Source: Plicaturopsis crispa FD-325 SS-3
Taxonomy: Eukaryota > Basidiomycota > Agaricomycetes > Amylocorticiales > Amylocorticiaceae
Length of the DNA stretch: 64,000 bases
Assembly (NCBI GenBank): GCA_000827205.1
Contig: KN832554.1
Coordinates: 2,042,955-2,106,954, forward strand
Direction of reading: 5' to 3'
In this document: piece after piece, positions 1-64,000 of the stretch
Position numbering within the stretch: the stretch's first letter is position 1
How the letters are laid out: each line of letters opens with the position of its first letter
Translations under genes and position numbers: made by a program
The notes under the pieces: model-generated
Database searches by the model: none
Told to the model about the DNA's origin: nothing
Seen by the model: only the letters and a program-made list of their open reading frames with translations

Positions 1-503
1 ACTATATACTGACGTGACACGTGTCCCTCTTATAGAAATTGCTTCAGTTTGTTGTCCATGAGTCCATCCGCTCTGTGCGACTCACCGTCACCAATCAATT
101 TCTTGGACCCTAGAGGTGCCATCGACCATCCCTGTTCTAGACAAACGACGACACGATAGTACTACAGCGCAATACGTTTTGCGACGTGCGCGTCGCGTCC
201 TCAGACTCGGGGTCTACTTGATACCTGTTGTGGCACCGTGCCCACGGGGCAGTGCTGTTGGTGAGACTCGATCACCCTACTTGGGCCTACCAGGCCATTT
301 GTCGTGAGCTGACTTTTCTACTTGTGTTGCTAGACGGTCTACACTTGCCGATTGCTTGTTGATCTCGGTTTGATCTCATACTTTTGTCCGACTAGAATAG
401 CGGCCTATCAATCCTTTAAGGACGTTGCCTACCAAGCAGTGAGTTCACTCGGGCATTTCACAAAACTACACTCACAGCCAGCCTTCGGTTCAGTTGCAGT
501 ATT
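1..503. other. Upstream region of the F-box gene, no gene seen
   Basis: Only short, low-quality reading frames are present here and none resembles a known family. The stretch precedes the start codon of the F-box gene at 504 and probably holds its promoter and 5' leader. An upstream gene's end could lie outside the window. Confidence 0.4.
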
Positions 504-2012
504 ATGCCTGAACAACAACCTGTCGGGAACATTGCTGAAATCACTGCATTCATCGAGAGTCTGGAAGCCGAGGAGGCTGGACTGTCGTGTCGACTCGCAG
601 AGGTCCGCGCCTTGCTCTCGCAATCCCGGGCACACGTCGCCGAATTGGCGAACCGTACTGCTCGTGTCTACTCCCTCCCACCCGAACTACTGTCGCGCAT
701 ACTCGAGCACGTATCTCAAGAAGAACACCATGAAATGTCTAGGTACAGAACATCGTTCCCGTTGGTAATCTCGCAGGTATCGCGGCACTGGCGCGCCGTT
801 GCGCTCGCAACATCCTCCCTCTGGGCATTCATATGTGCACCGCAGTCCCTGAAGTACATGGAACGATCGAAAGGGCAAGGACTCCGTATACACCTCCACT
901 ACGAGCATGCACTTGATCCCAAGTACATTTTACGGCACATGTCCCTCTTGACTCCTCACGTCGAGCGCTGGGTCGAATTCATCGCCGTACTACCCACAAC
1001 CTCGCTCATGGGCGGCATTGTTACCGCCCTTGCAGACTTGATGGCACCCCGCCTCGAATTTGTTGATCTCTCTATCGAGTACAATGGCTACAATGTGATA
1101 TTCGAAGACGGCTACTCTGTCTTCATGGGCGGCGCACCGCGTCTGCGAACTTTCCACGTCTACGAAACCTCTCCACCCGTTGAATGGCCGCCGCACAGCG
1201 ACGTGACGGAGTTACGCTTGCAGCAATATAACAGGGCAAGCGACGGGAAGAGATATATCTATCACTCGCTCACCTCATTGCCATCTCTTCAAAGGCTTGC
1301 CATAGAAGGATGTTTCTACGACTCCGCTCTCGTCGCCGACGTACGTGTGGTGCTGCCCGATCTCAAGCACCTTCTCATCGCTGGGGATGGTTGGCCCGTT
1401 GAGAGTGAGTACCTCGGCATCTTGTTCGATGTCATCGTAGCGCCGTCTCTTGTTTCCCTCGTCATCAAGGACCTTACGAGCCCAGAGCGCAAGGCGCTTC
1501 TCAAGAAAATCAAAAGCGTCCCAGATTTTTCTGCCTCGTATCCCGTCTTACGGTCGCTGACTATCGTCGGCACGGAGGCAAACCTAGGCGCCACCGAAGA
1601 AAACCGTTCCGTCAATATCATCCCCGTCTTTCCATCCATAACCCACTTGACCCTGGGCTACGAGCTCGATGATGTTATACCGAGACTGGTTCAGCTGCAC
1701 GATGTTCTTCTGAAGGACTCGTCGTGCGCCGTGTGCCCTGCCCTTCACACCTTGACATTCCTCTGGCCGAAGATCAGGGAATACCCTGTACATGACGAGG
1801 TGTCCACATTGTGGGGCATGCTATTCAAGCTATTGGACGCGAGACGTTTGCAAGCGCCAAACAGGCCAATTGAGAGGGTGCGGCTCGACACTACGTTGCG
1901 CGCATTCATAACTGCGGCCACGGTTGCCTCGCTAGGTCGAATGGTCAACGTGGAGTGGGTCAACGCAGAGCAGACGGGATACACCTACCAATTGGGAGTA
2001 CTGACGGGGTAG
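504..2012 (+). CDS. F-box-like domain protein
   Basis: A single uninterrupted frame of 502 residues. Residues about 8-50 form a Leu/Ala/Glu-rich helical or coiled-coil segment. It is followed by an F-box-like stretch (SLPPELLSRILEHVSQ, then VISQVSRHWRAVALAT and SSLWAFI) at about residues 56-108. This is the form common in agaricomycete F-box families. The rest is rich in spaced leucines with alternating strand-like segments, as expected of a degenerate LRR-type substrate-binding half. By family knowledge it would be a Skp1-binding SCF ubiquitin-ligase receptor. The substrate cannot be inferred. It stands alone, 230 bp from the convergent Ser/Pro-rich gene. Confidence 0.85.
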   Translation: MPEQQPVGNIAEITAFIESLEAEEAGLSCRLAEVRALLSQSRAHVAELANRTARVYSLPPELLSRILEHVSQEEHHEMSRYRTSFPLVISQVSRHWRAVALATSSLWAFICAPQSLKYMERSKGQGLRIHLHYEHALDPKYILRHMSLLTPHVERWVEFIAVLPTTSLMGGIVTALADLMAPRLEFVDLSIEYNGYNVIFEDGYSVFMGGAPRLRTFHVYETSPPVEWPPHSDVTELRLQQYNRASDGKRYIYHSLTSLPSLQRLAIEGCFYDSALVADVRVVLPDLKHLLIAGDGWPVESEYLGILFDVIVAPSLVSLVIKDLTSPERKALLKKIKSVPDFSASYPVLRSLTIVGTEANLGATEENRSVNIIPVFPSITHLTLGYELDDVIPRLVQLHDVLLKDSSCAVCPALHTLTFLWPKIREYPVHDEVSTLWGMLFKLLDARRLQAPNRPIERVRLDTTLRAFITAATVASLGRMVNVEWVNAEQTGYTYQLGVLTG

Positions 2013-2241
2013 CCTGGTTCCTTATAATTGATTGAAGTTCTGCACATAAGTACCACCTATCTGTGCCGCGATTGCTGACCACACAATTAAATCACCACAA
2101 AATGGATTTCTCCCTAGGATACACATGGCGTCAACGGGTATTCGAGGCGAAAGAGAGTGCAGAAGAGGAGTGAATTAAAGAACGGATGAGAGTACTGATA
2201 GTAGGCATGCAATAAATACCATAAACCCAGTCGTCCATGAA

Positions 2242-4077
2242 CTAGCAAGCAGGTGTAGAAGGCGCCGAGTGCCAAACGTCCGTCAGATTATCTGTCGCCG
2301 CTATACTGTGGTCATCGCCTTCACCGCCGCCTTCCCGCTCAAACCTCACTGCGCTTATCCCTGGTTGAACTAGTACCGCACTATGCAATAGTTCCGGATG
2401 AGCGTCCGATTTCTCATCCGTAAAGGCGTGTGCGGCATTGATATAGTCGTCCGTCGATGACTGCTTTCGCGGTGTTATCTCTACGCCAGCGGGTTGCAAC
2501 GAAGTGTTTGCCAAAGCGGTATCAACAATTGGTGACGGGGACGAGGACACGATGGGGATGCGATCCTCTGCGCTGGCCGGTGAAAGATCTTCCCCTTCCA
2601 GGTCCTCCTGGTCCGCGCTGAACTGCCCGCCGGTCTTCATGCTGTTTGTCGTCCAGATACTCCGCTCGCGTGCCAACGATGTGCCGGTCCCTGCTCCACC
2701 CACCCTGGCACTCCAGCCGCTCGCCTCACTACCCCAGCTCCCGCGCCTCGAGCTCCGCGGCCTCAGCGCGCGCACACTCGCATCAACATCCCGCTCCCCC
2801 TCCGCGTCATTCTCCCGATCATCATCCCCAAGCACATAGTGGCTCGAGCCATCATTCTCGCCCTCGCCTCCCCCAGCGAGACTTCCTCCGAAATGCGATA
2901 TGGAGTCGCCGCCCCCCAGTCCCGACGGTGCGATGGAGCTCCAGCCGGGTGTCACGGCCCCCGCGCGCGGCATGGCGAACGCGGAGGACGCGAGGGTCAG
3001 CACGGACGCATTGTCCAGCGGAGGCGATGACGGCCGCGGGTTATTGCGCGGGTGATGGGAGGTATGCAGAGGCGCCTGCACGGAGGTGACCTGCGCCTGC
3101 GGGCTCGGATTGGAGGAGTTCACGCTTCCTGCGTTCCGCGGAGAAGACGGACGAGACGACTGGGGTGAGGGCGGCAGAGCGGAGAAAGTGATAGACGCGC
3201 CGCTGCCTAGTAGTCCCGCCGATGTGCCCGTGGAAGAATTCCGGACGTGGGCTGGGAAACGAGGCGCCTGCGTTCCAGGCGTCGTGGGGGCCTGGGCAAT
3301 ATGCGCCACACCATTTGGCGTGAGATCAATGCTAAGCAGGGTAGTAGGTTTCGTGCTAGCTGCCATACTCCTGAACGTGCGCGGGTCAGATAAATAAGAC
3401 GACGAAGAGCGCGAGGGCGACGGCGATGGAGGAGCGCTAGGCGCTATAGGTCGAACAGAGGCATCCTCGTCCGCCTCCATGGCACTGGGTGACCAAGTAG
3501 ACTCCTGGGCAATCGACGAGCCGTTCGTCATCCTATCCGTATCATCCTCATCCTCTGAGGACGAATTCAAATCCTCGGTACGGTCATTGTCATTGAGCGA
3601 GATTGTCCGCCGCGACATCCCATGTCTGCTGCCAGTCGAACGCCTGTGCGATGGGGGTGTGCCGGGCTGCGGGAAAGGGGACGACGAAACACGAGTCGTA
3701 GGCCGTGCGGCTCCCACCGTCGCGCTGCCATGTGCCCTGCTGCGCGCTGCCTCGACGGCTGCGTGCGCTGCGATCTGTTTCTGCGAACCGTCGGACGCTC
3801 GCCGCGTGTTCCGCACGGTACCGGCGAGTTTGCGCTGGAACCAGTTTATGATCGGCTTGCTGGAGCGTCGAGATATCTTCTTGACAGCAGGCTGGGGATG
3901 AGGCTGCTTGGCAGGAGGCGGTGGCGGCGGTGGGGGAGGGTGCTCCTTGGAAGTGGGCTTGGTAGGAACTGGCTGCTGCTGCTGCGAATGGTGTTTGGGT
4001 TTGGGCGGGTCAGACGCAGACGCTTTGCGAGTGCCGTTCTGCTGCTGTTTCGAGGCTGCCACGGCAGTATGAGACAT
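2242..4077 (-). CDS. Disordered Ser/Pro-rich protein of unknown function
   Basis: About 611 residues in one exon. I start at the Met at 4077 (MSHTAVAASKQQQNG), because the extra residues of the longer frame from 4149 look like leader sequence. The protein is almost wholly low-complexity. It has a Gln/Pro-rich segment with a run of nine prolines, a basic block (KKISRRSSKPIINWFQRKL), then long Ser/Pro/Asp/Glu tracts with many SP and TP sites. No catalytic domain is visible. The short basic-aromatic segment NWFQRKL is the only ordered-looking piece and may be a localisation or binding motif. Many SP/TP sites suggest phosphoregulation, which is inference only. Confidence 0.75.
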   Translation of the reverse strand: MSHTAVAASKQQQNGTRKASASDPPKPKHHSQQQQPVPTKPTSKEHPPPPPPPPPAKQPHPQPAVKKISRRSSKPIINWFQRKLAGTVRNTRRASDGSQKQIAAHAAVEAARSRAHGSATVGAARPTTRVSSSPFPQPGTPPSHRRSTGSRHGMSRRTISLNDNDRTEDLNSSSEDEDDTDRMTNGSSIAQESTWSPSAMEADEDASVRPIAPSAPPSPSPSRSSSSYLSDPRTFRSMAASTKPTTLLSIDLTPNGVAHIAQAPTTPGTQAPRFPAHVRNSSTGTSAGLLGSGASITFSALPPSPQSSRPSSPRNAGSVNSSNPSPQAQVTSVQAPLHTSHHPRNNPRPSSPPLDNASVLTLASSAFAMPRAGAVTPGWSSIAPSGLGGGDSISHFGGSLAGGGEGENDGSSHYVLGDDDRENDAEGERDVDASVRALRPRSSRRGSWGSEASGWSARVGGAGTGTSLARERSIWTTNSMKTGGQFSADQEDLEGEDLSPASAEDRIPIVSSSPSPIVDTALANTSLQPAGVEITPRKQSSTDDYINAAHAFTDEKSDAHPELLHSAVLVQPGISAVRFEREGGGEGDDHSIAATDNLTDVWHSAPSTPAC

Positions 4078-4392
4078 GGCGCAGAATTCGGCTGTGAGGG
4101 TAAGAGGGAAAGGAGCAAAAGATATACAGACGTGAAGCAATTGAAGCAAGCGTTGTGAGTTGAGAAGTCGAAATGCTCAAAACGCGGAATGATCAGTACG
4201 CGGGCTGGCTACGTACCGGCTTCATCTCAGATCTCGCCACAAAAAGCGTCCGAAAATATTGAACGCTCGGCTTTCCTCAAGGAGATGGCAGGCAGGTGGA
4301 TTACACACAGCAGATGATCATGATACATTATACAGTAGAAACATCCTTGAATCCAGAGAAAAATCGACGCACACTGCCCGACTGACTCGAAT

Positions 4393-7118
4393 TCACCAAT
4401 CTGTCTTTTTGGGTTTCTTCACCGCAGCGGCCACAGGGATTTTGGCGCCCTTATACCCAAACCCGTCCAGCCACGGCCACACCTCGCTCCGTCGGGTCTC
4501 AAAGGATTCGATGGACGCTGCGCGCTGGAGAGTCAGGGCGATGTCGTCGAGCCCATGCAGCAGACAATGCCGGCGGAAGGGGTCCGTCGTGAATGGGATG
4601 GGCGGCTTTCCGTTCGTACGCCGTACTTCCTGCTTCTCCAAGTCCACTTCGAGCTCTAGCCCAGCCTCTGCGTCTTCCGCGAGAGCCCGGCAATCTTCCT
4701 GGGGCAGAGCCACGGGAAGCATGCCGTTCTGCATGGAGTTGTTGCGGAAGATATCCGCAAAGCTAGGTGCAATGATGCATCTGATACCAAAGTCGTTCCT
4801 GCGCACACCATTTTGAAATTAGCTCGATGCCAAAGTTTGAAGCTAGGATGACACTCACAGACTCCAGGGGGCGTGCTCACGAGAGCTACCACATCCAAAG
4901 TTCTTGCCCGTGCAGACGAGGATCTTCGACTTGTCGTACGGCGGCCGGTCCAGAATGAAATTCGTCTTTGCCCCCGTCTGCCCATCATATCGCAGGGTGT
5001 AGAACAGCGCGTTAGCAAGCCCCGTGCGCTTCAGGGTCTTCAAGAACTGTTTCGGGATGATCATATCCGTGTCAACATTCTCGATGTGCAGAGGGGCGGC
5101 GATGCCCTTGAGCACGGTGAATTTCTCCACGCTCGAGGGTGCCTCTGCGGGGGGCAGTGGGACCGAAGCATCGTGGGGCGTCAGAGTCTGCTCCGGGGCG
5201 GGGGAGGGTAGCACAGGATCGTCGAGGAATTCGTGCTCGCTGATGACCTTGAATTTAGGTCCTGCGGCAATCCGCGCGTCCGCGTCGGCCCCGATAAATC
5301 TGCGTACGTCCGTGAGATGTCCCGTCAAGGCTGCAGCGGCGGCCATGGCAGGGCTGAGCAGATGCGTCCTCCCACCGGAGCCCTGCCGACCCTCGAAATT
5401 GCGGTTGCTAGTGCTCGCGCACCGCTGACCAGCGGCCAGTTGGTCCGGGTTCATCCCCAGGCACATCGAGCAGCCGGCCTCACGCCAATCGAAACCTGCG
5501 CGCTTGAAAAGCACGTCCAGTCCCTCAGCTTCGGCGTGCTGTTTGATGAGACCAGATCCGGGAACGATCATCGCGACAACGTTGGGAGCCACCTTGGCGT
5601 CGGGGCCTGCGGACTGGACTATTTTCGCCGCAGACCGGAGATCCTCGATACGGCTGTTGGTGCAGGAGCCAATGAACACTTTGTCGACGGAAATATCCTC
5701 GATCTTGGTGCCAGGGGTGAGGCCCATGTACGCCAAAGAGCGCTCGGCAGACGCCCTTTTTGTCGGATCGCTCATGGTGGCGGGGTCGGGAACGGTGCCG
5801 GTAATGGGCACAACATCCTGAGGCGAGGTACCCCAGGTCACGGTGGGAACGATGTCCTCTGCGCGAATGTTAACTTCGATATCCCACTTCGCGCCCTCGT
5901 CCGATTTGAGGGTGCTCCAGTACGCGACTGCACGATCCCACAGCTCGCCCTTAGGTGCGAGAGGGCGGTCTTTGAGATATGCGAAAGTGATTTCGTCGGG
6001 GGCGACCATTCCTGCCCGCGCACCGGCTTCGATGCTCATGTTACACACGCTCATGCGCGCCTCCATGCTGAACCCGCGGAAAACGGAGCCGGCGTATTCA
6101 ATAACAGCGCCGGTACCACCTGCGGTGCCGATGACACCGATGATATGCAGAATAACGTCTTTAGAGGTGACGCCCTCGAGGAGGTCGCCGTCGACGGTGA
6201 TGCGCATGTTCTTGCCCTTCTTCTGGAGCAGAGTTTGCGTTGCGAGGACGTGCTCGACTTCGGATGTACCAATGCCGAATGCAAGCGACCCAAATGCGCC
6301 GTGTGCTAAGACAGATATGCGATTGGTAAGGATTCGAAAGCGTTATATATAAAACTTACTTGATGTGTGGGAGTCACCGCAAACGCATGTGATCCCCGGG
6401 AGCTGCATAAACTCTGTTAATGGGAGGGGCACATGTGTGCGAACGCCGACATACAGTAAATCCCTGCTCAGGCCCGATAATGTGGACAATGCCTAAAAAG
6501 AATTCAGCCGCGAACTCAACGGATATCTTGCCCAGACGCGCATACCTTGCCGCCGGTCCGTCATGCCAAAATATGTGAGGCCAAACTCCTTCACGTTTTC
6601 CTCGAGAGCGGCGCATTGCGCTCGCGAGTCGGGCTCCGCGATGAAATTCTCGACCGTGGTGAAGTTCTTGCGCGACACGGTACTTGGATGAACGTCAGTA
6701 CGGAGCTTGCAGTTATCGATGAGGTAGAACTCACGGGATATTATGATCCACTGTGGCCAGGGTGCAGTCAGGGCGGCGTACAGGACGATCAGCCGTCCGT
6801 CTGGGCGAAAGGAGATTTAGAAACGGTTAAATCGATGGTATGCACGCGAACACTCACAGGCCCTCGAATGCTTGTGGGCTCGTTACTTCGTGCACGAGAT
6901 GGCTACAATCACAACATTTGAGAAGGGCGTTTCAATGAGTGTTTCCGAGAGTGCATACCGGTCAATGTAGATAAGGGCCAATCCATCCTCCTTGACATCG
7001 CTATGCACCAAAGTCAGCATTGAATCCGATGTCTCCTAGGTCAAATTTGGACGCACACAACATGGTCATCCCAGATTTTGTCGTAGAGAGTGCGCGGGGG
7101 AGATACAGCAGTAGGCAT
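4393..7118 (-). CDS. LEU1: 3-isopropylmalate dehydratase (alpha-IPM isomerase)
   Basis: It catalyses the isomerisation of 2- to 3-isopropylmalate in leucine synthesis, using a [4Fe-4S] cluster. This is the fungal single-chain form with LeuC and LeuD halves fused, about 760 residues (yeast Leu1 is about 780). The start ATG at 7118 opens [20 protein letters not shown]. Small exons encode the N-terminal part ([35 protein letters not shown]). One large exon (about 6303-4861) and a last exon (4802-4393) follow. Cluster ligands are visible as the Cys of [10 protein letters not shown] and the CxxC of [11 protein letters not shown]. The swivel domain has [12 protein letters not shown] and [12 protein letters not shown]. 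The gene is divergent from RPL29, with a small transposon between them. Confidence 0.97.
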
Positions 7119-8163
7119 GACTGATAGAAACAAGAAAGTAAGTAGGAAATAGAGCGCTGAGAGCAGAGTCCTTACTTATAGCAGGGTGGAAGTCGAGGAG
7201 AAATAGACCGGTCGGCCGAAACAAGATGCGTCATCGGCTTTCGGGTTTACCATTTCCCTCGCCGCTCATTGGCTGGCTGCCTCCCTTCTCGACTCAACTC
7301 AACGCCAGGCGTCGTCGGCTTCATATGTCCGGGACATCTCCGAATGTTTTACTGACTCCAGCGATGGCCGCGGATGCCTCGTGATAGGCCCCCGGAAGCT
7401 CCTGCAGAGGTAGGCGAACTTTTTCCCGAAATTCGACCCTCAAATCCGCAATTTTTTGGGCCCAAAACCTCCCCAAATCCGCTATCTGGGACTGGGTTAT
7501 GCAGGAGAAAATCACGTGATGCAGCTATTTTTTGCCAAAAACTTGATTTTTTTCGTAGTTGTCCCTCCATAATCGGCTTAAATTTGGCTGAAAGCGAAAA
7601 CGGTATCGACCCAAGCCCATCGTTGCCAAATTACAGCTTGCCGACCTTGCATTAGATCCAAAGTGCTGTCCCAGAGTTTCCTAAAATCCGCTATATGGGA
7701 CAGGGATTCGACCTCGAAGGGTCTAAAATCCGCTATACCAGGACATAGATTTTCGATTTTTCGCTCCCTCAAATCCGCTATTTCGTCGCCTACCTCTGCA
7801 GGAGCTTCCGGGGGCCTCTCGTGATTCACAATTTGAACCGACTGTCTAGTGCAATGCCGGCGACGGACTTATAAGTGAGAAAAAGCAGAAAGGTGAGGGA
7901 GATGTCTTGGCTTGTAGGACTCGAATACGATACTGGGTCGCAGAGTGCTCATCGCAGAGCGTTGTGACGCGAGAGCGTCTCGACTCTCGAGCCGAATTTG
8001 ATTTTCAAAACTGAGCGAGCATACAGGGGCTATCATTCCCAAATAGGCCAATATTGGAACTTTACAGTACCAAGCCTCCGCTTTCCCACGCTCAGCACCG
8101 TCCATCGACGCCACCACCTTTGCGAAATCCGTACAGCAAGCTCAGCCCTCAGTCGACGTCGCC
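7119..8163. other. Divergent intergenic region LEU1/RPL29 with a transposon insertion
   Basis: About 1 kb separates the two start codons, and 432 bp of this is the element at 7386-7817. That leaves about 270 bp of native sequence on the LEU1 side and about 340 bp on the RPL29 side. No reliable TATA box was identified. No gene is apparent. Confidence 0.6.
7386..7817. mobile_element. Element A: hAT-like MITE, 432 bp
   Basis: Perfect 32-bp terminal inverted repeats lie at 7386-7417 and 7786-7817, starting AGGCCCCCGGAAGCTCC. Immediate flanks are an 8-bp target duplication, CTCGTGAT, at 7378-7385 and 7818-7825. The interior has no plausible coding sequence. It carries five same-strand copies of AAATCCGCTAT: 7442 (with one mismatch), 7475, 7684, 7726 and 7771. 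Three copies are followed by a GGGAC or AGGAC box. An 8-bp duplication fitting nTnnnnAn is typical of hAT transposons. P-type elements also make 8-bp duplications and are the main alternative. Perfect repeats and duplication suggest a young insertion. Confidence 0.93.
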
Positions 8164-8603
8164 ATGGCCAAATCCAAGAAGTGCGTGCATCCAGCCGTCC
8201 TACCGCGCAGGCGTACTGATTTCATTGTCTGCGTGCAGCCATACCAATCACAACCAGAGCTACAAGGCGCACAGGAATGGTCTCAGGAAGCCTGTGTCCA
8301 AGGGAAAGACACGGTCGTTGAAGGGTGTACGTCCGCTCGTTCTGTGTATCTGGTAGAACCATTGCTGATTTGGGTTCTGGCTTTAAAAAGGTCGATGCTA
8401 AGGTCGGTTGGATAGAACGAAGCGTTTGATAGGACATACGACTGATAATGCATCTACAGTTCCGCCGTAATGCCCGCCACGCACACGCCGGATCGGTATG
8501 CCCCCACTCCCATTGCAGCTGCCTCGGTGCACTTTTCTGACATTCTACGCATATACAGTACAAAGCGCGCCAGGAGCAAAAGGCGGCAGCCGCCGCATCG
8601 TGA
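8164..8603 (+). CDS. RPL29: 60S ribosomal protein L29 (eL29)
   Basis: A small, very basic cytosolic large-subunit ribosomal protein of about 65 residues, spread over five short exons. Spliced pieces read MAKSKNHTNHNQSYKAHRNG, then LRKPVSKGKTRSLKG, VDAK, FRRNARHAHAGS and YKARQEQKAAAAAS. The first intron begins after AAGAA at about 8181 and restores NHTNHNQ, the family hallmark. A four-codon micro-exon (VDAK, near 8391-8402) is needed to join KG to FRRNARHA. The high intron number is usual for basidiomycete ribosomal protein genes. Expression should be strong and constitutive. Confidence 0.95.
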
Positions 8604-8881
8604 TCGCCCCCTTCCTTGACTCGCACACGATATCGCCGGAGGGAGGGTGATTCACGCCAGACTCGGAGCGCGGAGGGACGAATGTTGTTGATTCCACCAT
8701 GCTATGTAACATGCAGCCATGCTTTCGCTTAGGGCACCCCAAAATCTTATAATCGACGCCAAAAACACAAGATAAACATCGTGATTGTGATACTGTACAT
8801 TTTGCCAGACTACAACATTTGAGCTTACAGACGGTTGCGCTTTGACTTCTGCAATGATTGACCCGGTGTTTCGCACTTCAC

Positions 8882-11094
8882 TCACCCTCGTGTCTGGTGG
8901 AGGTCTTTCGCGTCGCTCGCCAGCTTGGCCCGCAACCTCGCGGCCTGAAAAAATCTCGTTTCAGAACGGCAGAAAGAAATGGAACAGCAAAAGAGATATC
9001 TCACAGCAGCGTCTTCAGGCGGCAGAGCACCCTTCGCCATATTATGTTTGCCCGCCCGTAATTTCCTCTGGTTGATATTCGTGGGCAACTTATTGGTCGC
9101 AGGATTCGGGACGAGCAGCGCCTTGCATTCTTCGTCCGTTGGTATATACCCCTCCAGAAGAGAGAAGAATTTATGCCGAAGCACGGCCTTGATGCGCTCG
9201 AATGCATGGCTCGAGTACCAGCCGTCTCTTTCCTACGACATACGCACAACCGTGTAAGTTAGAAGCAGAGGGACACGCAAGGCGGCACGTACATGGCAGG
9301 TATCGCGCAGGTCGTCTTCCTCCTCGATCATCTCTTTGAGCATCGGGTCGTGGATATCGCACAGCTGGAATGCCGCCGTCTCTTTCGCAACGGTCATGCC
9401 ATCGAATATATGCGACTGTCTACCCACGAAGCATCAGCCCCTGCGAGGTCCACAGGTGCAAACGTATATGAACGCACTTTCGCTCCACGCCTTCGCGCTC
9501 CCCTGTGATCCCCAGGCCGCGCCCTTCGTGCCGGCGGGTGGCGACAGAAGGCCGTTCTATCTGGTGATTCGCGTTGCGGAAATACAGCCGCTGATAGCTG
9601 TTGCGAAATGTATGAGTGTTCGCTTTGCGGTAAGGGCATGGGGCGATTGGACGTACAACCGCGCGTTGACATCTGCGCGTGGATCATAGCTGAAACGAAC
9701 GAGCGTGTCACGCCAAGGGCCGTCCTGGAATACATAGCATACGAGCGGAAGAAGGACCTTGGAGCTGAATGGTATTGTTAAAAGGGGACGCGAGAAGAAG
9801 TGGGGGCATTCTTACTTGTGGATTTCCCTGGCCTCGAGAGCCGTAAACTGATTAAACAGGGACAGTCGCGTCCATATTGCACGCTCGTCCATCCGCTAAG
9901 AGGGTATCACAAAAACGTCGTCAGACCGTATAACTAATCATTATGAGAAGGAGTTTTCACTTGTTGTAACTTTTTCAACAGGACCTGATCCACCTGCTGA
10001 CGGACTTCCTCCACGTTCCGTGGGGGTTTGTCGGGGACCTATCAAACATGTAAAATAACATTGAAATTACGTTGAAGAAAAGGAATAGTACCGTAACGTC
10101 TGTGAACATGATCGACGCTGGCCCATACCCCTTCCACCGCATCCGATTGATTAGTCGTTTCTTCTCTTCGCCCGTTTCTTCGTTCACTACGGTCGAAACC
10201 ATGGATGCGGCATTCGCCTTGAAACTGTACGGGCGCAGCAATAAGCGATTGGTCGCATTGCCGAGATATGCGCATGGGGACGCACTTGTACGTCTGGGGC
10301 ATGCTTTGCCTCGAGAATACCGGCGGTGGGAAGAGCCGCAGGTTGCTACGCATAGTTTGGGCCTCATCGCTGCCTTGCGACTGCGATTCTTGGATTAGTT
10401 GGGGATCTATTTCGGCGGGTACGTTGTTTGTAGGAATTAGGTAGTCCTCCTTCTCGTCGGGTATGCTGTACTGCCTGATGCCTTGGACTGCATGGCCAAT
10501 AGTCGCGTTCAGTGGTGATTCGAGCAGAGCGGCAAATCGGTCCCACCGTCCATGTTATCCATAGATAATCGAAGTTTGGAGACGGGGTCATTCATGTCTG
10601 GCTGGTACTGATAATCCACCATGCCTGCGATACCAAAGACTTATGAGCATCATGAACACAATGGTACTCGTTATCTGTCGCATACCGCGAAATCGCGCCG
10701 TTTTCGGGATGACGCCAACTGCCTCAGCCGTATATTCACCGACCATCCCGTCGCCCCCGTCCGCTTCCGCATTCAAGCGGCGTCTCTTGCGCTTCACGAC
10801 TTTCAGCAAGATATTGTTCGTCGGGACCACGTCCCCAGGGGCCGGGTGTGCGAACGGATTTTCGGGTCGAAGACTCAGCTCGAGCAGCGTTTCTGTGCGG
10901 GGGGCATTGCGCCTGAATGCGGACTCGAGGCTGGCGTGTCCGCCGAGTGCGCGTACGGCAAGGGGTACGGAGGACGGCTGGACGTAGCCAGGATATTCGA
11001 CGGAGTAGAAATGGGCAGATGGTATTTCGTGTTCGGGAGCAGCAGGTGGCTGTTTGGAACTTGAAGACGATGGGCCCGGTACGGGGGAGCTCAT
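8882..11094 (-). CDS. TFC1: RNA polymerase III transcription factor TFIIIC subunit 5 (Tfc1/GTF3C5-like)
   Basis: A subunit of TFIIIC, which binds the A-box of tRNA gene promoters to recruit TFIIIB and Pol III. The start at 11094 gives MSSPVPGPSSSSSKQPP. The conserved N-terminal dimerisation region follows (YSVEYPGYVQPSSVPLAVRA, LGGHASLESAF, LELSLRPENPFAHP). Middle exons give LLLRPYSFKANA and the basic RLINRMRWKGYGPASIMFTD. Later exons continue through RDTLVRFSYDPRADVNAR to AFERIKAVLRHKFFSLLEGY and LPTNINQRKLRAGKHN. About eight introns are implied. I end the gene at the TGA at 8882-8884 after ALRLRAKLASDAKDLHQTRG-like sequence. A further splice there (GGGTGAGT) cannot be excluded. Confidence 0.88.
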
Positions 11095-11503
11095 GGTGGA
11101 TGCAGCAGCCGCGCTTTTTACGAAGTCACGATGGAGGATGTCTACTATCACGTGGATCGTATTTTCGTGCCGCGTATTTTACCACAAATGTATCGCCATT
11201 TCGTGCAAGGTAAATACATGGAAAACACAGGAAGAGGCAAGGGGCACTAGGAAAACATGTAAAAGAGGTCGATTGAGGATGACCGGGCCAGGTAGCAGCT
11301 CAAAAATACGGAGCAGAATTATTGCTCCTAGACATACAGGTGAACCAAGCTAAAGCAGGTATTAGAACGAGAACGAGTGGCGATAGTCCGTAAACAGGAC
11401 GGTGGAATCTTAGAGACGGTGCCGGTTCGACTGCTGTTGTCCATATTAAAAGCAACGTGAAATAGCTCTCCCGGGAAGTAAAGATACAAAAAACATGCAG
11501 CAC

Positions 11504-12041
11504 CTATTTGCCGCCCTTTGGCTTGAAGCCGCCCAAACTAATAATCTCCTGCATTGCCTCCTACATTTACTGTATAAGTCACACCTCCCGCATGCGTGAT
11601 ACGAGGTACGCACCTGATCTATTCCAGCCCTCTTCAATTCCTGCGCAACTAGTGTTGCGCCTGCTCTGAACTCCGAGTTGGCAGCGAGTTTGATCATCTG
11701 CATGGTCGATAAATGCTTTCCGGATTGTATGTCGACACCTGTGGGGCGTAATGAGGTTAGAGCTCCACCAACGAGTGCAGAGGTACAAACGCACCATGTT
11801 CTTGCAGGAGCTTCATGAAACTTTGCAGCGCAGCGAAGGCTTCTGGTTTATCCTTCAGCTGCTTGTAAAGTTTCGTATCCCGGTATCTGTCCAGTATCAA
11901 CGCGGACGGGTCCTCTGCTTCTGAAGCCTGACTCCGCGGTGTGAACGAGAAATTCCGTCGAAATGCGGCGCGCGAGGTATATTGTCGCTGGTAATTAGAC
12001 CGAAGCTGTGTGACTATGAGGAGACGGCGGCATGACTGCAT
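11504..12041 (-). CDS. Small mitochondrial-type conserved hypothetical protein
   Basis: Three exons splice to roughly 130 residues. The N-terminus (MQSCRRLLIVTQLRSNYQRQ and the next 15 residues) is Arg/Ser/Tyr-rich without acids, like a mitochondrial targeting peptide. The body contains LYKQLKDKPEAFAALQSF and LLQEHGVDIQSGKHLSTMQ, then KLAANSEFRAGATLVAQELK. It ends EAMQEIISLGGFKPKGGK. Splice joins at EHG/VD and GIDQ/EAM both keep frame. I do not recognise a named family. The gene is back to back with PSF3, about 200 bp between start codons. Confidence 0.75.
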
Positions 12042-12239
12042 TTTCGTGGGCGTCGTCTACGAGGAGCGTTGGCGTTGAGAGTGCTAGAGATGAAATGAGA
12101 GCAGTCTGACTGGTGGGTGCGAGTAGATATAATTCCGAGCCGGTGGTGGTGACGGCGCGCTTCGGCAAACCGCCACGTGGTCCTGGCCCCGGATGTCCTT
12201 CCGCTGCTTTCTGCCATTTGCGGCGCCGTCGCGTCGAGG

Positions 12240-13158
12240 ATGGACAACGACTACTATTCCATCGATGCAATTTTAGCAGAAAATCAGGCAAGTCTACCGC
12301 GTCATGAATAAATAGACGAAGCTAAAACTGCCAGTACAGAAAATACAATGCACCTTCAAGATCGATGTCCCCGACATGGGCCACCTCGGCGGCGGCGATG
12401 AACGCGACGTACGCCTGTTTACGCGTTTTTCTCTCCATACGCACGGCGGTTGACACTGTTGATCCTGTAGATCAAAGCCTTGAGCAAAATCCCTATACCG
12501 CTATGGCTATCCTACATCATCCTCTATTCGTGAGCCCCCTAAACCGTGTATTCGTGACGCTCATGCCAACAATACACCATTTATGATAGGGACTGGGCGG
12601 ACTTCAGTGTCCCTACCCCGTTTACCAACCGTGTTCGGAACGCATTGAAAGCAGAGGCGAAGAGCGTGAAGCTTTCACAGTTGGTGGGCGCGGGTGGGTC
12701 GTGGTATGGGTTCGGCAAAACGGTCATGGATCTGTGAGTCGCACAGTGCATCATACCATGTATACCACTGACGACAGGGCTACAGTCTTAGCGACGAACA
12801 ATCCGAGGAGTTATCAAAGGTTCTGACAAAGGTGAACATATGTATATTCCTCGCGGCGTAGCTACATCCCACTGACTCTGCCCGCGAAACCAGGCCTTCC
12901 GCGACCGTCTCATCGAGGTCATAGACCAAGCGCAGCATTTCGCCGCCCTCGGCCCTTCCTCCTCGTCTTCCACTGGACTAGACTCCGCCCAGCAGTTCAG
13001 AGAGGGACTGGACACCACCGAACGCGAACGTGAGTACCATCAACCACTTCCGCGTAGTACCCCCAAGTAAAGGTCACGGTGTAGTATTCGCGATGGCGCA
13101 GGAGAGTTCGAAGAGGACGAAGGTGTGGTATGAGGCAACTGACAAAGGGAAGAGATGA
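12240..13158 (+). CDS. PSF3: GINS complex subunit Psf3
   Basis: A component of the four-subunit GINS complex that, with Cdc45 and Mcm2-7, forms the replicative CMG helicase. Exon 1 gives MDNDYYSIDAILAENQ and splices into KIQCTFKIDVPDMGHLGGG, the conserved N-terminus of Psf3. Later exons give IKALSKIPIPLWLSYIIL, DWADFSVPTPFTNRVRNAL, GAGGSWYGFGKTVMDL, the acidic-helical LSDEQSEELSKVLTKAFRDR and the last exon LFAMAQESSKRTKVWYEATD. The stop is at 13156-13158. Total is about 200 residues and fits the family. About seven introns were placed by frame and GT-AG ends. Confidence 0.93.
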
Positions 13159-13259
13159 GTCGACATGTAACAACATCGGTGCTGGATGGCACTCACTGGC
13201 AGTGCCATGCATGATTCTCCGTCCACTGGGTATCCTGAATCCCTATACCGCCTCCAGCC

Positions 13260-13608
13260 TCATTGTTCTTTCTTCGTCTCTTCCTGTTGTACGACCGGTG
13301 CTTTCCGTAGCTCACTCACGAACCTATTCGTTGTTGTATAACCACATCAATTTACCACCCCACTTCCGGTGACAGACAATTTGGACTGACCACTTGACGC
13401 TTGCCCATAACGCGAGTTCGATAGCGATCAGCGCGAAGAAATGCAGATTCCCCCAAGTGAGTGCGAGAAGGGAGAGGAGCACGAGCAGGAGGAAGGCGAA
13501 TACGCCGTCGACGATGAGTAGAAACGTGGGGTTTAGGGATGACCCTGGGGTGAGTATGTCCGCGATGCCTGATAGTTGCGATGGGTCTGGGTCACTTGTA
13601 GCCGCCAT
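13260..13608 (-). CDS. PKR1: ER membrane V-ATPase assembly factor Pkr1-like
   Basis: A small two-TM ER protein needed in yeast for assembly of the V-ATPase Vo sector. Exon 1 (MAATSDPDPSQLSGIADILT onward) has the family's PGSSLNPTFLLIVDGVF motif, then two hydrophobic segments separated by TWGNLHFF, ending ELALWASVKW. The open frame continues into an intron beginning GTCAGT at about 13390. Splicing to a second exon gives KWFVSELRKAPVVQQEETKK and then EQ and stop, with the stop at 13260-13262. This restores the known W-F-x-x-E-L arrangement and a charged tail, so the longer unspliced reading is rejected. It is convergent with PSF3. Confidence 0.9.
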
Positions 13609-13881
13609 TGAATAAAACCCTATGAACCAGAGTAGACAGGATAGAAATGAGGTGAGGGTTGTGGTGAAAGATGCCGACGTGTCAGACGCGACTCGGACGC
13701 GACAACAAATCTCTGACCAGATCTGACGCGACGTTTATTGGGCGCGCCATGGTACATCTTTGCATACACCGACAGCGATGATGCAATATGACTAGAGATA
13801 AAATCGAGTACTTGTGTACAGTGCAAGAAAACAGCCGTTCAACATCGCCCTCAATCCCATTCGAGCACCGTAGTCGGTCTT

Positions 13882-14949
13882 TCACTTGCCCCCCTCGCCG
13901 GAAGAGAAACCTCGGACCACTGCCAGAGTATGTCGTTTTCCGAATCCGTCTGGTTTGAGCGGCGCAACCCAAGTCGCCTTCTGTGTAGAGAGTCCGGATT
14001 CGCAGCTTCGTCCAGCGATGTTGGTACTACCGCCGCAATCCTTGTTAGCCGAGATGAATGAACGCCCTGTCCTACTCACAGTCCTCGAATGTCCCGACCC
14101 ACTCGAAGTACTTGGCCGCGAGGCTGCGCACCTGTGTCGGCCCTGAGAAAGAATTGTCGTGCTGCAGAGCATTGTCTTCGTCTTCAACGGACGTAGGTGG
14201 CTTCAGCACCGGAAGCTTCAATTCGTGAAGCTGCGAATCGAATACCGCAAGAGCTGTGCCGCTAAGGATTGAGGGCCACGACGTTACTGAGGAATCGTGT
14301 GTAGACACCGGAGCCTGAGGAAACGCCATTTACCCGGATCCAGCAGAGAGAAGGGACACAGCTGCAAGGGTGCGTGCAATGAGGGACAGATACGAGGACA
14401 CGGTAGGTCTGAGGTAGAGGCAGAGGTTATACACGCCCTGTGTGACGCACGGGCATAGGATGGACGCACGGAGTATCGGACTTGACGAGATAGGAAGAGG
14501 GTTCGTGCAGAACGGTCAGGGCAGGTGCCCGCTCCAGCACGGTCTTCATATTATCAGACGTGTAATCTTCGGGGGTTTGGGAGACCCTAAGCATCGAAAG
14601 GAGTAGGGCTAGATGCGCTGCGGAGGGCGGGTAGCTGTGATGCAAACGTACGCGTTGATAAGAACCGCACACAGCGTAGGAGTAAAGGGACATACAAGAT
14701 GTCTATCTGGGATAGATCGCGCGCTGTTTTCCCGGTTCTTGCACACGCTTCGAGCCAGTCATCGTTATAGTCAACCAAGGCGCTTGCGAGTGCTCGACGC
14801 GAAGGGCTGAGTATGATAGCCTTGGAGTCAGCGCGAGAGGTATGGGAGAGACATAGATGTATTGGCGCGGATGGGGGAAAGGATCCCTCAAATAAAATGG
14901 ACTTGAAAGCAGGCAAAGGACGTGCAGGTGGGGGAAATACAGAAGACAT
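13882..14949 (-). CDS. Conserved hypothetical protein, multi-exon
   Basis: Start at 14949 (MSSVFPPPARPLPAFKSILF). The first exon joins through a GTATGT donor at about 14698 to FYPPSAAHLALLLSMLRVSQ. Further exons give YTSDNMKTVLERAPALTVLH, VSSYLSLIARTLAAVSLLSA, ALAVFDSQLHELKLPVLKPP and LAAKYFEWVGTFED. The last exon ends HTLAVVRGFSSGEGGK. Roughly 250-280 residues. Alternating hydrophobic strands and helices with IILSPSRRALASAL suggest an alpha/beta fold without a clear Walker A motif. I do not recognise a family. It is divergent from the MLKL-like gene. Confidence 0.7.
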
Positions 14950-15415
14950 GCCCGGTCTTCAAACTTGAAGGAGTTTCGATGAAAGTAAGTATGTGGGATT
15001 GATGTGTGGGATGGTCAAAGTTCAGGTCTAAGCCAAGTCGCGTCGGACTCGACGCGTCTTCAGCGTCGACGCGTCCAGCTTGTTCCGCTACCACCACCAT
15101 CTCACGATGCTTTTTGGACTACCTCAATATCTTGGGGCCAATATAGCTGACCGCTAGGTGCACTGCCCATCCTGTGCAGCGTCAATCAATTGTACGATCT
15201 AATTTCTTTCTGAACTTCACAGATGTTCGATCGGTCCGACGCGCATGAGAAACATGCAATGGCGATTTCATTAGGCATGTTGGTGCCACGCTCAGGAAGG
15301 CTCAGGCTCGCACCGCTTTCATCGATCTTCATAGGCGCCCAAGACCTACTTCGAATGGACCCTTCACAGCATACCCACAGGGCTTCAACAGCCCAATATA
15401 ATAACTGGTCACTGA

Positions 15416-17517
15416 ATGTCAATGCCACTGCAACAGCCCCTCAGTGACCCGTCAACTATGGGCAAATTTAGTCTAGCAGTGTCTGTCAGTCTGACTGCTG
15501 CGCAGATCGCTAGCAACTTCGCGCCCGTTCCATACCTTGGGCCTGCTGTAGATGTCTTGTGCAGCATTGTCGCGGCTTGTGCCCAAGTATCCTACAACAG
15601 GTGCCATCATATTCGTCCCGCCGGGTCCTTGTTCGCTGATCCACGCCTTTCACAGTTACTCGGCTCGCCAACTGCGCGACCGCTGTGAGGCGATGCTATA
15701 CGCGCTCAAGGACAGTACAAAGATAGACCCCGCCGCGTCAAGCACGAAAGATGCGCTGTACCAGCTTGAATCGTACAGCTCAGTCCTACTAACAAGCCGA
15801 TTCTGTCGTGCTGACGATACACAACGCACAGCACCCTCTTCGATATAAAAACGAACATGGAACGATGGGCCGCCTTGAATCGTATACAATCGTTCGCGAG
15901 GCAGGCCGAAATAGCGCAGGAGATGCACACGAGTCACGCTGCTCTCACAGACTGCATGAATAGATTCCAGGTGAGATCTTTCGCGCCATTGAAGGTCGAC
16001 CGTGATGATCTGAGAGTATTGACGTTGGCGGATCCAGATCACTGCTCAGCTGGACATCCTCGAATGGCAAGAAAAGTTCAATGCCAATCAACGCCGTGAT
16101 CATCAGGAACTGCTAGAATATCTGGCCGACATACAGCACTCGCAGGACATCACAAATGTTGCACTTCAAGACCAAGGCCAGATTTTGTTCAAGATCATGG
16201 CAATGATGCAAAATGTAACTTGTCGCCTTCTCCGCTGAATGCGTGATATTGATCGTTACACCTCAGGGCCTTGGCGAACCCGGTGAAGCAGCGAGCAATG
16301 GACTGCAAAGCAACTTGTATCAGTTGCAGATGATGTCCAAAACGCTGTTACCCGATTTCAATCTCAAGCGCGGAGAAGTGAGACGCATCAGTAGCTTCCC
16401 CGTTGGCACCACTACGACTGGTCTCGATGTATGGGAAGGCATATATCTAAACCGTGAAAAGGTTGCCATAAAGATGCTTCGTGCTGTCCGATGCGGCCCT
16501 GACGCGCTTAGGGTGAGTGGTGTGCAGCTCCTCGAAAACGCCATACTTAATGGCCTTATCTAGCGTTTCAAACGTGAAGTCGATATCTGGGGCAAAGTAT
16601 GGAACCTGGATCAAGGACAGCATATTCTCCCGTTCTATGGGTTTTGTCAAAATGACGGGCCCTATCCGTGAGTTTGACTCATTTTCTTATGCATTCCATC
16701 TGAACAGGAGAATATCTAGATATATGGTTAGCCCTTGGCAGTCTAACGGATCCGCCATCAAGTATGTTAAGAAGTACCCGCATGTTGATCATATGCAACT
16801 GGTTAGTTCTCATAGTATGCGTCAGATTTGTTTCATGAATTGACTTTTGGCAATAGATTCGGGGAATCGGGGAAGGTATACGCATCTTGCACACCATGGA
16901 CCCTCCTATCGCACACGGAGAAGTTAGAGGGGTTCGTCATGGCCGTTGTCTACCCGCTGAACATTGCAATTGACGACTAGACCCAAAGCTGAACATTATG
17001 ATCAACCAGTTCGGACAACCGCTCTTGTCCGACTTTGGTGTATCAAGGGTGAGTGCACCCGAGCTGTATATTCATTCCCGGTCGCTAATTGCACCGTGTA
17101 GATGGTGGAGGACATGACTGGTGTTCCATTCACGCATAGCACTGGCGTAAACGAGTCGTACCGCTGGTTTGCGCCCGAGATGCTCATCGGAGAGGGTTCC
17201 TTCTCCACCGCGTCTGACATATATTCATTCGCCATGACCATGCTCGAAGTAAGTGCGTACGTCTGTTGATTATATGACTACTAACAGGGTCGCACTTACA
17301 GTTGTTGACGCACGACCGTCCGTTCTCGCGTATCAAGCACACAACCGAAGTCGTCATCCATACCTCCCGCGGGCGTCGCCCTCAACGTCCTAATGACCCC
17401 TCCGTCGAAGAGCGAGGCCTCAGCGATGATCTCTGGGAGATTATGAAGCGGTGCTGGGCAGAAAATCCCAAGGAACGCCCGTCCATTCAGGAGGTTCTCT
17501 CAGCACTACCTGCATAG
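15416..17517 (+). CDS. MLKL-like N-terminal helical domain fused to a degenerate kinase domain
   Basis: About 600 residues over about 11 exons. The N-terminus ([38 protein letters not shown], then [16 protein letters not shown] and [20 protein letters not shown]) matches the pattern of the fungal MLKL-NTD/HeLo-like four-helix bundle. A long helix follows ([20 protein letters not shown]). The kinase half has the VAIK lysine ([10 protein letters not shown]), an alpha-C Glu ([10 protein letters not shown]), DFG (LLSDFGVSR) and APE ([10 protein letters not shown]). Its glycine loop is poor ([15 protein letters not shown]) and the HRD site reads HGEVRG, with Glu replacing the catalytic Asp. The first intron is 15601-15655. 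By analogy it may be a cell-death or membrane-acting protein. This is inference; it could still be a weak kinase. Confidence 0.82.
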
Positions 17518-17808
17518 TCTGGCGTGAGCTGCAAATTTGTGCCGTGCTTGCTTTCGTATGTTTTCTTTCGATGCTTTCTTGTTGTCTGTCTGTACTCCGT
17601 ACCTTCCACTCTGCCGTATGCATATCGCTGTTTTATGTGCTGTTATGATGGAAGTCGCGCTCGAAGACGCGTCAATTCCTTGTGCCTCATGTGATCGAAA
17701 AATCAATCCCCTGAACGAATCTCGACTGTCCGGGACTCCAGAGCACAGATGCAACCTCTTCCTGAACTTCAAAAGTAAACATCCTTCGGAGTCTGGGATG
17801 CAAAAAAT

Positions 17809-19366
17809 ATGCACCCTTTCGCCTCATATGTCCTCCGAAACTATTACCAGGCTACAGGATGGAACGAGGACAACCTGTACGCCAACCTGACGCGGTCGTC
17901 GAATGGTGCGTCATGTCGTTTATCTTGGGCGTACAAAATACTCACGGAGATACTTAGCAATCTTGGACTTTGCTGTTCCGAGAGGACTGCATTTGTCGAT
18001 ATCCAAGTCGCCAAATGCACTATTTAGAACGTCCTATTCCATGAACGCGATGCCGTCGCTGAACGGCTCTGTCGGGTACATCTTCACGTCGTGCGAACTG
18101 GACGTCAAGGGTTCGGGCAACGTCCGCTTTAAGGACATGGTTGAACGCTTCAAGGTTTACGACCAGCCCCGGAGACCGGAGGGCAAGGAAGAGGAATGGC
18201 TGGCTGGCGAGAGAGTAGACGTCCGGGGTATGCGCATATCATTCTGAACGATATTCTGACTCTCATCGGTGGTGCAACGCAGACTATCTACTATATGGTC
18301 GCTTCTACCTTCCAACTGGGCGTCTGGACGCCCTCTACTCTACGCGGCTCTCCCCCACGCTCCAAGGCCTAGTGGCCGCAATATCAGATCCGCGGTCGAG
18401 CTTCGCGGCAGCGGCGCGGGGCTCACGAAATAATGTCAGTAACGTGATGCTGAGTCTGCAACACGACGTCGGGCGCTGGTGTACGGAGTACACATACAGT
18501 GCGGAGGATAGCATGTGGGGCGTACGGGTGCTGCATAACTTTGGGAAAATCGGGACTTCGAGCGACGCCTCTGAGGAAGGCGACGCGGAGCCGTCAAACC
18601 GGGGGACAGGGCTAAAACGTATCGATGAAGAGGAGGCAGTGGAGGGCGGCTTGAAGGGGCGCTTCTCGGCCGGTGCGGAGCTGTATTTCAGCGCGAAGGA
18701 GAAAAGTGCAGGGGGTAAATCTTCTTCAAGCTATACTTTAGAGTCCTGCTAACGAATTACTGTCGACAGTTTCGACTGGCATACGGTTCACCACTCTCCC
18801 TGACGCTACGCCGCCGTCCTTCCAGGTCCCGTCCGCGACGTCGTCGCCACTCTCCGCAGCTTCCCACCAGCCGCTGCCGTCCCAGCCGCCGACCACGATA
18901 ACTGCGCTGTTTAACCCGATGATGGGCCATATATCCGGCGCATACGCTGCACGGGTCTCTCGCGACCTGTCTCTGGCATCCCGGTTTGACTTCAACGTCT
19001 ACAGCTATGAGAGCGAATGGACCATGGGCGCCGAGTGGTGGATGCGGCGCACCCCTTCCAAAGAAGCTGACGACGACACGACGCCGCATGCTGTGCCTCT
19101 CACCCTGCCTCCACAGCAGTCACCTCCGTCGTGGAACGATGTTCATGGTGTGGTCAAAGCCAGGGCCTCGACTAGCAATGTGAGTTTTGAAGTCACCCAC
19201 CTCGCCCGTCACTTGTCTGATATCTTTGCAGGACGTCTCGCTTATGTGGGAGGGTCGGCTGCGAAACATGCTAGTCAGCCTTGGCGTCGTCTCCGATTTT
19301 TCTAGCCGCTCAAAGCCAATAAAAGCGGTTGGACTTGAGTTGTCCTACTTCAGCTCGGAATCTTAA
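17809..19366 (+). CDS. MDM10: Mitochondrial distribution and morphology protein 10
   Basis: An outer-membrane beta-barrel shared by the ERMES ER-mitochondria tether and the SAM beta-barrel assembly complex. The start [20 protein letters not shown] is the conserved Mdm10 N-terminus. Exon 2 gives [20 protein letters not shown] and [20 protein letters not shown]. Later come [40 protein letters not shown] and [11 protein letters not shown]. The C-terminal half has [17 protein letters not shown] and [20 protein letters not shown]. The end is [20 protein letters not shown] with stop TAA at 19364-19366. Acidic ([14 protein letters not shown]) and Ser/Pro-rich loops are insertions. About 440 residues; four to five introns. 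Confidence 0.95.
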
Positions 19367-19708
19367 GGGACTAACTATCCTGTATTTATACCTACACCGC
19401 CTAATGCACGTCGCACCTCCGATTCGTCTCTGACACCGTTCATTGCAGTCGTAAACGTGAATCAGATTGGGAATAAATGCGCAAGAGCGAGTGTCTATTC
19501 CTAAATACATTATTAGAACTACACCCGGAGATGTCAGTGAAAGTTATTACAAGGGTCAGAGTGCGCGAGTAGGAAAACCGAGTGGGAAAACTGAGATGGG
19601 TATTTTCAAAACTAACCAAGAGAATACTGAGATCGTGGGGAAAGATAAATAGTCGTGAAAGATTTTTCAGTAGATGGGACGGGGAGGAGGGGGAGAAGGA
19701 GGATAGAG
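19367..19708. other. Convergent 3' region of MDM10 and the RGG-rich gene
   Basis: About 340 bp between two convergent stop codons. No gene is seen. It should hold the two 3' UTRs. Confidence 0.5.
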
Positions 19709-21526
19709 TCAGTCCTTTGACGCGACGGTAGCACTCCGCATCCCCGATCCACCGATCGTTCTCGCAAGTCGTGAGATGGCGTCACCGGTAATTACAGGGC
19801 GCGTCGCGTGCGGCGCGCGGTGGCCCATGACAGGCGGGCCCGTCGGCGGCGACGAGTGCGTCCGCGCGTGGTGCGGCGCGCGCGGCGAGTTCGCGCCCGA
19901 GCGGAAGTGCGGGTTCAGCGCGCTCCCGGGCACCGCGAGCCCGTTTATAGGGCGCCCGACCGTGTGGGAGCGGGTGTGCGCGGGGCTGAAGGACCGGGGG
20001 TGCGTGGGGATCGGGTGCGCGGTGATGTGGCTGGGGGCAGAAGACGACCTCGGCACAGATTCTTTTGGGGCATGGATTGAAGCGTGGAGACCCTGCTCAC
20101 CATCCGCATCGTCGCCATCCTTCCCTGGCTCGTCGAGCTCCGGCTTCGCGGGGATATCCGGCTTGGCCACCGCTCCATTAACGAGCACCGATGTCTCTTC
20201 AGCGTTCCCCTCGGGGCTAGCAGCCGGACGGGGCTTGAGCGGGATAGACGGATCCCGCATAGGTGTGGCACCATTGCGAGCAGGTGGTAGACCTACCGTT
20301 ACGACGGGTTTTGCAGGAAGTGATGGGTGTAGCGCAGGTTTGGGAGCTTGCGGAGTGACTGCAGTGATATTCGTGTCTGGTATCGACGCAGTCCTGGGAG
20401 TGCTCTCAGCACCGGTTGATGGAGCTGCAGAGTCCTTCGAAGACGTGTCCTGAGGCTCGATAGTTTCTTCCTCACGCACTTTTGAAGGGGACGGCGGTGC
20501 GTCCGCCCCAGCTCCATTGGCAAGATCGCCCTGAGCATCCGATGTAGATGGACCCTCAGATGAGGGCGCATCATCCTCTGCCTTGCTGATAGGTTCCGGT
20601 AGAGGCTTCAAAGTGTCCTCCAATATAGGCGAGATCTTCTCATCCTTGTCGGCAGCACTCGTGCCTGTGGTGACGCCCCAATCGTCCAAATCTGGCAGGC
20701 TCTCATCATCGTCACCCGCCCAATCGATATGGCTCCCGGGAGTCGTAGGCCTATTCGCGACCGCGCGAACGCGTTCGACCAGAGCATCGATATTATGCTT
20801 CATGTCGAATGATGTGACGTCGGGTGCCGCAGACGATGCAGATAGATGGGGCGGAATGTTCCTAGCCGGAGGCGCAGGAGACGGAGGCCCAGTCCTCGCC
20901 CTCTGGGGCACGCGAAGTACAGAGGAACCCGAGTCGACTGACAAGCTTTGGTAGCTGTGTTTAGACGCTGCGCTAGACGGAGTACCGCTTGACGGCGGGC
21001 CTCGCTTGTGCCCTTGCTGCGAGCGTCTGCGACGGTTGGCTGAACGTACAGGGGCGCCTGCCTGTGCAATATCTGCGGTAGGGGAAGATGCTTCGATGAC
21101 TAGGGAGGGCACGGCGGCACGCGATGCGCGCCTTGAGGGACCTTTCGGCCGGGACGGAGTTCCCGGGGTCGAGACATCTGCGGGCGCGGGCGCAGGACCG
21201 GCCTTGCGCGTAGATGATGCATCTGCTTTCGCAGGGGCCGGGGTCGGCTGCGGTGCGGGATCGTTAGAGTGATCTCCTGAAGGACTCCTGCCGGGACGGG
21301 GGCCTCCACCTCCACCTCCACGCCCTCCGCCGCGTGCACTGCGTCCACCCCCACGGCCACCTCTGTCACCGCCCCTCTCGCCGCCTCCGCCGCCTCGTGC
21401 TTTGCTGAGGCCGCGGAACGCCGAGCCAGGCTCGCCACTTCTGGTCCAGTCGCGGGTGCGGGGGTTACTAGGGGTGCTTGTGGGCCCGTTCGCCGCCGTT
21501 CGCTGGCCGGAAGCAGGCGTAGACAT
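19709..21526 (-). CDS. RGG/Gly-Arg-rich low-complexity protein
   Basis: A single exon of 605 residues. An N-terminal RGG/GGR tract (residues about 40-78, such as GGERGGDRGGRGGGRSARGG) is followed by long Pro/Ala/Ser-rich and acidic disordered segments. A short ordered-looking piece reads FDMKHNIDALVERVRAVANR, then a WAGDDDESLPDLDDWG acidic-aromatic motif. RGG tracts usually bind RNA and are arginine-methylated, so a role in mRNA metabolism is plausible but not shown. No RRM or other folded RNA-binding domain is visible. It is divergent from the SmG gene across 370 bp. Confidence 0.8.
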   Translation of the reverse strand: MSTPASGQRTAANGPTSTPSNPRTRDWTRSGEPGSAFRGLSKARGGGGGERGGDRGGRGGGRSARGGGRGGGGGGPRPGRSPSGDHSNDPAPQPTPAPAKADASSTRKAGPAPAPADVSTPGTPSRPKGPSRRASRAAVPSLVIEASSPTADIAQAGAPVRSANRRRRSQQGHKRGPPSSGTPSSAASKHSYQSLSVDSGSSVLRVPQRARTGPPSPAPPARNIPPHLSASSAAPDVTSFDMKHNIDALVERVRAVANRPTTPGSHIDWAGDDDESLPDLDDWGVTTGTSAADKDEKISPILEDTLKPLPEPISKAEDDAPSSEGPSTSDAQGDLANGAGADAPPSPSKVREEETIEPQDTSSKDSAAPSTGAESTPRTASIPDTNITAVTPQAPKPALHPSLPAKPVVTVGLPPARNGATPMRDPSIPLKPRPAASPEGNAEETSVLVNGAVAKPDIPAKPELDEPGKDGDDADGEQGLHASIHAPKESVPRSSSAPSHITAHPIPTHPRSFSPAHTRSHTVGRPINGLAVPGSALNPHFRSGANSPRAPHHARTHSSPPTGPPVMGHRAPHATRPVITGDAISRLARTIGGSGMRSATVASKD

Positions 21527-21896
21527 TGTTAGGGCTGGAGAAGGCTGCGGCGCCGGTCTGTGAGCAGGCTAGAGGTATCTAATGTGTTGATGCGATTAGT
21601 AGGCGACATGAGATAGGGTCCTGTGTGCGGTGTCTCACTGGGAAAGGGCAGCCGCAATAGAGGCTACGGGGAAAGCTTTGGAAAGGAGATATACGTCGTA
21701 ATGTTCGGTAGAGATTTCGTTACTTGTTGTTTTGAAGGAAGTTGTTGCTGGTGGGAATGGCAGGGGCAGGATGCCTCTCAGACCCGTCCGTATATTTGAG
21801 ACCAAATATACCAAAGCAACTTCCGCTCCCGCTCCCGCCTTTCGTCTTTCTAAGTCTTTTGCACGCAGACGTCCTTTCCATTAGCACTCTGCAATC
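21527..21896. promoter_or_regulatory. Divergent promoter region, RGG-rich gene and SmG
   Basis: This 370-bp stretch lies between two divergent start codons and has no gene of its own. It must hold both promoters. I identified no specific factor site. Confidence 0.4.
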
Positions 21897-22262
21897 ATGT
21901 CCAAGGCATCCCAACCGGAGTTAAAAAAGGTGGGTCTGGTTTACGTTACATTTCGAACGCCATTGCTAACACAATTTGCGATCTTTATAGTTCATGGACA
22001 AGAAATTGTTCGTCCATCTTCAAGGGGGCCGCAAAGTCAGCGGCACTCTCCGTGGATATGACCTCTTTCTCAACCTCGTAATCGACGACGCACTGGAAGA
22101 GTCCACGCCTGCGCAAAAGCACCCCATTGGCACTGTGGTACGTCCGATCTATGCATCGTTTTCATCGCCCGCTGCTGATAACTCGTTCACGCACAGGTCA
22201 TTCGTGGAAACAGCGTGACATCCATGGAGACGCTGGAGGCGATACGACAGGGACCACCCTAG
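21897..22262 (+). CDS. SMX2: Small nuclear ribonucleoprotein G (Sm protein G)
   Basis: A core spliceosomal Sm-ring protein. Exon 1 is MSKASQPELKK. Exon 2 gives FMDKKLFVHLQGGRKVSGTL and RGYDLFLNLVIDDALEES. Exon 3 gives VIRGNSVTSMETLEAI and ends RQGPP. The Sm1 motif (HLQGGRKVSGTLRGYD..LNLVIDDA) and the Sm2 motif (IRGNSV) are intact. About 78 residues, normal for SmG. Introns begin at GTGGGT (after KK) and GTACGT (after GTV). Stop TAG at 22260-22262. Confidence 0.96.
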
Positions 22263-23207
22263 CTGTAGGAGATCATGCTGTAGGTTTTACGAGGGGATGA
22301 GTTTTTGTAATCTACGGTAGGCTGCACATCGTCAATCCATCGCGGATACCGAGTTTTAAAGTCATTGCAGTAATTTTTAGGCCTCTCGGGGCGAAAAATA
22401 TCGGCGGCGACGTCTGCAAAGCTGTCTGTAGATCGCTGGGACAGATGCGCACTCCCAAAGCATGATATTTGCCATGCAATGGCACACTCTACTCGATACA
22501 GACTGTAGATGTAGATGCTTTGTGTATGTCGTGCACCAATGAATCGAATACGCTCGAGTTTTCGTTCGCGTCCAACACGAAAAGCTCTTTCAATTAAGGC
22601 TTACACTCAACCAACCCTCAACATGCACTGAGATATCGAGACGATGACTCTTGCGAGCGTTGCTCTGAATGACTGAATCTCACACCGAGAGCATGAGGCA
22701 AAAATTAATTTTTATAAGGATGAACCCTAGGTTAGGGTTAGGACCGAATAGGGGCCAAAAAAAAGGAGCCTGCCCAGCCAGAGTGGCCGGAGCAGGACTG
22801 GAAAATATTGAGACGGTGCATGCACCGAAGCACATACAAACCGCGGACACCCTCTGTATGGACAGGGTCGCCGTGCTATGGAGGATCCCCACGGCCCACA
22901 AGCCCAGTACGTGAAGGGGCCTGTGCCATCAAGGTAAGTATGAGTTGCTCAGGTGTCTTCCGCTACCTTATATATGATTCCACGTCTGCGCACGGACCAG
23001 GTCGTATTTGGCGCCCAGTTAGGCGCCGGCTTGCCCCACTTGCACTCCTGGAAGTCCGCTCAGAACGCTCATGTGAGCGTCTGTCATGCTCACCCAATGT
23101 CCGAGTCGCATCGTGACGAAGTACTTCCATGTCCCTTTATAAGGGCAGTTGAAACGGCTCGAAAGGCGTGTCTGAGCTGGCCCCAATTCCTGCACTGAAC
23201 ATATCCA
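22263..23207. other. Intergenic region between SmG and the methyltransferase
   Basis: About 950 bp with only scattered short frames and no recognisable gene. It includes a paired telomere-type motif at 22723-22742. Confidence 0.5.
22723..22742. repeat. Telomere-like TTAGGG motif, head-to-head
   Basis: The sequence AACCCTAGGTTAGGGTTAGG holds one AACCCTA next to two TTAGG(G) units in inverted arrangement. The basidiomycete telomere unit is TTAGGG. Two units are too few to claim a former chromosome end. It may be a binding site for a Myb-type telobox factor. Confidence 0.4.
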
Positions 23208-24100
23208 ATGTCTTCCACACCATCTAAACCAGACGCGGTTGTCGATGAGAGAGTCCTCCGGATGAGACAATTCGTCGGAGCCGATGCAAAGAACGGCTGG
23301 GACAATACATGGTCAGATCCTGTCACTTGGTTGAATATTTACTCATCGTTTCGTAGGAAAGCAAACGTCACCCCATGGGATACCGGGGCCATCCAGCCAC
23401 CTCTGCGCGAGGCGGTAGAGTCATGTGGGCTCGGCCTTCCGCGCACAGGACGCGCCCTTGTTCCCGGATGTGGGAGGGTACGTATGCGCTTGCTAATCCA
23501 TTTCGCCGCGGCACGTATTTACCACCCATGTTAAGGGCTACGACGCGATCTACATCGCGTCCACTCTCGGCCTCGACACGCTCGCGCTAGACATATCGCC
23601 GACCGCTGTCGCAGAGGCCAACAAGTACGTCCTAGACGCGTCCTTTGCGCACGCGACACTAACTGCTGGCAGACTCGCAGCCTCCGCGAACGCGCCCCCT
23701 GGCAAAGTCGCGTTCCAAGAAGCTGATTTCTTCACCTACACCGTCAGCGAGGCCGAGAGATTCGACCTAGTATACGATTACACGTTCGTTCCCTTCTCCC
23801 TCCCCCTGCTCCCTCCCAGCCTTACCCGTCTGCAGGTTCTTCGTAGCCATCCCGCCCGACCGGCGTCCGGAATGGGGCGCCCAAGTGAGCGCGCTGACGA
23901 AGCCGGGAGGGTACCTCATCACGCTCGTGTGGCCGCTGGACCTTCCGCTGGAAGGGGGGCCGCCGTTCCATGTCGAGCTGGAGGATTACCCTAAAGTGCT
24001 GGGCGGTGGGTGGGAGAAGGTTTTGGAGAAAGTACCTGAATCGACAGAGTCGGAGAAGCATAAGGGAAGGGAGCGATTGGTTGTTTGGAGGCAACTCTAG
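23208..24100 (+). CDS. TPMT-superfamily SAM-dependent methyltransferase (thiol methyltransferase-like)
   Basis: By family a cytosolic SAM-dependent methyltransferase acting on thiols, halide or similar small nucleophiles. The start at 23208 gives MSSTPSKPDAVVDERVLRMR. Hallmarks are NGWDNTWSDP, then TPWDTGAIQPPL, the SAM-binding loop VPGCGRGYDAIYIAS (restored by splicing GR/GYD near 23476-23534), LDISPTAVAEAN, and FDLVYDYTFFVAIPPDRRPE, spliced near 23783-23835. It ends LVWPLDLPLEGGPPFHVELE and ERLVVWRQL. About 250 residues. This is the plant and fungal thiol methyltransferase subgroup rather than mammalian TPMT. The exact substrate is not decidable. Confidence 0.92.
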
Positions 24101-24367
24101 GGAGGCGATATAACCTCCATGTATAGCTAGCGCAGCACAAGATATGTACAACTAGTCGTTCGACTTTTAGATAGAGTGGCCTTCAGCTTGCGGACTCGCG
24201 CTGAGGTTGCTTGTACCAAATCCGAGTCAGGGGCTATTAAAACCAAAAGTTGACGTGCTGTCCACGTGTAAAATTATCGAAATTTCATCCTCAGCGTCGA
24301 AGTCGCAAACCGTCAAGCTGAATGGCACTCTGCTGTCAACCGTAGCACTCTTGCAACATATCCTGCA

Positions 24368-26416
24368 ATGGCAGGGCGCCCTCTCCGAAACCTTGGGGTC
24401 CCATCTTTTCTCAAAACATATCCGTTACCGCCAAAACGATCCCTCCACGCATGCTCGCGACGCTCTGCAGCCGCCTCGATTCCGTTCGCGGAAACACCCG
24501 TCGCGTCCTCGTCGACATACTCCCCATCGCCAGAAAGTCTCGAGCAGGCGCGGGTTGCAATACGGGAGAGCAGACACGCAGACCTCGCCGAGAGCCTGTC
24601 CCGCGACGCCCCGAACCCTTCCCGTGTCTGGGGCAGGTACATCGACCTGCTGAGCTTCATCGGCTCGGAGACCTTGCCTCTCCACGTCCACCAGGCCGTC
24701 CTGCGCAAATGCGTGCCCCCCACAAAGGAGCTGCGGGCGTCGAATATAAAACGTCTGCAGGACGGGACCGCGTCGACGCGGCCGCATAAGTACGAGGAGC
24801 GCATGCAGCTGGTCATCCACCACATGGACGCGTCCGGCCACAAGCCCACCCTGGACGACTACAACTTTGTGCTCGAGCAGTTCGCGGCAGTGGGGCACTG
24901 CGACGGCGCGATGGAGGTGTACAAGGAGCTGGTGCACAAGGGCTACGCCCCCACGCCGCGGACGTACGGGCTGTGCCTGCAGGCTATCGCGTATAAGCAG
25001 ACGCTGCCGTGTCGGCCGCACGAGCTCCCGGGAATCATGGCACGCACGACGAGGATGTGCACGGATCTGCTGCGGGAGATGTTTGCCCGCGGTATTCCGT
25101 TCACATCTGTCAATTTTGACTTGGCGTTGCGGGTGCTGAAGGAGGCGACGGATGATGAGGGGTTTGCCGCGCTGATACGGACAGGATATGGTATTGATCT
25201 GGCGTACCCCGACCAACAGCCATTGGAGCATGTACGAGGGAAAACGAAAGGTGCTCGCGGTCGGGACATTGCAGCGGAGCTACCACAGCCGCTTCCCTTC
25301 TCCACTGCCGCCCTCAACACGATCATAGACGTGCTCGGTCGGCGGAAGAAGGTCCCCCGGATGGTGGTCGCCTTCGAGGTCCTGACCGTGCCATTGCCTC
25401 CTCACGCGAATGAGCATTTCTCGTCCACCTTCGACGACGACGACGATTTTGGCGTGCGGTCACCACCAGAATCTTCGCGGTATCGCGGTCCACATGCCGA
25501 GCCGAACATCACAACGTACAACCTCATGATCAAGCACATGTGCAGCGCCGGACACGCAACGCTCGCGCGACATTACATGGTCGCCGCCATGCATGTTGAT
25601 TATGCTGAAGACCGCCGATTGCGGGGGGATGTCATGCGCTTACCCCTGCATGAAATCGCGGCGCCGCATTTCTCGGTCAACCGTGGCACGTTTCTGCCAG
25701 CGTATGGTTTGGCCAACCGAGACAAGAACTTGGAGCTGATGCGGTGGGTTCTGCGTGCGGTAGAGCGCTCGATTAGGCGAAAGAAGGAGCGGCTCGCGCA
25801 TTACACTGCATATCGGGACCGTGTCATGGACACGCCTGAGGAAGACATTGACAGCAACTCTGAAGATGCCACCTCGGACCCATCTTCAATCCCGCAGAGC
25901 GATGGCCCTTCCCCAGTCGCCACAGACCCCATAGATTCTTCGGCCTCTTCACCTCTCCCCGCCGATGTCCCACCAGCTGCAGTCAAACCCGCCCGTGCCC
26001 CACCCGTACACATTCTCGATGTAGACCTAGATGCCCCTCCACCCCCACCGCCCCGCGAAAAAATGTTCGACCTTTCCCTCCATCTCACCATCCTCGAGCG
26101 CGACCTCAGCGAGCTTGCGGATCTGCACAAGATCGTCCAGGGCGTGCTCGGCCGCTCCACGCAGCGCGTCAAGGAGCGCATCGGCCGGCGCGTCTGGGCG
26201 AACAAGGACGTGTACCTGCGCTCTGAGCCGCAGCGGCGCGTGCTCGGGCGCAACGAGTGGATGAGTAAGGTGAATTATAAGCCTGCGGATAAGAGTGTTG
26301 TGCGCGCGTTGGAGTGGAGGCGGAGAAAACCTAGCCAGTCTAATGGCGACAAGGACTGGCAGGGCCGCAGGCCTTTCTCTACGCAGAGCTTTGCGCTGTC
26401 GCGGAGAAGCTCGTGA
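24368..26416 (+). CDS. Pentatricopeptide-repeat protein, probably mitochondrial
   Basis: A single exon of 682 residues. The N-terminus (MAGRPLRNLGVPSFLKTYPL and the next 20 residues) is basic and hydroxylated, consistent with mitochondrial import. PPR-like helix pairs are visible: PTLDDYNFVLEQFAAVGHCD, AMEVYKELVHKGYAPTPRTY, STAALNTIIDVLGRRKKVPR and NITTYNLMIKHMCSAGHATL. A low-complexity acidic/Pro-rich linker (about residues 475-555) separates these from a basic helical C-terminus. Fungal PPR proteins of this kind bind mitochondrial RNAs for processing, stability or translation. The target is not inferable. It lies 267 bp after the methyltransferase, same strand, with its own promoter. Confidence 0.82.
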   Translation: MAGRPLRNLGVPSFLKTYPLPPKRSLHACSRRSAAASIPFAETPVASSSTYSPSPESLEQARVAIRESRHADLAESLSRDAPNPSRVWGRYIDLLSFIGSETLPLHVHQAVLRKCVPPTKELRASNIKRLQDGTASTRPHKYEERMQLVIHHMDASGHKPTLDDYNFVLEQFAAVGHCDGAMEVYKELVHKGYAPTPRTYGLCLQAIAYKQTLPCRPHELPGIMARTTRMCTDLLREMFARGIPFTSVNFDLALRVLKEATDDEGFAALIRTGYGIDLAYPDQQPLEHVRGKTKGARGRDIAAELPQPLPFSTAALNTIIDVLGRRKKVPRMVVAFEVLTVPLPPHANEHFSSTFDDDDDFGVRSPPESSRYRGPHAEPNITTYNLMIKHMCSAGHATLARHYMVAAMHVDYAEDRRLRGDVMRLPLHEIAAPHFSVNRGTFLPAYGLANRDKNLELMRWVLRAVERSIRRKKERLAHYTAYRDRVMDTPEEDIDSNSEDATSDPSSIPQSDGPSPVATDPIDSSASSPLPADVPPAAVKPARAPPVHILDVDLDAPPPPPPREKMFDLSLHLTILERDLSELADLHKIVQGVLGRSTQRVKERIGRRVWANKDVYLRSEPQRRVLGRNEWMSKVNYKPADKSVVRALEWRRRKPSQSNGDKDWQGRRPFSTQSFALSRRSS

Positions 26417-27204
26417 CACCGGGGTGGCGGGTGGGACGGCCAATGTAAACTATCTAGTCGTAAGTCTCGTCGTATTTGTTTATCGTTTATGTTTGTCTGA
26501 CTGTCCGATAGTTCACCCCCGATAATCATTACTTCGGTGAACAAGAATATATGGGGCTCGATAGTGTGCCCTTCTTATAAGGTTCGTCCCTTCATGATCC
26601 GCACCGCTACTTTGCGCTTAACATCAAAACGCAGGACTTTGAGAACGATTACCTGCCAATCTCATTCATGCACGCACCCGTACATACCCTGTTTCTCTGC
26701 CAACCTACCTACTCCACTGGCCTAGCCAGGTACAATATATTCAAAACCGGACCTAGACGGAGAGTGAAGAAAGTTATGCATAGTGACTCGCCGTCAATTG
26801 AAATCGCCCAGATGCCTTCGTCGGACACGCGCCTTTCTTGTCTCTGGCGTCGGGCGCCCAGCCCATTGTCAGCAGCATAGAGCTCGATAGCGCGAGGGGT
26901 ATCTCAGTCAATATCGATGATGCTGATACCATGTTAAAGGGCGTTTGCAGACTATGAGCTTGCATGCACCAACTTGGCGTAGAAACAGTAAAAACCCATC
27001 CGATAATAATAAGACTCATTCACCTAGGGTGCAGGAGCTTCATGAGCCGGCGTGCATCAGCACGCCTCGTCTAGGTAAAGTAAGGTATGTAGAATAAATG
27101 TAGTGTCAAGAATTCTAAAGGATTAGAGCCTCCGCGGTCAACCGTCCCCGACCCCTCCGTTCTAAAGTCTAGAATAATCTTACTCTACAGGCGCCCATGC
27201 GCCT
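26417..27204. other. Convergent intergenic region, no gene seen
   Basis: About 790 bp between the convergent PPR and DUF1275 genes. Only short unrelated frames occur. No inverted repeats or RNA gene were recognised. Confidence 0.5.
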
Positions 27205-28189
27205 CTATGCCCCCCTGATCGCCTCCTTCGATTTGCGCTTCCAAGCGCCGCCGGACCCAAACGCCCAGGCCAACGCGATGATCACCTCCGTAACCGCGAC
27301 GCCGCCCAGCGCTACGCGCATGGCGCGCGGGGTACCAAATCCGACGAGACCCAGCATAGCCTGGCCAGCGAATGCACCGAGCACGAGTGCGACGATGGAG
27401 AGCAGGCGGCGCTGGCCGGCGTGCCCGCGCGGGTCGGCGCACAAATCCGTGAGCGTCCCGGTGAACACGACGGTCGTGCCGTACGCGGGCGACGTGAGCC
27501 CGGATGCGGACGCGGACTGCAGGCCCATCGAGAGCGCAAGCAGGCCGAGCATGTGCGGGCTCGAGCGGAGGAGCCAGTCCGGGTGCGGCAGGCTCTGCAG
27601 GAGCACGCTCAGGGTGATGAGCGCCTGCATGACGGCAATAGCGGTGAGCTTCCCGCGGTTCTTGCTGCCGTAGCGCGCGCCGAGGCGCCCGGCAATGTAA
27701 GAGCCCGCGCTGAAGCCGATAAGCGCGAAGGAGCGCGGCAGAATGGCAGAGTCCTTGGAAGCCGCATTCGGGGGGAATCCGTTATCGAGCGTAGCTGCGC
27801 CTGCGAAAATGGAGTGGCAGGCCTTGAACGCGAATTCTGTGAGGTCTATAGAAAGCTGCGCCATATTTCCCGCTGGAGGTCAGATTAAGACGTTGTGATT
27901 AGCTGCGGGAACTAGAGCATAGGGGGAGAGACGGCTCACTCATGAATGCGACCCATATCGCGCTCGTCGAGTAGACAGTCGCGTCGATCATCCCGCTGAG
28001 GAAACATTGCATGAATAGGGGGAAATAGCTCTCGACGAGGACGACCTCGCTGCTGAAGCTGTAAATCGCAGGACACTTAGCAAACTCGACGGCGAGAGCT
28101 TTGATCGATATGACTCACTGTCTGCGCGCACGCGCCTTCAGCGACCTGTCTCCGTCAAAATGCTTTGGTAGCAGTGGGCTCTCCTCCAT
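27205..28189 (-). CDS. DUF1275 (YoaK-type) multi-pass membrane protein
   Basis: Three exons. Exon 1 starts at 28189 (MEESPLLPKHFDGDRSLKAR). Exon 2 begins FSSEVVLVESYFPLFMQCFL and continues to TSAIWVAFM. It splices into TGNMAQLSIDLTEFAF, restoring the TGN motif of the family. The last exon holds four or five hydrophobic spans (such as FALIGFSAGSYIAGRL and LLSIVALVLGAFAGQAMLGL) and ends with a basic tail WKRKSKEAIRGA. Roughly 280 residues, six or seven membrane segments. DUF1275 proteins are widespread in bacteria and fungi and are thought to be transporter-like. Substrate unknown. Confidence 0.88.
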
Positions 28190-28481
28190 CGCGCGCCCGG
28201 TCATTATCGTGAGGAAACAAACCGAAGGAAACTGGTATACAGAGAGGAAACGCGGAACGAGAAGGAAAACTGAAGGAATGTGGGATGAGTCTGGTTGAAA
28301 GGAGAGCTTGAAGATATCAGGGGGAAAAATGGACGCACCGTTGCTGTCGCATGTTATTTCGACATGCGATTTGCTATTGGATGTGCAATTTCATGCGTCC
28401 GAATAGCCGACGACGGGCGTCCTTGTGTGTCTTGAGCAGGTGTTTCATGTCGACGAAGGGCCCAGAAGGAAAGCCCATAGC

Positions 28482-28504
28482 CATAACATAACATAACATA
28501 ACAT
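28482..28504. repeat. CATAA pentanucleotide microsatellite
   Basis: Four tandem CATAA units followed by CAT. A simple repeat in the gene-poor stretch downstream of the DUF1275 start. Confidence 0.85.
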
Positions 28505-30257
28505 CGTCCAGTAGAACCGCGAGCCGGTGTCGGTGCCGAGTCTTAGTGGACACGTGTAATTTCCCGACATAAGCGCCACAACGGTACCAGGTTTGCTTCC
28601 GCTGCTTGGCAGAGCTCTATATGTCGCTTTTATGGACGGGCGGTAAGGAGACGAGGAGCAAGGGGAGAGCGGAGATGGTGGTGGTAATGAAGAGAGAGCT
28701 CGCAAAGGTGATTGGTTTTCTGTCTTCACTTATATTTAGGCCTTACGCCGACTCGACTTGCAGCGTGCACGGTCCGTATGACCACGACATAACCTGTTCT
28801 GTCTGTCTGCAGGCATTTCTTCGACTTGCTCTCCATGCAATGAGCTTGCCCTACTAGGCTTGCCATTGAAATCAGTGGATACTAATTTGAAAACAACGAC
28901 ATCTGTGAGATTTCATGTCCCAGGGACCATTAGTAGTACTTTCACTGACTTTCCTTATGCACTCCAGCCATACTGCTTCATGCACAGGACAGGAATCGTT
29001 CACAACTTCGCTTGACAGCAGTGTATGTACGCTGGCTGGTCCGGACTTCCACCCCTCCCCAAGGACGATTTGGAAAATGCGGAACCGACTCGGGGAAACT
29101 CGAACCACAGACGTGGGCATTTTCAACATGCAGCATGCAAGCAGACCCTCTCGCTCACTTACGGGGTACTTTCACGGCTAGTACGACTTGTGTACCAAAC
29201 ACGGCTGCGCTTTCGAGGTATTTCTGCTGCGTTTGCTTCCATGGTCTATGTATCGTGCCAATGGCTCATATGGCTCTTACTCCTCTTCCATCCAGTACGG
29301 ATACCTCGCTTTTTACGCGCGCATCGTTCACCCCGTTTCTCTAGCCTGGTTCCACGGCGTTGCATGCCGGTGTGAAAGCTGGGAACGGTACCTCAAATTG
29401 ACCACAGCAAAGGAACCCCCGAAGCGATGACTACAAACGAATGTTCAAGGCGATGGCAGCGATCGTGTGCTCGAAGCCAGGATTGCGAACTCATGTAACT
29501 CTTCACGAAGACTTCCCGCGGGTCTTGAGCTGCCTCCCCCCGGACGCTGGCTTCGAGAACAAGAACGTCACCTCGAGAAGAAGAATGACGTTGACGTCGA
29601 TGGTATTTACAGTGAATATCTGTGGCATCGTATTCTATTACTCATGGACCGCGAGGCTCGGGACGGTATACGCACCCTGGTCAAGATGAGCATGCAACCG
29701 GGCGTCGGTCTGCATCGGTCGCCTGACTCCAAGCCAGGGACCGTTCCTCTCCGGGGCCGATGCACCGATAGCAATATCGCAAGGTGCCTTCCCCAGATTA
29801 CCCCGCATCCCCACATTCCGCTCATCCTTCCATCACCGTGGTACTCACGCGATCCATTTTCCATTGGACGACTCTGTATATGTGCCTGGACGGTCTTCCT
29901 GGCAGGGAAGGATGCCCACCCTGCAAGTGGCCCGTGTGTGTTTATGCAAAGTAGGACCACAAATCCAAAACTTGAATGTGCTCAAGATCTCCGTACATGG
30001 TCTACTTGCTGTTTGACCTATCTGTCCGCTTGCCTGTACCGTACATCTACTCGCATCGTTGGCCACTTCAAAGCTTCACGGTCGACGTCGAGCTCCCGGA
30101 CGGACCGCGATCAACGCGTGAAGCCATCATCGTGGTGGGGCTTCGCAAGATCCCCCCGCATCGAAGCTCCAATATCCAGGATCGATATTGCATGCTCACC
30201 TGATCGAAGATGCTAAACATAGCGGTCACGACGCACCTCGACGTATACTGTCATTAC

Positions 30258-30744
30258 AGGACCCCCGACAACCACCCAAAATGTGTGTTTTCAATCCGGA
30301 TGCGAAACGGCGCGTAGCGCCGGAGGCCTCTTCAAATTCGGATGCCAAATGGCCAAATTTTGGGCCAAGGTTTGTGCAAATTTCCGGATGCAAGACGCGG
30401 CGAGGCGCAGGTCTGTGCAAAATCCGGATGCGAGATTTCTCGAGATCAGGCCGTGGTGAGGCTCCGACACCTGCAAGACCGTCGTTTAGGGACAAAATAT
30501 CATTTTCTGCACACTCGAGCGTCTCCTCGTACCATTCAGCTCTGCTGGCGCAGTAGCGATTTTTTTTACGATTTTCTCGGGATTTTAGCGATTTTTGATG
30601 TCTGTGCCACTTTCCGGATACAAAACGCGTTCAGCTGATGTATAACCGATTTCCGGATGCCAACGGCGTCCTGGAGGCAGCACCCCATCCGGATGTCGAC
30701 CCCTTCAGAAAAAACATACATTTTGGGGGGTTGTCGGGGGTCCT
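30258..30744. mobile_element. Element B: hAT-like MITE, 487 bp
   Basis: Terminal inverted repeats of about 34 bp (30258-30291 and 30711-30744) start AGGACCCCCGACAACC and differ at two positions. The flanking 8-bp duplication is GTCATTAC at 30250-30257 and 30745-30752. The interior is non-coding. It holds seven same-strand copies of a TTCCGGATGC-like word, near 30293, 30336, 30381, 30422, 30612, 30651 and 30687. Four are on the left side and three on the right. Several copies sit in a longer unit that starts GTCTGTGC and ends ACGCG. The right end appears again at 31893-32014 because of the assembly duplication. Confidence 0.92.
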
Positions 30745-30915
30745 GTCATTACTGTCAGCACGATTGCAGTGAAGGTGACCGGGTCCGGTGGGCGTTTGTG
30801 CGTATCTATCTCCGTCCCTGCATTGACCATTTCCACTGTATGCTGAGTCTGTGCCATAGAAGCATCAGCAATAGGCAACAAAACGCTCCTGGTTGTTCTG
30901 CACTCTACACGTCCA
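30623..30915. repeat. Left copy of a 293-bp sequence duplicated across the gap
   Basis: Identical base for base to 31893-32185. This copy ends exactly where the Ns begin. Best read as the end of the left contig. Confidence 0.97.
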
Positions 30916-31892
30916 NNNNNNNNNNNNNNNNNNNNNNNNNNNNNNNNNNNNNNNNNNNNNNNNNNNNNNNNNNNNNNNNNNNNNNNNNNNNNNNNNNNNN
31001 NNNNNNNNNNNNNNNNNNNNNNNNNNNNNNNNNNNNNNNNNNNNNNNNNNNNNNNNNNNNNNNNNNNNNNNNNNNNNNNNNNNNNNNNNNNNNNNNNNNN
31101 NNNNNNNNNNNNNNNNNNNNNNNNNNNNNNNNNNNNNNNNNNNNNNNNNNNNNNNNNNNNNNNNNNNNNNNNNNNNNNNNNNNNNNNNNNNNNNNNNNNN
31201 NNNNNNNNNNNNNNNNNNNNNNNNNNNNNNNNNNNNNNNNNNNNNNNNNNNNNNNNNNNNNNNNNNNNNNNNNNNNNNNNNNNNNNNNNNNNNNNNNNNN
31301 NNNNNNNNNNNNNNNNNNNNNNNNNNNNNNNNNNNNNNNNNNNNNNNNNNNNNNNNNNNNNNNNNNNNNNNNNNNNNNNNNNNNNNNNNNNNNNNNNNNN
31401 NNNNNNNNNNNNNNNNNNNNNNNNNNNNNNNNNNNNNNNNNNNNNNNNNNNNNNNNNNNNNNNNNNNNNNNNNNNNNNNNNNNNNNNNNNNNNNNNNNNN
31501 NNNNNNNNNNNNNNNNNNNNNNNNNNNNNNNNNNNNNNNNNNNNNNNNNNNNNNNNNNNNNNNNNNNNNNNNNNNNNNNNNNNNNNNNNNNNNNNNNNNN
31601 NNNNNNNNNNNNNNNNNNNNNNNNNNNNNNNNNNNNNNNNNNNNNNNNNNNNNNNNNNNNNNNNNNNNNNNNNNNNNNNNNNNNNNNNNNNNNNNNNNNN
31701 NNNNNNNNNNNNNNNNNNNNNNNNNNNNNNNNNNNNNNNNNNNNNNNNNNNNNNNNNNNNNNNNNNNNNNNNNNNNNNNNNNNNNNNNNNNNNNNNNNNN
31801 NNNNNNNNNNNNNNNNNNNNNNNNNNNNNNNNNNNNNNNNNNNNNNNNNNNNNNNNNNNNNNNNNNNNNNNNNNNNNNNNNNNNNNNNNNNN
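30916..31892. other. Assembly gap (977 N)
   Basis: A run of 977 unknown bases. Because both edges are the same 293-bp sequence, the gap is probably not real sequence but an unrecognised contig overlap. Reading frames running through the Ns are meaningless. Confidence 0.98.
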
Positions 31893-32185
31893 AAACGCGT
31901 TCAGCTGATGTATAACCGATTTCCGGATGCCAACGGCGTCCTGGAGGCAGCACCCCATCCGGATGTCGACCCCTTCAGAAAAAACATACATTTTGGGGGG
32001 TTGTCGGGGGTCCTGTCATTACTGTCAGCACGATTGCAGTGAAGGTGACCGGGTCCGGTGGGCGTTTGTGCGTATCTATCTCCGTCCCTGCATTGACCAT
32101 TTCCACTGTATGCTGAGTCTGTGCCATAGAAGCATCAGCAATAGGCAACAAAACGCTCCTGGTTGTTCTGCACTCTACACGTCCA
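31893..32185. repeat. Right copy of the 293-bp duplicated sequence
   Basis: Identical to 30623-30915 and begins at the first base after the Ns. It contains a second copy of the right half of element B (to 32014) and its target duplication (32015-32022). Confidence 0.97.
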
Positions 32186-32326
32186 TCTCCCGGGCTTGGA
32201 TCGCCTGGATCTAAGTAATCATGGTCCGATCCATGGTCACCCAGATAATGCCCATCACATGTCCGCTGTCCCCCGTAAGTCCTATTAGTAGCGCGGCAAT
32301 TGATTTTTGCAACAAGTATATATAGG

Positions 32327-32334
32327 CGCTCACG
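32327..32334 (+). promoter_or_regulatory. TATA box of the carboxylesterase gene
   Basis: TATATATA about 110 bp before the start codon at 32444, in a position normal for a fungal TATA element. Confidence 0.45.
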
Positions 32335-32443
32335 TATCGGACACGCTGTAGCGGACGATCAACGCTTGCCGACAGCACGCTAGGACGTATAAACAATTCC
32401 TCCCAAGTTGTAACGTTCGACGCGACTGCACGAACAAGCTACG

Positions 32444-35400
32444 ATGCGTGCCCCCTCGTGTTTAGTAGCTTTACTGGCCCTCGCCTCCTCAGCCTTGGCG
32501 CATGCCCCTCACGACACCCTCTCCTCTCACGAGCCTCTCTCCGAACGCGAGGTAGCTGTCCAGCTAGCTGCGGTAAAAGGACCACACAATGCAATAGTGG
32601 ACCGCAATGCTAGCGCGCCCCTTGTCAACACAACGTATGCCGCGTTTCAAGGAACAACCTCGTCCGATGGCGTAGTCGACTCATTCCTTGGAATGCCGTA
32701 CGCCCAGGCCCCCATTGGCGACCTCCGCTTTCGTCAACCTCTCCCCATAAACGCGTCCACCTTGAATGTCTCATCTACATCTGGATCTCTTTTCAACGCG
32801 TCAGCACGACTCAACGCAACGGCTGTTCCACTCGTCAATGCCACGACCTTCGGAAACGCGTGTCCGCAGCAGGCTGGTCTCGCCGCCTTGACCACATACC
32901 CTGCGCTACCCGAGCTCAATGTCAGTTTGGTGACGGGAGGTGGGCCTGCGAGTAGTGTTGGCCAAGGGGAGGATTGTAAGTCCCCGTTCAACTTTTTCTT
33001 TGGAGGAACGCAGACGCGTGATTTGAGGCGTGCTGTACCCTGAACGTTTCTCTTGAAGTCATTCTCGATCTTCGAGCCATTTTACTGTCCTAGGGTGAGA
33101 CGGCACTAACGCACAACAAGGTTTATACATTAATGTTATCCGCCCTGCCAACCTTTCCTCAGACGCGGGTGTGCCAGTCGTCGTCGTAAGTCCCGATATA
33201 TGTAGCTCTATGTGTGCGACAAAAATAATGGCTAACCCTTTTCCAGTGGTTCTACGGCGGTCCGTGCTTCCCTTCCCTGTGGTATCATTCTATCTCACGC
33301 GTCGTATCTCATATAGGTGGATTCCAAAAAGGCGATGCGTCTGCATTCGACGGTGTACCTATCGTGCGACGGAGCGTGGAGCTGGGACGGCCGGTGATAT
33401 ACGTCAGTTTGAACTATCGATTAAATGGTGAGTCGAGCCTGGTTCAGATGACAGCTTGGGTGCAATGGTCGTGATCGTGCTAATGTTAACGGTACCTCAT
33501 CATCGCAGCATTCGGCTTCCTGGGCGGAAAGCAAGTGAAGGAGGCAGGCGTAGCGAATTTGGGATTGCACGACCGTGAGTGAAGTATCTTTTTGCTTTCG
33601 TTTCCAAGCAAGTACTAAATGTTGGTGTATTCTACTCAATCCATACCATGTGATGTTACTTTCGCACGCGAATTCCCAAACATTTCAACACCCCAAATAA
33701 CCGCGACTCCTTGGTTTTTCGTGGATACGGATAGAACGCCTGGCCCTACACTGGGTGCAGGAGCACATCTGCAACTTCGGCGGCGATCCATACAAGGTCA
33801 TAATGTAAGTCAGCATCGAGTACACCTTCAACACATCTCAACTACGTTTGTATTGAGCCAGTTTTCGATAGATGGGGCCAAAGTGCTGGCTCGATTTCCG
33901 TGACAGCTCAACTGGCTGCCTATGACGGGAATCATCAGAACCTATTCCGCGGCGCAATCCTTGAGTCCGGTTACACGAAGCCAACGTTTGACACTCTCAA
34001 CGGACAGGCAATATTCGACCAAGTCGCCGCCGCCGTCAACTGTTCGGTAGCAAGTGCGGAGGGTGTGAAGGCGACAGGTATGTTGAGATGACCCACAGAT
34101 GCCCAATACCGTTACGAATAACAGGATGTCGCAGTCGGCTCAAACAACGCTACTAACACCACCGCACTCGACTGTCTTCGCTCTGCCCCATATGAGGACA
34201 TCCATGCCGCTGTCCTTGGCACACCCTCATTCTTCTCGTACCGCAGCCTCAATCTCACCTGGCCACCGAGCGTCGACGGGGTTATGCTGAAGCGGTCGTT
34301 GAGGGAAAGCTTTACGAAGGGGTTGTTCGCGAAGGTACACATTCTCCGCACGAACCCCGCCCATTTGAGTGGCTTTTTTGGAAGGAACTAGAGCTGACAT
34401 GCATACCCACAGGTCCCAATCCTGGCTGGGGATTGTGATGATGAAGGAACGTGAGTATCATGGTGTCCATATGCATGTGAAGCTAGACGCTGATGACCGT
34501 CACTCATTCTCAGGCTCTTCTCAATGTTTAGTCTCAATGTCACGTACGTCCTTCCTCTCTTCCGGTGTTTCTGTCTATGGTTTGTCCCATGTGAATGTCA
34601 TTACTGAATAAATTTACACTGAACAGCACGAATCAGAACTTTTTGGACTACATACAGGGCAAGTAAGTCATCATCTACACATTGACGTGCATTGATCGTG
34701 TTTCTTACCTGGATCCACGTTTCCCAGCTACCTAGTTGGTGCAAATGACTCTCAGATCGCTGCTGTTGGTAGGGCGTACCCGGATGATCCTACTAAGGCA
34801 AGCACCTATCTCTTACTTCCGTTGTACTTGTTGTTAACCGACTGGAACGTACTTCAAATGAATAGGGCTCGCCCTTCGGTACAGGGACGAATAACTCTGT
34901 CACGTACGTCGTCTATTTCGATCCATCTTATCCTTCGATCTAATATGAAGCTGGATGCAACGGCAGTCCGCAATTCAAGCGCATAGCAGCATTCCAGACG
35001 GATTACATGTACCAGTCGGGACGGCGGTTAGTCCTGCACGCCATGTCAAAGACACACAATGTCTGGTCTTACCGTGAGTCACGTTGTTTCCTGTTCCGAG
35101 TCGACGTGAATCTAACTGATCCCCTGAATTACCTCCCACTGTACGTTTTGTGGCGTAGTCTATAAACGAGACAAGGATATTCCTATTCTCGGCGCGTCGC
35201 ACGAGACCGACTTGAAGCAATTCTATCAGTACTCGGATGACCCGGAGTATGTCGGCACCGATGCGCTTAGTACGTCTGTCAGCCCTCGTCGTTCATCATT
35301 TATGATGCTTATTACACCGTATTAACAGTTAACTTCGCACACTATCTCAACCCCAATACGCCTGCGCACCACACCCCAAGTGGCGCGTCTGCACATACTA

Positions 35401-35585
35401 ATGCAAGCAAGATCTTCACAAACATTACGCGCAGTGCCTTCACCAATATAACCTGGCCAAAATGGAACGAAACGGGGCATCCGCTACTGACGTTCCAGGT
35501 GGAGGGGCTCAATATCACGAAGGACGACTTCAGAATCTGGCCGATGAAGTTATTGACTGAGCTGCAGGCTGCGCTAGGTCAATGA
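32444..35585 (+). CDS. Secreted type-B carboxylesterase/lipase
   Basis: A multi-exon gene (about 13 introns) encoding about 620 residues of the alpha/beta-hydrolase carboxylesterase family. A signal peptide is clear (MRAPSCLVALLALASSALAH). The early motif is FLGMPYAQAPIGDLRFRQPL. Exons then give the oxyanion-hole region WFYGGGFQKGDAS, VIYVSLNYRLNAFGFLGG, and the nucleophile elbow WGQSAGSISV, spliced near 33805-33870. The acidic member is probably in GDCDDEGTLFSMFS. The catalytic His is in LGASHETDLKQF. Many N-glycosylation sites (NAS, NVS, NIT) fit secretion. The product would hydrolyse esters or lipids outside the cell. Stop TGA at 35583-35585. Confidence 0.92.
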
Positions 35586-35979
35586 TAGCTAGGTCCACGA
35601 GACTCAAATACCAACTACTATCAAATGAAATGCCTTGTTTATTCCAGAATTGGTGACCGTTGAACGGGCCGACTCAATTGCCACAGGCCTGCAGCTGACG
35701 ATGTCGTGATCTTACTGTACCTACCATCGCAGCGTCGCGGAACCAGTGTCCGAGTCGGTACTTTCGCATCTCTTCGGCCGATGATCTTCCTTCCCCACCC
35801 CCGCAATCACTCTCACTCATAATACTACTTGCCGCTTTCGCAGTAAGCGCGTCATGTGGCATACCCCGCACTTCGAGTACTTAAAGCACTCGTGGTGCTA
35901 GCAGCTGCCCGCCATTTCACTTATTCATCGCAGTTAATCCTGCATGCATTCTTTGCAACAGGGACGCCTCAGGCATAGG
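35586..35979. other. Intergenic region before the CoA-transferase
   Basis: About 390 bp between two same-strand genes, with no gene seen. It should hold the esterase 3' UTR and the CoA-transferase promoter. Confidence 0.45.
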
Positions 35980-37772
35980 ATGCTACAACTCCGACTTGCC
36001 CCGCGTTTAACGCAGACTCGTAGCACCCGGACTCAGGCGCGACTGTTGTGCGTGCTCCCAGAATATATACAAAATGCTCCGTCGCGATTGTACTAACAGT
36101 ATACTTGGATGGGTGCAGAGCGACAGTGTCCACGGAAGCAACTCATAACTCTGGTCTACCTCTCGCTGGTATACGCGTCCTCGAGCTTGGCCAGCTTATC
36201 GCCGGTCCGTTTTGTGGGCAGTTACTAGCGTGAGCTCACTCAACAGCGCCTACCCTTGAGGATATCGTCGAATGATACTAACAGAACACGATTGACGCAG
36301 CCATTTCGGAGCAGAGGTGATCAAAGTCGAGCCGCCAACCACTGGAGATCCGCTACGCGTTTGGCGAGAGCTTGACATCGACGGCGTGAGTCCATGGTTC
36401 AGAAGCCTGGGACGCAACAAGAAAAGCGTAGCCATCGACTTGCGAAAGGAGGAGGGAAGAAGGTAAAACCCTCTGTTTCCTGGTGTATAACGCGGATTCT
36501 AATTTTATGCATACCCATAGCCTCGTAAGACGGCTTGCAATCAAAAGCGACGTCCTCCTCGAGAATTTCAAGCCCGGAAGTATGCTCAGTCTATGTTTCG
36601 GTCTCCGCCACACTCTGATTTCGTTCCTGGCAGCTCTAGAGAAATGGAACCTTCATCCTGCAGCGATTCACCCGGAAAATCCAGCACTAATTTACACACG
36701 TGTGAGTGGGTATGGTCAGACAGGTCCCTGGGCGCAACGTCCTGGGTATGCTTCAGTGTGCGAGGCAGAGTCAGGCTTCCGCTACATTAACGGTTTTCCC
36801 GATCCTGACACGGGCGCGCTGGAGGGGCCTCCAGTGAGACCGAATATCAGCCTGGGGGACTCGATTGCGGGTCTGCATGCTGCATTTGGGACGGTATGTA
36901 CTTTCGTCCACCAGATATAACAGCGTTCTCAGATGCACGTATTAATCCGTTGGACAGGTGCTTGCCCTGCTTTCGAGGCATAAGCGGTCAACGCAAGGTT
37001 GCCCTGGTGGACAAACCGTCGATGTCAGCATTATGGAAAGGTAGGGTTGCCATATATCCAGCGTTCCAAGCCCACTAATCCTCTTACCAGCATGCTCAAT
37101 ATGATGGAGAGCGTCATTCCCGAATACGATCGTAAGAACAAGGTGCAAATTCTCCATACTAGGTTATTTCTTGCGGACATTTAAAGCTCTACCTAGATTC
37201 GCGGACCATCTGGGTCTTCTATAACCGGCGTGGTCCCGACAAATGCATATCCCTGCCTACCGACGTTGGATGCACAGACCCCGACGTACATCATCATTGG
37301 TGCAAACGGCGAATCCCTTTATACTCGACTGATGACAGCTATTGGTCGGCTCGATCTAGTCGGCGAAAATTATCAGCCAAACAGTCGACGGGTCGAGCGT
37401 CAGGAGGAGATCGAGGACGCCATTTCGGCGTGGACGCGCACGCGCACGGCAGAGGCGGTCGAGGACGCAATGCGTGCAGCAGGTGTTCCGGTTGGGAGAG
37501 TGAATAGTGTGAAGGAGGTTGTCGAGAATGAGCAGAATATTGCTCGTGGGGCTGTGGAGGATGTATGGGTACCGGGGGTAGGGGACGGGGAAGGGTGGAA
37601 CGTGAAGATGCCGGGTGTGTTTCCCTTGCTAGAAGGACATTCCGGGAAGACGAGATGGGCTGGACCAGATCTCGGCGAGCATACGCTGGAGGTGCTGAGA
37701 GGTGATCTGCTAGGTTTGAAGAACGATGAGATAGAGACGTTGCGGGATAACGGTGTCGTCGGTACAAAATAG
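35980..37772 (+). CDS. Class III (CaiB/BaiF) CoA-transferase, probably mitochondrial
   Basis: A family III acyl-CoA transferase, related to SUGCT (succinate-hydroxymethylglutarate CoA-transferase) and formyl-CoA transferase. I start at 35980. Exon 1 (MLQLRLAPRLTQTRSTRTQA) is an Arg/Thr-rich, acid-free presequence and splices into ATVSTEATHNSGLPLAGIRV. The core has VLELGQLIAGPFCGQLLA, FGAEVIKVEPPTTGDPLR, SLGRNKKSVAIDLR, RVSGYGQTGPWAQRPGYAS and INGFPDPDTGALEGPPVRPN. The catalytic Asp is expected in SLGDSIAGLHAAFG. Later motifs are GGQTVDVSIMESML and AAGVPVGRVNSVKEVVENEQ. About 440 residues, six or seven introns. It mediates CoA exchange between dicarboxylic or hydroxy acids; the true substrate pair is open. 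Confidence 0.9.
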
Positions 37773-37974
37773 CATGTATTGGAGTCAACATTTAACGACA
37801 AAGAAACACACAAAGCTTTGGACCCAAACCAGAGAGAGGATCCGCCGCAACCATACAACCCCAAAGAAAATCCCCAGTAGAAATTGAAACAGAAAGTAGA
37901 AGAATCGAACCCAAATTTACCGTGTCGTAGAGCCGTGAGCCTGTGAGTGTATCCCGTATAATCAGCGTCCGCGT

Positions 37975-38854
37975 TTACGAGGCCTGGACAACAAGGTTGG
38001 CTAAGAAGGGACGCGTCAACTCTCAGTAATCTGACACGACCCGAGGTGAAGGACTCACATATGGAGGTGCTGTCGTAGAAGTTGCAAGTTCCGCCGTGAG
38101 CATTCTGCGTAGCCTGGCAGTTCCACGCAATGTATGAGACAACGCCAGCCCCTGTAAAAGTCATTTGCTCGTTGTGTATCCTCGAAAAAATATTGAATAA
38201 CTTGAGACTCACAGTTCGCAGTGTTGTAATTATAGAGCACGTCGCCCGAGGACATGTCGTTCCACTGAACAACTTGGCAACTGCCGAGGGACCACACCAA
38301 TCCTCCACCGCTACCAATAGTGAAGTCTCCGTCACCAGCGTAGTCACTAAGGATCATAGCAGTGAGAAGATAGCCACAGCGAATAAACAGAAAGACCTAC
38401 TTCGCTAGACTCTGGCAATCTGTAATTCGATTAGAAGAGAAACGAGGACTGAGAATGGATAGAGAATGGGTAGGGCCTTGAGCTCACCATTGGGGTCGGG
38501 GCCTCCGCCGGCAGGCGTGTAGCAGTATGTGGTGCAGGGAGCGCCAACCAGGTTGTAGTTCGCATCGGCATCGCGAGCGGCTACTTCTGTGCTGCGGGCA
38601 GCAGCCGTCGTGTTTCGGTTTGCGGGCAGCGGGCAGAAATGCACCGTGAGCTCTTTTCCGTTCACAACGGACGAGGAGAGCAGCGTCCCCGGTGAGCCGT
38701 CCTCGCAAACAAATGCGGCACCTATAAGGGCGGGGGTTGGTTTAGTACGGTAGCAGCGCTAGCAATGGGAAGGGGTGCACTGACTCCTGGAGACGGCAGC
38801 AGCTTCAGCAATGCCGACTGCAGCCAGAGCCATGACAACATGGGAGAACAACAT
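37975..38854 (-). CDS. Small secreted cysteine-containing protein
   Basis: Starts at 38854 with a signal peptide (MLFSHVVMALAAVGIAEAAA). The mature part has AAFVCEDGSPGTLLSSSVVN, LTVHFCPLPANRN, ANYNLVGAPCTTYCYTPAGG, DYAGDGDFTIGSGGGLVWSL, GSCQVVQWNDMSSGDVLYNY and VVSYIAWNCQATQNAHGGTC. A last splice using the acceptor TTCTTAG at about 38009 gives ISNLVVQAS and a stop at 37975. This is preferred over a very long antisense extension. Six or more cysteines suggest disulfides. I do not recognise a named family; a cell-wall or effector-like role is possible. About 190 residues, five exons. Confidence 0.75.
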
Positions 38855-38937
38855 TCTGGACGAAGAGGTGAAGAGTGTTCGAAAGAGAGGTATCGTTGCT
38901 TGGATGAACGATGCCAACCAGCCATGGATCCAACGCA

Positions 38938-38946
38938 CTTATATAT
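38938..38946 (-). promoter_or_regulatory. TATA box of the small secreted protein gene
   Basis: On the minus strand ATATATAAG lies about 84 bp before the start codon at 38854, which supports that start. Confidence 0.5.
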
Positions 38947-41585
38947 GTTTTGTATTGGCTCTAGGCCATGCAGGATCTGTCCATGCCGCAGATCAAGGTT
39001 ACCCAGTGCGAGAGGATTTTCCACACGGAGACGTGCGGTGGGCAAGAGAGTCGGTGGGTACGTGAAGACCGGTATGCTCTTTGGAGTTGGCCGTCTATGA
39101 TACCAACGTGCGGCGGTGCCTGCGCAGTTGATGCATTTGGCGCTCGGTCCTGACAGAAAGCATTGAGTATCCCATCGACGGCTCGAATGGAGAAACTTAC
39201 AAACCAGTATGCGAATTGCCGTCTGGGCATGGTAGACCGAGGAGCCACTGTCATACAGCAAAGGCGCGGACTTGTACCATGTAACAGTGCTATGACGGAC
39301 AATGAGTAGAGGTGCATTAGACAGGAGGATATACATATGCACCAGGCCCAAGCCTGCCCAATCGAAGCTGTACGGATTGCTGAGTCGACAATACTAGGCT
39401 ACCAGGTGTGAGTAAGTATTACAGTCGAGAACATGCCTAGACAGGCGCGATCTACATCCATAATTAGGTCTGCGACAATCATTGACAACGAGAGGTGCGT
39501 ACCAATGCAGGTTTCTTGGAGTTGTGGCATAACGAAAATCAAATTCGCACCAGGATTTAGGCGATGTATACATGGGGGTACATCTCTGAGCGCTCAGCGC
39601 AGATTTTCCGGGAGTACCTCTAGACGACGAAGGGAACGTGGGTGTCTGAGTAGAGACGGTGATCATGCAAGAAGTGGGCGCGTGCACTCAAAGCACCGTG
39701 CAGCGAGGCGGTCTTCTCCACGGCATCCCAACCGAATACTGAGGGTGCCGCCTTTCATTATGGGGAGAGCCGGGAGAAGATCGTGTACCGCATGGCAAGG
39801 GACAACGACAGGGCGGGTCGTGCTCTCCGATGATTCTGTTACAGTAATTTCGTCACGAGAGCCAGTCCCTGTACCTATAAGGGATGAGGGTATGAGGGAG
39901 CGCACGTTTCATGAGTACGAGCATGGGAAAACGAGGGGTGAAAGCACTTACTGTACGGGGAACGGCGAACAAGGCTTAAGCATATAGCTACTTGAACGTC
40001 GTACTGTTATGTCCGAGGACAGACGGGGCCGAAGGTCAGCACAACGTCGGTGCGTCTATATTAAATTTGGGATTTGAGCTGTGTCCGAGACTCTGAATAC
40101 ACGATAAGTCTGTATTACCTTGGAAAGAACAGGCGATTTGTTTGTCACTCATCACTTGCCTGTCGAAAACATGTAGAAAAGATGCGCGCTCGCCGGCAGC
40201 AGGTACACGCATCGGCAACTACAGAGAGGGAGCAAGTGGAAAACCATGTTAGCTTACTAAGAGACCATAGATATCATGCGACGTACTCTATCCTAGACAT
40301 ACACCAGTCGTACCTCCATTCTACGCGTGCGGCGTACCTTGTCTGGAGATCGAGACGCTTATCAATACAATTGGAATGTATCCTTTTCGACAGATGCTCC
40401 TGATCCTGCTTATGGTCCAGGAAAAACGGAGGATGACTTTGACCTTTAGACCGCCTGTTGCACCGACGATGCTCCGACACGATGATATGGTGGGTCACGG
40501 TGCATCGTGGAACTACGGGCCACCCCATTCCAAGAAGCGTCCAAAGGTCACGTAGCAGGCTAGACAGCGCGCTCAAACAAAGTTGAATGGAGTTAGACCG
40601 AAATTGGAACTCTTTGAAGCGCTCTCAGGGTGCCCTGGCGGCCAACCAAGGATCGCCGATGTAAATGTGAGATTGACCGCGCTCTGGAGAATGGCAGCAT
40701 AGAGGTAGTAGTAGTACGCGATGAGATGCGTTAAACATTTGGGAAAAATGCAGCGAAATGGCAAGCGTTCCGAAGACGTTCTTGAAGGTCAAGTTGAACG
40801 AACGACTGAGAACAGGACCTATGACAGTCCCAATGGAGGTCACATACTGAAAAAAATAATCGAATATAATTTGTCCGGACTTTGAACCGCACGTGCCGAA
40901 GATTTTGTCCGGACTATGTATCCGACCTCGATGGAAAAATGGCCTTGTCCGGACTACGTATCAGACATCTAAAAATCGAATAAAATCGCGAAAAATCCCA
41001 GAATATTGTCGTAGGCGGTTTAAGCACATATTAGTGCCCTACTCAGGTCAAATATGCATTTGAGTGGTCTACCCCAAAGTGCGGAGAGCTCGGGAGGAAA
41101 CACAACGAGTATCTACGGATTTATGTGTAGCGGCGAGTAGGACATTGAGAAATGATAAGAACAGGGTAAATACGGAGGTACAAAGTACCAATAGGACCCA
41201 AATTGGCCAGCTTTCCATACAAAAGTCGATAGACCACGAGCCCAGCCGCCGACCGGTCGTATATGGAGGCGGACAATTTCCGTGTAAGGAGGTTGTCCGG
41301 ACAAATATCAGACCTCTGTGGCGCCAATTTGGCTTGTCCGGACTAAATATCCGACCTGTTGTCAGATTTTGGCGATTTGTCCGGACAAATATCCAACCTT
41401 CGGGGCTCAAAATCAAAAATTTGTCCGGACTCCGTATGTGACCTCCATTGGGACTATCATAGGTCCTCTGAGAACTCGGGGTACAGAATAGGGGCTACGT
41501 TAAACTAAAAAGGATCTACCCCTGACTCAATGGAAATTATCAAGCTGGACACTTTTCTCAAGACGGCGGTCATAAACACAAAAAG
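38947..41585. other. Gene-poor region containing element D
   Basis: No gene could be modelled with confidence. The plus frame at 39433-39987 (184 codons) and the minus piece at 39663-39905 look partly protein-like, but no start, splice pattern or family supports them. A decayed gene or rapidly evolving lineage-specific gene is possible. From 40814 to 41467 the stretch is a transposon (element D). Confidence 0.45.
40814..41467. mobile_element. Element D: hAT-like MITE, 654 bp
   Basis: Terminal inverted repeats of 34 bp (40814-40847 and 41434-41467) start AGGACCTATG and differ at one base. The flanking 8-bp duplication is CTGAGAAC at 40806-40813 and 41468-41475. Seven same-strand copies of TTGTCCGGAC occur at 40871, 40905, 40945, 41293, 41334, 41377 and 41421. 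Three lie near the left end and four near the right, with about 340 bp between the two blocks. Several copies are followed by TATCCGACC or a variant. No coding sequence is inside. The right end lies 118 bp before the RPC40 start codon. Confidence 0.94.
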
Positions 41586-42892
41586 ATGTCTCAAGCCATA
41601 GCATCGACGTCCTACCAGCCCTTCGACCCACGGAAACATGTTGGTATCCACGCAGAACGTGTTTCCGATGTCTCTAGCACCGACTATCCCGGTCATTTTC
41701 CAGATGAAGACCACTCGTGGGATCTCGCAAAATTCAAGAAGGTGCGTGCCGCGTACCATCACGGGCTGGATTGCGCTGACCGCCGTACGAGAGAATAGTC
41801 GTTGAGGGTGGAGGTGAAGCGTCTGTCGAATCGATCGATAGACTTTGACCTCGTCGGTGTGGATGCATCCATCGCGAATGCATTTCGGCGCATATTGATA
41901 GCGGAGGTCGGCACGCAATATGCTACGTGCTGTGGATCCAGCTGACACTGGACAGGTGCCGACCGTATGCGTGGAACATGTTTATGTGTGGAACAACACC
42001 TCTGTCATCGTAGATGAAGTCCTGGCACATCGAATAGGCATGGTCCCGTTGCAAATCGACCCCGCGTTAGTCGAAATGAAAGCAAGTAAGTTCGTCCTTC
42101 TTTTCACAGCTAACGCGTCCTCATGGCTGTGCCAGGTCCCACTGACCAAGCTACGGACCGCAACACCATCGTCTTCCGTCTTCAAACCACCTGCACTCGG
42201 CGAAAAGATGCTCCGAAGGGTGCGACAGATGCCGCATTACTGTACGAGAACGCCGAGCTGCTGTCCTCGCATCTTGTATGGCAGCCGCAGGGCGAGCAGG
42301 AGGAGGTTTTCCGTGCGGACCCACCGCGACCAACTAACCCGAACATCGTGCTTGCGAAGCTGCGTCCAGGTCAGGAAGTCGATATGGAGGTGCATGCCAT
42401 CAAAAGCGTCGGAAAGGACCACGCAAAATTCAGCCCTGTGGCGACTGCGTCATACAGGCTCCTCCCACATATTATCATCAAAAAGCCGATCCCCCCAGAG
42501 CACGCTGAGAAGTTTCAGGGCTGCTTTTCCAAAGGCGTCATCCATGTTGACCCACGCACGAAAGCTGTGCGTGTTGACGAGAAGAATGTGAGGAAGGAGA
42601 CAATGAGCCGCGAGGTGTTGAGGCACCCCGAGTTTGAGGGATGCGTACAGCTGGCGCGCGTGCGGGATCACTTTCTATGTGAGCTGTCCTTCACTTGCGT
42701 ATGTGCCCCGCTAATCATCCGGAAGTCAATATCGAGTCGGAATCTGCATATGCGCCGGAGAGACTCCTCCCAGAGGCTATCCATGTCATGCGGGAAAAAA
42801 TTGCAACCATCAAAAAGGCGGCAGAGGCTCTTCTGGCGGACGATAATGCGGGTGGCCAAGACGTGCAAGTGGCAGAGGCAGACGGACGTTAA
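41586..42892 (+). CDS. RPC40: RNA polymerases I and III subunit AC40 (RPAC1)
   Basis: The alpha-like subunit shared by Pol I and Pol III, pairing with AC19 as the assembly platform. The start MSQAIASTSYQPFDPRKHVG is followed by FPDEDHSWDLAKFKK. Exon 2 carries RSIDFDLVGVDASIANAFRR and ILIAEVPTVCVEHVYVWNNT. The next exon gives VLAHRIGMVPLQIDP. Later come LAKLRPGQEVDMEVHAIKSV and GKDHAKFSPVATASYRLLPH. The C-terminus has FNIESESAYAPERLLPEAIH followed by helical IATIKKAAEALL. About 350 residues, in line with the family. Four or five introns; stop at 42890-42892. Confidence 0.95.
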
Positions 42893-43106
42893 GTGTCAGC
42901 ACCGTATGTATTTCTTTCCATGTGACAGCATTATTCTGTACAGAATATTCACGACCTTGCTATCCCGATGTTTGACATGTCTAAATGTTTGCGTCCGCGC
43001 CGGCGCGTCGAGACTAGCTGAATTACAGGACCTTCCATACCTGGTCATGCCGTCGCCGGACAACTCCGACCAAGAATGACGACAGGGATCGCGACTGCAT
43101 CTACTC

Positions 43107-43777
43107 ATGGTCTGCACTGCTGCGCTCCTTCGCCTCACACGACAACGACACCCACTACGATATATCGCTAAAAATTACACTACTATGTCTGAATCTACCC
43201 CTTCCCTGCAAGCGTGGGCCCAAACGCACCTCTCAGCGTTATACGAGTCCTCCGACCCGAATGCCGCCTTCGAGGCCGCATTCTCTCCGTCCGCACAAAT
43301 TTACCTTAACCACGAAGCCTTGGGTCGTCCTGATTTGAAGGAGCGCGTAGTGGGTCGCGTTGGCGCCGCCGCCAACGGTGCCTCCGTCAAGTGGGAGAAT
43401 ATCATTGCTGTGCCGAAGGAGAAGGGCGATGAGAATGTACGTGCTCGTCTATTCAGGGGGACAACTCCTAATCCTTGTTCTACCGGTAGGCGGGAATCGT
43501 TGCAGGCTTCCTGGTCGTTACACGTTCTCTGAGATTTCGCATCCGTGCGGCACCTGCACAGACTCAGACGTTCATTACCATCAGCGCTAAGTTCGTTTAT
43601 AATATTGTGCCCTGTGTTATTCTCCAAACTTACACGTGCCCTCGTTACAGGATAGAACAAGATCCGAGTGTAGCTCCGGATGCTTCTGGCGACCGTCGCA
43701 GAATCGTGCACCTTTTTGAAACGGCGCTGGACCAGGTGCCGCAAATTCACTTGCAGACGCCGAGGGAATCGACATGA
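43107..43777 (+). CDS. NTF2-like small protein, possibly mitochondrial
   Basis: Starting at 43107 gives an Arg-rich, acid-free leader (MVCTAALLRLTRQRHPLRYI), so mitochondrial import is possible. An alternative start at 43185 (MSESTPSLQAWAQTHLSALY) would be cytosolic. The body has YESSDPNAAFEAAFSPSAQI, YLNHEALGRPDLKERVVGRV and VKWENIIAVPKEKGDEN. Splicing then gives AGIVAGFLVVTRSLRFRIRA and FITISAKIEQDPSVAPDASG. It ends IHLQTPREST with TGA at 43775-43777. The arrangement of helices then strands resembles an NTF2/SnoaL fold. That is inference from pattern only. Confidence 0.75.
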
Positions 43778-44023
43778 TAAATCACGCGCGAAGGTCGTGC
43801 TTGTCAAAATGAATGTCATCGGACGTTGACTTGTAGGGTGGGTACACCTGGGGTATTATACATCGCTGTGTATAGTGCATTCGATGTACACATATGTCTT
43901 CACGAAGCAATGCGCTCGGCGTGCGTGTTCCAAGTCTCAAGCGTTGACTCAGTCGTGCATACTCGCGATCGTGATGATAAAATACTAGAAGTCCATATCG
44001 CTAGGAACAAAGCGCACCCCACA

Positions 44024-45063
44024 TCAGACCTGCCCAGCGTTGGCGTACGACTGATCTTTTGCAGCCCCGCCCTCTTCATACAATCCCGAGGCACTACGAC
44101 TCCCATTATCCGCCATCCCATACACTTCGCTCCGTTGCGCATCAGCAATCTCCTTCTTCGTCGGCACGAGCCCCGGCGCCGTAAACATGGCCACGGAAAG
44201 GAACTCGGTGACGCCGACCAGGGGGTACCATAGGGCTTCACGGTACTGCTCTGCCGTGTTGTTGGCAGTGCCAGTGAAGAAGGCCTCACGCATGAGGAGG
44301 AGGACGGAGACGGAGAAGAGGATGTAGAAGCCATATCTCGAGCCTATGGGCGCATCCCAGCGGCGTGTCGAGCGGCCATCCTTAAGCTCCGCATGCACAA
44401 GGAACGACGCCTCCGTGATGAGGAGGACGGAGAGGGCGAGGAAGATGTACACGCTGGCTTTCCGGAGTGTCGTTCCGAGCGCGATGGAGGACGGGGTGCT
44501 GTTACTGGAGGTAGCCTCGATGACACCGACGATCCCGAGCACGACGGCTGCTGTAGCAGATATATGGAAGAGGAACTTGCTTCGTGTTACGCGCGACAAG
44601 AGGCCAAACGATACGAGGGATTCCGTCATTTTTTGTCTGCCGATAGAAATAATTAGCATCTAGTGATATATTTTCGAGTCAGAGGTACTCACCGATCGAG
44701 AACAACGGAGTAAGCAGAATAGATAAGGCCTAAGAAACCGAAGTTGAAGACGACTTGGTAGACGATGAACAGCGTGAGGTTGTGTGCTGCCGACTCCGAT
44801 TTGATCAACAGCACTCGGAGGATAAACGCGACGGTTCTGACTGCGACGGCGTCAGTGCATTATCCATTTCCGTCTACGAACCGGAACTCACTTGAACAGA
44901 ACATTTGCAGCAAGAAGAACACAAAACTTCGCCGCCGGATAGTTTGGAAGAGGTAGAACCCGCTCAGTGGAGCGTAGAGGACCACGAACACAACGGCTGC
45001 AGCGAGGGAGTGTATTCCGAAATACGCGGCATAGTCTGGGGTCGTAAACGTGGTAGAGGACAT
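44024..45063 (-). CDS. Multi-pass membrane protein (DUF7702-like)
   Basis: Start at 45063 (MSSTTFTTPDYAAYFGIHSL). Seven hydrophobic segments can be counted over the spliced product, including LAAAVVFVVLYAPLSGFYLF, FIVYQVVFNFGFLGLIYSAY, FLFHISATAAVVLGIVGVIE, VYIFLALSVLLITEASFLVH and FYILFSVSVLLLMREAFF. The last is followed by the loop TANNTAEQYREALWYPLVGV. The cytoplasmic tail (VPTKKEIADAQRSEVYGMAD onward) is polar. The layout is that of fungal seven-TM proteins of the RTA1/DUF7702 kind. About 330 residues, three introns. Function unknown. Confidence 0.82.
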
Positions 45064-46586
45064 CGTGCAGTGAGTGGGGTGGGGGCGTGATGTCAATTTC
45101 TACTGACCTTAAATCGAAAAATCATGCTGCCGTTTTAAAGGACTGCTAGCCCTGTCGCATTATATGGCATGAAAGCTTCTTGATAGTCCCGAGCACTGCA
45201 TAAGTGCAGCCGCAGCCACACCAAGATCATTTTAGACTCCGCGACGGCTGTGCAACCGTAGACAGCAGCCGTGCACTCCAGTGAGTGACCTTGAACGTGC
45301 AAGGACACGGGTGCTATCCCTACATATAGGGCGGTATAAAAGAGCAAAGTGTTTGCCATGCTGTGCATTGCTATACTGTGACTCTATTGGATTAATCCAC
45401 CAATGTCCAATGCCATGCCTGGTTAGGTTCAGAACGCACCGATTAGCCGACTTTGGGCAAGGAGGTACGACCATCCCAGCCTTTGAAGCCGCGTCTCTGC
45501 CTGCAGGTTCAGGTACGTACACATTCGCCCCACAAACTAGGCTGAAGGACACGACGGAGCTGTTATTCAAAACGTAGGTCTTCGAGAATGAAAATAATTG
45601 GTACCTTCAGCCGCGACTCGTAGCCGTCTGTTACGAGCAACGAGAACCTTGTGATCATTCCGAGTGCATGTTAGATTAGGATGACAAGTTCCATGTATTT
45701 TTGCGTACAAGCTGTCTCGAGTCGGACTACTTATAAGCAGAAGTACTGTCTGTCACAGTTCCTGTATACGTAGTAACAGGTCTATGGCAGGGCCAACTCG
45801 CCTCATATGGAAATCCACCAGGCCACCCGTTATGGTACCCCGTGGGTACTTCGGGAACCGGTCACAGCGTGCGCCGATCCTCTATACTTTGGACTTACAG
45901 GACCTGAGACGAGTTAATGCTCTAGTACTCAAGTTTGAAGTTTGACCCTCAGTTACCACACACTGTGAGTCTGTACATTGTATATACGCCCCCGCCATTC
46001 AACGAAATATTAACGAAATATTCACTGGCAGGCAGCTAGTGTTGCAGTGTGACGTCAATAATAACAGGAAGTAGAGAAATAGGTATGTACAGTCTACTCA
46101 TGGGTGTTAGGATAGGCACATCTGGTGTAAGACATCTGCATATGGCCATGCAGACATGGGGGCGGCGGGCGGGGCACCGATTTTTGAAAATCAGACTCAT
46201 GCGCATGAAGATGAATGAATTAATGTTCACCGGCACCGGCACCGCCCTTTGTGGCACTTTGTACAACATATACATAGTGTTTTTTTGGACATTGCGACCC
46301 CACATATACGTATACAGGTGTGCCCGAAGGGCCGTGTCTATGCAGAGGTAGGATCGAGGACAACTCCGCCTCCAGCCTGTTGCACAATAGGGGCCAACGT
46401 TCAGAAAAAGCAATCAAGGCCCCTATGTTAAGTATCGCAATCTCTTGGCGACATTTGACTTGCGCGCCTGCTTTGAATCTGCACTTGTATCAGATCCAGT
46501 CAGGACATACACCTGCCTCGCTTCACTGTACGAGTACTGTACGCCGTCTGAATATTGAAACACAAGGAAGCAGAGGCCGTACGACA
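45064..46586. other. Intergenic region, no gene supported
   Basis: About 1.5 kb without a convincing gene. A minus-strand piece at 45440-45570 (SSVVSFSLVCGANVYVPEPA) reads like protein but has no start or partner exon, so it may be a fragment. No inverted terminal repeats were found. Confidence 0.4.
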
Positions 46587-49182
46587 ATGGCAGAGCCGCA
46601 GCTAAAGGCTGAGATCACCCGCCTCACCGCCGAGCTCAACAGCACCCTCGACGTGCGCAAGCAGCTCCGCGCAGAAGCAAGCGCCCTTCGCGAGGAAAAC
46701 ACCCAACTACACAAATGCACCGGAGAGCTCTCTGATGAGGTCTATGACCTCAAGCGCCATATGGCAGCGAAGACGGCTGAGGCCGAGGAGCTGCGGGAGG
46801 CAAACGCTGGGCTGCAGAGGGTCATCGACGGCCTGCGTCAGGAGTCTGCGGAATTGAATAAAATGATGCGAGAGATGGAGAAGGGTAAAGGGAAGGCGGT
46901 AAGTACATCCAGAATCAGCGTTAGGGGTGGTGCTTGACAATTCTCCTGAACCTCCTCGCTGGGTCGACCATAGCCAAACATCTGACGAGAACGGAAAATT
47001 CATTGTAAGATTCACAAACCATGTTGAATATGCACACCGGCGGCTGATAAAGTTCATTCTTTTTCAGTGGCGTAAAATTCCAGTTCCCGTAGTCCAGGTT
47101 CCGCCAGCAGCGTATGAAATCAAAGCCGCTCCCCAAAAATCTGCACCCAGACCTTCTAAGCGTGCACGCCCAGTAGTTTCCAGCGACTCAGAAATAGAAG
47201 TCATTGAGGTCCGGCATCGTCATGTCGCCTCATCTGTGGCACGAGCCATAAACAGCGCTCACAGTAGGAACAGTATCACTACTCCGTCGAACGCTGTGGT
47301 GTGTTACAAGATCACCTTCCTCTCGCCTCACGTCTCCTGATTATTATCACTCATTTCAGGCTGGACCATCTCGTATTGGCTTATCCAAGATCACCACAAA
47401 ATCTCGCACAACCACAACCACGACGCAGCCATCTACCTCATCGGTAGTACCGGAGGACACTTACACAGGCACGGAGACAGCGAATGGCGATTTGCAGGAT
47501 ACCTTTAGCTCTAGAAGCAGCAGTCCGCTTACCTCACTGCCATCTGATAGTAGTGACGATGAAGTCGAGGCTGCACGTCTGGTCGGGACATCTTCTGTAG
47601 AGCCCAGGGAATCACCGGACCGAAAGGTCTGTTTCATTGTTTTTGTACGCTACTCCACGCTCACCCTGCTCTCGCAGCCCAAGAGGGAGAAAAAGGAAGA
47701 GGAGACCGTAATTCGTCTCCCCACTCCTGTCGCCGCGGAACTTCTCGAGTCCATTCCAGCATACACAATCACGCCCGCGGCAGTTGCCACCCACATCTCC
47801 CGCCGCTGTGCCTCGGCGACCTACGGCGGCGGATACCACCCGCTCTACGTCAACCAAGCCAAGGTCGCACGGTTTGCCTCGAAGGCCGCGTGGCCAAATC
47901 CCGACCTGAACCCGTGCGCGCCGACGGTGCCCGGGGCGCCGGGCCTGATGTTCACGAGCCGCGACGACTGCCTCGGCGTGCACCTGCGCCTCTTCGCACG
48001 GCTGGAGAAGGAAACGAAGTCGAAGGACGAGCCGACGGTCTGGGAGTACCTGGGCGAGTACATCCTGGAGGTCATGCGTGCGCTGACACCCGCGGAATTC
48101 GCAGGTCAAGCTGAAAAGGCGAGTTTCATTGGCAATATGTACATGCCTGGATTGTCGTCTTACGGCCCTAGTTTTCTTTAGGTGCGTGTAGCATGGGCTC
48201 AAAGAATCATAGAGTGCAAGCAGCACGTCGCATATCGTAGTATATGCGCGCGCGTATATCTGCGGAAAACCCATCGCGATGTTACAGAACACGCTGTACA
48301 TCGCGAGATAACGCGGCCGGATACGCACAAGTGCGGGTTTGGCGCTGTGCTAGGGCTGGACATAGAGGATGTACTAGGCGCGTTCGCCCGAGGTGAAGAG
48401 GTGCGTTTAATATTTTCACCGCTGACACGTACTCTCAGGACCCCCGACTATTAGGCTAAATGCCGTTTGAATCATCCGGGCAAAATTTGCACTTTTCGCC
48501 CGAAGGCCATATGCCATCCGGGCAAAAATCTTGCCCTCTGCGAGGGAGGCCATGTCGCGTCCGGGCAAAATTTTTGCAGGGGGAAGGGGCGGCGCCGCAG
48601 GCGCCGCCACCAAAATTTTGGGCTTATGCACGTGATTTTTCGGGTGGGTAAAGCGCCCGAAAAGGCAATAAGGCCAGTTGCCATCCGGGCAAAATGGGAT
48701 CCGTCCCTCGCAAATCATCCGGGCAAAAAAAATCAGCTTTTGCGATTTTCATAACGGCATTTACCCTAATATTCGGGGGTCCTGTACTCTCCAACTGATT
48801 CTCCGTGCTTTGATAGACGATTAATATCATCAGCATGAGATGCGTCGGCTACGACCACGCCTTTGCACATGATTGCCGGGTCGTCTATCCAAGATACGTG
48901 GCTGAGAAGGCGAGAGAGCGGGCATCGAAAGCGGACAGCAAGAAAGCGGACGCAGCGAAAAGGAAAGCGTCTAGCTTGGCGGAACGGAAGGCAACGTCGA
49001 TTCGCCTCCGTCCATTGATGCAGGAGGACGCGGAGGAGAGCGCCCCGGATCCGATGGACATCGATGACACGCCTGAACGTCTTTTTGCACCGGCGCCATC
49101 GTGGCGGGCGCAAGAACGCAGGGCTGCACGGGCGGCATGGTACAGAGACGACGACGATTTCGATCCCGCATCGCCGGGATGA
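46587..49182 (+). CDS. DUF6697-type protein with coiled-coil N-terminus; transposon in an intron
   Basis: Start MAEPQLKAEITRLTAELNST. Exon 1 is a coiled coil of about 100 residues. Exons then encode VVLDNSPEPPRWVDHSQTSD, disordered Ser/Thr-rich tracts (SSDSEIEVIE, SSPLTSLPSDSSDDEVEAAR), and the folded C-terminal domain. That domain contains YTITPAAVATHISRRCASAT, GGGYHPLYVNQAKVARFASK, GLMFTSRDDCLGVHLRLFAR, VWEYLGEYILEVMRALTPAE, VLGLDIEDVLGAFARGEE and HEMRCVGYDHAFAHDCRVVY. This order matches basidiomycete DUF6697 proteins, whose function is unknown. The intron 48401-48833 holds element C; its acceptor restores EE/HEMRCVGYD. The exon from 48182 departs from the expected domain and its splicing is the least certain part. 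Confidence 0.78.
48437..48783. mobile_element. Element C: hAT-like MITE, 347 bp, inside an intron
   Basis: Terminal inverted repeats of 31 bp (48437-48467 and 48753-48783) start AGGACCCCCGA and differ at two positions. The flanking 8-bp duplication is GTACTCTC at 48429-48436 and 48784-48791. Five same-strand copies of (A/G)TCCGGGCAAAA begin at 48474, 48516, 48559, 48683 and 48717. There is no coding sequence. The insertion lies wholly between the donor at 48401 and the acceptor at 48831-48833 of the DUF6697 gene, turning a short intron into 433 bp. Confidence 0.94.
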
Positions 49183-50157
49183 AGATCTCTGTTTCAACCG
49201 GGGTGTTTCATTGGTATGTCCCCTGTTTTCTCTTGTGCGTTGCTTGTACGAGGTATTTTATTGTTACGCGCTATTGTTGTATCCCTACGACGTGGAATGT
49301 ATTCAACTGTTATGAAGGTGAACCCGGAGACGCCGTTGCTCAGCGCTCATCAGTTGTAGCTCTCTACAATCGCGTTGCGACCTGCGAAGCAGATATAAAC
49401 AGCGGTAAGTCAATACCGATCATAAAAGAAACAAATGGGGGATAAAAAGCGGGCGTTAATTAACGACCACCGGAGGAGTTGCAAGGACCGCTTGGGGACC
49501 GGTCACTCAGACAGTAGCCCCGTATAACCGCGTGCATTTGGTGGCGGTTTATGGCGTCCGATAATCTATCGATGTCTGGCGCTTGACAGCGAGGGTTGCA
49601 AGTAAGGGCAAGCAGCCTGCCGTGACTGCAGCGTTATGAAATGTCGAAGCGTTAAGCATGGCATAGTATACACTTGTACTGCCTGTTCACAGCTCACTCA
49701 CAGGCTCTACGATCTGATGAAGACACATCTTCAGTGTACACGACGATGCAAACCTAAGAAACATACGTCGGAGACAGCGTATTCTCCACCGAGTGCTAGA
49801 GCGTGTCTGTTTTTTTGTTTTCATTTAGCCAAAGCGAGCGTCGAAGTGACAGGTTCGAGAAAGGAGGACAAGCGCCACGATCTGACAAAGTGGTAGGGCG
49901 ACATTACGTAATAAATTGCCAGATATGGACAAAGGCATCGCTCTAGTACTTTCCCCCCGCCTCCTCTCACCAGCGCCCGCCCCGCCTTTCCGCCATCTTC
50001 CGCCTTATATTTTCTGCTCTAGTAGCCCCTCTTCATCATATCCTGTAAACACACTCAGCGCTGCCGTCTTGACGATATTATCACCGTTCTACCACCGCCC
50101 CCTGTGCGCTGAACCGGACGACGCTCATATACCCACATCTACGCACGCACGCACGCA
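49183..50157. other. Intergenic region before the G-alpha gene
   Basis: About 975 bp. It must hold the 3' UTR of the DUF6697 gene and the promoter and CT-rich 5' leader of the G-alpha gene (pyrimidine-rich from about 49950). No gene seen. Confidence 0.5.
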
Positions 50158-51601
50158 ATGGGGAACTGCGTGAGCAACGTCAACCAGGGCCGTGCGGAGA
50201 AGGCCCGCTCCAATGCCATCGACCGCCAGATTGAAGCAGACTCCAAAAAATTTAGAAAGGAGTGCAAGATCCTTCTTCTCGGTGAGTAGGATCTGCAGAC
50301 CCTGAGTCCTTTGTCGTCCAATGCTAACGCACCTCCTAGGATCGGGCGAGTCGGGAAAGTCAACCGTCGTGAAGCAGATGAAGATTATTCACCAGAACGG
50401 TTTCACAACCGAGGAGCGCAAGGTCTACCGGCCAACAGTGTATAAGAACCTGCTCGACAGTGCACAGGCTGTCGTACTGGCTATGCGCAAAATCGGCGTC
50501 GACTGCATGGACCCCCAGAACAGAGTAAGTGATCAGAGTGCTTTGTTCACGTTAGATGCTGACGCGGCTTCCAGGCCAACGCGGACGCTATCATAGACTA
50601 CCATATCGTCGAAGACAGCATGGAGTTCGAGTTCTCGCCCGCCATCGCGCTCGCTATATACGAGATGTGGACGGACCCTATCATCCCAAAGATCATGGAT
50701 CACTCGAGCGAGTTCTATCTCATGGATTCCGCATCATAGTACGTCTATACTCGTACCTCTTTCACGGCCTTTATAACTCATATGTACTAGTTTCTTTGGC
50801 GAGGCGCAGCGCATAGGGGCGCAAAATTATGTTCCAAACGAGATGGATGTACTGCGGGCACGAGCGAAGACGACGGGAATAACGGAGACACGGTTTAACA
50901 TGGGCCAACTGTCGTGCGTATTCGCACCCTTTCTCAGCCTATGTTCAATTTAATATATGTTCATCCACAGAATACACATGTTCGACGTTGGTGGACAACG
51001 CTCAGAGCGGAAGAAGTGGATACATTGCTTCGAGAGCGTTACAAGCATAATATTTTGCACAGCTCTTAGTGAGTATGACCAGGTGCTGCTGGAGGAGAGC
51101 AGTCAGGTGCGTTCCTCCACTCTTTCTACCCATACACTGGCTAACAGAACCACAGAATCGAATGACGGAATCTCTGGTGCTCTTCGAGAGTGTTATCAAC
51201 TCGCGGTGGTTTTTGCGGACATCAATTATTCTCTTCCTCAATAAAATTGATGTGTTCAAGTCCAAGCTACCAAAGGTGATAGCACTCTCTTGCTTTATCA
51301 AGAAACAACGCTGACAGAGGTGCAGGTTCCACTAGAACGGTATTTCCCCGAATACACCGGCGGGCCGGATATTAACAAAGCGGCGAAATACGTACTGTGG
51401 CGCTTCATGAACACCAATCGGGCACGCCTCAGTGTCTACCCACAGTATGTCTTGTGCTGTCAATGATGGAATTCCAGAGAGCTCACCTCTGCTATTTCTA
51501 GTTTGACGCAAGCCACAGATACTTCGAACGTGCGACTGGTGTTCGCTGCGGTCAAGGAGACGATATTACAGCTTGCGTTGAAGGACTCAGGGATACTATA
51601 G
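50158..51601 (+). CDS. Heterotrimeric G-protein alpha subunit
   Basis: A membrane-anchored GTPase that relays signals from seven-TM receptors. The start [20 protein letters not shown] has Gly2 for myristoylation and Cys4 for palmitoylation. Guanine-nucleotide motifs are intact: P-loop GSGESGKST (split by the first intron), switch [11 protein letters not shown] with the catalytic Arg, switch [14 protein letters not shown] with the catalytic Gln, FLNKIDVF, and TQATDT. The helical domain includes [16 protein letters not shown]. The C-terminus is [11 protein letters not shown], with no Cys at position -4, so it is not a pertussis-toxin-type Gi tail. About 350 residues, six or seven introns. Basidiomycetes carry several such subunits; I do not assign a subclass. 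Confidence 0.96.
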
Positions 51602-53488
51602 CCTGTGTCGCAGCCGCATCTGGCAGTGCTCTCTCTCCTTCTCTCGGTGTTTACTTTTGGTACGTCGCCCTCCGCTATTGCTAGTTTTACCATGCTTATT
51701 CGTCTGCGCACGACAGGTCTCCTCGTCTCACATCATCGCATCTCGGATTTATTCCATGTCACGCTATCTATCATTCATTCTCATACATCTATCTACTACA
51801 TGCCCCGGTCTGTTCTCGGTACCACACTAATTGCCCTCTGCTAACGCCATGCTACGCCGCCTCCACGCCCCGCCAGCCCGCCCGCCCGCCTGTGCACATA
51901 CTATCTACACCCCAGGTCCCCCCCATCCTACGCAATGTATATGTCCCGCTTGCGTCCTCCCTTGTTGTAGTCCGACTTAATTCTCATCATTCATGGACTT
52001 GGAGCACACCTTCGTGTTGGCGTGACGTTTTTTTCCCGGGATATACGCGTTTTGACAATGTTTGCGTAATGTACATATGCATGGTCGCTGCTTCATTCAG
52101 ACGTCGACGTCTGCCGCATAACGGTGCTCTCTCCTCTTATACTCATGATCATAATCGCCGCTGCCTGAGCCCATTGACACGCTATGCCTGTCCGAGTAGA
52201 GTCGCTGTCAGGAGATGGATCCTGTTAAGTACTCGCCGCACCCAGCAAGTGGCTGAGCTCGGATGTGCTGCACAGTACTCGTTGGTTTCAACATATGCAG
52301 CCTTTAAACACCTGTCGACGTTGGACATGATAGCCCCGATGGCAGCCCCAGGCATCCACGATACTTGTATAACGGGATCCATATCGGCGAGGAAACCACA
52401 GTCAGAGGCAAGTCGGAGGTAAGCAAATTCCACCCATACACCTTTACCAGTAGAATGCTCAGAATACGGCACCGTTCTTCAGTGCTTCCCAGTGCCCATC
52501 CTAGGCTCGCTCGACGCCTAGAGTTCTACGAACGAATACTCAAATATGAATAGGCTTGTGCGTCGCGTCCGAGCCTTAGACGGTTCAGAGCTCATGCACC
52601 CCGCGTCTGCTCCTGCACATCCAATTGTATCCGCGCACAGGCTAGTGCCGTATGGTCTTCTTAAAACTATCCCTGGGGTGTTCAAGAGTGCTCACGAGTG
52701 GATCCACTATCGGAAGTGTCGATACAACCTTTGGCGCGGGTCTGCAAATTCTCGTGGCTCCGTGGCGATTCTGACTGGCGAAGATATGTAGCTGGCGTCA
52801 AGCTAGCACCTCCGAGTTCACCCTCGATGCTTTCGATGCTTTCTGTTTCTCCCTGCTGCCGATCCATGTCTTTCCGCGGCACCTTACCCACGTACATGTC
52901 GTCTGGAATCTGGATCTTCGTGCTTGGGCTTTCACTCGACAAACCAGGGGGCTGCGCGGAAGATCCTACGATGGCGCTTGACGTGTTCAAAAACATGGCA
53001 AATGGACGATGCGTCCCCGCTGATTTGTTCACCCGTCTCATAGTGTGGAAAAGTGCTCTGTTATCTCGACGCGGCCGACTCGGATATACATGCCAGTGCT
53101 GCGCCGACACGACAACGCCCCCTTGCTATGTGACGGTTCAAATAGCTCATCTCAATCGTCTTTAGCTGCCAGGACAATGCCCTCAAGGATGTCCCGATAC
53201 TCGACGCGACTTACGCGACATTGTCTATTGTTCACCACATGCGTCTAAATTCAACCCCGACGTCTCCACGGCTCAAGCGCTCATTGTTCGTCCGTGTCCA
53301 CAATTTTATCCCGTCACAATCTCATTTCCACCACGAGTACCAACTCCGCGAAGTCACGTTGTCCACTCGCGCTATAAAATCCACAACGCAGGAGTTTCTA
53401 CCGCATACTCTGCTCTTTGCTCTTGACATCCATCTTGCCGCCACAGCTCAATCTGTTTCCACTGTCTCACACCCCCTGTATCATTGAC
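51602..53488. other. Intergenic region, 1.9 kb, no gene supported
   Basis: Low protein-coding character. Minus-strand frames at 52182-52472 (residues DMDPVIQVSWMPGAAIGAIM) and 52682-53110 look partly protein-like but cannot be joined into a gene. They may be remnants. A TATA box for the BTB gene lies at 53373-53379. Confidence 0.4.
53373..53379 (+). promoter_or_regulatory. TATA box of the BTB gene
   Basis: TATAAAA about 115 bp before the start codon chosen at 53489 and 44 bp before the alternative ATG at 53417. It favours the later start. Confidence 0.45.
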
Positions 53489-54893
53489 ATGATCCATTCG
53501 AAGTACTCGTCCGAGGCTGCAAGCCAGATCGCCCGTCGTGCCCACTCGTGCCACTCAAGCCCTCCTCCGCTTAAAGAGCCGCTCTTCTTGCCCTCTTCCC
53601 CTTCGCCTGTCCCCGCGGAACCACCGCGCTCTAGCCCTGCGCCCGAAAGACACGAAGAGGACGTCGCGGCTCGAGCTCCTGTCAAGCGCTCGTACAGTGA
53701 AGGACCGGGCGATGGAGACCTGCTTTCGTCAGATACTCAGCTTGACGACAATGGGGACGGACAGGAAGACGAGTGCGACGTGCGTAGCAGCGATGGGTTC
53801 AGCATACACTACGACCAAGACGATGGTGGAGACGACGAGCGCATGCAAATGCTCGCCGAGCAGATCGGCGAGGAACGCGGGCAGGACCCTCACCCTCTCG
53901 ACAAAGTGAATGCTCTGCTGCCCAATGGCGAGCCGGCCGACGTCGAGAACAGCTTGCAGCGTAAACGCCGTCGCATCAGAGCTACCGGAGAGGTCGTGAG
54001 GATCGAAGTTGAAGACAATACCTACGACCTAGAACGAGCCCGCCTCTCAGCTGCGTCGCGTATTTTTGCTCGCGTCTTCGCAGGCGGGGTTTACGAAAGC
54101 GACTCGGAGGATGTGAAGGTAACCCCCGGGTGCGCATTTGAAGAGCCTGGAGTTACTTTGGCTGGCGCGTACGAAGTCGTTGGAGTATCTGCCCAAGATT
54201 TCGAGCGGCTACTCGAGGCATTGGACAGCGCAATGTGAGTGCCACATGATTCATCGCGCTCGCACGTTCTTACTTTTTCCCCGCAGCTCTTATGTGTTCG
54301 AACCGCCCGAGGACGCGGTCGTCGTCTCCATTCTTCGCGCCGCGCACGCGCTCGACTTCATCAACTTCCGCACGTGGGCGGTGCGCCTCATCGCACAGCG
54401 TTGGTCTTCCAAGCTCGATACTCTGAAAACAACATGCGCGATCCTCTACTCCAAACAGGTGCTCGACGACCCCTGTGCCATGATCAGACTCGCACGCGAT
54501 TGCAAGGTTCCCAGCGTCCTTCCCCGCGCGTTCTATGAGCTTGTCCGCTTACCGTCCGACAATTGGGGCCCCATCACCCTCGAGGATTTCACCACTGCGA
54601 TGACCATACAGCGCGAGCTGACTCGACAATGGCTCGCATTCGTTGCACTCCCGCCCAAGGCCGAGAGCTCCAAGAAGCGCTGCTTGCTCGCGTGGATGGG
54701 CAAGATGGGCGGTGCGGCGGGCATTGCCGCAGCCTGGACACACGATCCGATCCTGGGACTAGACGAGTTGATCGAATGGACACAGCAGGATTTGATTGAC
54801 CCTTGCCTAGCGTGCGCGTCGACTTGGAAAACGGCGGCGGAGCAGGCGAAGATACAGATGTGGAGTACCGTTACAGACTTGGCCCGCAGTTAG
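53489..54893 (+). CDS. BTB/POZ domain protein (agaricomycete type)
   Basis: Two exons, about 450 residues. The N-terminal 170 residues are disordered and acidic (QLDDNGDGQEDECDVRSSDG), with a basic patch (LQRKRRRIRA). A BTB fold follows: VVRIEVEDNTYDLERARLSA, ASRIFARVFAGG, then YEVVGVSAQDFERLLEALDS. After the single intron (about 54236-54286) come YVFEPPEDAVVVSILRAAHA and LDFINFRTWAVRLIAQRW. The C-terminal helical part is typical of this expanded mushroom family. BTB proteins often serve as adaptors for Cul3 ubiquitin ligases or as oligomerisation modules. The role here is unknown. An upstream ATG at 53417 is possible. Confidence 0.88.
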
Positions 54894-55142
54894 ATGCTTT
54901 CGTTCGAGTATGCCCTTTCATGCCGCTTTCTTTCACTTGTTTTCCTCCTTATGTTGCCTATATGCACCAATCTATGCACCATGCCAAACCCTTATCGAAG
55001 TCTATACTGTTCCTGACGGCGGAAAATTTGCACATTAGTTACTAACATTATGCGTCGCTGCATTGATAAATACAATTCCGACTCGTAAAGCAAGATGAGG
55101 ATGGATACTCAGAACGAACGAAAATATACGACAACTAGCGCA

Positions 55143-58100
55143 CTAGCCCTCTTCGTCCCCGTCCCCTTCATCATACGTGTTAGACCCGAGTTCCCGTACA
55201 CTCGAGACGGCGATCAGAAGCGGGTGGTTTGGTGAGAGATAGGTCAGCAGCTTGCCCATATCCTCGAGCGTAAAGTCCTCCATCTCCTCGATGAGGGCAA
55301 TATCCTCCTTGTCTTCCTCGAGCTCCGCCGCCGGCCGTCCTGCGCGGGCTTTTCGTCGATCAGCGAGGCTCTGGAGCTGCCGCTTCGTGGCCTCGATGAT
55401 GCCGTCGTGGAATTCCCGCGAGAGCGACGGCGGCCCGCCGATTATGCGCAGAGAGTCCGTGAAGCACCGGAACAGCGAGCCGAGGAAAGACGAATCGGTC
55501 TCCGCGCCAATGCAGTTGATGAGCTGCAGGAAGGTGGCGGAGACCATCTGGTTTGTGAGCGTTGAGCTGTTCTTCCCGCAGGAGAGGAGCATCGGGATTA
55601 ATCTTGAAGGTGCCATTAGCTTGACGTCCGAGGCATTAAGTGAGAGCAACCGCGACTCACATGGCACATGCTTCCCGCACGCCGTCGTGGAAATAGAATC
55701 GTAAAGACGGAAGGCAGAGCTCGAGGCTCTGTGTCATGTAGGGCGCGAAACGCGCGCCGAGGGTTGAGCAGTAGATCACCAGGGTCTCAAATGCCTGGCA
55801 CTTCTCCTCGATCGCGGACGTCCTAATGCCCACCATTTTTCCATCCATCGTGACTGTCTCCCAACCCTCCTTTTCTATGACGTTCTCGTCATCCTCGTCT
55901 ATAGACAGTTAGACAGCAGCGAGAGTCAACTACTTGAGGAGAGGCCTACCGTAAACGGACACGTCTGCCTTTGCGCTTGCGGATTGGAGGAGTGGGGGCA
56001 TGACAATCGCGAGATATGGTTCGAACTCGGGCCCTAAAGCCTGGCATATTTTTGCCCACGTACCGATGAGATAATGTCCCAGCAGAGTGTCCGCGGGATC
56101 TGGAGGACTATCTGCAAATAAGATTCCACCGTCAGTCTGCGAGTCCGTCAAAATCTTCGCGTAGTCCGTACTTTGGATGCGCATGAGCAATTCTACGAGC
56201 GTGTTAGCATCTGGCCGGAAGACGTCACGCCCAACAGCGATCGCTAAGAGAACATTCTAACGGTAAGATCGGTGGTGCACATTGTTACCTAGGGAAATGC
56301 GTACCGATCAGGCCAGCACACTCCATGGCCTTCACCCGCAGTTTTCGGTATTCCGGCCCATTTGCATTACGTAGCACGTTCAGCAGCAAAGGCATGATGG
56401 ACGAATAGTGCTACAATAGGCAGGAAACTTGTAAGAAGTGCCTCGCATGGATAACTATGAAAGACTGACCTTGGCAAACGTAGCCTCACTCGCATCGGCT
56501 ACCATCGCAAGCGTCGTAATGGCTTGCTCTTGGACATACCGCTTGACCTGTTTCGTCGGATCCGCAGACGGGTTGAGCAATTTTAGCAGCCGTTCTACGA
56601 TCGGGTCCAGGTACGGCACGAGCGTGTTACAGGCGACGCCCTCGCAAAAGTTGATGAGCGCCGCGGCTGCATGTGCGTGTACACTATTTGACGTCTGTGT
56701 GTCAATGGCCGCGCCAGAGGTGTTGTGCGGAAAAAACGGACCGTGGTTCTGGGGCCTCGAGCGTCGGGATGAGGACGGCGAAAAGTTGCTGGTGGTATTG
56801 CTCTTGAATGACTTCCTGTTTTTCTTACGCAATAAGCATCCTAGCCGGGCCATTTTTGCGAGGTCGCACACCTACCTCAAGATCAGTGCACAATTGTCCA
56901 CTGAGTTATGTCAATAAAAAGAGCAAAGGGTACACCAAAACCGGACTCACAGGCACTGGCATGCGGCGTGGCGTACGCGCGGATGTGGATCCGCAAATGC
57001 AGGTGTCACAAGTCTACGGCAGATGGTTAGGCAAAAGCAACCGTAAAGCAGGATAGCACTTACTCGACGACCTTTCCGAGTTCACCTTGCATGACCTATA
57101 TTACTGCAAAGATTGGCTTAAGACACGACCCGCATGCACCACACGCACTGACCTTGCTCGTGCCCTCCGCAATCGCGGCAATGGCCATCAGCCCGGCGTG
57201 CCGCAGCCGCCAGTCGTAGCTCGCGAGCATGGACGGAATGTACTGGAACGCTGGCGGGAGAACAGACTTTCCGCCGAGCGCGCACGCGAGGCGGTCAAGC
57301 GACTGCTCGTACACGTGTGGGTACGTGTCGTCCGTCGGGTCCTCCGCGGGCTGCACAAACGGGGTGAGCATGGCAAATAACAGCAGCAGGAGAGGAAGTG
57401 GCACGCACATCGGCTTCCAGCCAGACATCGAGGTTGTCGTCGGAAAGCTCGCCCATGCCCTCGAGGCACCCGCGCACGAGCGCGGGCACCCACCCGTCCG
57501 TCTTGCGCACCATCGCGGGCCGCGCCTCGCTCAGGCTGAGCATGAATTCCAGCGCGGCCTTGCGCACCTCGTCGCGCTCCTCGTCCGCCTCCGCCGTGTC
57601 CTCCTCGCCCTCCTCCTTCTTCCCCTCGCCAGGCGGCGGGAATGCAAACCCACCCTCGGCGGGGAAAGGGCGCGCGACGGTGGGCGTGGGCCCGGAGTCC
57701 ACGGAGGGGAGCACGAGCGCGGGCACGAAGGTGAGCAGCGCGGCGAGGTGCGGCGCGAAGAGCGACGGGCTCGCGGTGCAGAGCGGCGTCAGCGTGCCGA
57801 GGAATCGCGGGAGCTGCGCGTTCGGGAGGGACGGGAGCGTTTCCAGCATCGGGTACATCAGCGACAGCGACTGCGCGAGCTGGTGCGCGTCGGACGCCGT
57901 GAGGTACGAGACAGACGCGCGCAGCGCCGCGTGCCGGACCTGTGGCAGTTATCGGGGGGTAAGCGGACCGGTGAAGAGGGGGCGGGGGCTTACCTCAACG
58001 CTCTGCGCGTCCTGCAGGCCCTTTTGGAAGACCCGAAGCACGCCGTCAGTTTGGAGGTCCATGACAAGGTTCGGGCAGCCGGAGAAGACGGCGAACGCAG

Positions 58101-58674
58101 CCTCGCGGGCGGGGGCGTCGCCGTTCTGCGCCATGCTGAACGTCTGCGCCTGAAGCGCGTGCCAGGGCCGCCCGCGCGACATCTCGTTGTTCGCGAGGTC
58201 GCAGACGGTATCGCCAGTTTTGCGGCGCACGGCAGACGAGGGCTCGTGCGAGAGGGAGTAAAGCAGCAGCCGCTCGAGGGTCGTGATCGTCTGCGAGGAT
58301 AGGTGGTCGTACAGGGTGACATTGGGAGCTTTGCCTGTGGGCCGGAAGAGCAAGCGCCGCAAAAGGACAAGGGAGAATGATCGCATCTGTACGCCGTTAG
58401 TGCACGCCCGCACAAAATAGAGAGGGGGATGCACGCACCACTTCCGTGTCTGCGGATATCGCGAATTGGGCAAGCGCGAGCAGGTAGAGCTCGGGTGTCT
58501 GCGCGAGTCGCTCGTTGACCGTTTTCTCCGCACTGGGTCAGGCGTGAGATGGCAAGGCATGCGACGACTGGCTATACGGACTCACTTTGAACGGATTTCA
58601 TTATCGCCCAGCACGAGATTGGATAGGATCTGCGTGAGTTCTGCAGTTATCTCCTGCGGGACAACGGGGTCCAT
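55143..58674 (-). CDS. PSE1: Importin-5/Pse1-type karyopherin, ends early
   Basis: A HEAT-repeat nuclear import receptor of the importin beta-3 group. Start at 58674 ([20 protein letters not shown]). Recognisable repeats follow: [132 protein letters not shown] and [20 protein letters not shown]. Then comes [11 protein letters not shown], the importin-5 signature region. About 12 introns; roughly 890-900 residues. The frame stops after [20 protein letters not shown]. Yeast Pse1 and human IPO5 continue for about 200 more residues, and the 250 bp to the next gene cannot encode these. A truncated but perhaps functional form. Confidence 0.92.
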
Positions 58675-60777
58675 TGCCAGAGTCTGCGTTCAGCTACAAG
58701 ATAGATCCACGACGAATGTAACGAAAGCAAGGTAGGATATATGTACGAGACCAAGTTCAGACGACCGTCGCCACTTTTGAGGAGAAAAATGAAATGAAGA
58801 CAAAGTGTCCAGGAAGTCGATTCGTCGATCGAGTTGCCTCCTGTTTCTCCAGATTTGGCAAGTCCAGCAATCAGCTGCCGTTCGTACCCTAATTTTCTGA
58901 AAAGCATCTATAAGTTACGTTATTCCCCTACTTGTCCACTGTAAGCTATTTTCATTTTCAGAGGGGACGATGCGGTATGCTGAAGACTTATTTTGATTCC
59001 TCAAATTGCATGTACATGTACAGACGCTATGTAAAGCCCCTTTATCGATTTCTCTACGACGAACATATCATGAGAACGGCTGCCTGCTCCCGCAAACGAT
59101 GCAGACCAAGTTACATTTGCAGGTCAGGGCTAAAGGACACGGTGCGCACCTGGTATTTGCAGAGACCCAGGGACGAGTGAAGGCTAACGGAAAAGGACAC
59201 TTATGCACGGGACAGCGCAAAACCTATATGGGCATGCTGCAAAGTCCAGATGGCACGCCGAAAATATGGAGACAGCTGGAGGATACAAACTAGCATCCAG
59301 TGCACTGTCGAGACAAGCACTAGACAAGCATCCCGCCTATCAAGATGACAAACTTCTTGGTACTAATGACTGCGCCTCAGCGGTGGGCTTGCATACGCTG
59401 GAGGCGCGCGACAGCGTAATTAGTATGCCTGAAACTAAAGAGCCGATGAATGTGAGCCCAGAATATAGGTCGGCATGAAACCGTAACCAAGGAGAACACG
59501 GGGAGGAGATACACGCCGTACTCGTTGGACCCACCATGTGTAGTCGGAGAACGGAGCCTACCCACCGCGCAGCAGAATCCATCTCCAGCCCCCACATCCA
59601 CGTATTCGCCAGAAGCGCACTCTCTGTCGCGAAGAAGGACTCGTTGACATCGGGCACGCATCGGCGGAGGTCGAAGGGATGGAGTCGGAACGAGCTGTAG
59701 GATGTAGGGGATAGATAAGGAGTGAGCAGTAGTGCGGGAGTGCCTGCTGTGCATGTTCCAGCTCCGACGAACCATTTCGTATATCCCAGGAGCACGGCAC
59801 TTTTCGAGAGCGAGCGTGCAGTATGCCGGAGGCTTAACAGCATGTGCAGAACGACGCGGGCGACACGTGAATGACGACGCAGTTGGGAAGGAGACAGGGA
59901 AGAAACAAAGCATGGCAAGAGTGCACCTCTTTCGTGCACACAGCCGACATCCGCACTAGATCCAGCCCGCCGTGGCAACATGGGACGGAAGCATGGCGTC
60001 ACCGAGAATCCAGACTCTTCGCAAGGCACATGCATCGACAGGTGCAGCGGCGAGGGCTGGAGGTGCACGAAGGGACGTAGATGGCGTAGGTGGGGGAAGA
60101 AGGGAAGGAGGCTGGACACAACGAAGAACCGATCCTGTACATCATGGAAAGCTGGTGAGCAGCCCGTGTCACTAAGCCCCAGCACCAGCCCGGTTCAGGT
60201 ATGTGCACTCGATCCAGAACGGTGAGGCCGCGCATGCGATAGGGTGGATGAGTGGCCGCGACTCTAATGCCGTGTTCAGTTAGAAACAGTTTCAATGCCG
60301 CTATGCGATGCTCGGCAAGATATTAAAGAGTATGCTTCAGAGAAGTGCGAGTGCTTCCGGGCGGTGCGCGCGCAGTAGAAACCGACGATTTGACGAAGAA
60401 GGGATGACGGCCGCGACGCAGTAGAGTGGAGGACTCAACGGGACCCACTGGTCGGCCCGTCGGCCCAGCGGCGGCTTGTGAAAATAACAGACGTCTACAA
60501 CCGCTTACCGAATACGTTGCACCCGAGTCGCAGTCGCAAGTTGCACCCCTCGGCTTCATCATAACATCATGGTAACACCACCGGCATACTCAGTGCACGA
60601 CCGCCTGTAAGATGAGCTGCATACATTCCTAAGAACAACTGGTAAAGATAGTAGCGAAACACGAGCCTGAAAACCTGCCTCAACTAGCCAATACGAAGCG
60701 GAGCCGCGGGACGAGAACAATGATGTAGTTCAACACTTCAGACCAATATAACCTGCGACCTGCAACCGGCCCTCATT
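58675..60777. other. Intergenic region, 2.1 kb, no supported gene
   Basis: The longest frame (minus, 59340-60185, 281 codons) is rich in Ser, Leu, Arg and His and matches no family. It has no convincing domain or signal peptide, so I do not call it. No repeats with terminal symmetry were found. Confidence 0.4.
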
Positions 60778-61668
60778 TTAATGGATAGATCCGCCGTAGA
60801 GCCCTGGGAAAAGATAAGACATTGAGCATATCAACGATCAGCGTTCAGCAGCAAAATGGCGCGATCGCCACTTACAGTACTTTGCCGTGTATTTCACGGA
60901 CAGGACGGGGGAGCCCTGCGTGCACTGGACAATCAAAAACAACTGTTAGCACACGATACGTATGCACATGTACAAGACACTCTGAACGCACCGAAGCGGG
61001 TGGCTGCCCGCCGACAGTATCGATGCGGAAGATCTCGTTCGCCAAGTCGCCCTCCACCGCATTAATGCTCAGCCAGTCAACATTCGCGCTCCCGTCGGGG
61101 CTCGGGATATCCCCTGCCCTTGCGCCCACGACGAACGCGTCCGGGTTCCCCGCAAATTTCCCCGCGGTGAAGTCCCACTCCGGGCTCACGCCGCTGCCCG
61201 TGATCGGGTTCGTGACATAGTAGTGATACCCCAGCACGTATGGCGTGGTCCCCAGCTCCGCCTCGACGTCCGCCGGCGTCGCGGATGCGGGCGCGGCTAC
61301 CCACGCGTCGTACGCGACGGTCTGGGCGTCGGCGAAGCCGGAATAGCCGTACAGGCACGAGGCGTCGAACAGCGTCGCGACTGCACCGATGTTTCTGTGT
61401 GCATCTTGTGTCAGGAGAGAGAAGGGGGAAAAGAGGCGGGCGCGTACGTGTATGTGGACGTGCTCGAGCACGTGTAGTTCTGCACGCCGATAGCGAGGCC
61501 GATGAAGGAAGGCCCGCCACTCGGTGCGACAAGAGCCGTCTGATTGGCAGGGAGGTCCATCTTCGCGTTGGAGATATTGCAGGAAGTCCCTCGAGCTGAA
61601 GGACGTGCGACGACACCTGCAGTTGCGGCGAATGCGAAAAGCAGCATGTTTGACTTGAAAGAAACCAT
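60778..61668 (-). CDS. Secreted DUF3455 protein
   Basis: Start at 61668 with a signal peptide (MVSFKSNMLLFAFAATAGVV). The mature protein has SCNISNAKMDLPANQTALVA and APSGGPSFIGLAIGVQNYTC. It continues NIGAVATLFDASCLYGYSGF, LGYHYYVTNPITGSGVSPEW, DFTAGKFAGNPDAFVVGARA and VDWLSINAVEGDLANEIFRI. Splicing near 60980-61000 and 60810-60880 gives CTQGSPVLSVKYTAKYW and then LYGGSIH with stop TAA at 60778. This is the DUF3455 (malate dehydrogenase-named) pattern of secreted fungal proteins, about 260 residues. Four exons. Function unknown; an extracellular or cell-wall role is likely. Confidence 0.9.
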
Positions 61669-62402
61669 CTTCAAAGCGTTATATGGTTGCCTAAATGCAC
61701 TTGTCTGTCGAGGAAGGGGCGTCCGACGAGTTGGCAAAGCCGCGAAACTGCTTATATAGCTCAGCAAGATTTGGGGTTGACAGGGGTCCGTGGTGTCCGG
61801 AATCCGAAGTGTCATGGACCTCAGACGGCGACCAATGCCGCTCGACTGAAAACACACGAGCGTACCGTCTCGGCTATTCGCAACATTGCATGCCAATGAG
61901 CAGTCACCGGCGAATGCGTAGCTGCGCTCAAGTGACACCTGCCGTACCTGGAATTGTGGCTCTTGAGAATGCTTGTAATGCACTTTGAAGAGGCCGGACA
62001 CTCACCGGTGACCAAAAACACTGCATTTCCCCGCACATGTCGCTACAAGGTCATGCCGTCGTGTGGAAGGGTCGGGCGCTGACCAGTAGCCCGCAGTCAC
62101 CCGCACAGGGGATTGCGTCCTTTGTTATTGCGTTCCGGGCTTGACACATGCATGCGCAGGCGACCTAGCGAGCACGCGCTGCGTGGCGAAATTTGCCTGT
62201 AATGTATTCGCGGTCCGTCTAGAGCGCAACGGCGGGCATCGCGAATACGCTGCGAGAACGGTCACAGGGACACGACTACAATCGCCGGCTAGCGGGAAGG
62301 CCATAGCAGGAGCAACGGAACGACACCGTGTAGTCTGTGAAAGTTCCTGAGGGGGTCTGGGCATTCTCGCTGACTGGACAGCTCAATGGGCCACGGGCGA
62401 AC
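61669..62402. other. Promoter region of the DUF3455 gene and flank, no gene seen
   Basis: About 730 bp with no recognisable gene. It contains the TATA box at 61751-61759. Confidence 0.45.
61751..61759 (-). promoter_or_regulatory. TATA box of the DUF3455 gene
   Basis: CTATATAAG on the minus strand, about 85 bp before the start codon at 61668. Confidence 0.55.
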
Positions 62403-63184
62403 TCACGAGAATGTTCGAAGTAAACAGGCCTTCATTGGCGATACAATTTGGCATACGTATCGCGAACCCTGCTGCGATTCAGTGGCGGCGGTCGAAATGG
62501 AGGGATCGCTGGCTCTAGTGCCTCGTCCGTTTTCGTGTGCTGCCGCTCCGCCCGCGGGCGTCAGCTGCATGACCACGCTGGTGGCATTTATGCGGCGCTT
62601 CTCACTCGTCCTAACTGTGGACGCGGCCTTTTGAGCGGGCTTAAGCAAGGGTTAAAGACCTGCGAGTTTGTAAGTTATGTGTACTACAATAGATGTGTAA
62701 GTGCATACCGGAGGGCCCTTGGCTTTGGGTACCACGGCCGAGGAGCTAGCAGCCGCGGATGTCGGGCGGTTCTCTTTGAGTGATGCGCTGGAGGACTGCA
62801 CAATTCATTAGAACCGTTGATGCGAATTTAGTGGCCGACTTACAGCAAGGGCGTTGACCGGCTCTTGAGTTGCAGTCGTGACCACCTTGCGCTTCTTCTT
62901 GGCGGGCTGCGCGACAATTAGTAAACTGAGTATAGGCGAAACGCGTCGACGTACCTTGCCGCTACTCGCCCCGTCGTTCCCGTTATCCAGCACACGCTTC
63001 TTGCTAGCGACCTGTAATGCGATGATGTGAGCGACACGGACGCGCGGAAGACGCGTCCACTAACCTTCTTCGACGCGTCGCCTGACGTCGCGTTGTCGAC
63101 CACAGTCGGCGCGCCTTTGGATTCAAGCTTGGGCAAGCGTACTGGCTTGGGAACGCGCGGGAAATGGCCCGTGATCTTGTCCAT
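62403..63184 (-). CDS. Basic, Lys-rich hypothetical protein, probably nuclear
   Basis: Start at 63184 (MDKITGHFPRVPKPVRLPKL). Short exons then splice: GAPTVVDNATSGDASKK, VASKKRVLDNGNDGASSGK, PAKKKRKVVTTATQEPVNAL and SSSASLKENRPTSAAASSSA. The piece PAKKKRKV is a classical nuclear localisation signal. The 3' part is uncertain. One acceptor leads to PAQKAASTVRTSEKRRINAT and then MQLTPAGGAAAHENGRG, ending at 62403. Another ends earlier after PCLSPLKRPRPQLGRVRSAA. Low complexity throughout and no catalytic domain. A chromatin or DNA-associated role is a guess from the composition. Confidence 0.55.
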
Positions 63185-63308
63185 CGTAGCAGATGGTGGG
63201 ACGAGGGAAAGGGAGGGCGACGACGACGAGGACCATGCCCAGATGAATATACACGGGCCCGATGGGGACGCGGGGTCCGTGCGCCCTCGACATACGCGTC
63301 AATTACCG

Positions 63309-63959
63309 GCAGTCTGGTCGGGGGATCGTCGCTCGGCGCGTGGCACAGCATTTCCTGGCGTTCCAGTGTAAATCATCGTCCGTGATTTAAGCGTCTCTCG
63401 TGCTGCCGTCAGTCGAGACGACTTGGCGGCAGGCGAGCGTGCCAGCAGCGGGGCTATAGAAATGTCAGGAAAAGTGAATACAAATATTCGAATAAATGAC
63501 TTGCCGGCACCGCAAGTATCTCGATTCGTCGCGCATCGTTGAGTCTACAGGCGACAGTCGAATTTCATTGTCGAGGACGTCGAGCAGACGCATGTTGGTC
63601 GAGGTAGATGGAGGTGCTGGCGAAGATGTATTAAGTGGGTGGTTGAAAAGGAAGCGGGGCTGGTGAAGCCAAATTTACCTCGTTGATCTGGGCGTGTCCC
63701 GTCCTTGATTAGAGACGCGTTCGAGCGTGTTTTTGGCGTTTGAAAGTGCGAGACGTTGGGCGTTGGTGGAGGCGCGGACCTTGGACGTGGGTGTATGTTT
63801 CTGACATGCACATCCGAGTTCCGCTCCGACGACGAGTGCGCGAGTGCGTTCGACTCCCCTCCCTCTGCACTTTGTCTGATCGTAAAATACACTCGCGTAG
63901 TACGCACGAGCAAAGCGTTTGAACGAGGGAGAGTGGATTTTTTCATTTTCAAATTCCAT
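63309..63959 (-). CDS. Hypothetical protein, multi-exon, near the window end
   Basis: Two overlapping minus-strand frames share the first exon region: one starts at 63959 and another at 63952. The second gives NVSHFQTPKTRSNASLIKDG. It splices to MRLLDVLDNEIRLSPVDSTM and RDESRYLRC, then perhaps to SPAAKSSRLTAARETLKSRT. The frame choice and last splice are unsure; one model needs a GC-AG intron at about 63505. No family is recognised. The right window edge is only 41 bp away, so the promoter lies outside. Confidence 0.4.
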
Positions 63960-64000
63960 GTTTTTCTTCCCCTTTGTCAGTTTTTGACCGTTCTCGCTCG

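Follow-up and report, generated by a model that had tools for sequence, protein, structure and literature searches.

Short non-coding transposons of Plicaturopsis crispa share one register of terminal words and are probably P-superfamily-like

Results

Four elements of like build in a 64-kb window

The window, that is, the whole stretch of DNA analysed, comprises 64,000 nt of Plicaturopsis crispa FD-325 SS-3 (GCA_000827205.1, KN832554.1 positions 2,042,955-2,106,954, forward strand). A scan for 8-bp duplications bracketing inverted ends, with spacing up to 15 kb, returned elements A, B, C and D (Table 1), one chance-level candidate (4139-14223) and an artefact of B. The coordinates given for A-D in an initial annotation proved exact, and the 31-34-bp inverted ends, perfect 8-bp duplications and word arrays described there are present; the terminal inverted repeats (TIRs) of B (about 34 bp) and C (about 31 bp) each contain 2 mismatches. 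The elements were also said to have almost no common interior and no coding capacity, and indeed BLAST at E<=0.01, comparing one strand with the elements in their common orientation, matched no two of A-D, and the longest ORFs are 49-98 aa. Short and non-coding, with TIRs and target-site duplications (TSDs), A-D have the structure of MITEs.

Table 1 Features of elements A-D in the window
Feature	Position	Strand	Details
Element A, 432-bp MITE	7386..7817	+	TIR AGGCCCCCGGAAGCTCCTGCAGAGGTAGGCGA, 32 bp perfect; R-end right
A left 8-bp target duplication CTCGTGAT	7378..7385	.	right copy 7818-7825
A left words	7442..7485	+	TCCG 7445 (AAATCCGCAAT variant), 7478 (AAATCCGCTAT from 7475); offsets 59, 92
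A right words AAATCCGCTAT	7684..7781	+	starts 7684, 7726, 7771; TCCG 131, 89, 44 bp from right end
Element B, 487-bp MITE	30258..30744	-	reversed in common orientation, R-end left
B left 8-bp target duplication GTCATTAC	30250..30257	.	right copy 30745-30752
B R-end words	30295..30430	-	30295, 30337 (TTCGGATG variant), 30383, 30423; 43, 85, 131, 171 bp from tip
B L-end words	30613..30695	-	30613 (TCCGGATA), 30652, 30688; offsets 126, 87, 51
Element D, 654-bp MITE	40814..41467	+	TIR AGGACCTATGA(C/T)AGTCCCAATGGAGGTCACATAC, about 34 bp, 1 mismatch
D left 8-bp target duplication CTGAGAAC	40806..40813	.	right copy 41468-41475
D left words TTGTCCGGAC	40871..40954	+	40871, 40905, 40945; TCCG offsets 60, 94, 134
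D right words	41293..41430	+	41293, 41334, 41377, 41421; TCCG 172, 131, 88, 44 bp from tip
Element C, 347-bp MITE	48437..48783	-	reversed in common orientation, R-end left
C left 8-bp target duplication GTACTCTC	48429..48436	.	right copy 48784-48791
C R-end words TCCGGGCAAAA	48475..48570	-	48475, 48517, 48560; reversed: 44, 86, 129 bp from tip
C L-end words	48684..48728	-	48684, 48718; offsets 94, 60 when reversed

The proposal of five to seven word copies per element holds for B (7 sites), C (5 exact) and D (7 exact), but A has 4 exact copies plus one variant, and the 10-mer put forward as the B word, TTCCGGATGC, has just two exact occurrences within that element. The word of B is in fact TCCGGATG, found at 7 sites that include one TTCGGATG and one TCCGGATA. 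The 11-mer of A occurs 30 times in the genome; 11 of these occurrences lie elsewhere than in the five A copies, against 6 for a control with the pattern reversed.

Three features had been overlooked. Words within one element share a direction, a rule less strict in B and D owing to the palindromic cores of their words; they sit at set distances from the element ends; and a tail often follows the word. The tail is present at 25/59 sites compared with 0.105 at random (P 2.5e-10, calculated as if the sites of one family were independent, although they are not).

Copies and families across the genome

The 8-bp duplications extend genome-wide: they are perfect in 51 of the 52 copies with both tips located, and all 51 are different. 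These include five of five copies of A (the window copy among them). The sole failure is the D locus L091, where both tips are present and the flanks agree at 3/8 positions. Left out of these counts were copies whose tips were absent, cut short or fell in a gap (C L081 and L087; D L088; B L097, L103 and L068; E L111), the E place C3:1555265-1555642 and 5/10 of the G matches. Position 1 of the duplications tends to be G and position 8 to be C, a G...C preference known from P elements (GGCCAGAC); the hAT preference nTnnnnAn is not followed.

Searching by words and plan gave at least three additional families, E, F and G. The words are not fully private to each family, as had been supposed, since TTTGTCCG is common to the D, E and F words, which diverge after it, and ATCCGGA is common to the B and H words. 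Partial sequence is likewise shared by B and H and by D and E.

One register of words relative to the tips

Read in one direction, the words lie about 43, 86, 130 and 172 bp from the tip at one end and 50-61, 84-96 and 126-135 bp from the tip at the other. There are exceptions: some TCCG are off-register, and at some positions the expected site is absent or degenerate. Across eight families, the position of the first R-end site agrees to within 1 bp. This agreement was reached in 0 of 2,000,000 random phasings, a figure that overstates the significance, given the partial relatedness of B to H and of D to E and the use of word direction to orient each family.

Concerted change of the words in a B subfamily

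In a B subfamily (short B), the identical base is altered in all seven words (35/35), which supports the view that the word is replaced while the plan is kept across lineages. As the window reads, a C within CCG has become T, as would be seen if the switch were a mutational artefact of the CCG context (e.g., methylation) arising without selection. However, CCG was changed at 1/11 sites outside the words versus 6/7 aligned word sites (Fisher P 0.0025; the comparison skipped the unalignable middle, and the aligner shifts the seventh word by one base), and the CpG ratio across the eight family sequences is 0.76-1.46. We therefore consider such an artefact improbable, and methylation-type C-to-T was rejected as the cause of the switch on the 1/11 figure.

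Transposases associated with the end sequences

A full-length element with F ends was found. It is 6,910 bp long, its ends and words enclose one transposase, and its ORFs contain the motifs SCDDSK, SCDGTE and STEGCEH. The G end sequence and words adjoin another transposase, that of the C19 element (gene at C19:181104-182255), of which one end was read, with no TSD seen. Thus, both ends of F and one end of G are shared with a transposase-bearing element. Further related transposase genes lie at C46:11571-12708, C24:244740-245219, C2:1832809-1833936 and C37:24547-24720. The proposal that each lineage has a transposase of its own is upheld to this extent, but genome searches found no transposase or autonomous copy for A-E. 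Searching with the tip AGGACCCCCGA gave 33+32 matches versus 3+7 in the control, with no autonomous copy recognised among them, and no longer copy of E was found. Neither a 10-kb KDZ region (L105) nor two loci with a weak KDZ signal (L106 and L107) yielded a convincing TIR and TSD of its own; L106 holds the far end of the F element.

A P-like transposase might cut the ends while the words serve as sites for a host protein, such as a Zn2Cys6 factor reading CGGA/TCCG, that sets the promoter or chromatin state. The TCCG core resembles fungal zinc-cluster half-sites, and the gene of the F element is preceded by the R-end array. However, words stand at fixed distances from both tips, including the end downstream of the gene, they differ between families, and those of the G MITEs are also found at the end adjoining the C19 transposase. 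We regard the host-protein reading as unlikely.

A predicted P-type core in a relative

At E<=10, a domain search of the full-length F element gave neither a hAT domain nor the KDZ domain PF18758. THAP, the usual P-element DNA-binding domain, had no match at the same threshold in the F element pieces and did not appear in the family lists of 40 and 29 relatives; a C2HC finger was found instead. Pfam P-element domains fell below cut-off in the members with inspected scores, the best values over the relative sets being 0.07 and 1e-4. The named relatives are annotated as hypothetical or ubiquitin-like protease proteins, and their hosts are Agaricomycetes.

The fold predicted for a relative matched the P-element transposase far better than Hermes, which was third on the Foldseek list (1.8e-5). 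The P match had low TM values (0.36 of query, 0.57 of target) and an rmsd of 9.1. It came from the fold only: against the PDB, sequence profile A1 matched two death-domain entries (E about 0.1), and profile A2 matched Ulp1/SENP and related proteases plus a few unrelated entries. The model predicts a P-type transposase core in the relative, consisting of an HTH, an RNase H fold and a helical insertion domain, the last aligned by fold only. In the 4/9 relatives in which all three D-D-E motifs matched, the D2-E spacing is P-like (228 in P0051, P0032 and P0007 and 226 in P0125, versus 228 in P), whereas the first interval differs (107-108 versus 73).

The hAT and KDZ readings

The elements had been called hAT-type MITEs; on this reading the words would be subterminal repeats recognised by the BED fingers of hAT transposases. 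The 8-bp TSDs agree with this, as do the 13 hAT dimer-domain matches in the genome, the presence of Hermes on the Foldseek list and the asymmetric, strictly phased subterminal repeats of the Hermes type described in PMC10368747. The reading is already contradicted for F by the domain search, and the fold nearer to P than to Hermes and the target preference also speak against it. Moreover, the expected hAT transposase with the same tips did not appear: the 11-base tips of A, B/C and D were absent at <=1 mismatch from the 13 hAT loci (about 1.5 kb each side, a reach at which distant ends could be missed in hAT and KDZ loci alike). hAT tips are usually CAGGG-like. A hAT origin is very unlikely.

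That the elements are MITEs of KDZ (Kyakuja/Dileera/Zisupton) transposons seems scarcely credible. The genome has 43 KDZ matches, and Cryptococcus KDZ elements generate 8-bp TSDs according to PMC12810828. However, the full-length F element has no KDZ domain, and no 11-base tip was found at <=1 mismatch in the 30/43 KDZ loci fetched (about 1.5 kb each side, where KDZ can be about 10 kb). The 8-mer AGGACCCC is present in 4/30 of these loci.

Discussion

We conclude, with a probability of about 0.8, that A-D are non-autonomous (MITE) members of a P-superfamily-like cut-and-paste transposon lineage, the phased transposase sites of which have been rewritten in concert. Tips, TSDs and register suggest that A-E are linked to a P-like enzyme. 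The proposed P-like lineage is little described, and a literature search, in which most subscription journals and supplements were outside the scope, gave nothing recognised as these elements or as a fungal P/Ulp1 fusion.

Resemblance to the Drosophila P element and THAP9 extends to 31-bp-class TIRs, 8-bp TSDs and, in the predicted fold, the HTH, RNase H, insertion domain and D-E spacing of 228. According to PMC7776569 and PMC3688188, the internal transposase sites of the P element lie about 41-51 and 53-63 bp from its unequal ends, and a TIR of about 31 bp with internal sites at unequal end distances is also what the fungal elements have. They differ in that the search gave no THAP finger but a C2HC/BED-like finger together with a Ulp1/C48 protease; in arrays of 2-5 sites per end with a period of about 43 bp at one end; and in their fungal host and AGGnCC tips. 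The P element is also shorter than F (2.9 kb versus 6.9 kb), and its first D-D interval is 73 rather than 107. Galileo, a Drosophila member of the P superfamily, likewise has several transposase-binding sites inside its ends, namely three THAP sites, but these are far apart (about 70, 561-577 and 701-718 bp) in very long TIRs and are THAP-based, and the part of PMC3688188 available mentions no words that are specific to a family and kept in register.

Elements of the hAT type, Hermes included, share 8-bp TSDs, asymmetric ends and phased subterminal repeats that zinc fingers recognise (PMC10368747) but have another transposase family and target motif, and the AAG(T/C) sites are unevenly placed at the two ends. 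KDZ transposons also occur in basidiomycetes and several have 8-bp TSDs (PMC12730594 and PMC12810828); they have a different transposase, one with no domain match in the full-length F element, and the Cryptococcus TIRs reported there are 139-241 bp.

The P-like reading suggests a mechanism. The word would be read by the zinc finger of a multi-domain transposase, which would combine a Ulp1/C48 protease, a C2HC/BED-like finger, a P-type HTH and an RNase H with insertion domain, and several protomers would align on sites spaced by about 43 bp, or about four helical turns. The protomer array would then join the two unequal ends so that cleavage and an insertion staggered by 8 bp could follow. If finger specificity changed, the whole word array would be pulled along, because all sites in an element must match one finger; the plan would stay constant, the word would differ and the families would become orthogonal. 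Chances seem about even that the end plan of this fungal P-like clade is a conserved ruler with an exchangeable recognition word, in which new families emerge as finger changes rewrite the array in concert, so that orthogonal systems coexist in one genome, the B-to-short-B change being one such event.

The divergence of transposase sites into families is hard to see with one or two comparable sites per end. Here, one genome contains seven families on one shared register, their words being partly or entirely different; a transposase lies inside or next to two of the seven, and in one all seven sites have been rewritten. The elements make the co-evolution of a DNA-binding domain and its array directly testable, offer a set of possibly orthogonal P-like transposases and place fusions of such transposases with a Ulp1 protease in fungi.

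The four elements and their genomic copies

The four-element finding is real, and the order in it is greater than the initial annotation described. The coordinates, ends and duplications reported there for elements A to D were confirmed at the positions tabulated below. A scan across the window for 8-bp duplications adjoining inverted ends returned A to D, one candidate at chance level and an additional right end for B, which was rejected as an assembly artefact because identical 293-bp stretches border a 977-base gap on either side. This false end likely arose at a scaffold join.

Coordinates of the features discussed (window positions unless a contig, C, or fetched locus, L, is given)
Feature	Position	Detail
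Element A	7386-7817	
Element B	30258-30744	
Element C	48437-48783	
Element D	40814-41467	
Chance-level candidate	4139-14223	
977-N gap	30916-31892	flanks 30623-30915 = 31893-32185, exact 293-bp duplication
Duplication around gap	30623-32185	likely scaffold-join artefact
D copy L091	C4:2029806-2030541	both tips present, flanks mismatched (3/8 agree)
Element C copies L076 and L085	C8:799890-801646	1.1 kb apart, separate TSD each
D copy L094	C13:107498-109592	broken by two other insertions
H (L104 and L067)	C37:19462-20118	657 bp, TSD ACAAACCC
Transposase remnant	C37:24547-24720	~4.4 kb from H
F match	C17:296728	
Inverted tip	C17:303637	
Open frame, 703 aa	L106:3006-5117	
Open frame, 671 aa	L107:2924-4939	

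In the genome holding the window (33.2 Mb, 49 contigs), element A has five full copies. The long form of B is present as the window copy, two other full copies and one truncated copy, and five copies of a short form of ~415 bp were aligned. Element C was scored at 21 places, and D has seven near-full copies plus one interrupted. Among copies with both tips located, window copies included, target duplications (TSDs) were perfect and each different in 5/5 A, 8/8 B and short B, 18/18 C and 6/7 D. The mismatched flanks of L091 suggest recombination between copies, or rearrangement. One of the insertions in L094 has inverted ends CTGGGAGAGCATCCTCCAGAG and is perhaps another MITE family.

The initial annotation held that genome copies lacking the word arrays would count against its reading. 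No such loss was seen, since the A, C and D loci keep their words: five exact words in 15 of 18 C loci (four in two, eight across a gap in one), seven in 7/7 D loci, and 4, 4, 4, 4 and 3 in the five A loci.

Register of the words

When B and C are turned round to give a core of TCCG (CCCG in C), the first core stands 43 or 44 bp in from the R tip in A to H, as it does in short B and in the full-length F element. Further R-end sites fall at 85-89, 129-132 and 170-174, the fourth site being missing in A, C and F and the third in E and G. L-end sites, where present, lie 50-61, 84-96 and 126-135 from the tip; the first is degenerate in the full-length F element. Extra TCCG also occur off these positions. 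The D, E and F words have a common stem, TTTGTCCG, beyond which they diverge, and a looser tail, [AG][GC]CT, follows 13-21 bp downstream at 25/59 sites (not independent of one another) versus 10% at random. PMC3688188 places the P-element sites at bp 41-51 and 53-63, so the plan resembles that of P, with extra sites placed inward.

New families recovered from the shared plan

The plan was used predictively in two genome searches. Three TCCGG spaced 32-47 bp gave 53+56 matches versus 13+27 in the control and uncovered a fifth family, E, with AGGACCCATGAT tips and perfect 8-bp TSDs in four of five fetched loci, the fifth being interrupted by a gap. Two TCCG plus a tip at R-end distances gave 30+47 matches versus 21+17, from which F (5 matches) and G (10 matches) were picked out by recurrence. 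Nine loci were fetched, covering 5/5 F and 5/10 G matches, with chance-like matches left aside; eight each yielded a short element bounded by AGGACCCCGG tips, with a TSD of 8 bp.

Transposases paired with F and G

The ninth locus, an F match on contig C17, had no second end nearby. Its flanking 8-mer, TCTATGTC, was found again beside an inverted tip, delimiting a 6,910-bp element. Both ends match those of the F MITE L116, one at 88% across 104 bp and the other at 80% across 92 bp. The element carries one gene on one strand, from ~435 to 6582, collinear with its relatives and probably containing introns. It encodes, in order, a Ulp1/C48 protease (E 4.5e-7), a zinc-finger motif and the transposase. 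The finger consensus from 29 relatives is VRCSxC..W..MR..YD..R.K.HR....C, the first C being H in this element.

A transposase on contig C19 is 41% identical to that of the F element. About 1.9 kb downstream of it lies an end that resembles the G MITE L118 (82% identity across 175 bp) and carries G words at matching offsets: 61, 87, 127 and 166. The reading covered this one end, and we infer that it and the gene are parts of a single element. F is paired with its own transposase and G with a neighbouring one; therefore, two word families accompany two transposases.

The open frames in L106 and L107 resemble each other at the DNA level (~70% across 1.5 kb), and the full-length F element lies ~2.4 kb from the start of one of them. 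Their KDZ match is weak, and a search for terminal inverted repeats and TSDs found none; they are possibly domesticated KDZ-derived genes. Besides P-like genes, the genome holds 43 KDZ and 13 hAT dimer-domain matches, and so contains several families of transposase with known members able to generate an 8-bp duplication.

Concerted change of the words in B

The words of B have changed in concert. Long copies have TCCGG at 25/26 sites and the five short copies TTCGG at 35/35, the last short-B word bearing a further change. Read in the common orientation, the switch is TCCGGA to TCCGAA, which retains the TCCG core and alters the following base at every site. Change from CCG to TCG affected 6/7 aligned word sites versus 1/11 outside words (P 0.0025; unalignable middle left out), and one CCGG lying outside the words was retained in 8/9 aligned B copies. 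The direction given here would follow from H, a distant relative of B with TCCGGA words.

Classification and proposed mechanism

The initial annotation called the elements hAT-type, a label that is not supported; the T2/A7 preference of hAT is at background level in the duplications. G occupies position 1 in 26/51 (P 6e-5) and C position 8 in 28/51 (P 4e-7). The elements bear signatures of mobility and a common end plan, and a predicted fold class was established for a relative. The zinc finger would read the word, protomers would assemble along the end at a 43-bp pitch, and A to E would be served by sister enzymes. The elements are best filed as a P-superfamily-like lineage that is not part of the THAP-type P family, one whose MITEs carry phased words replaced in concert.
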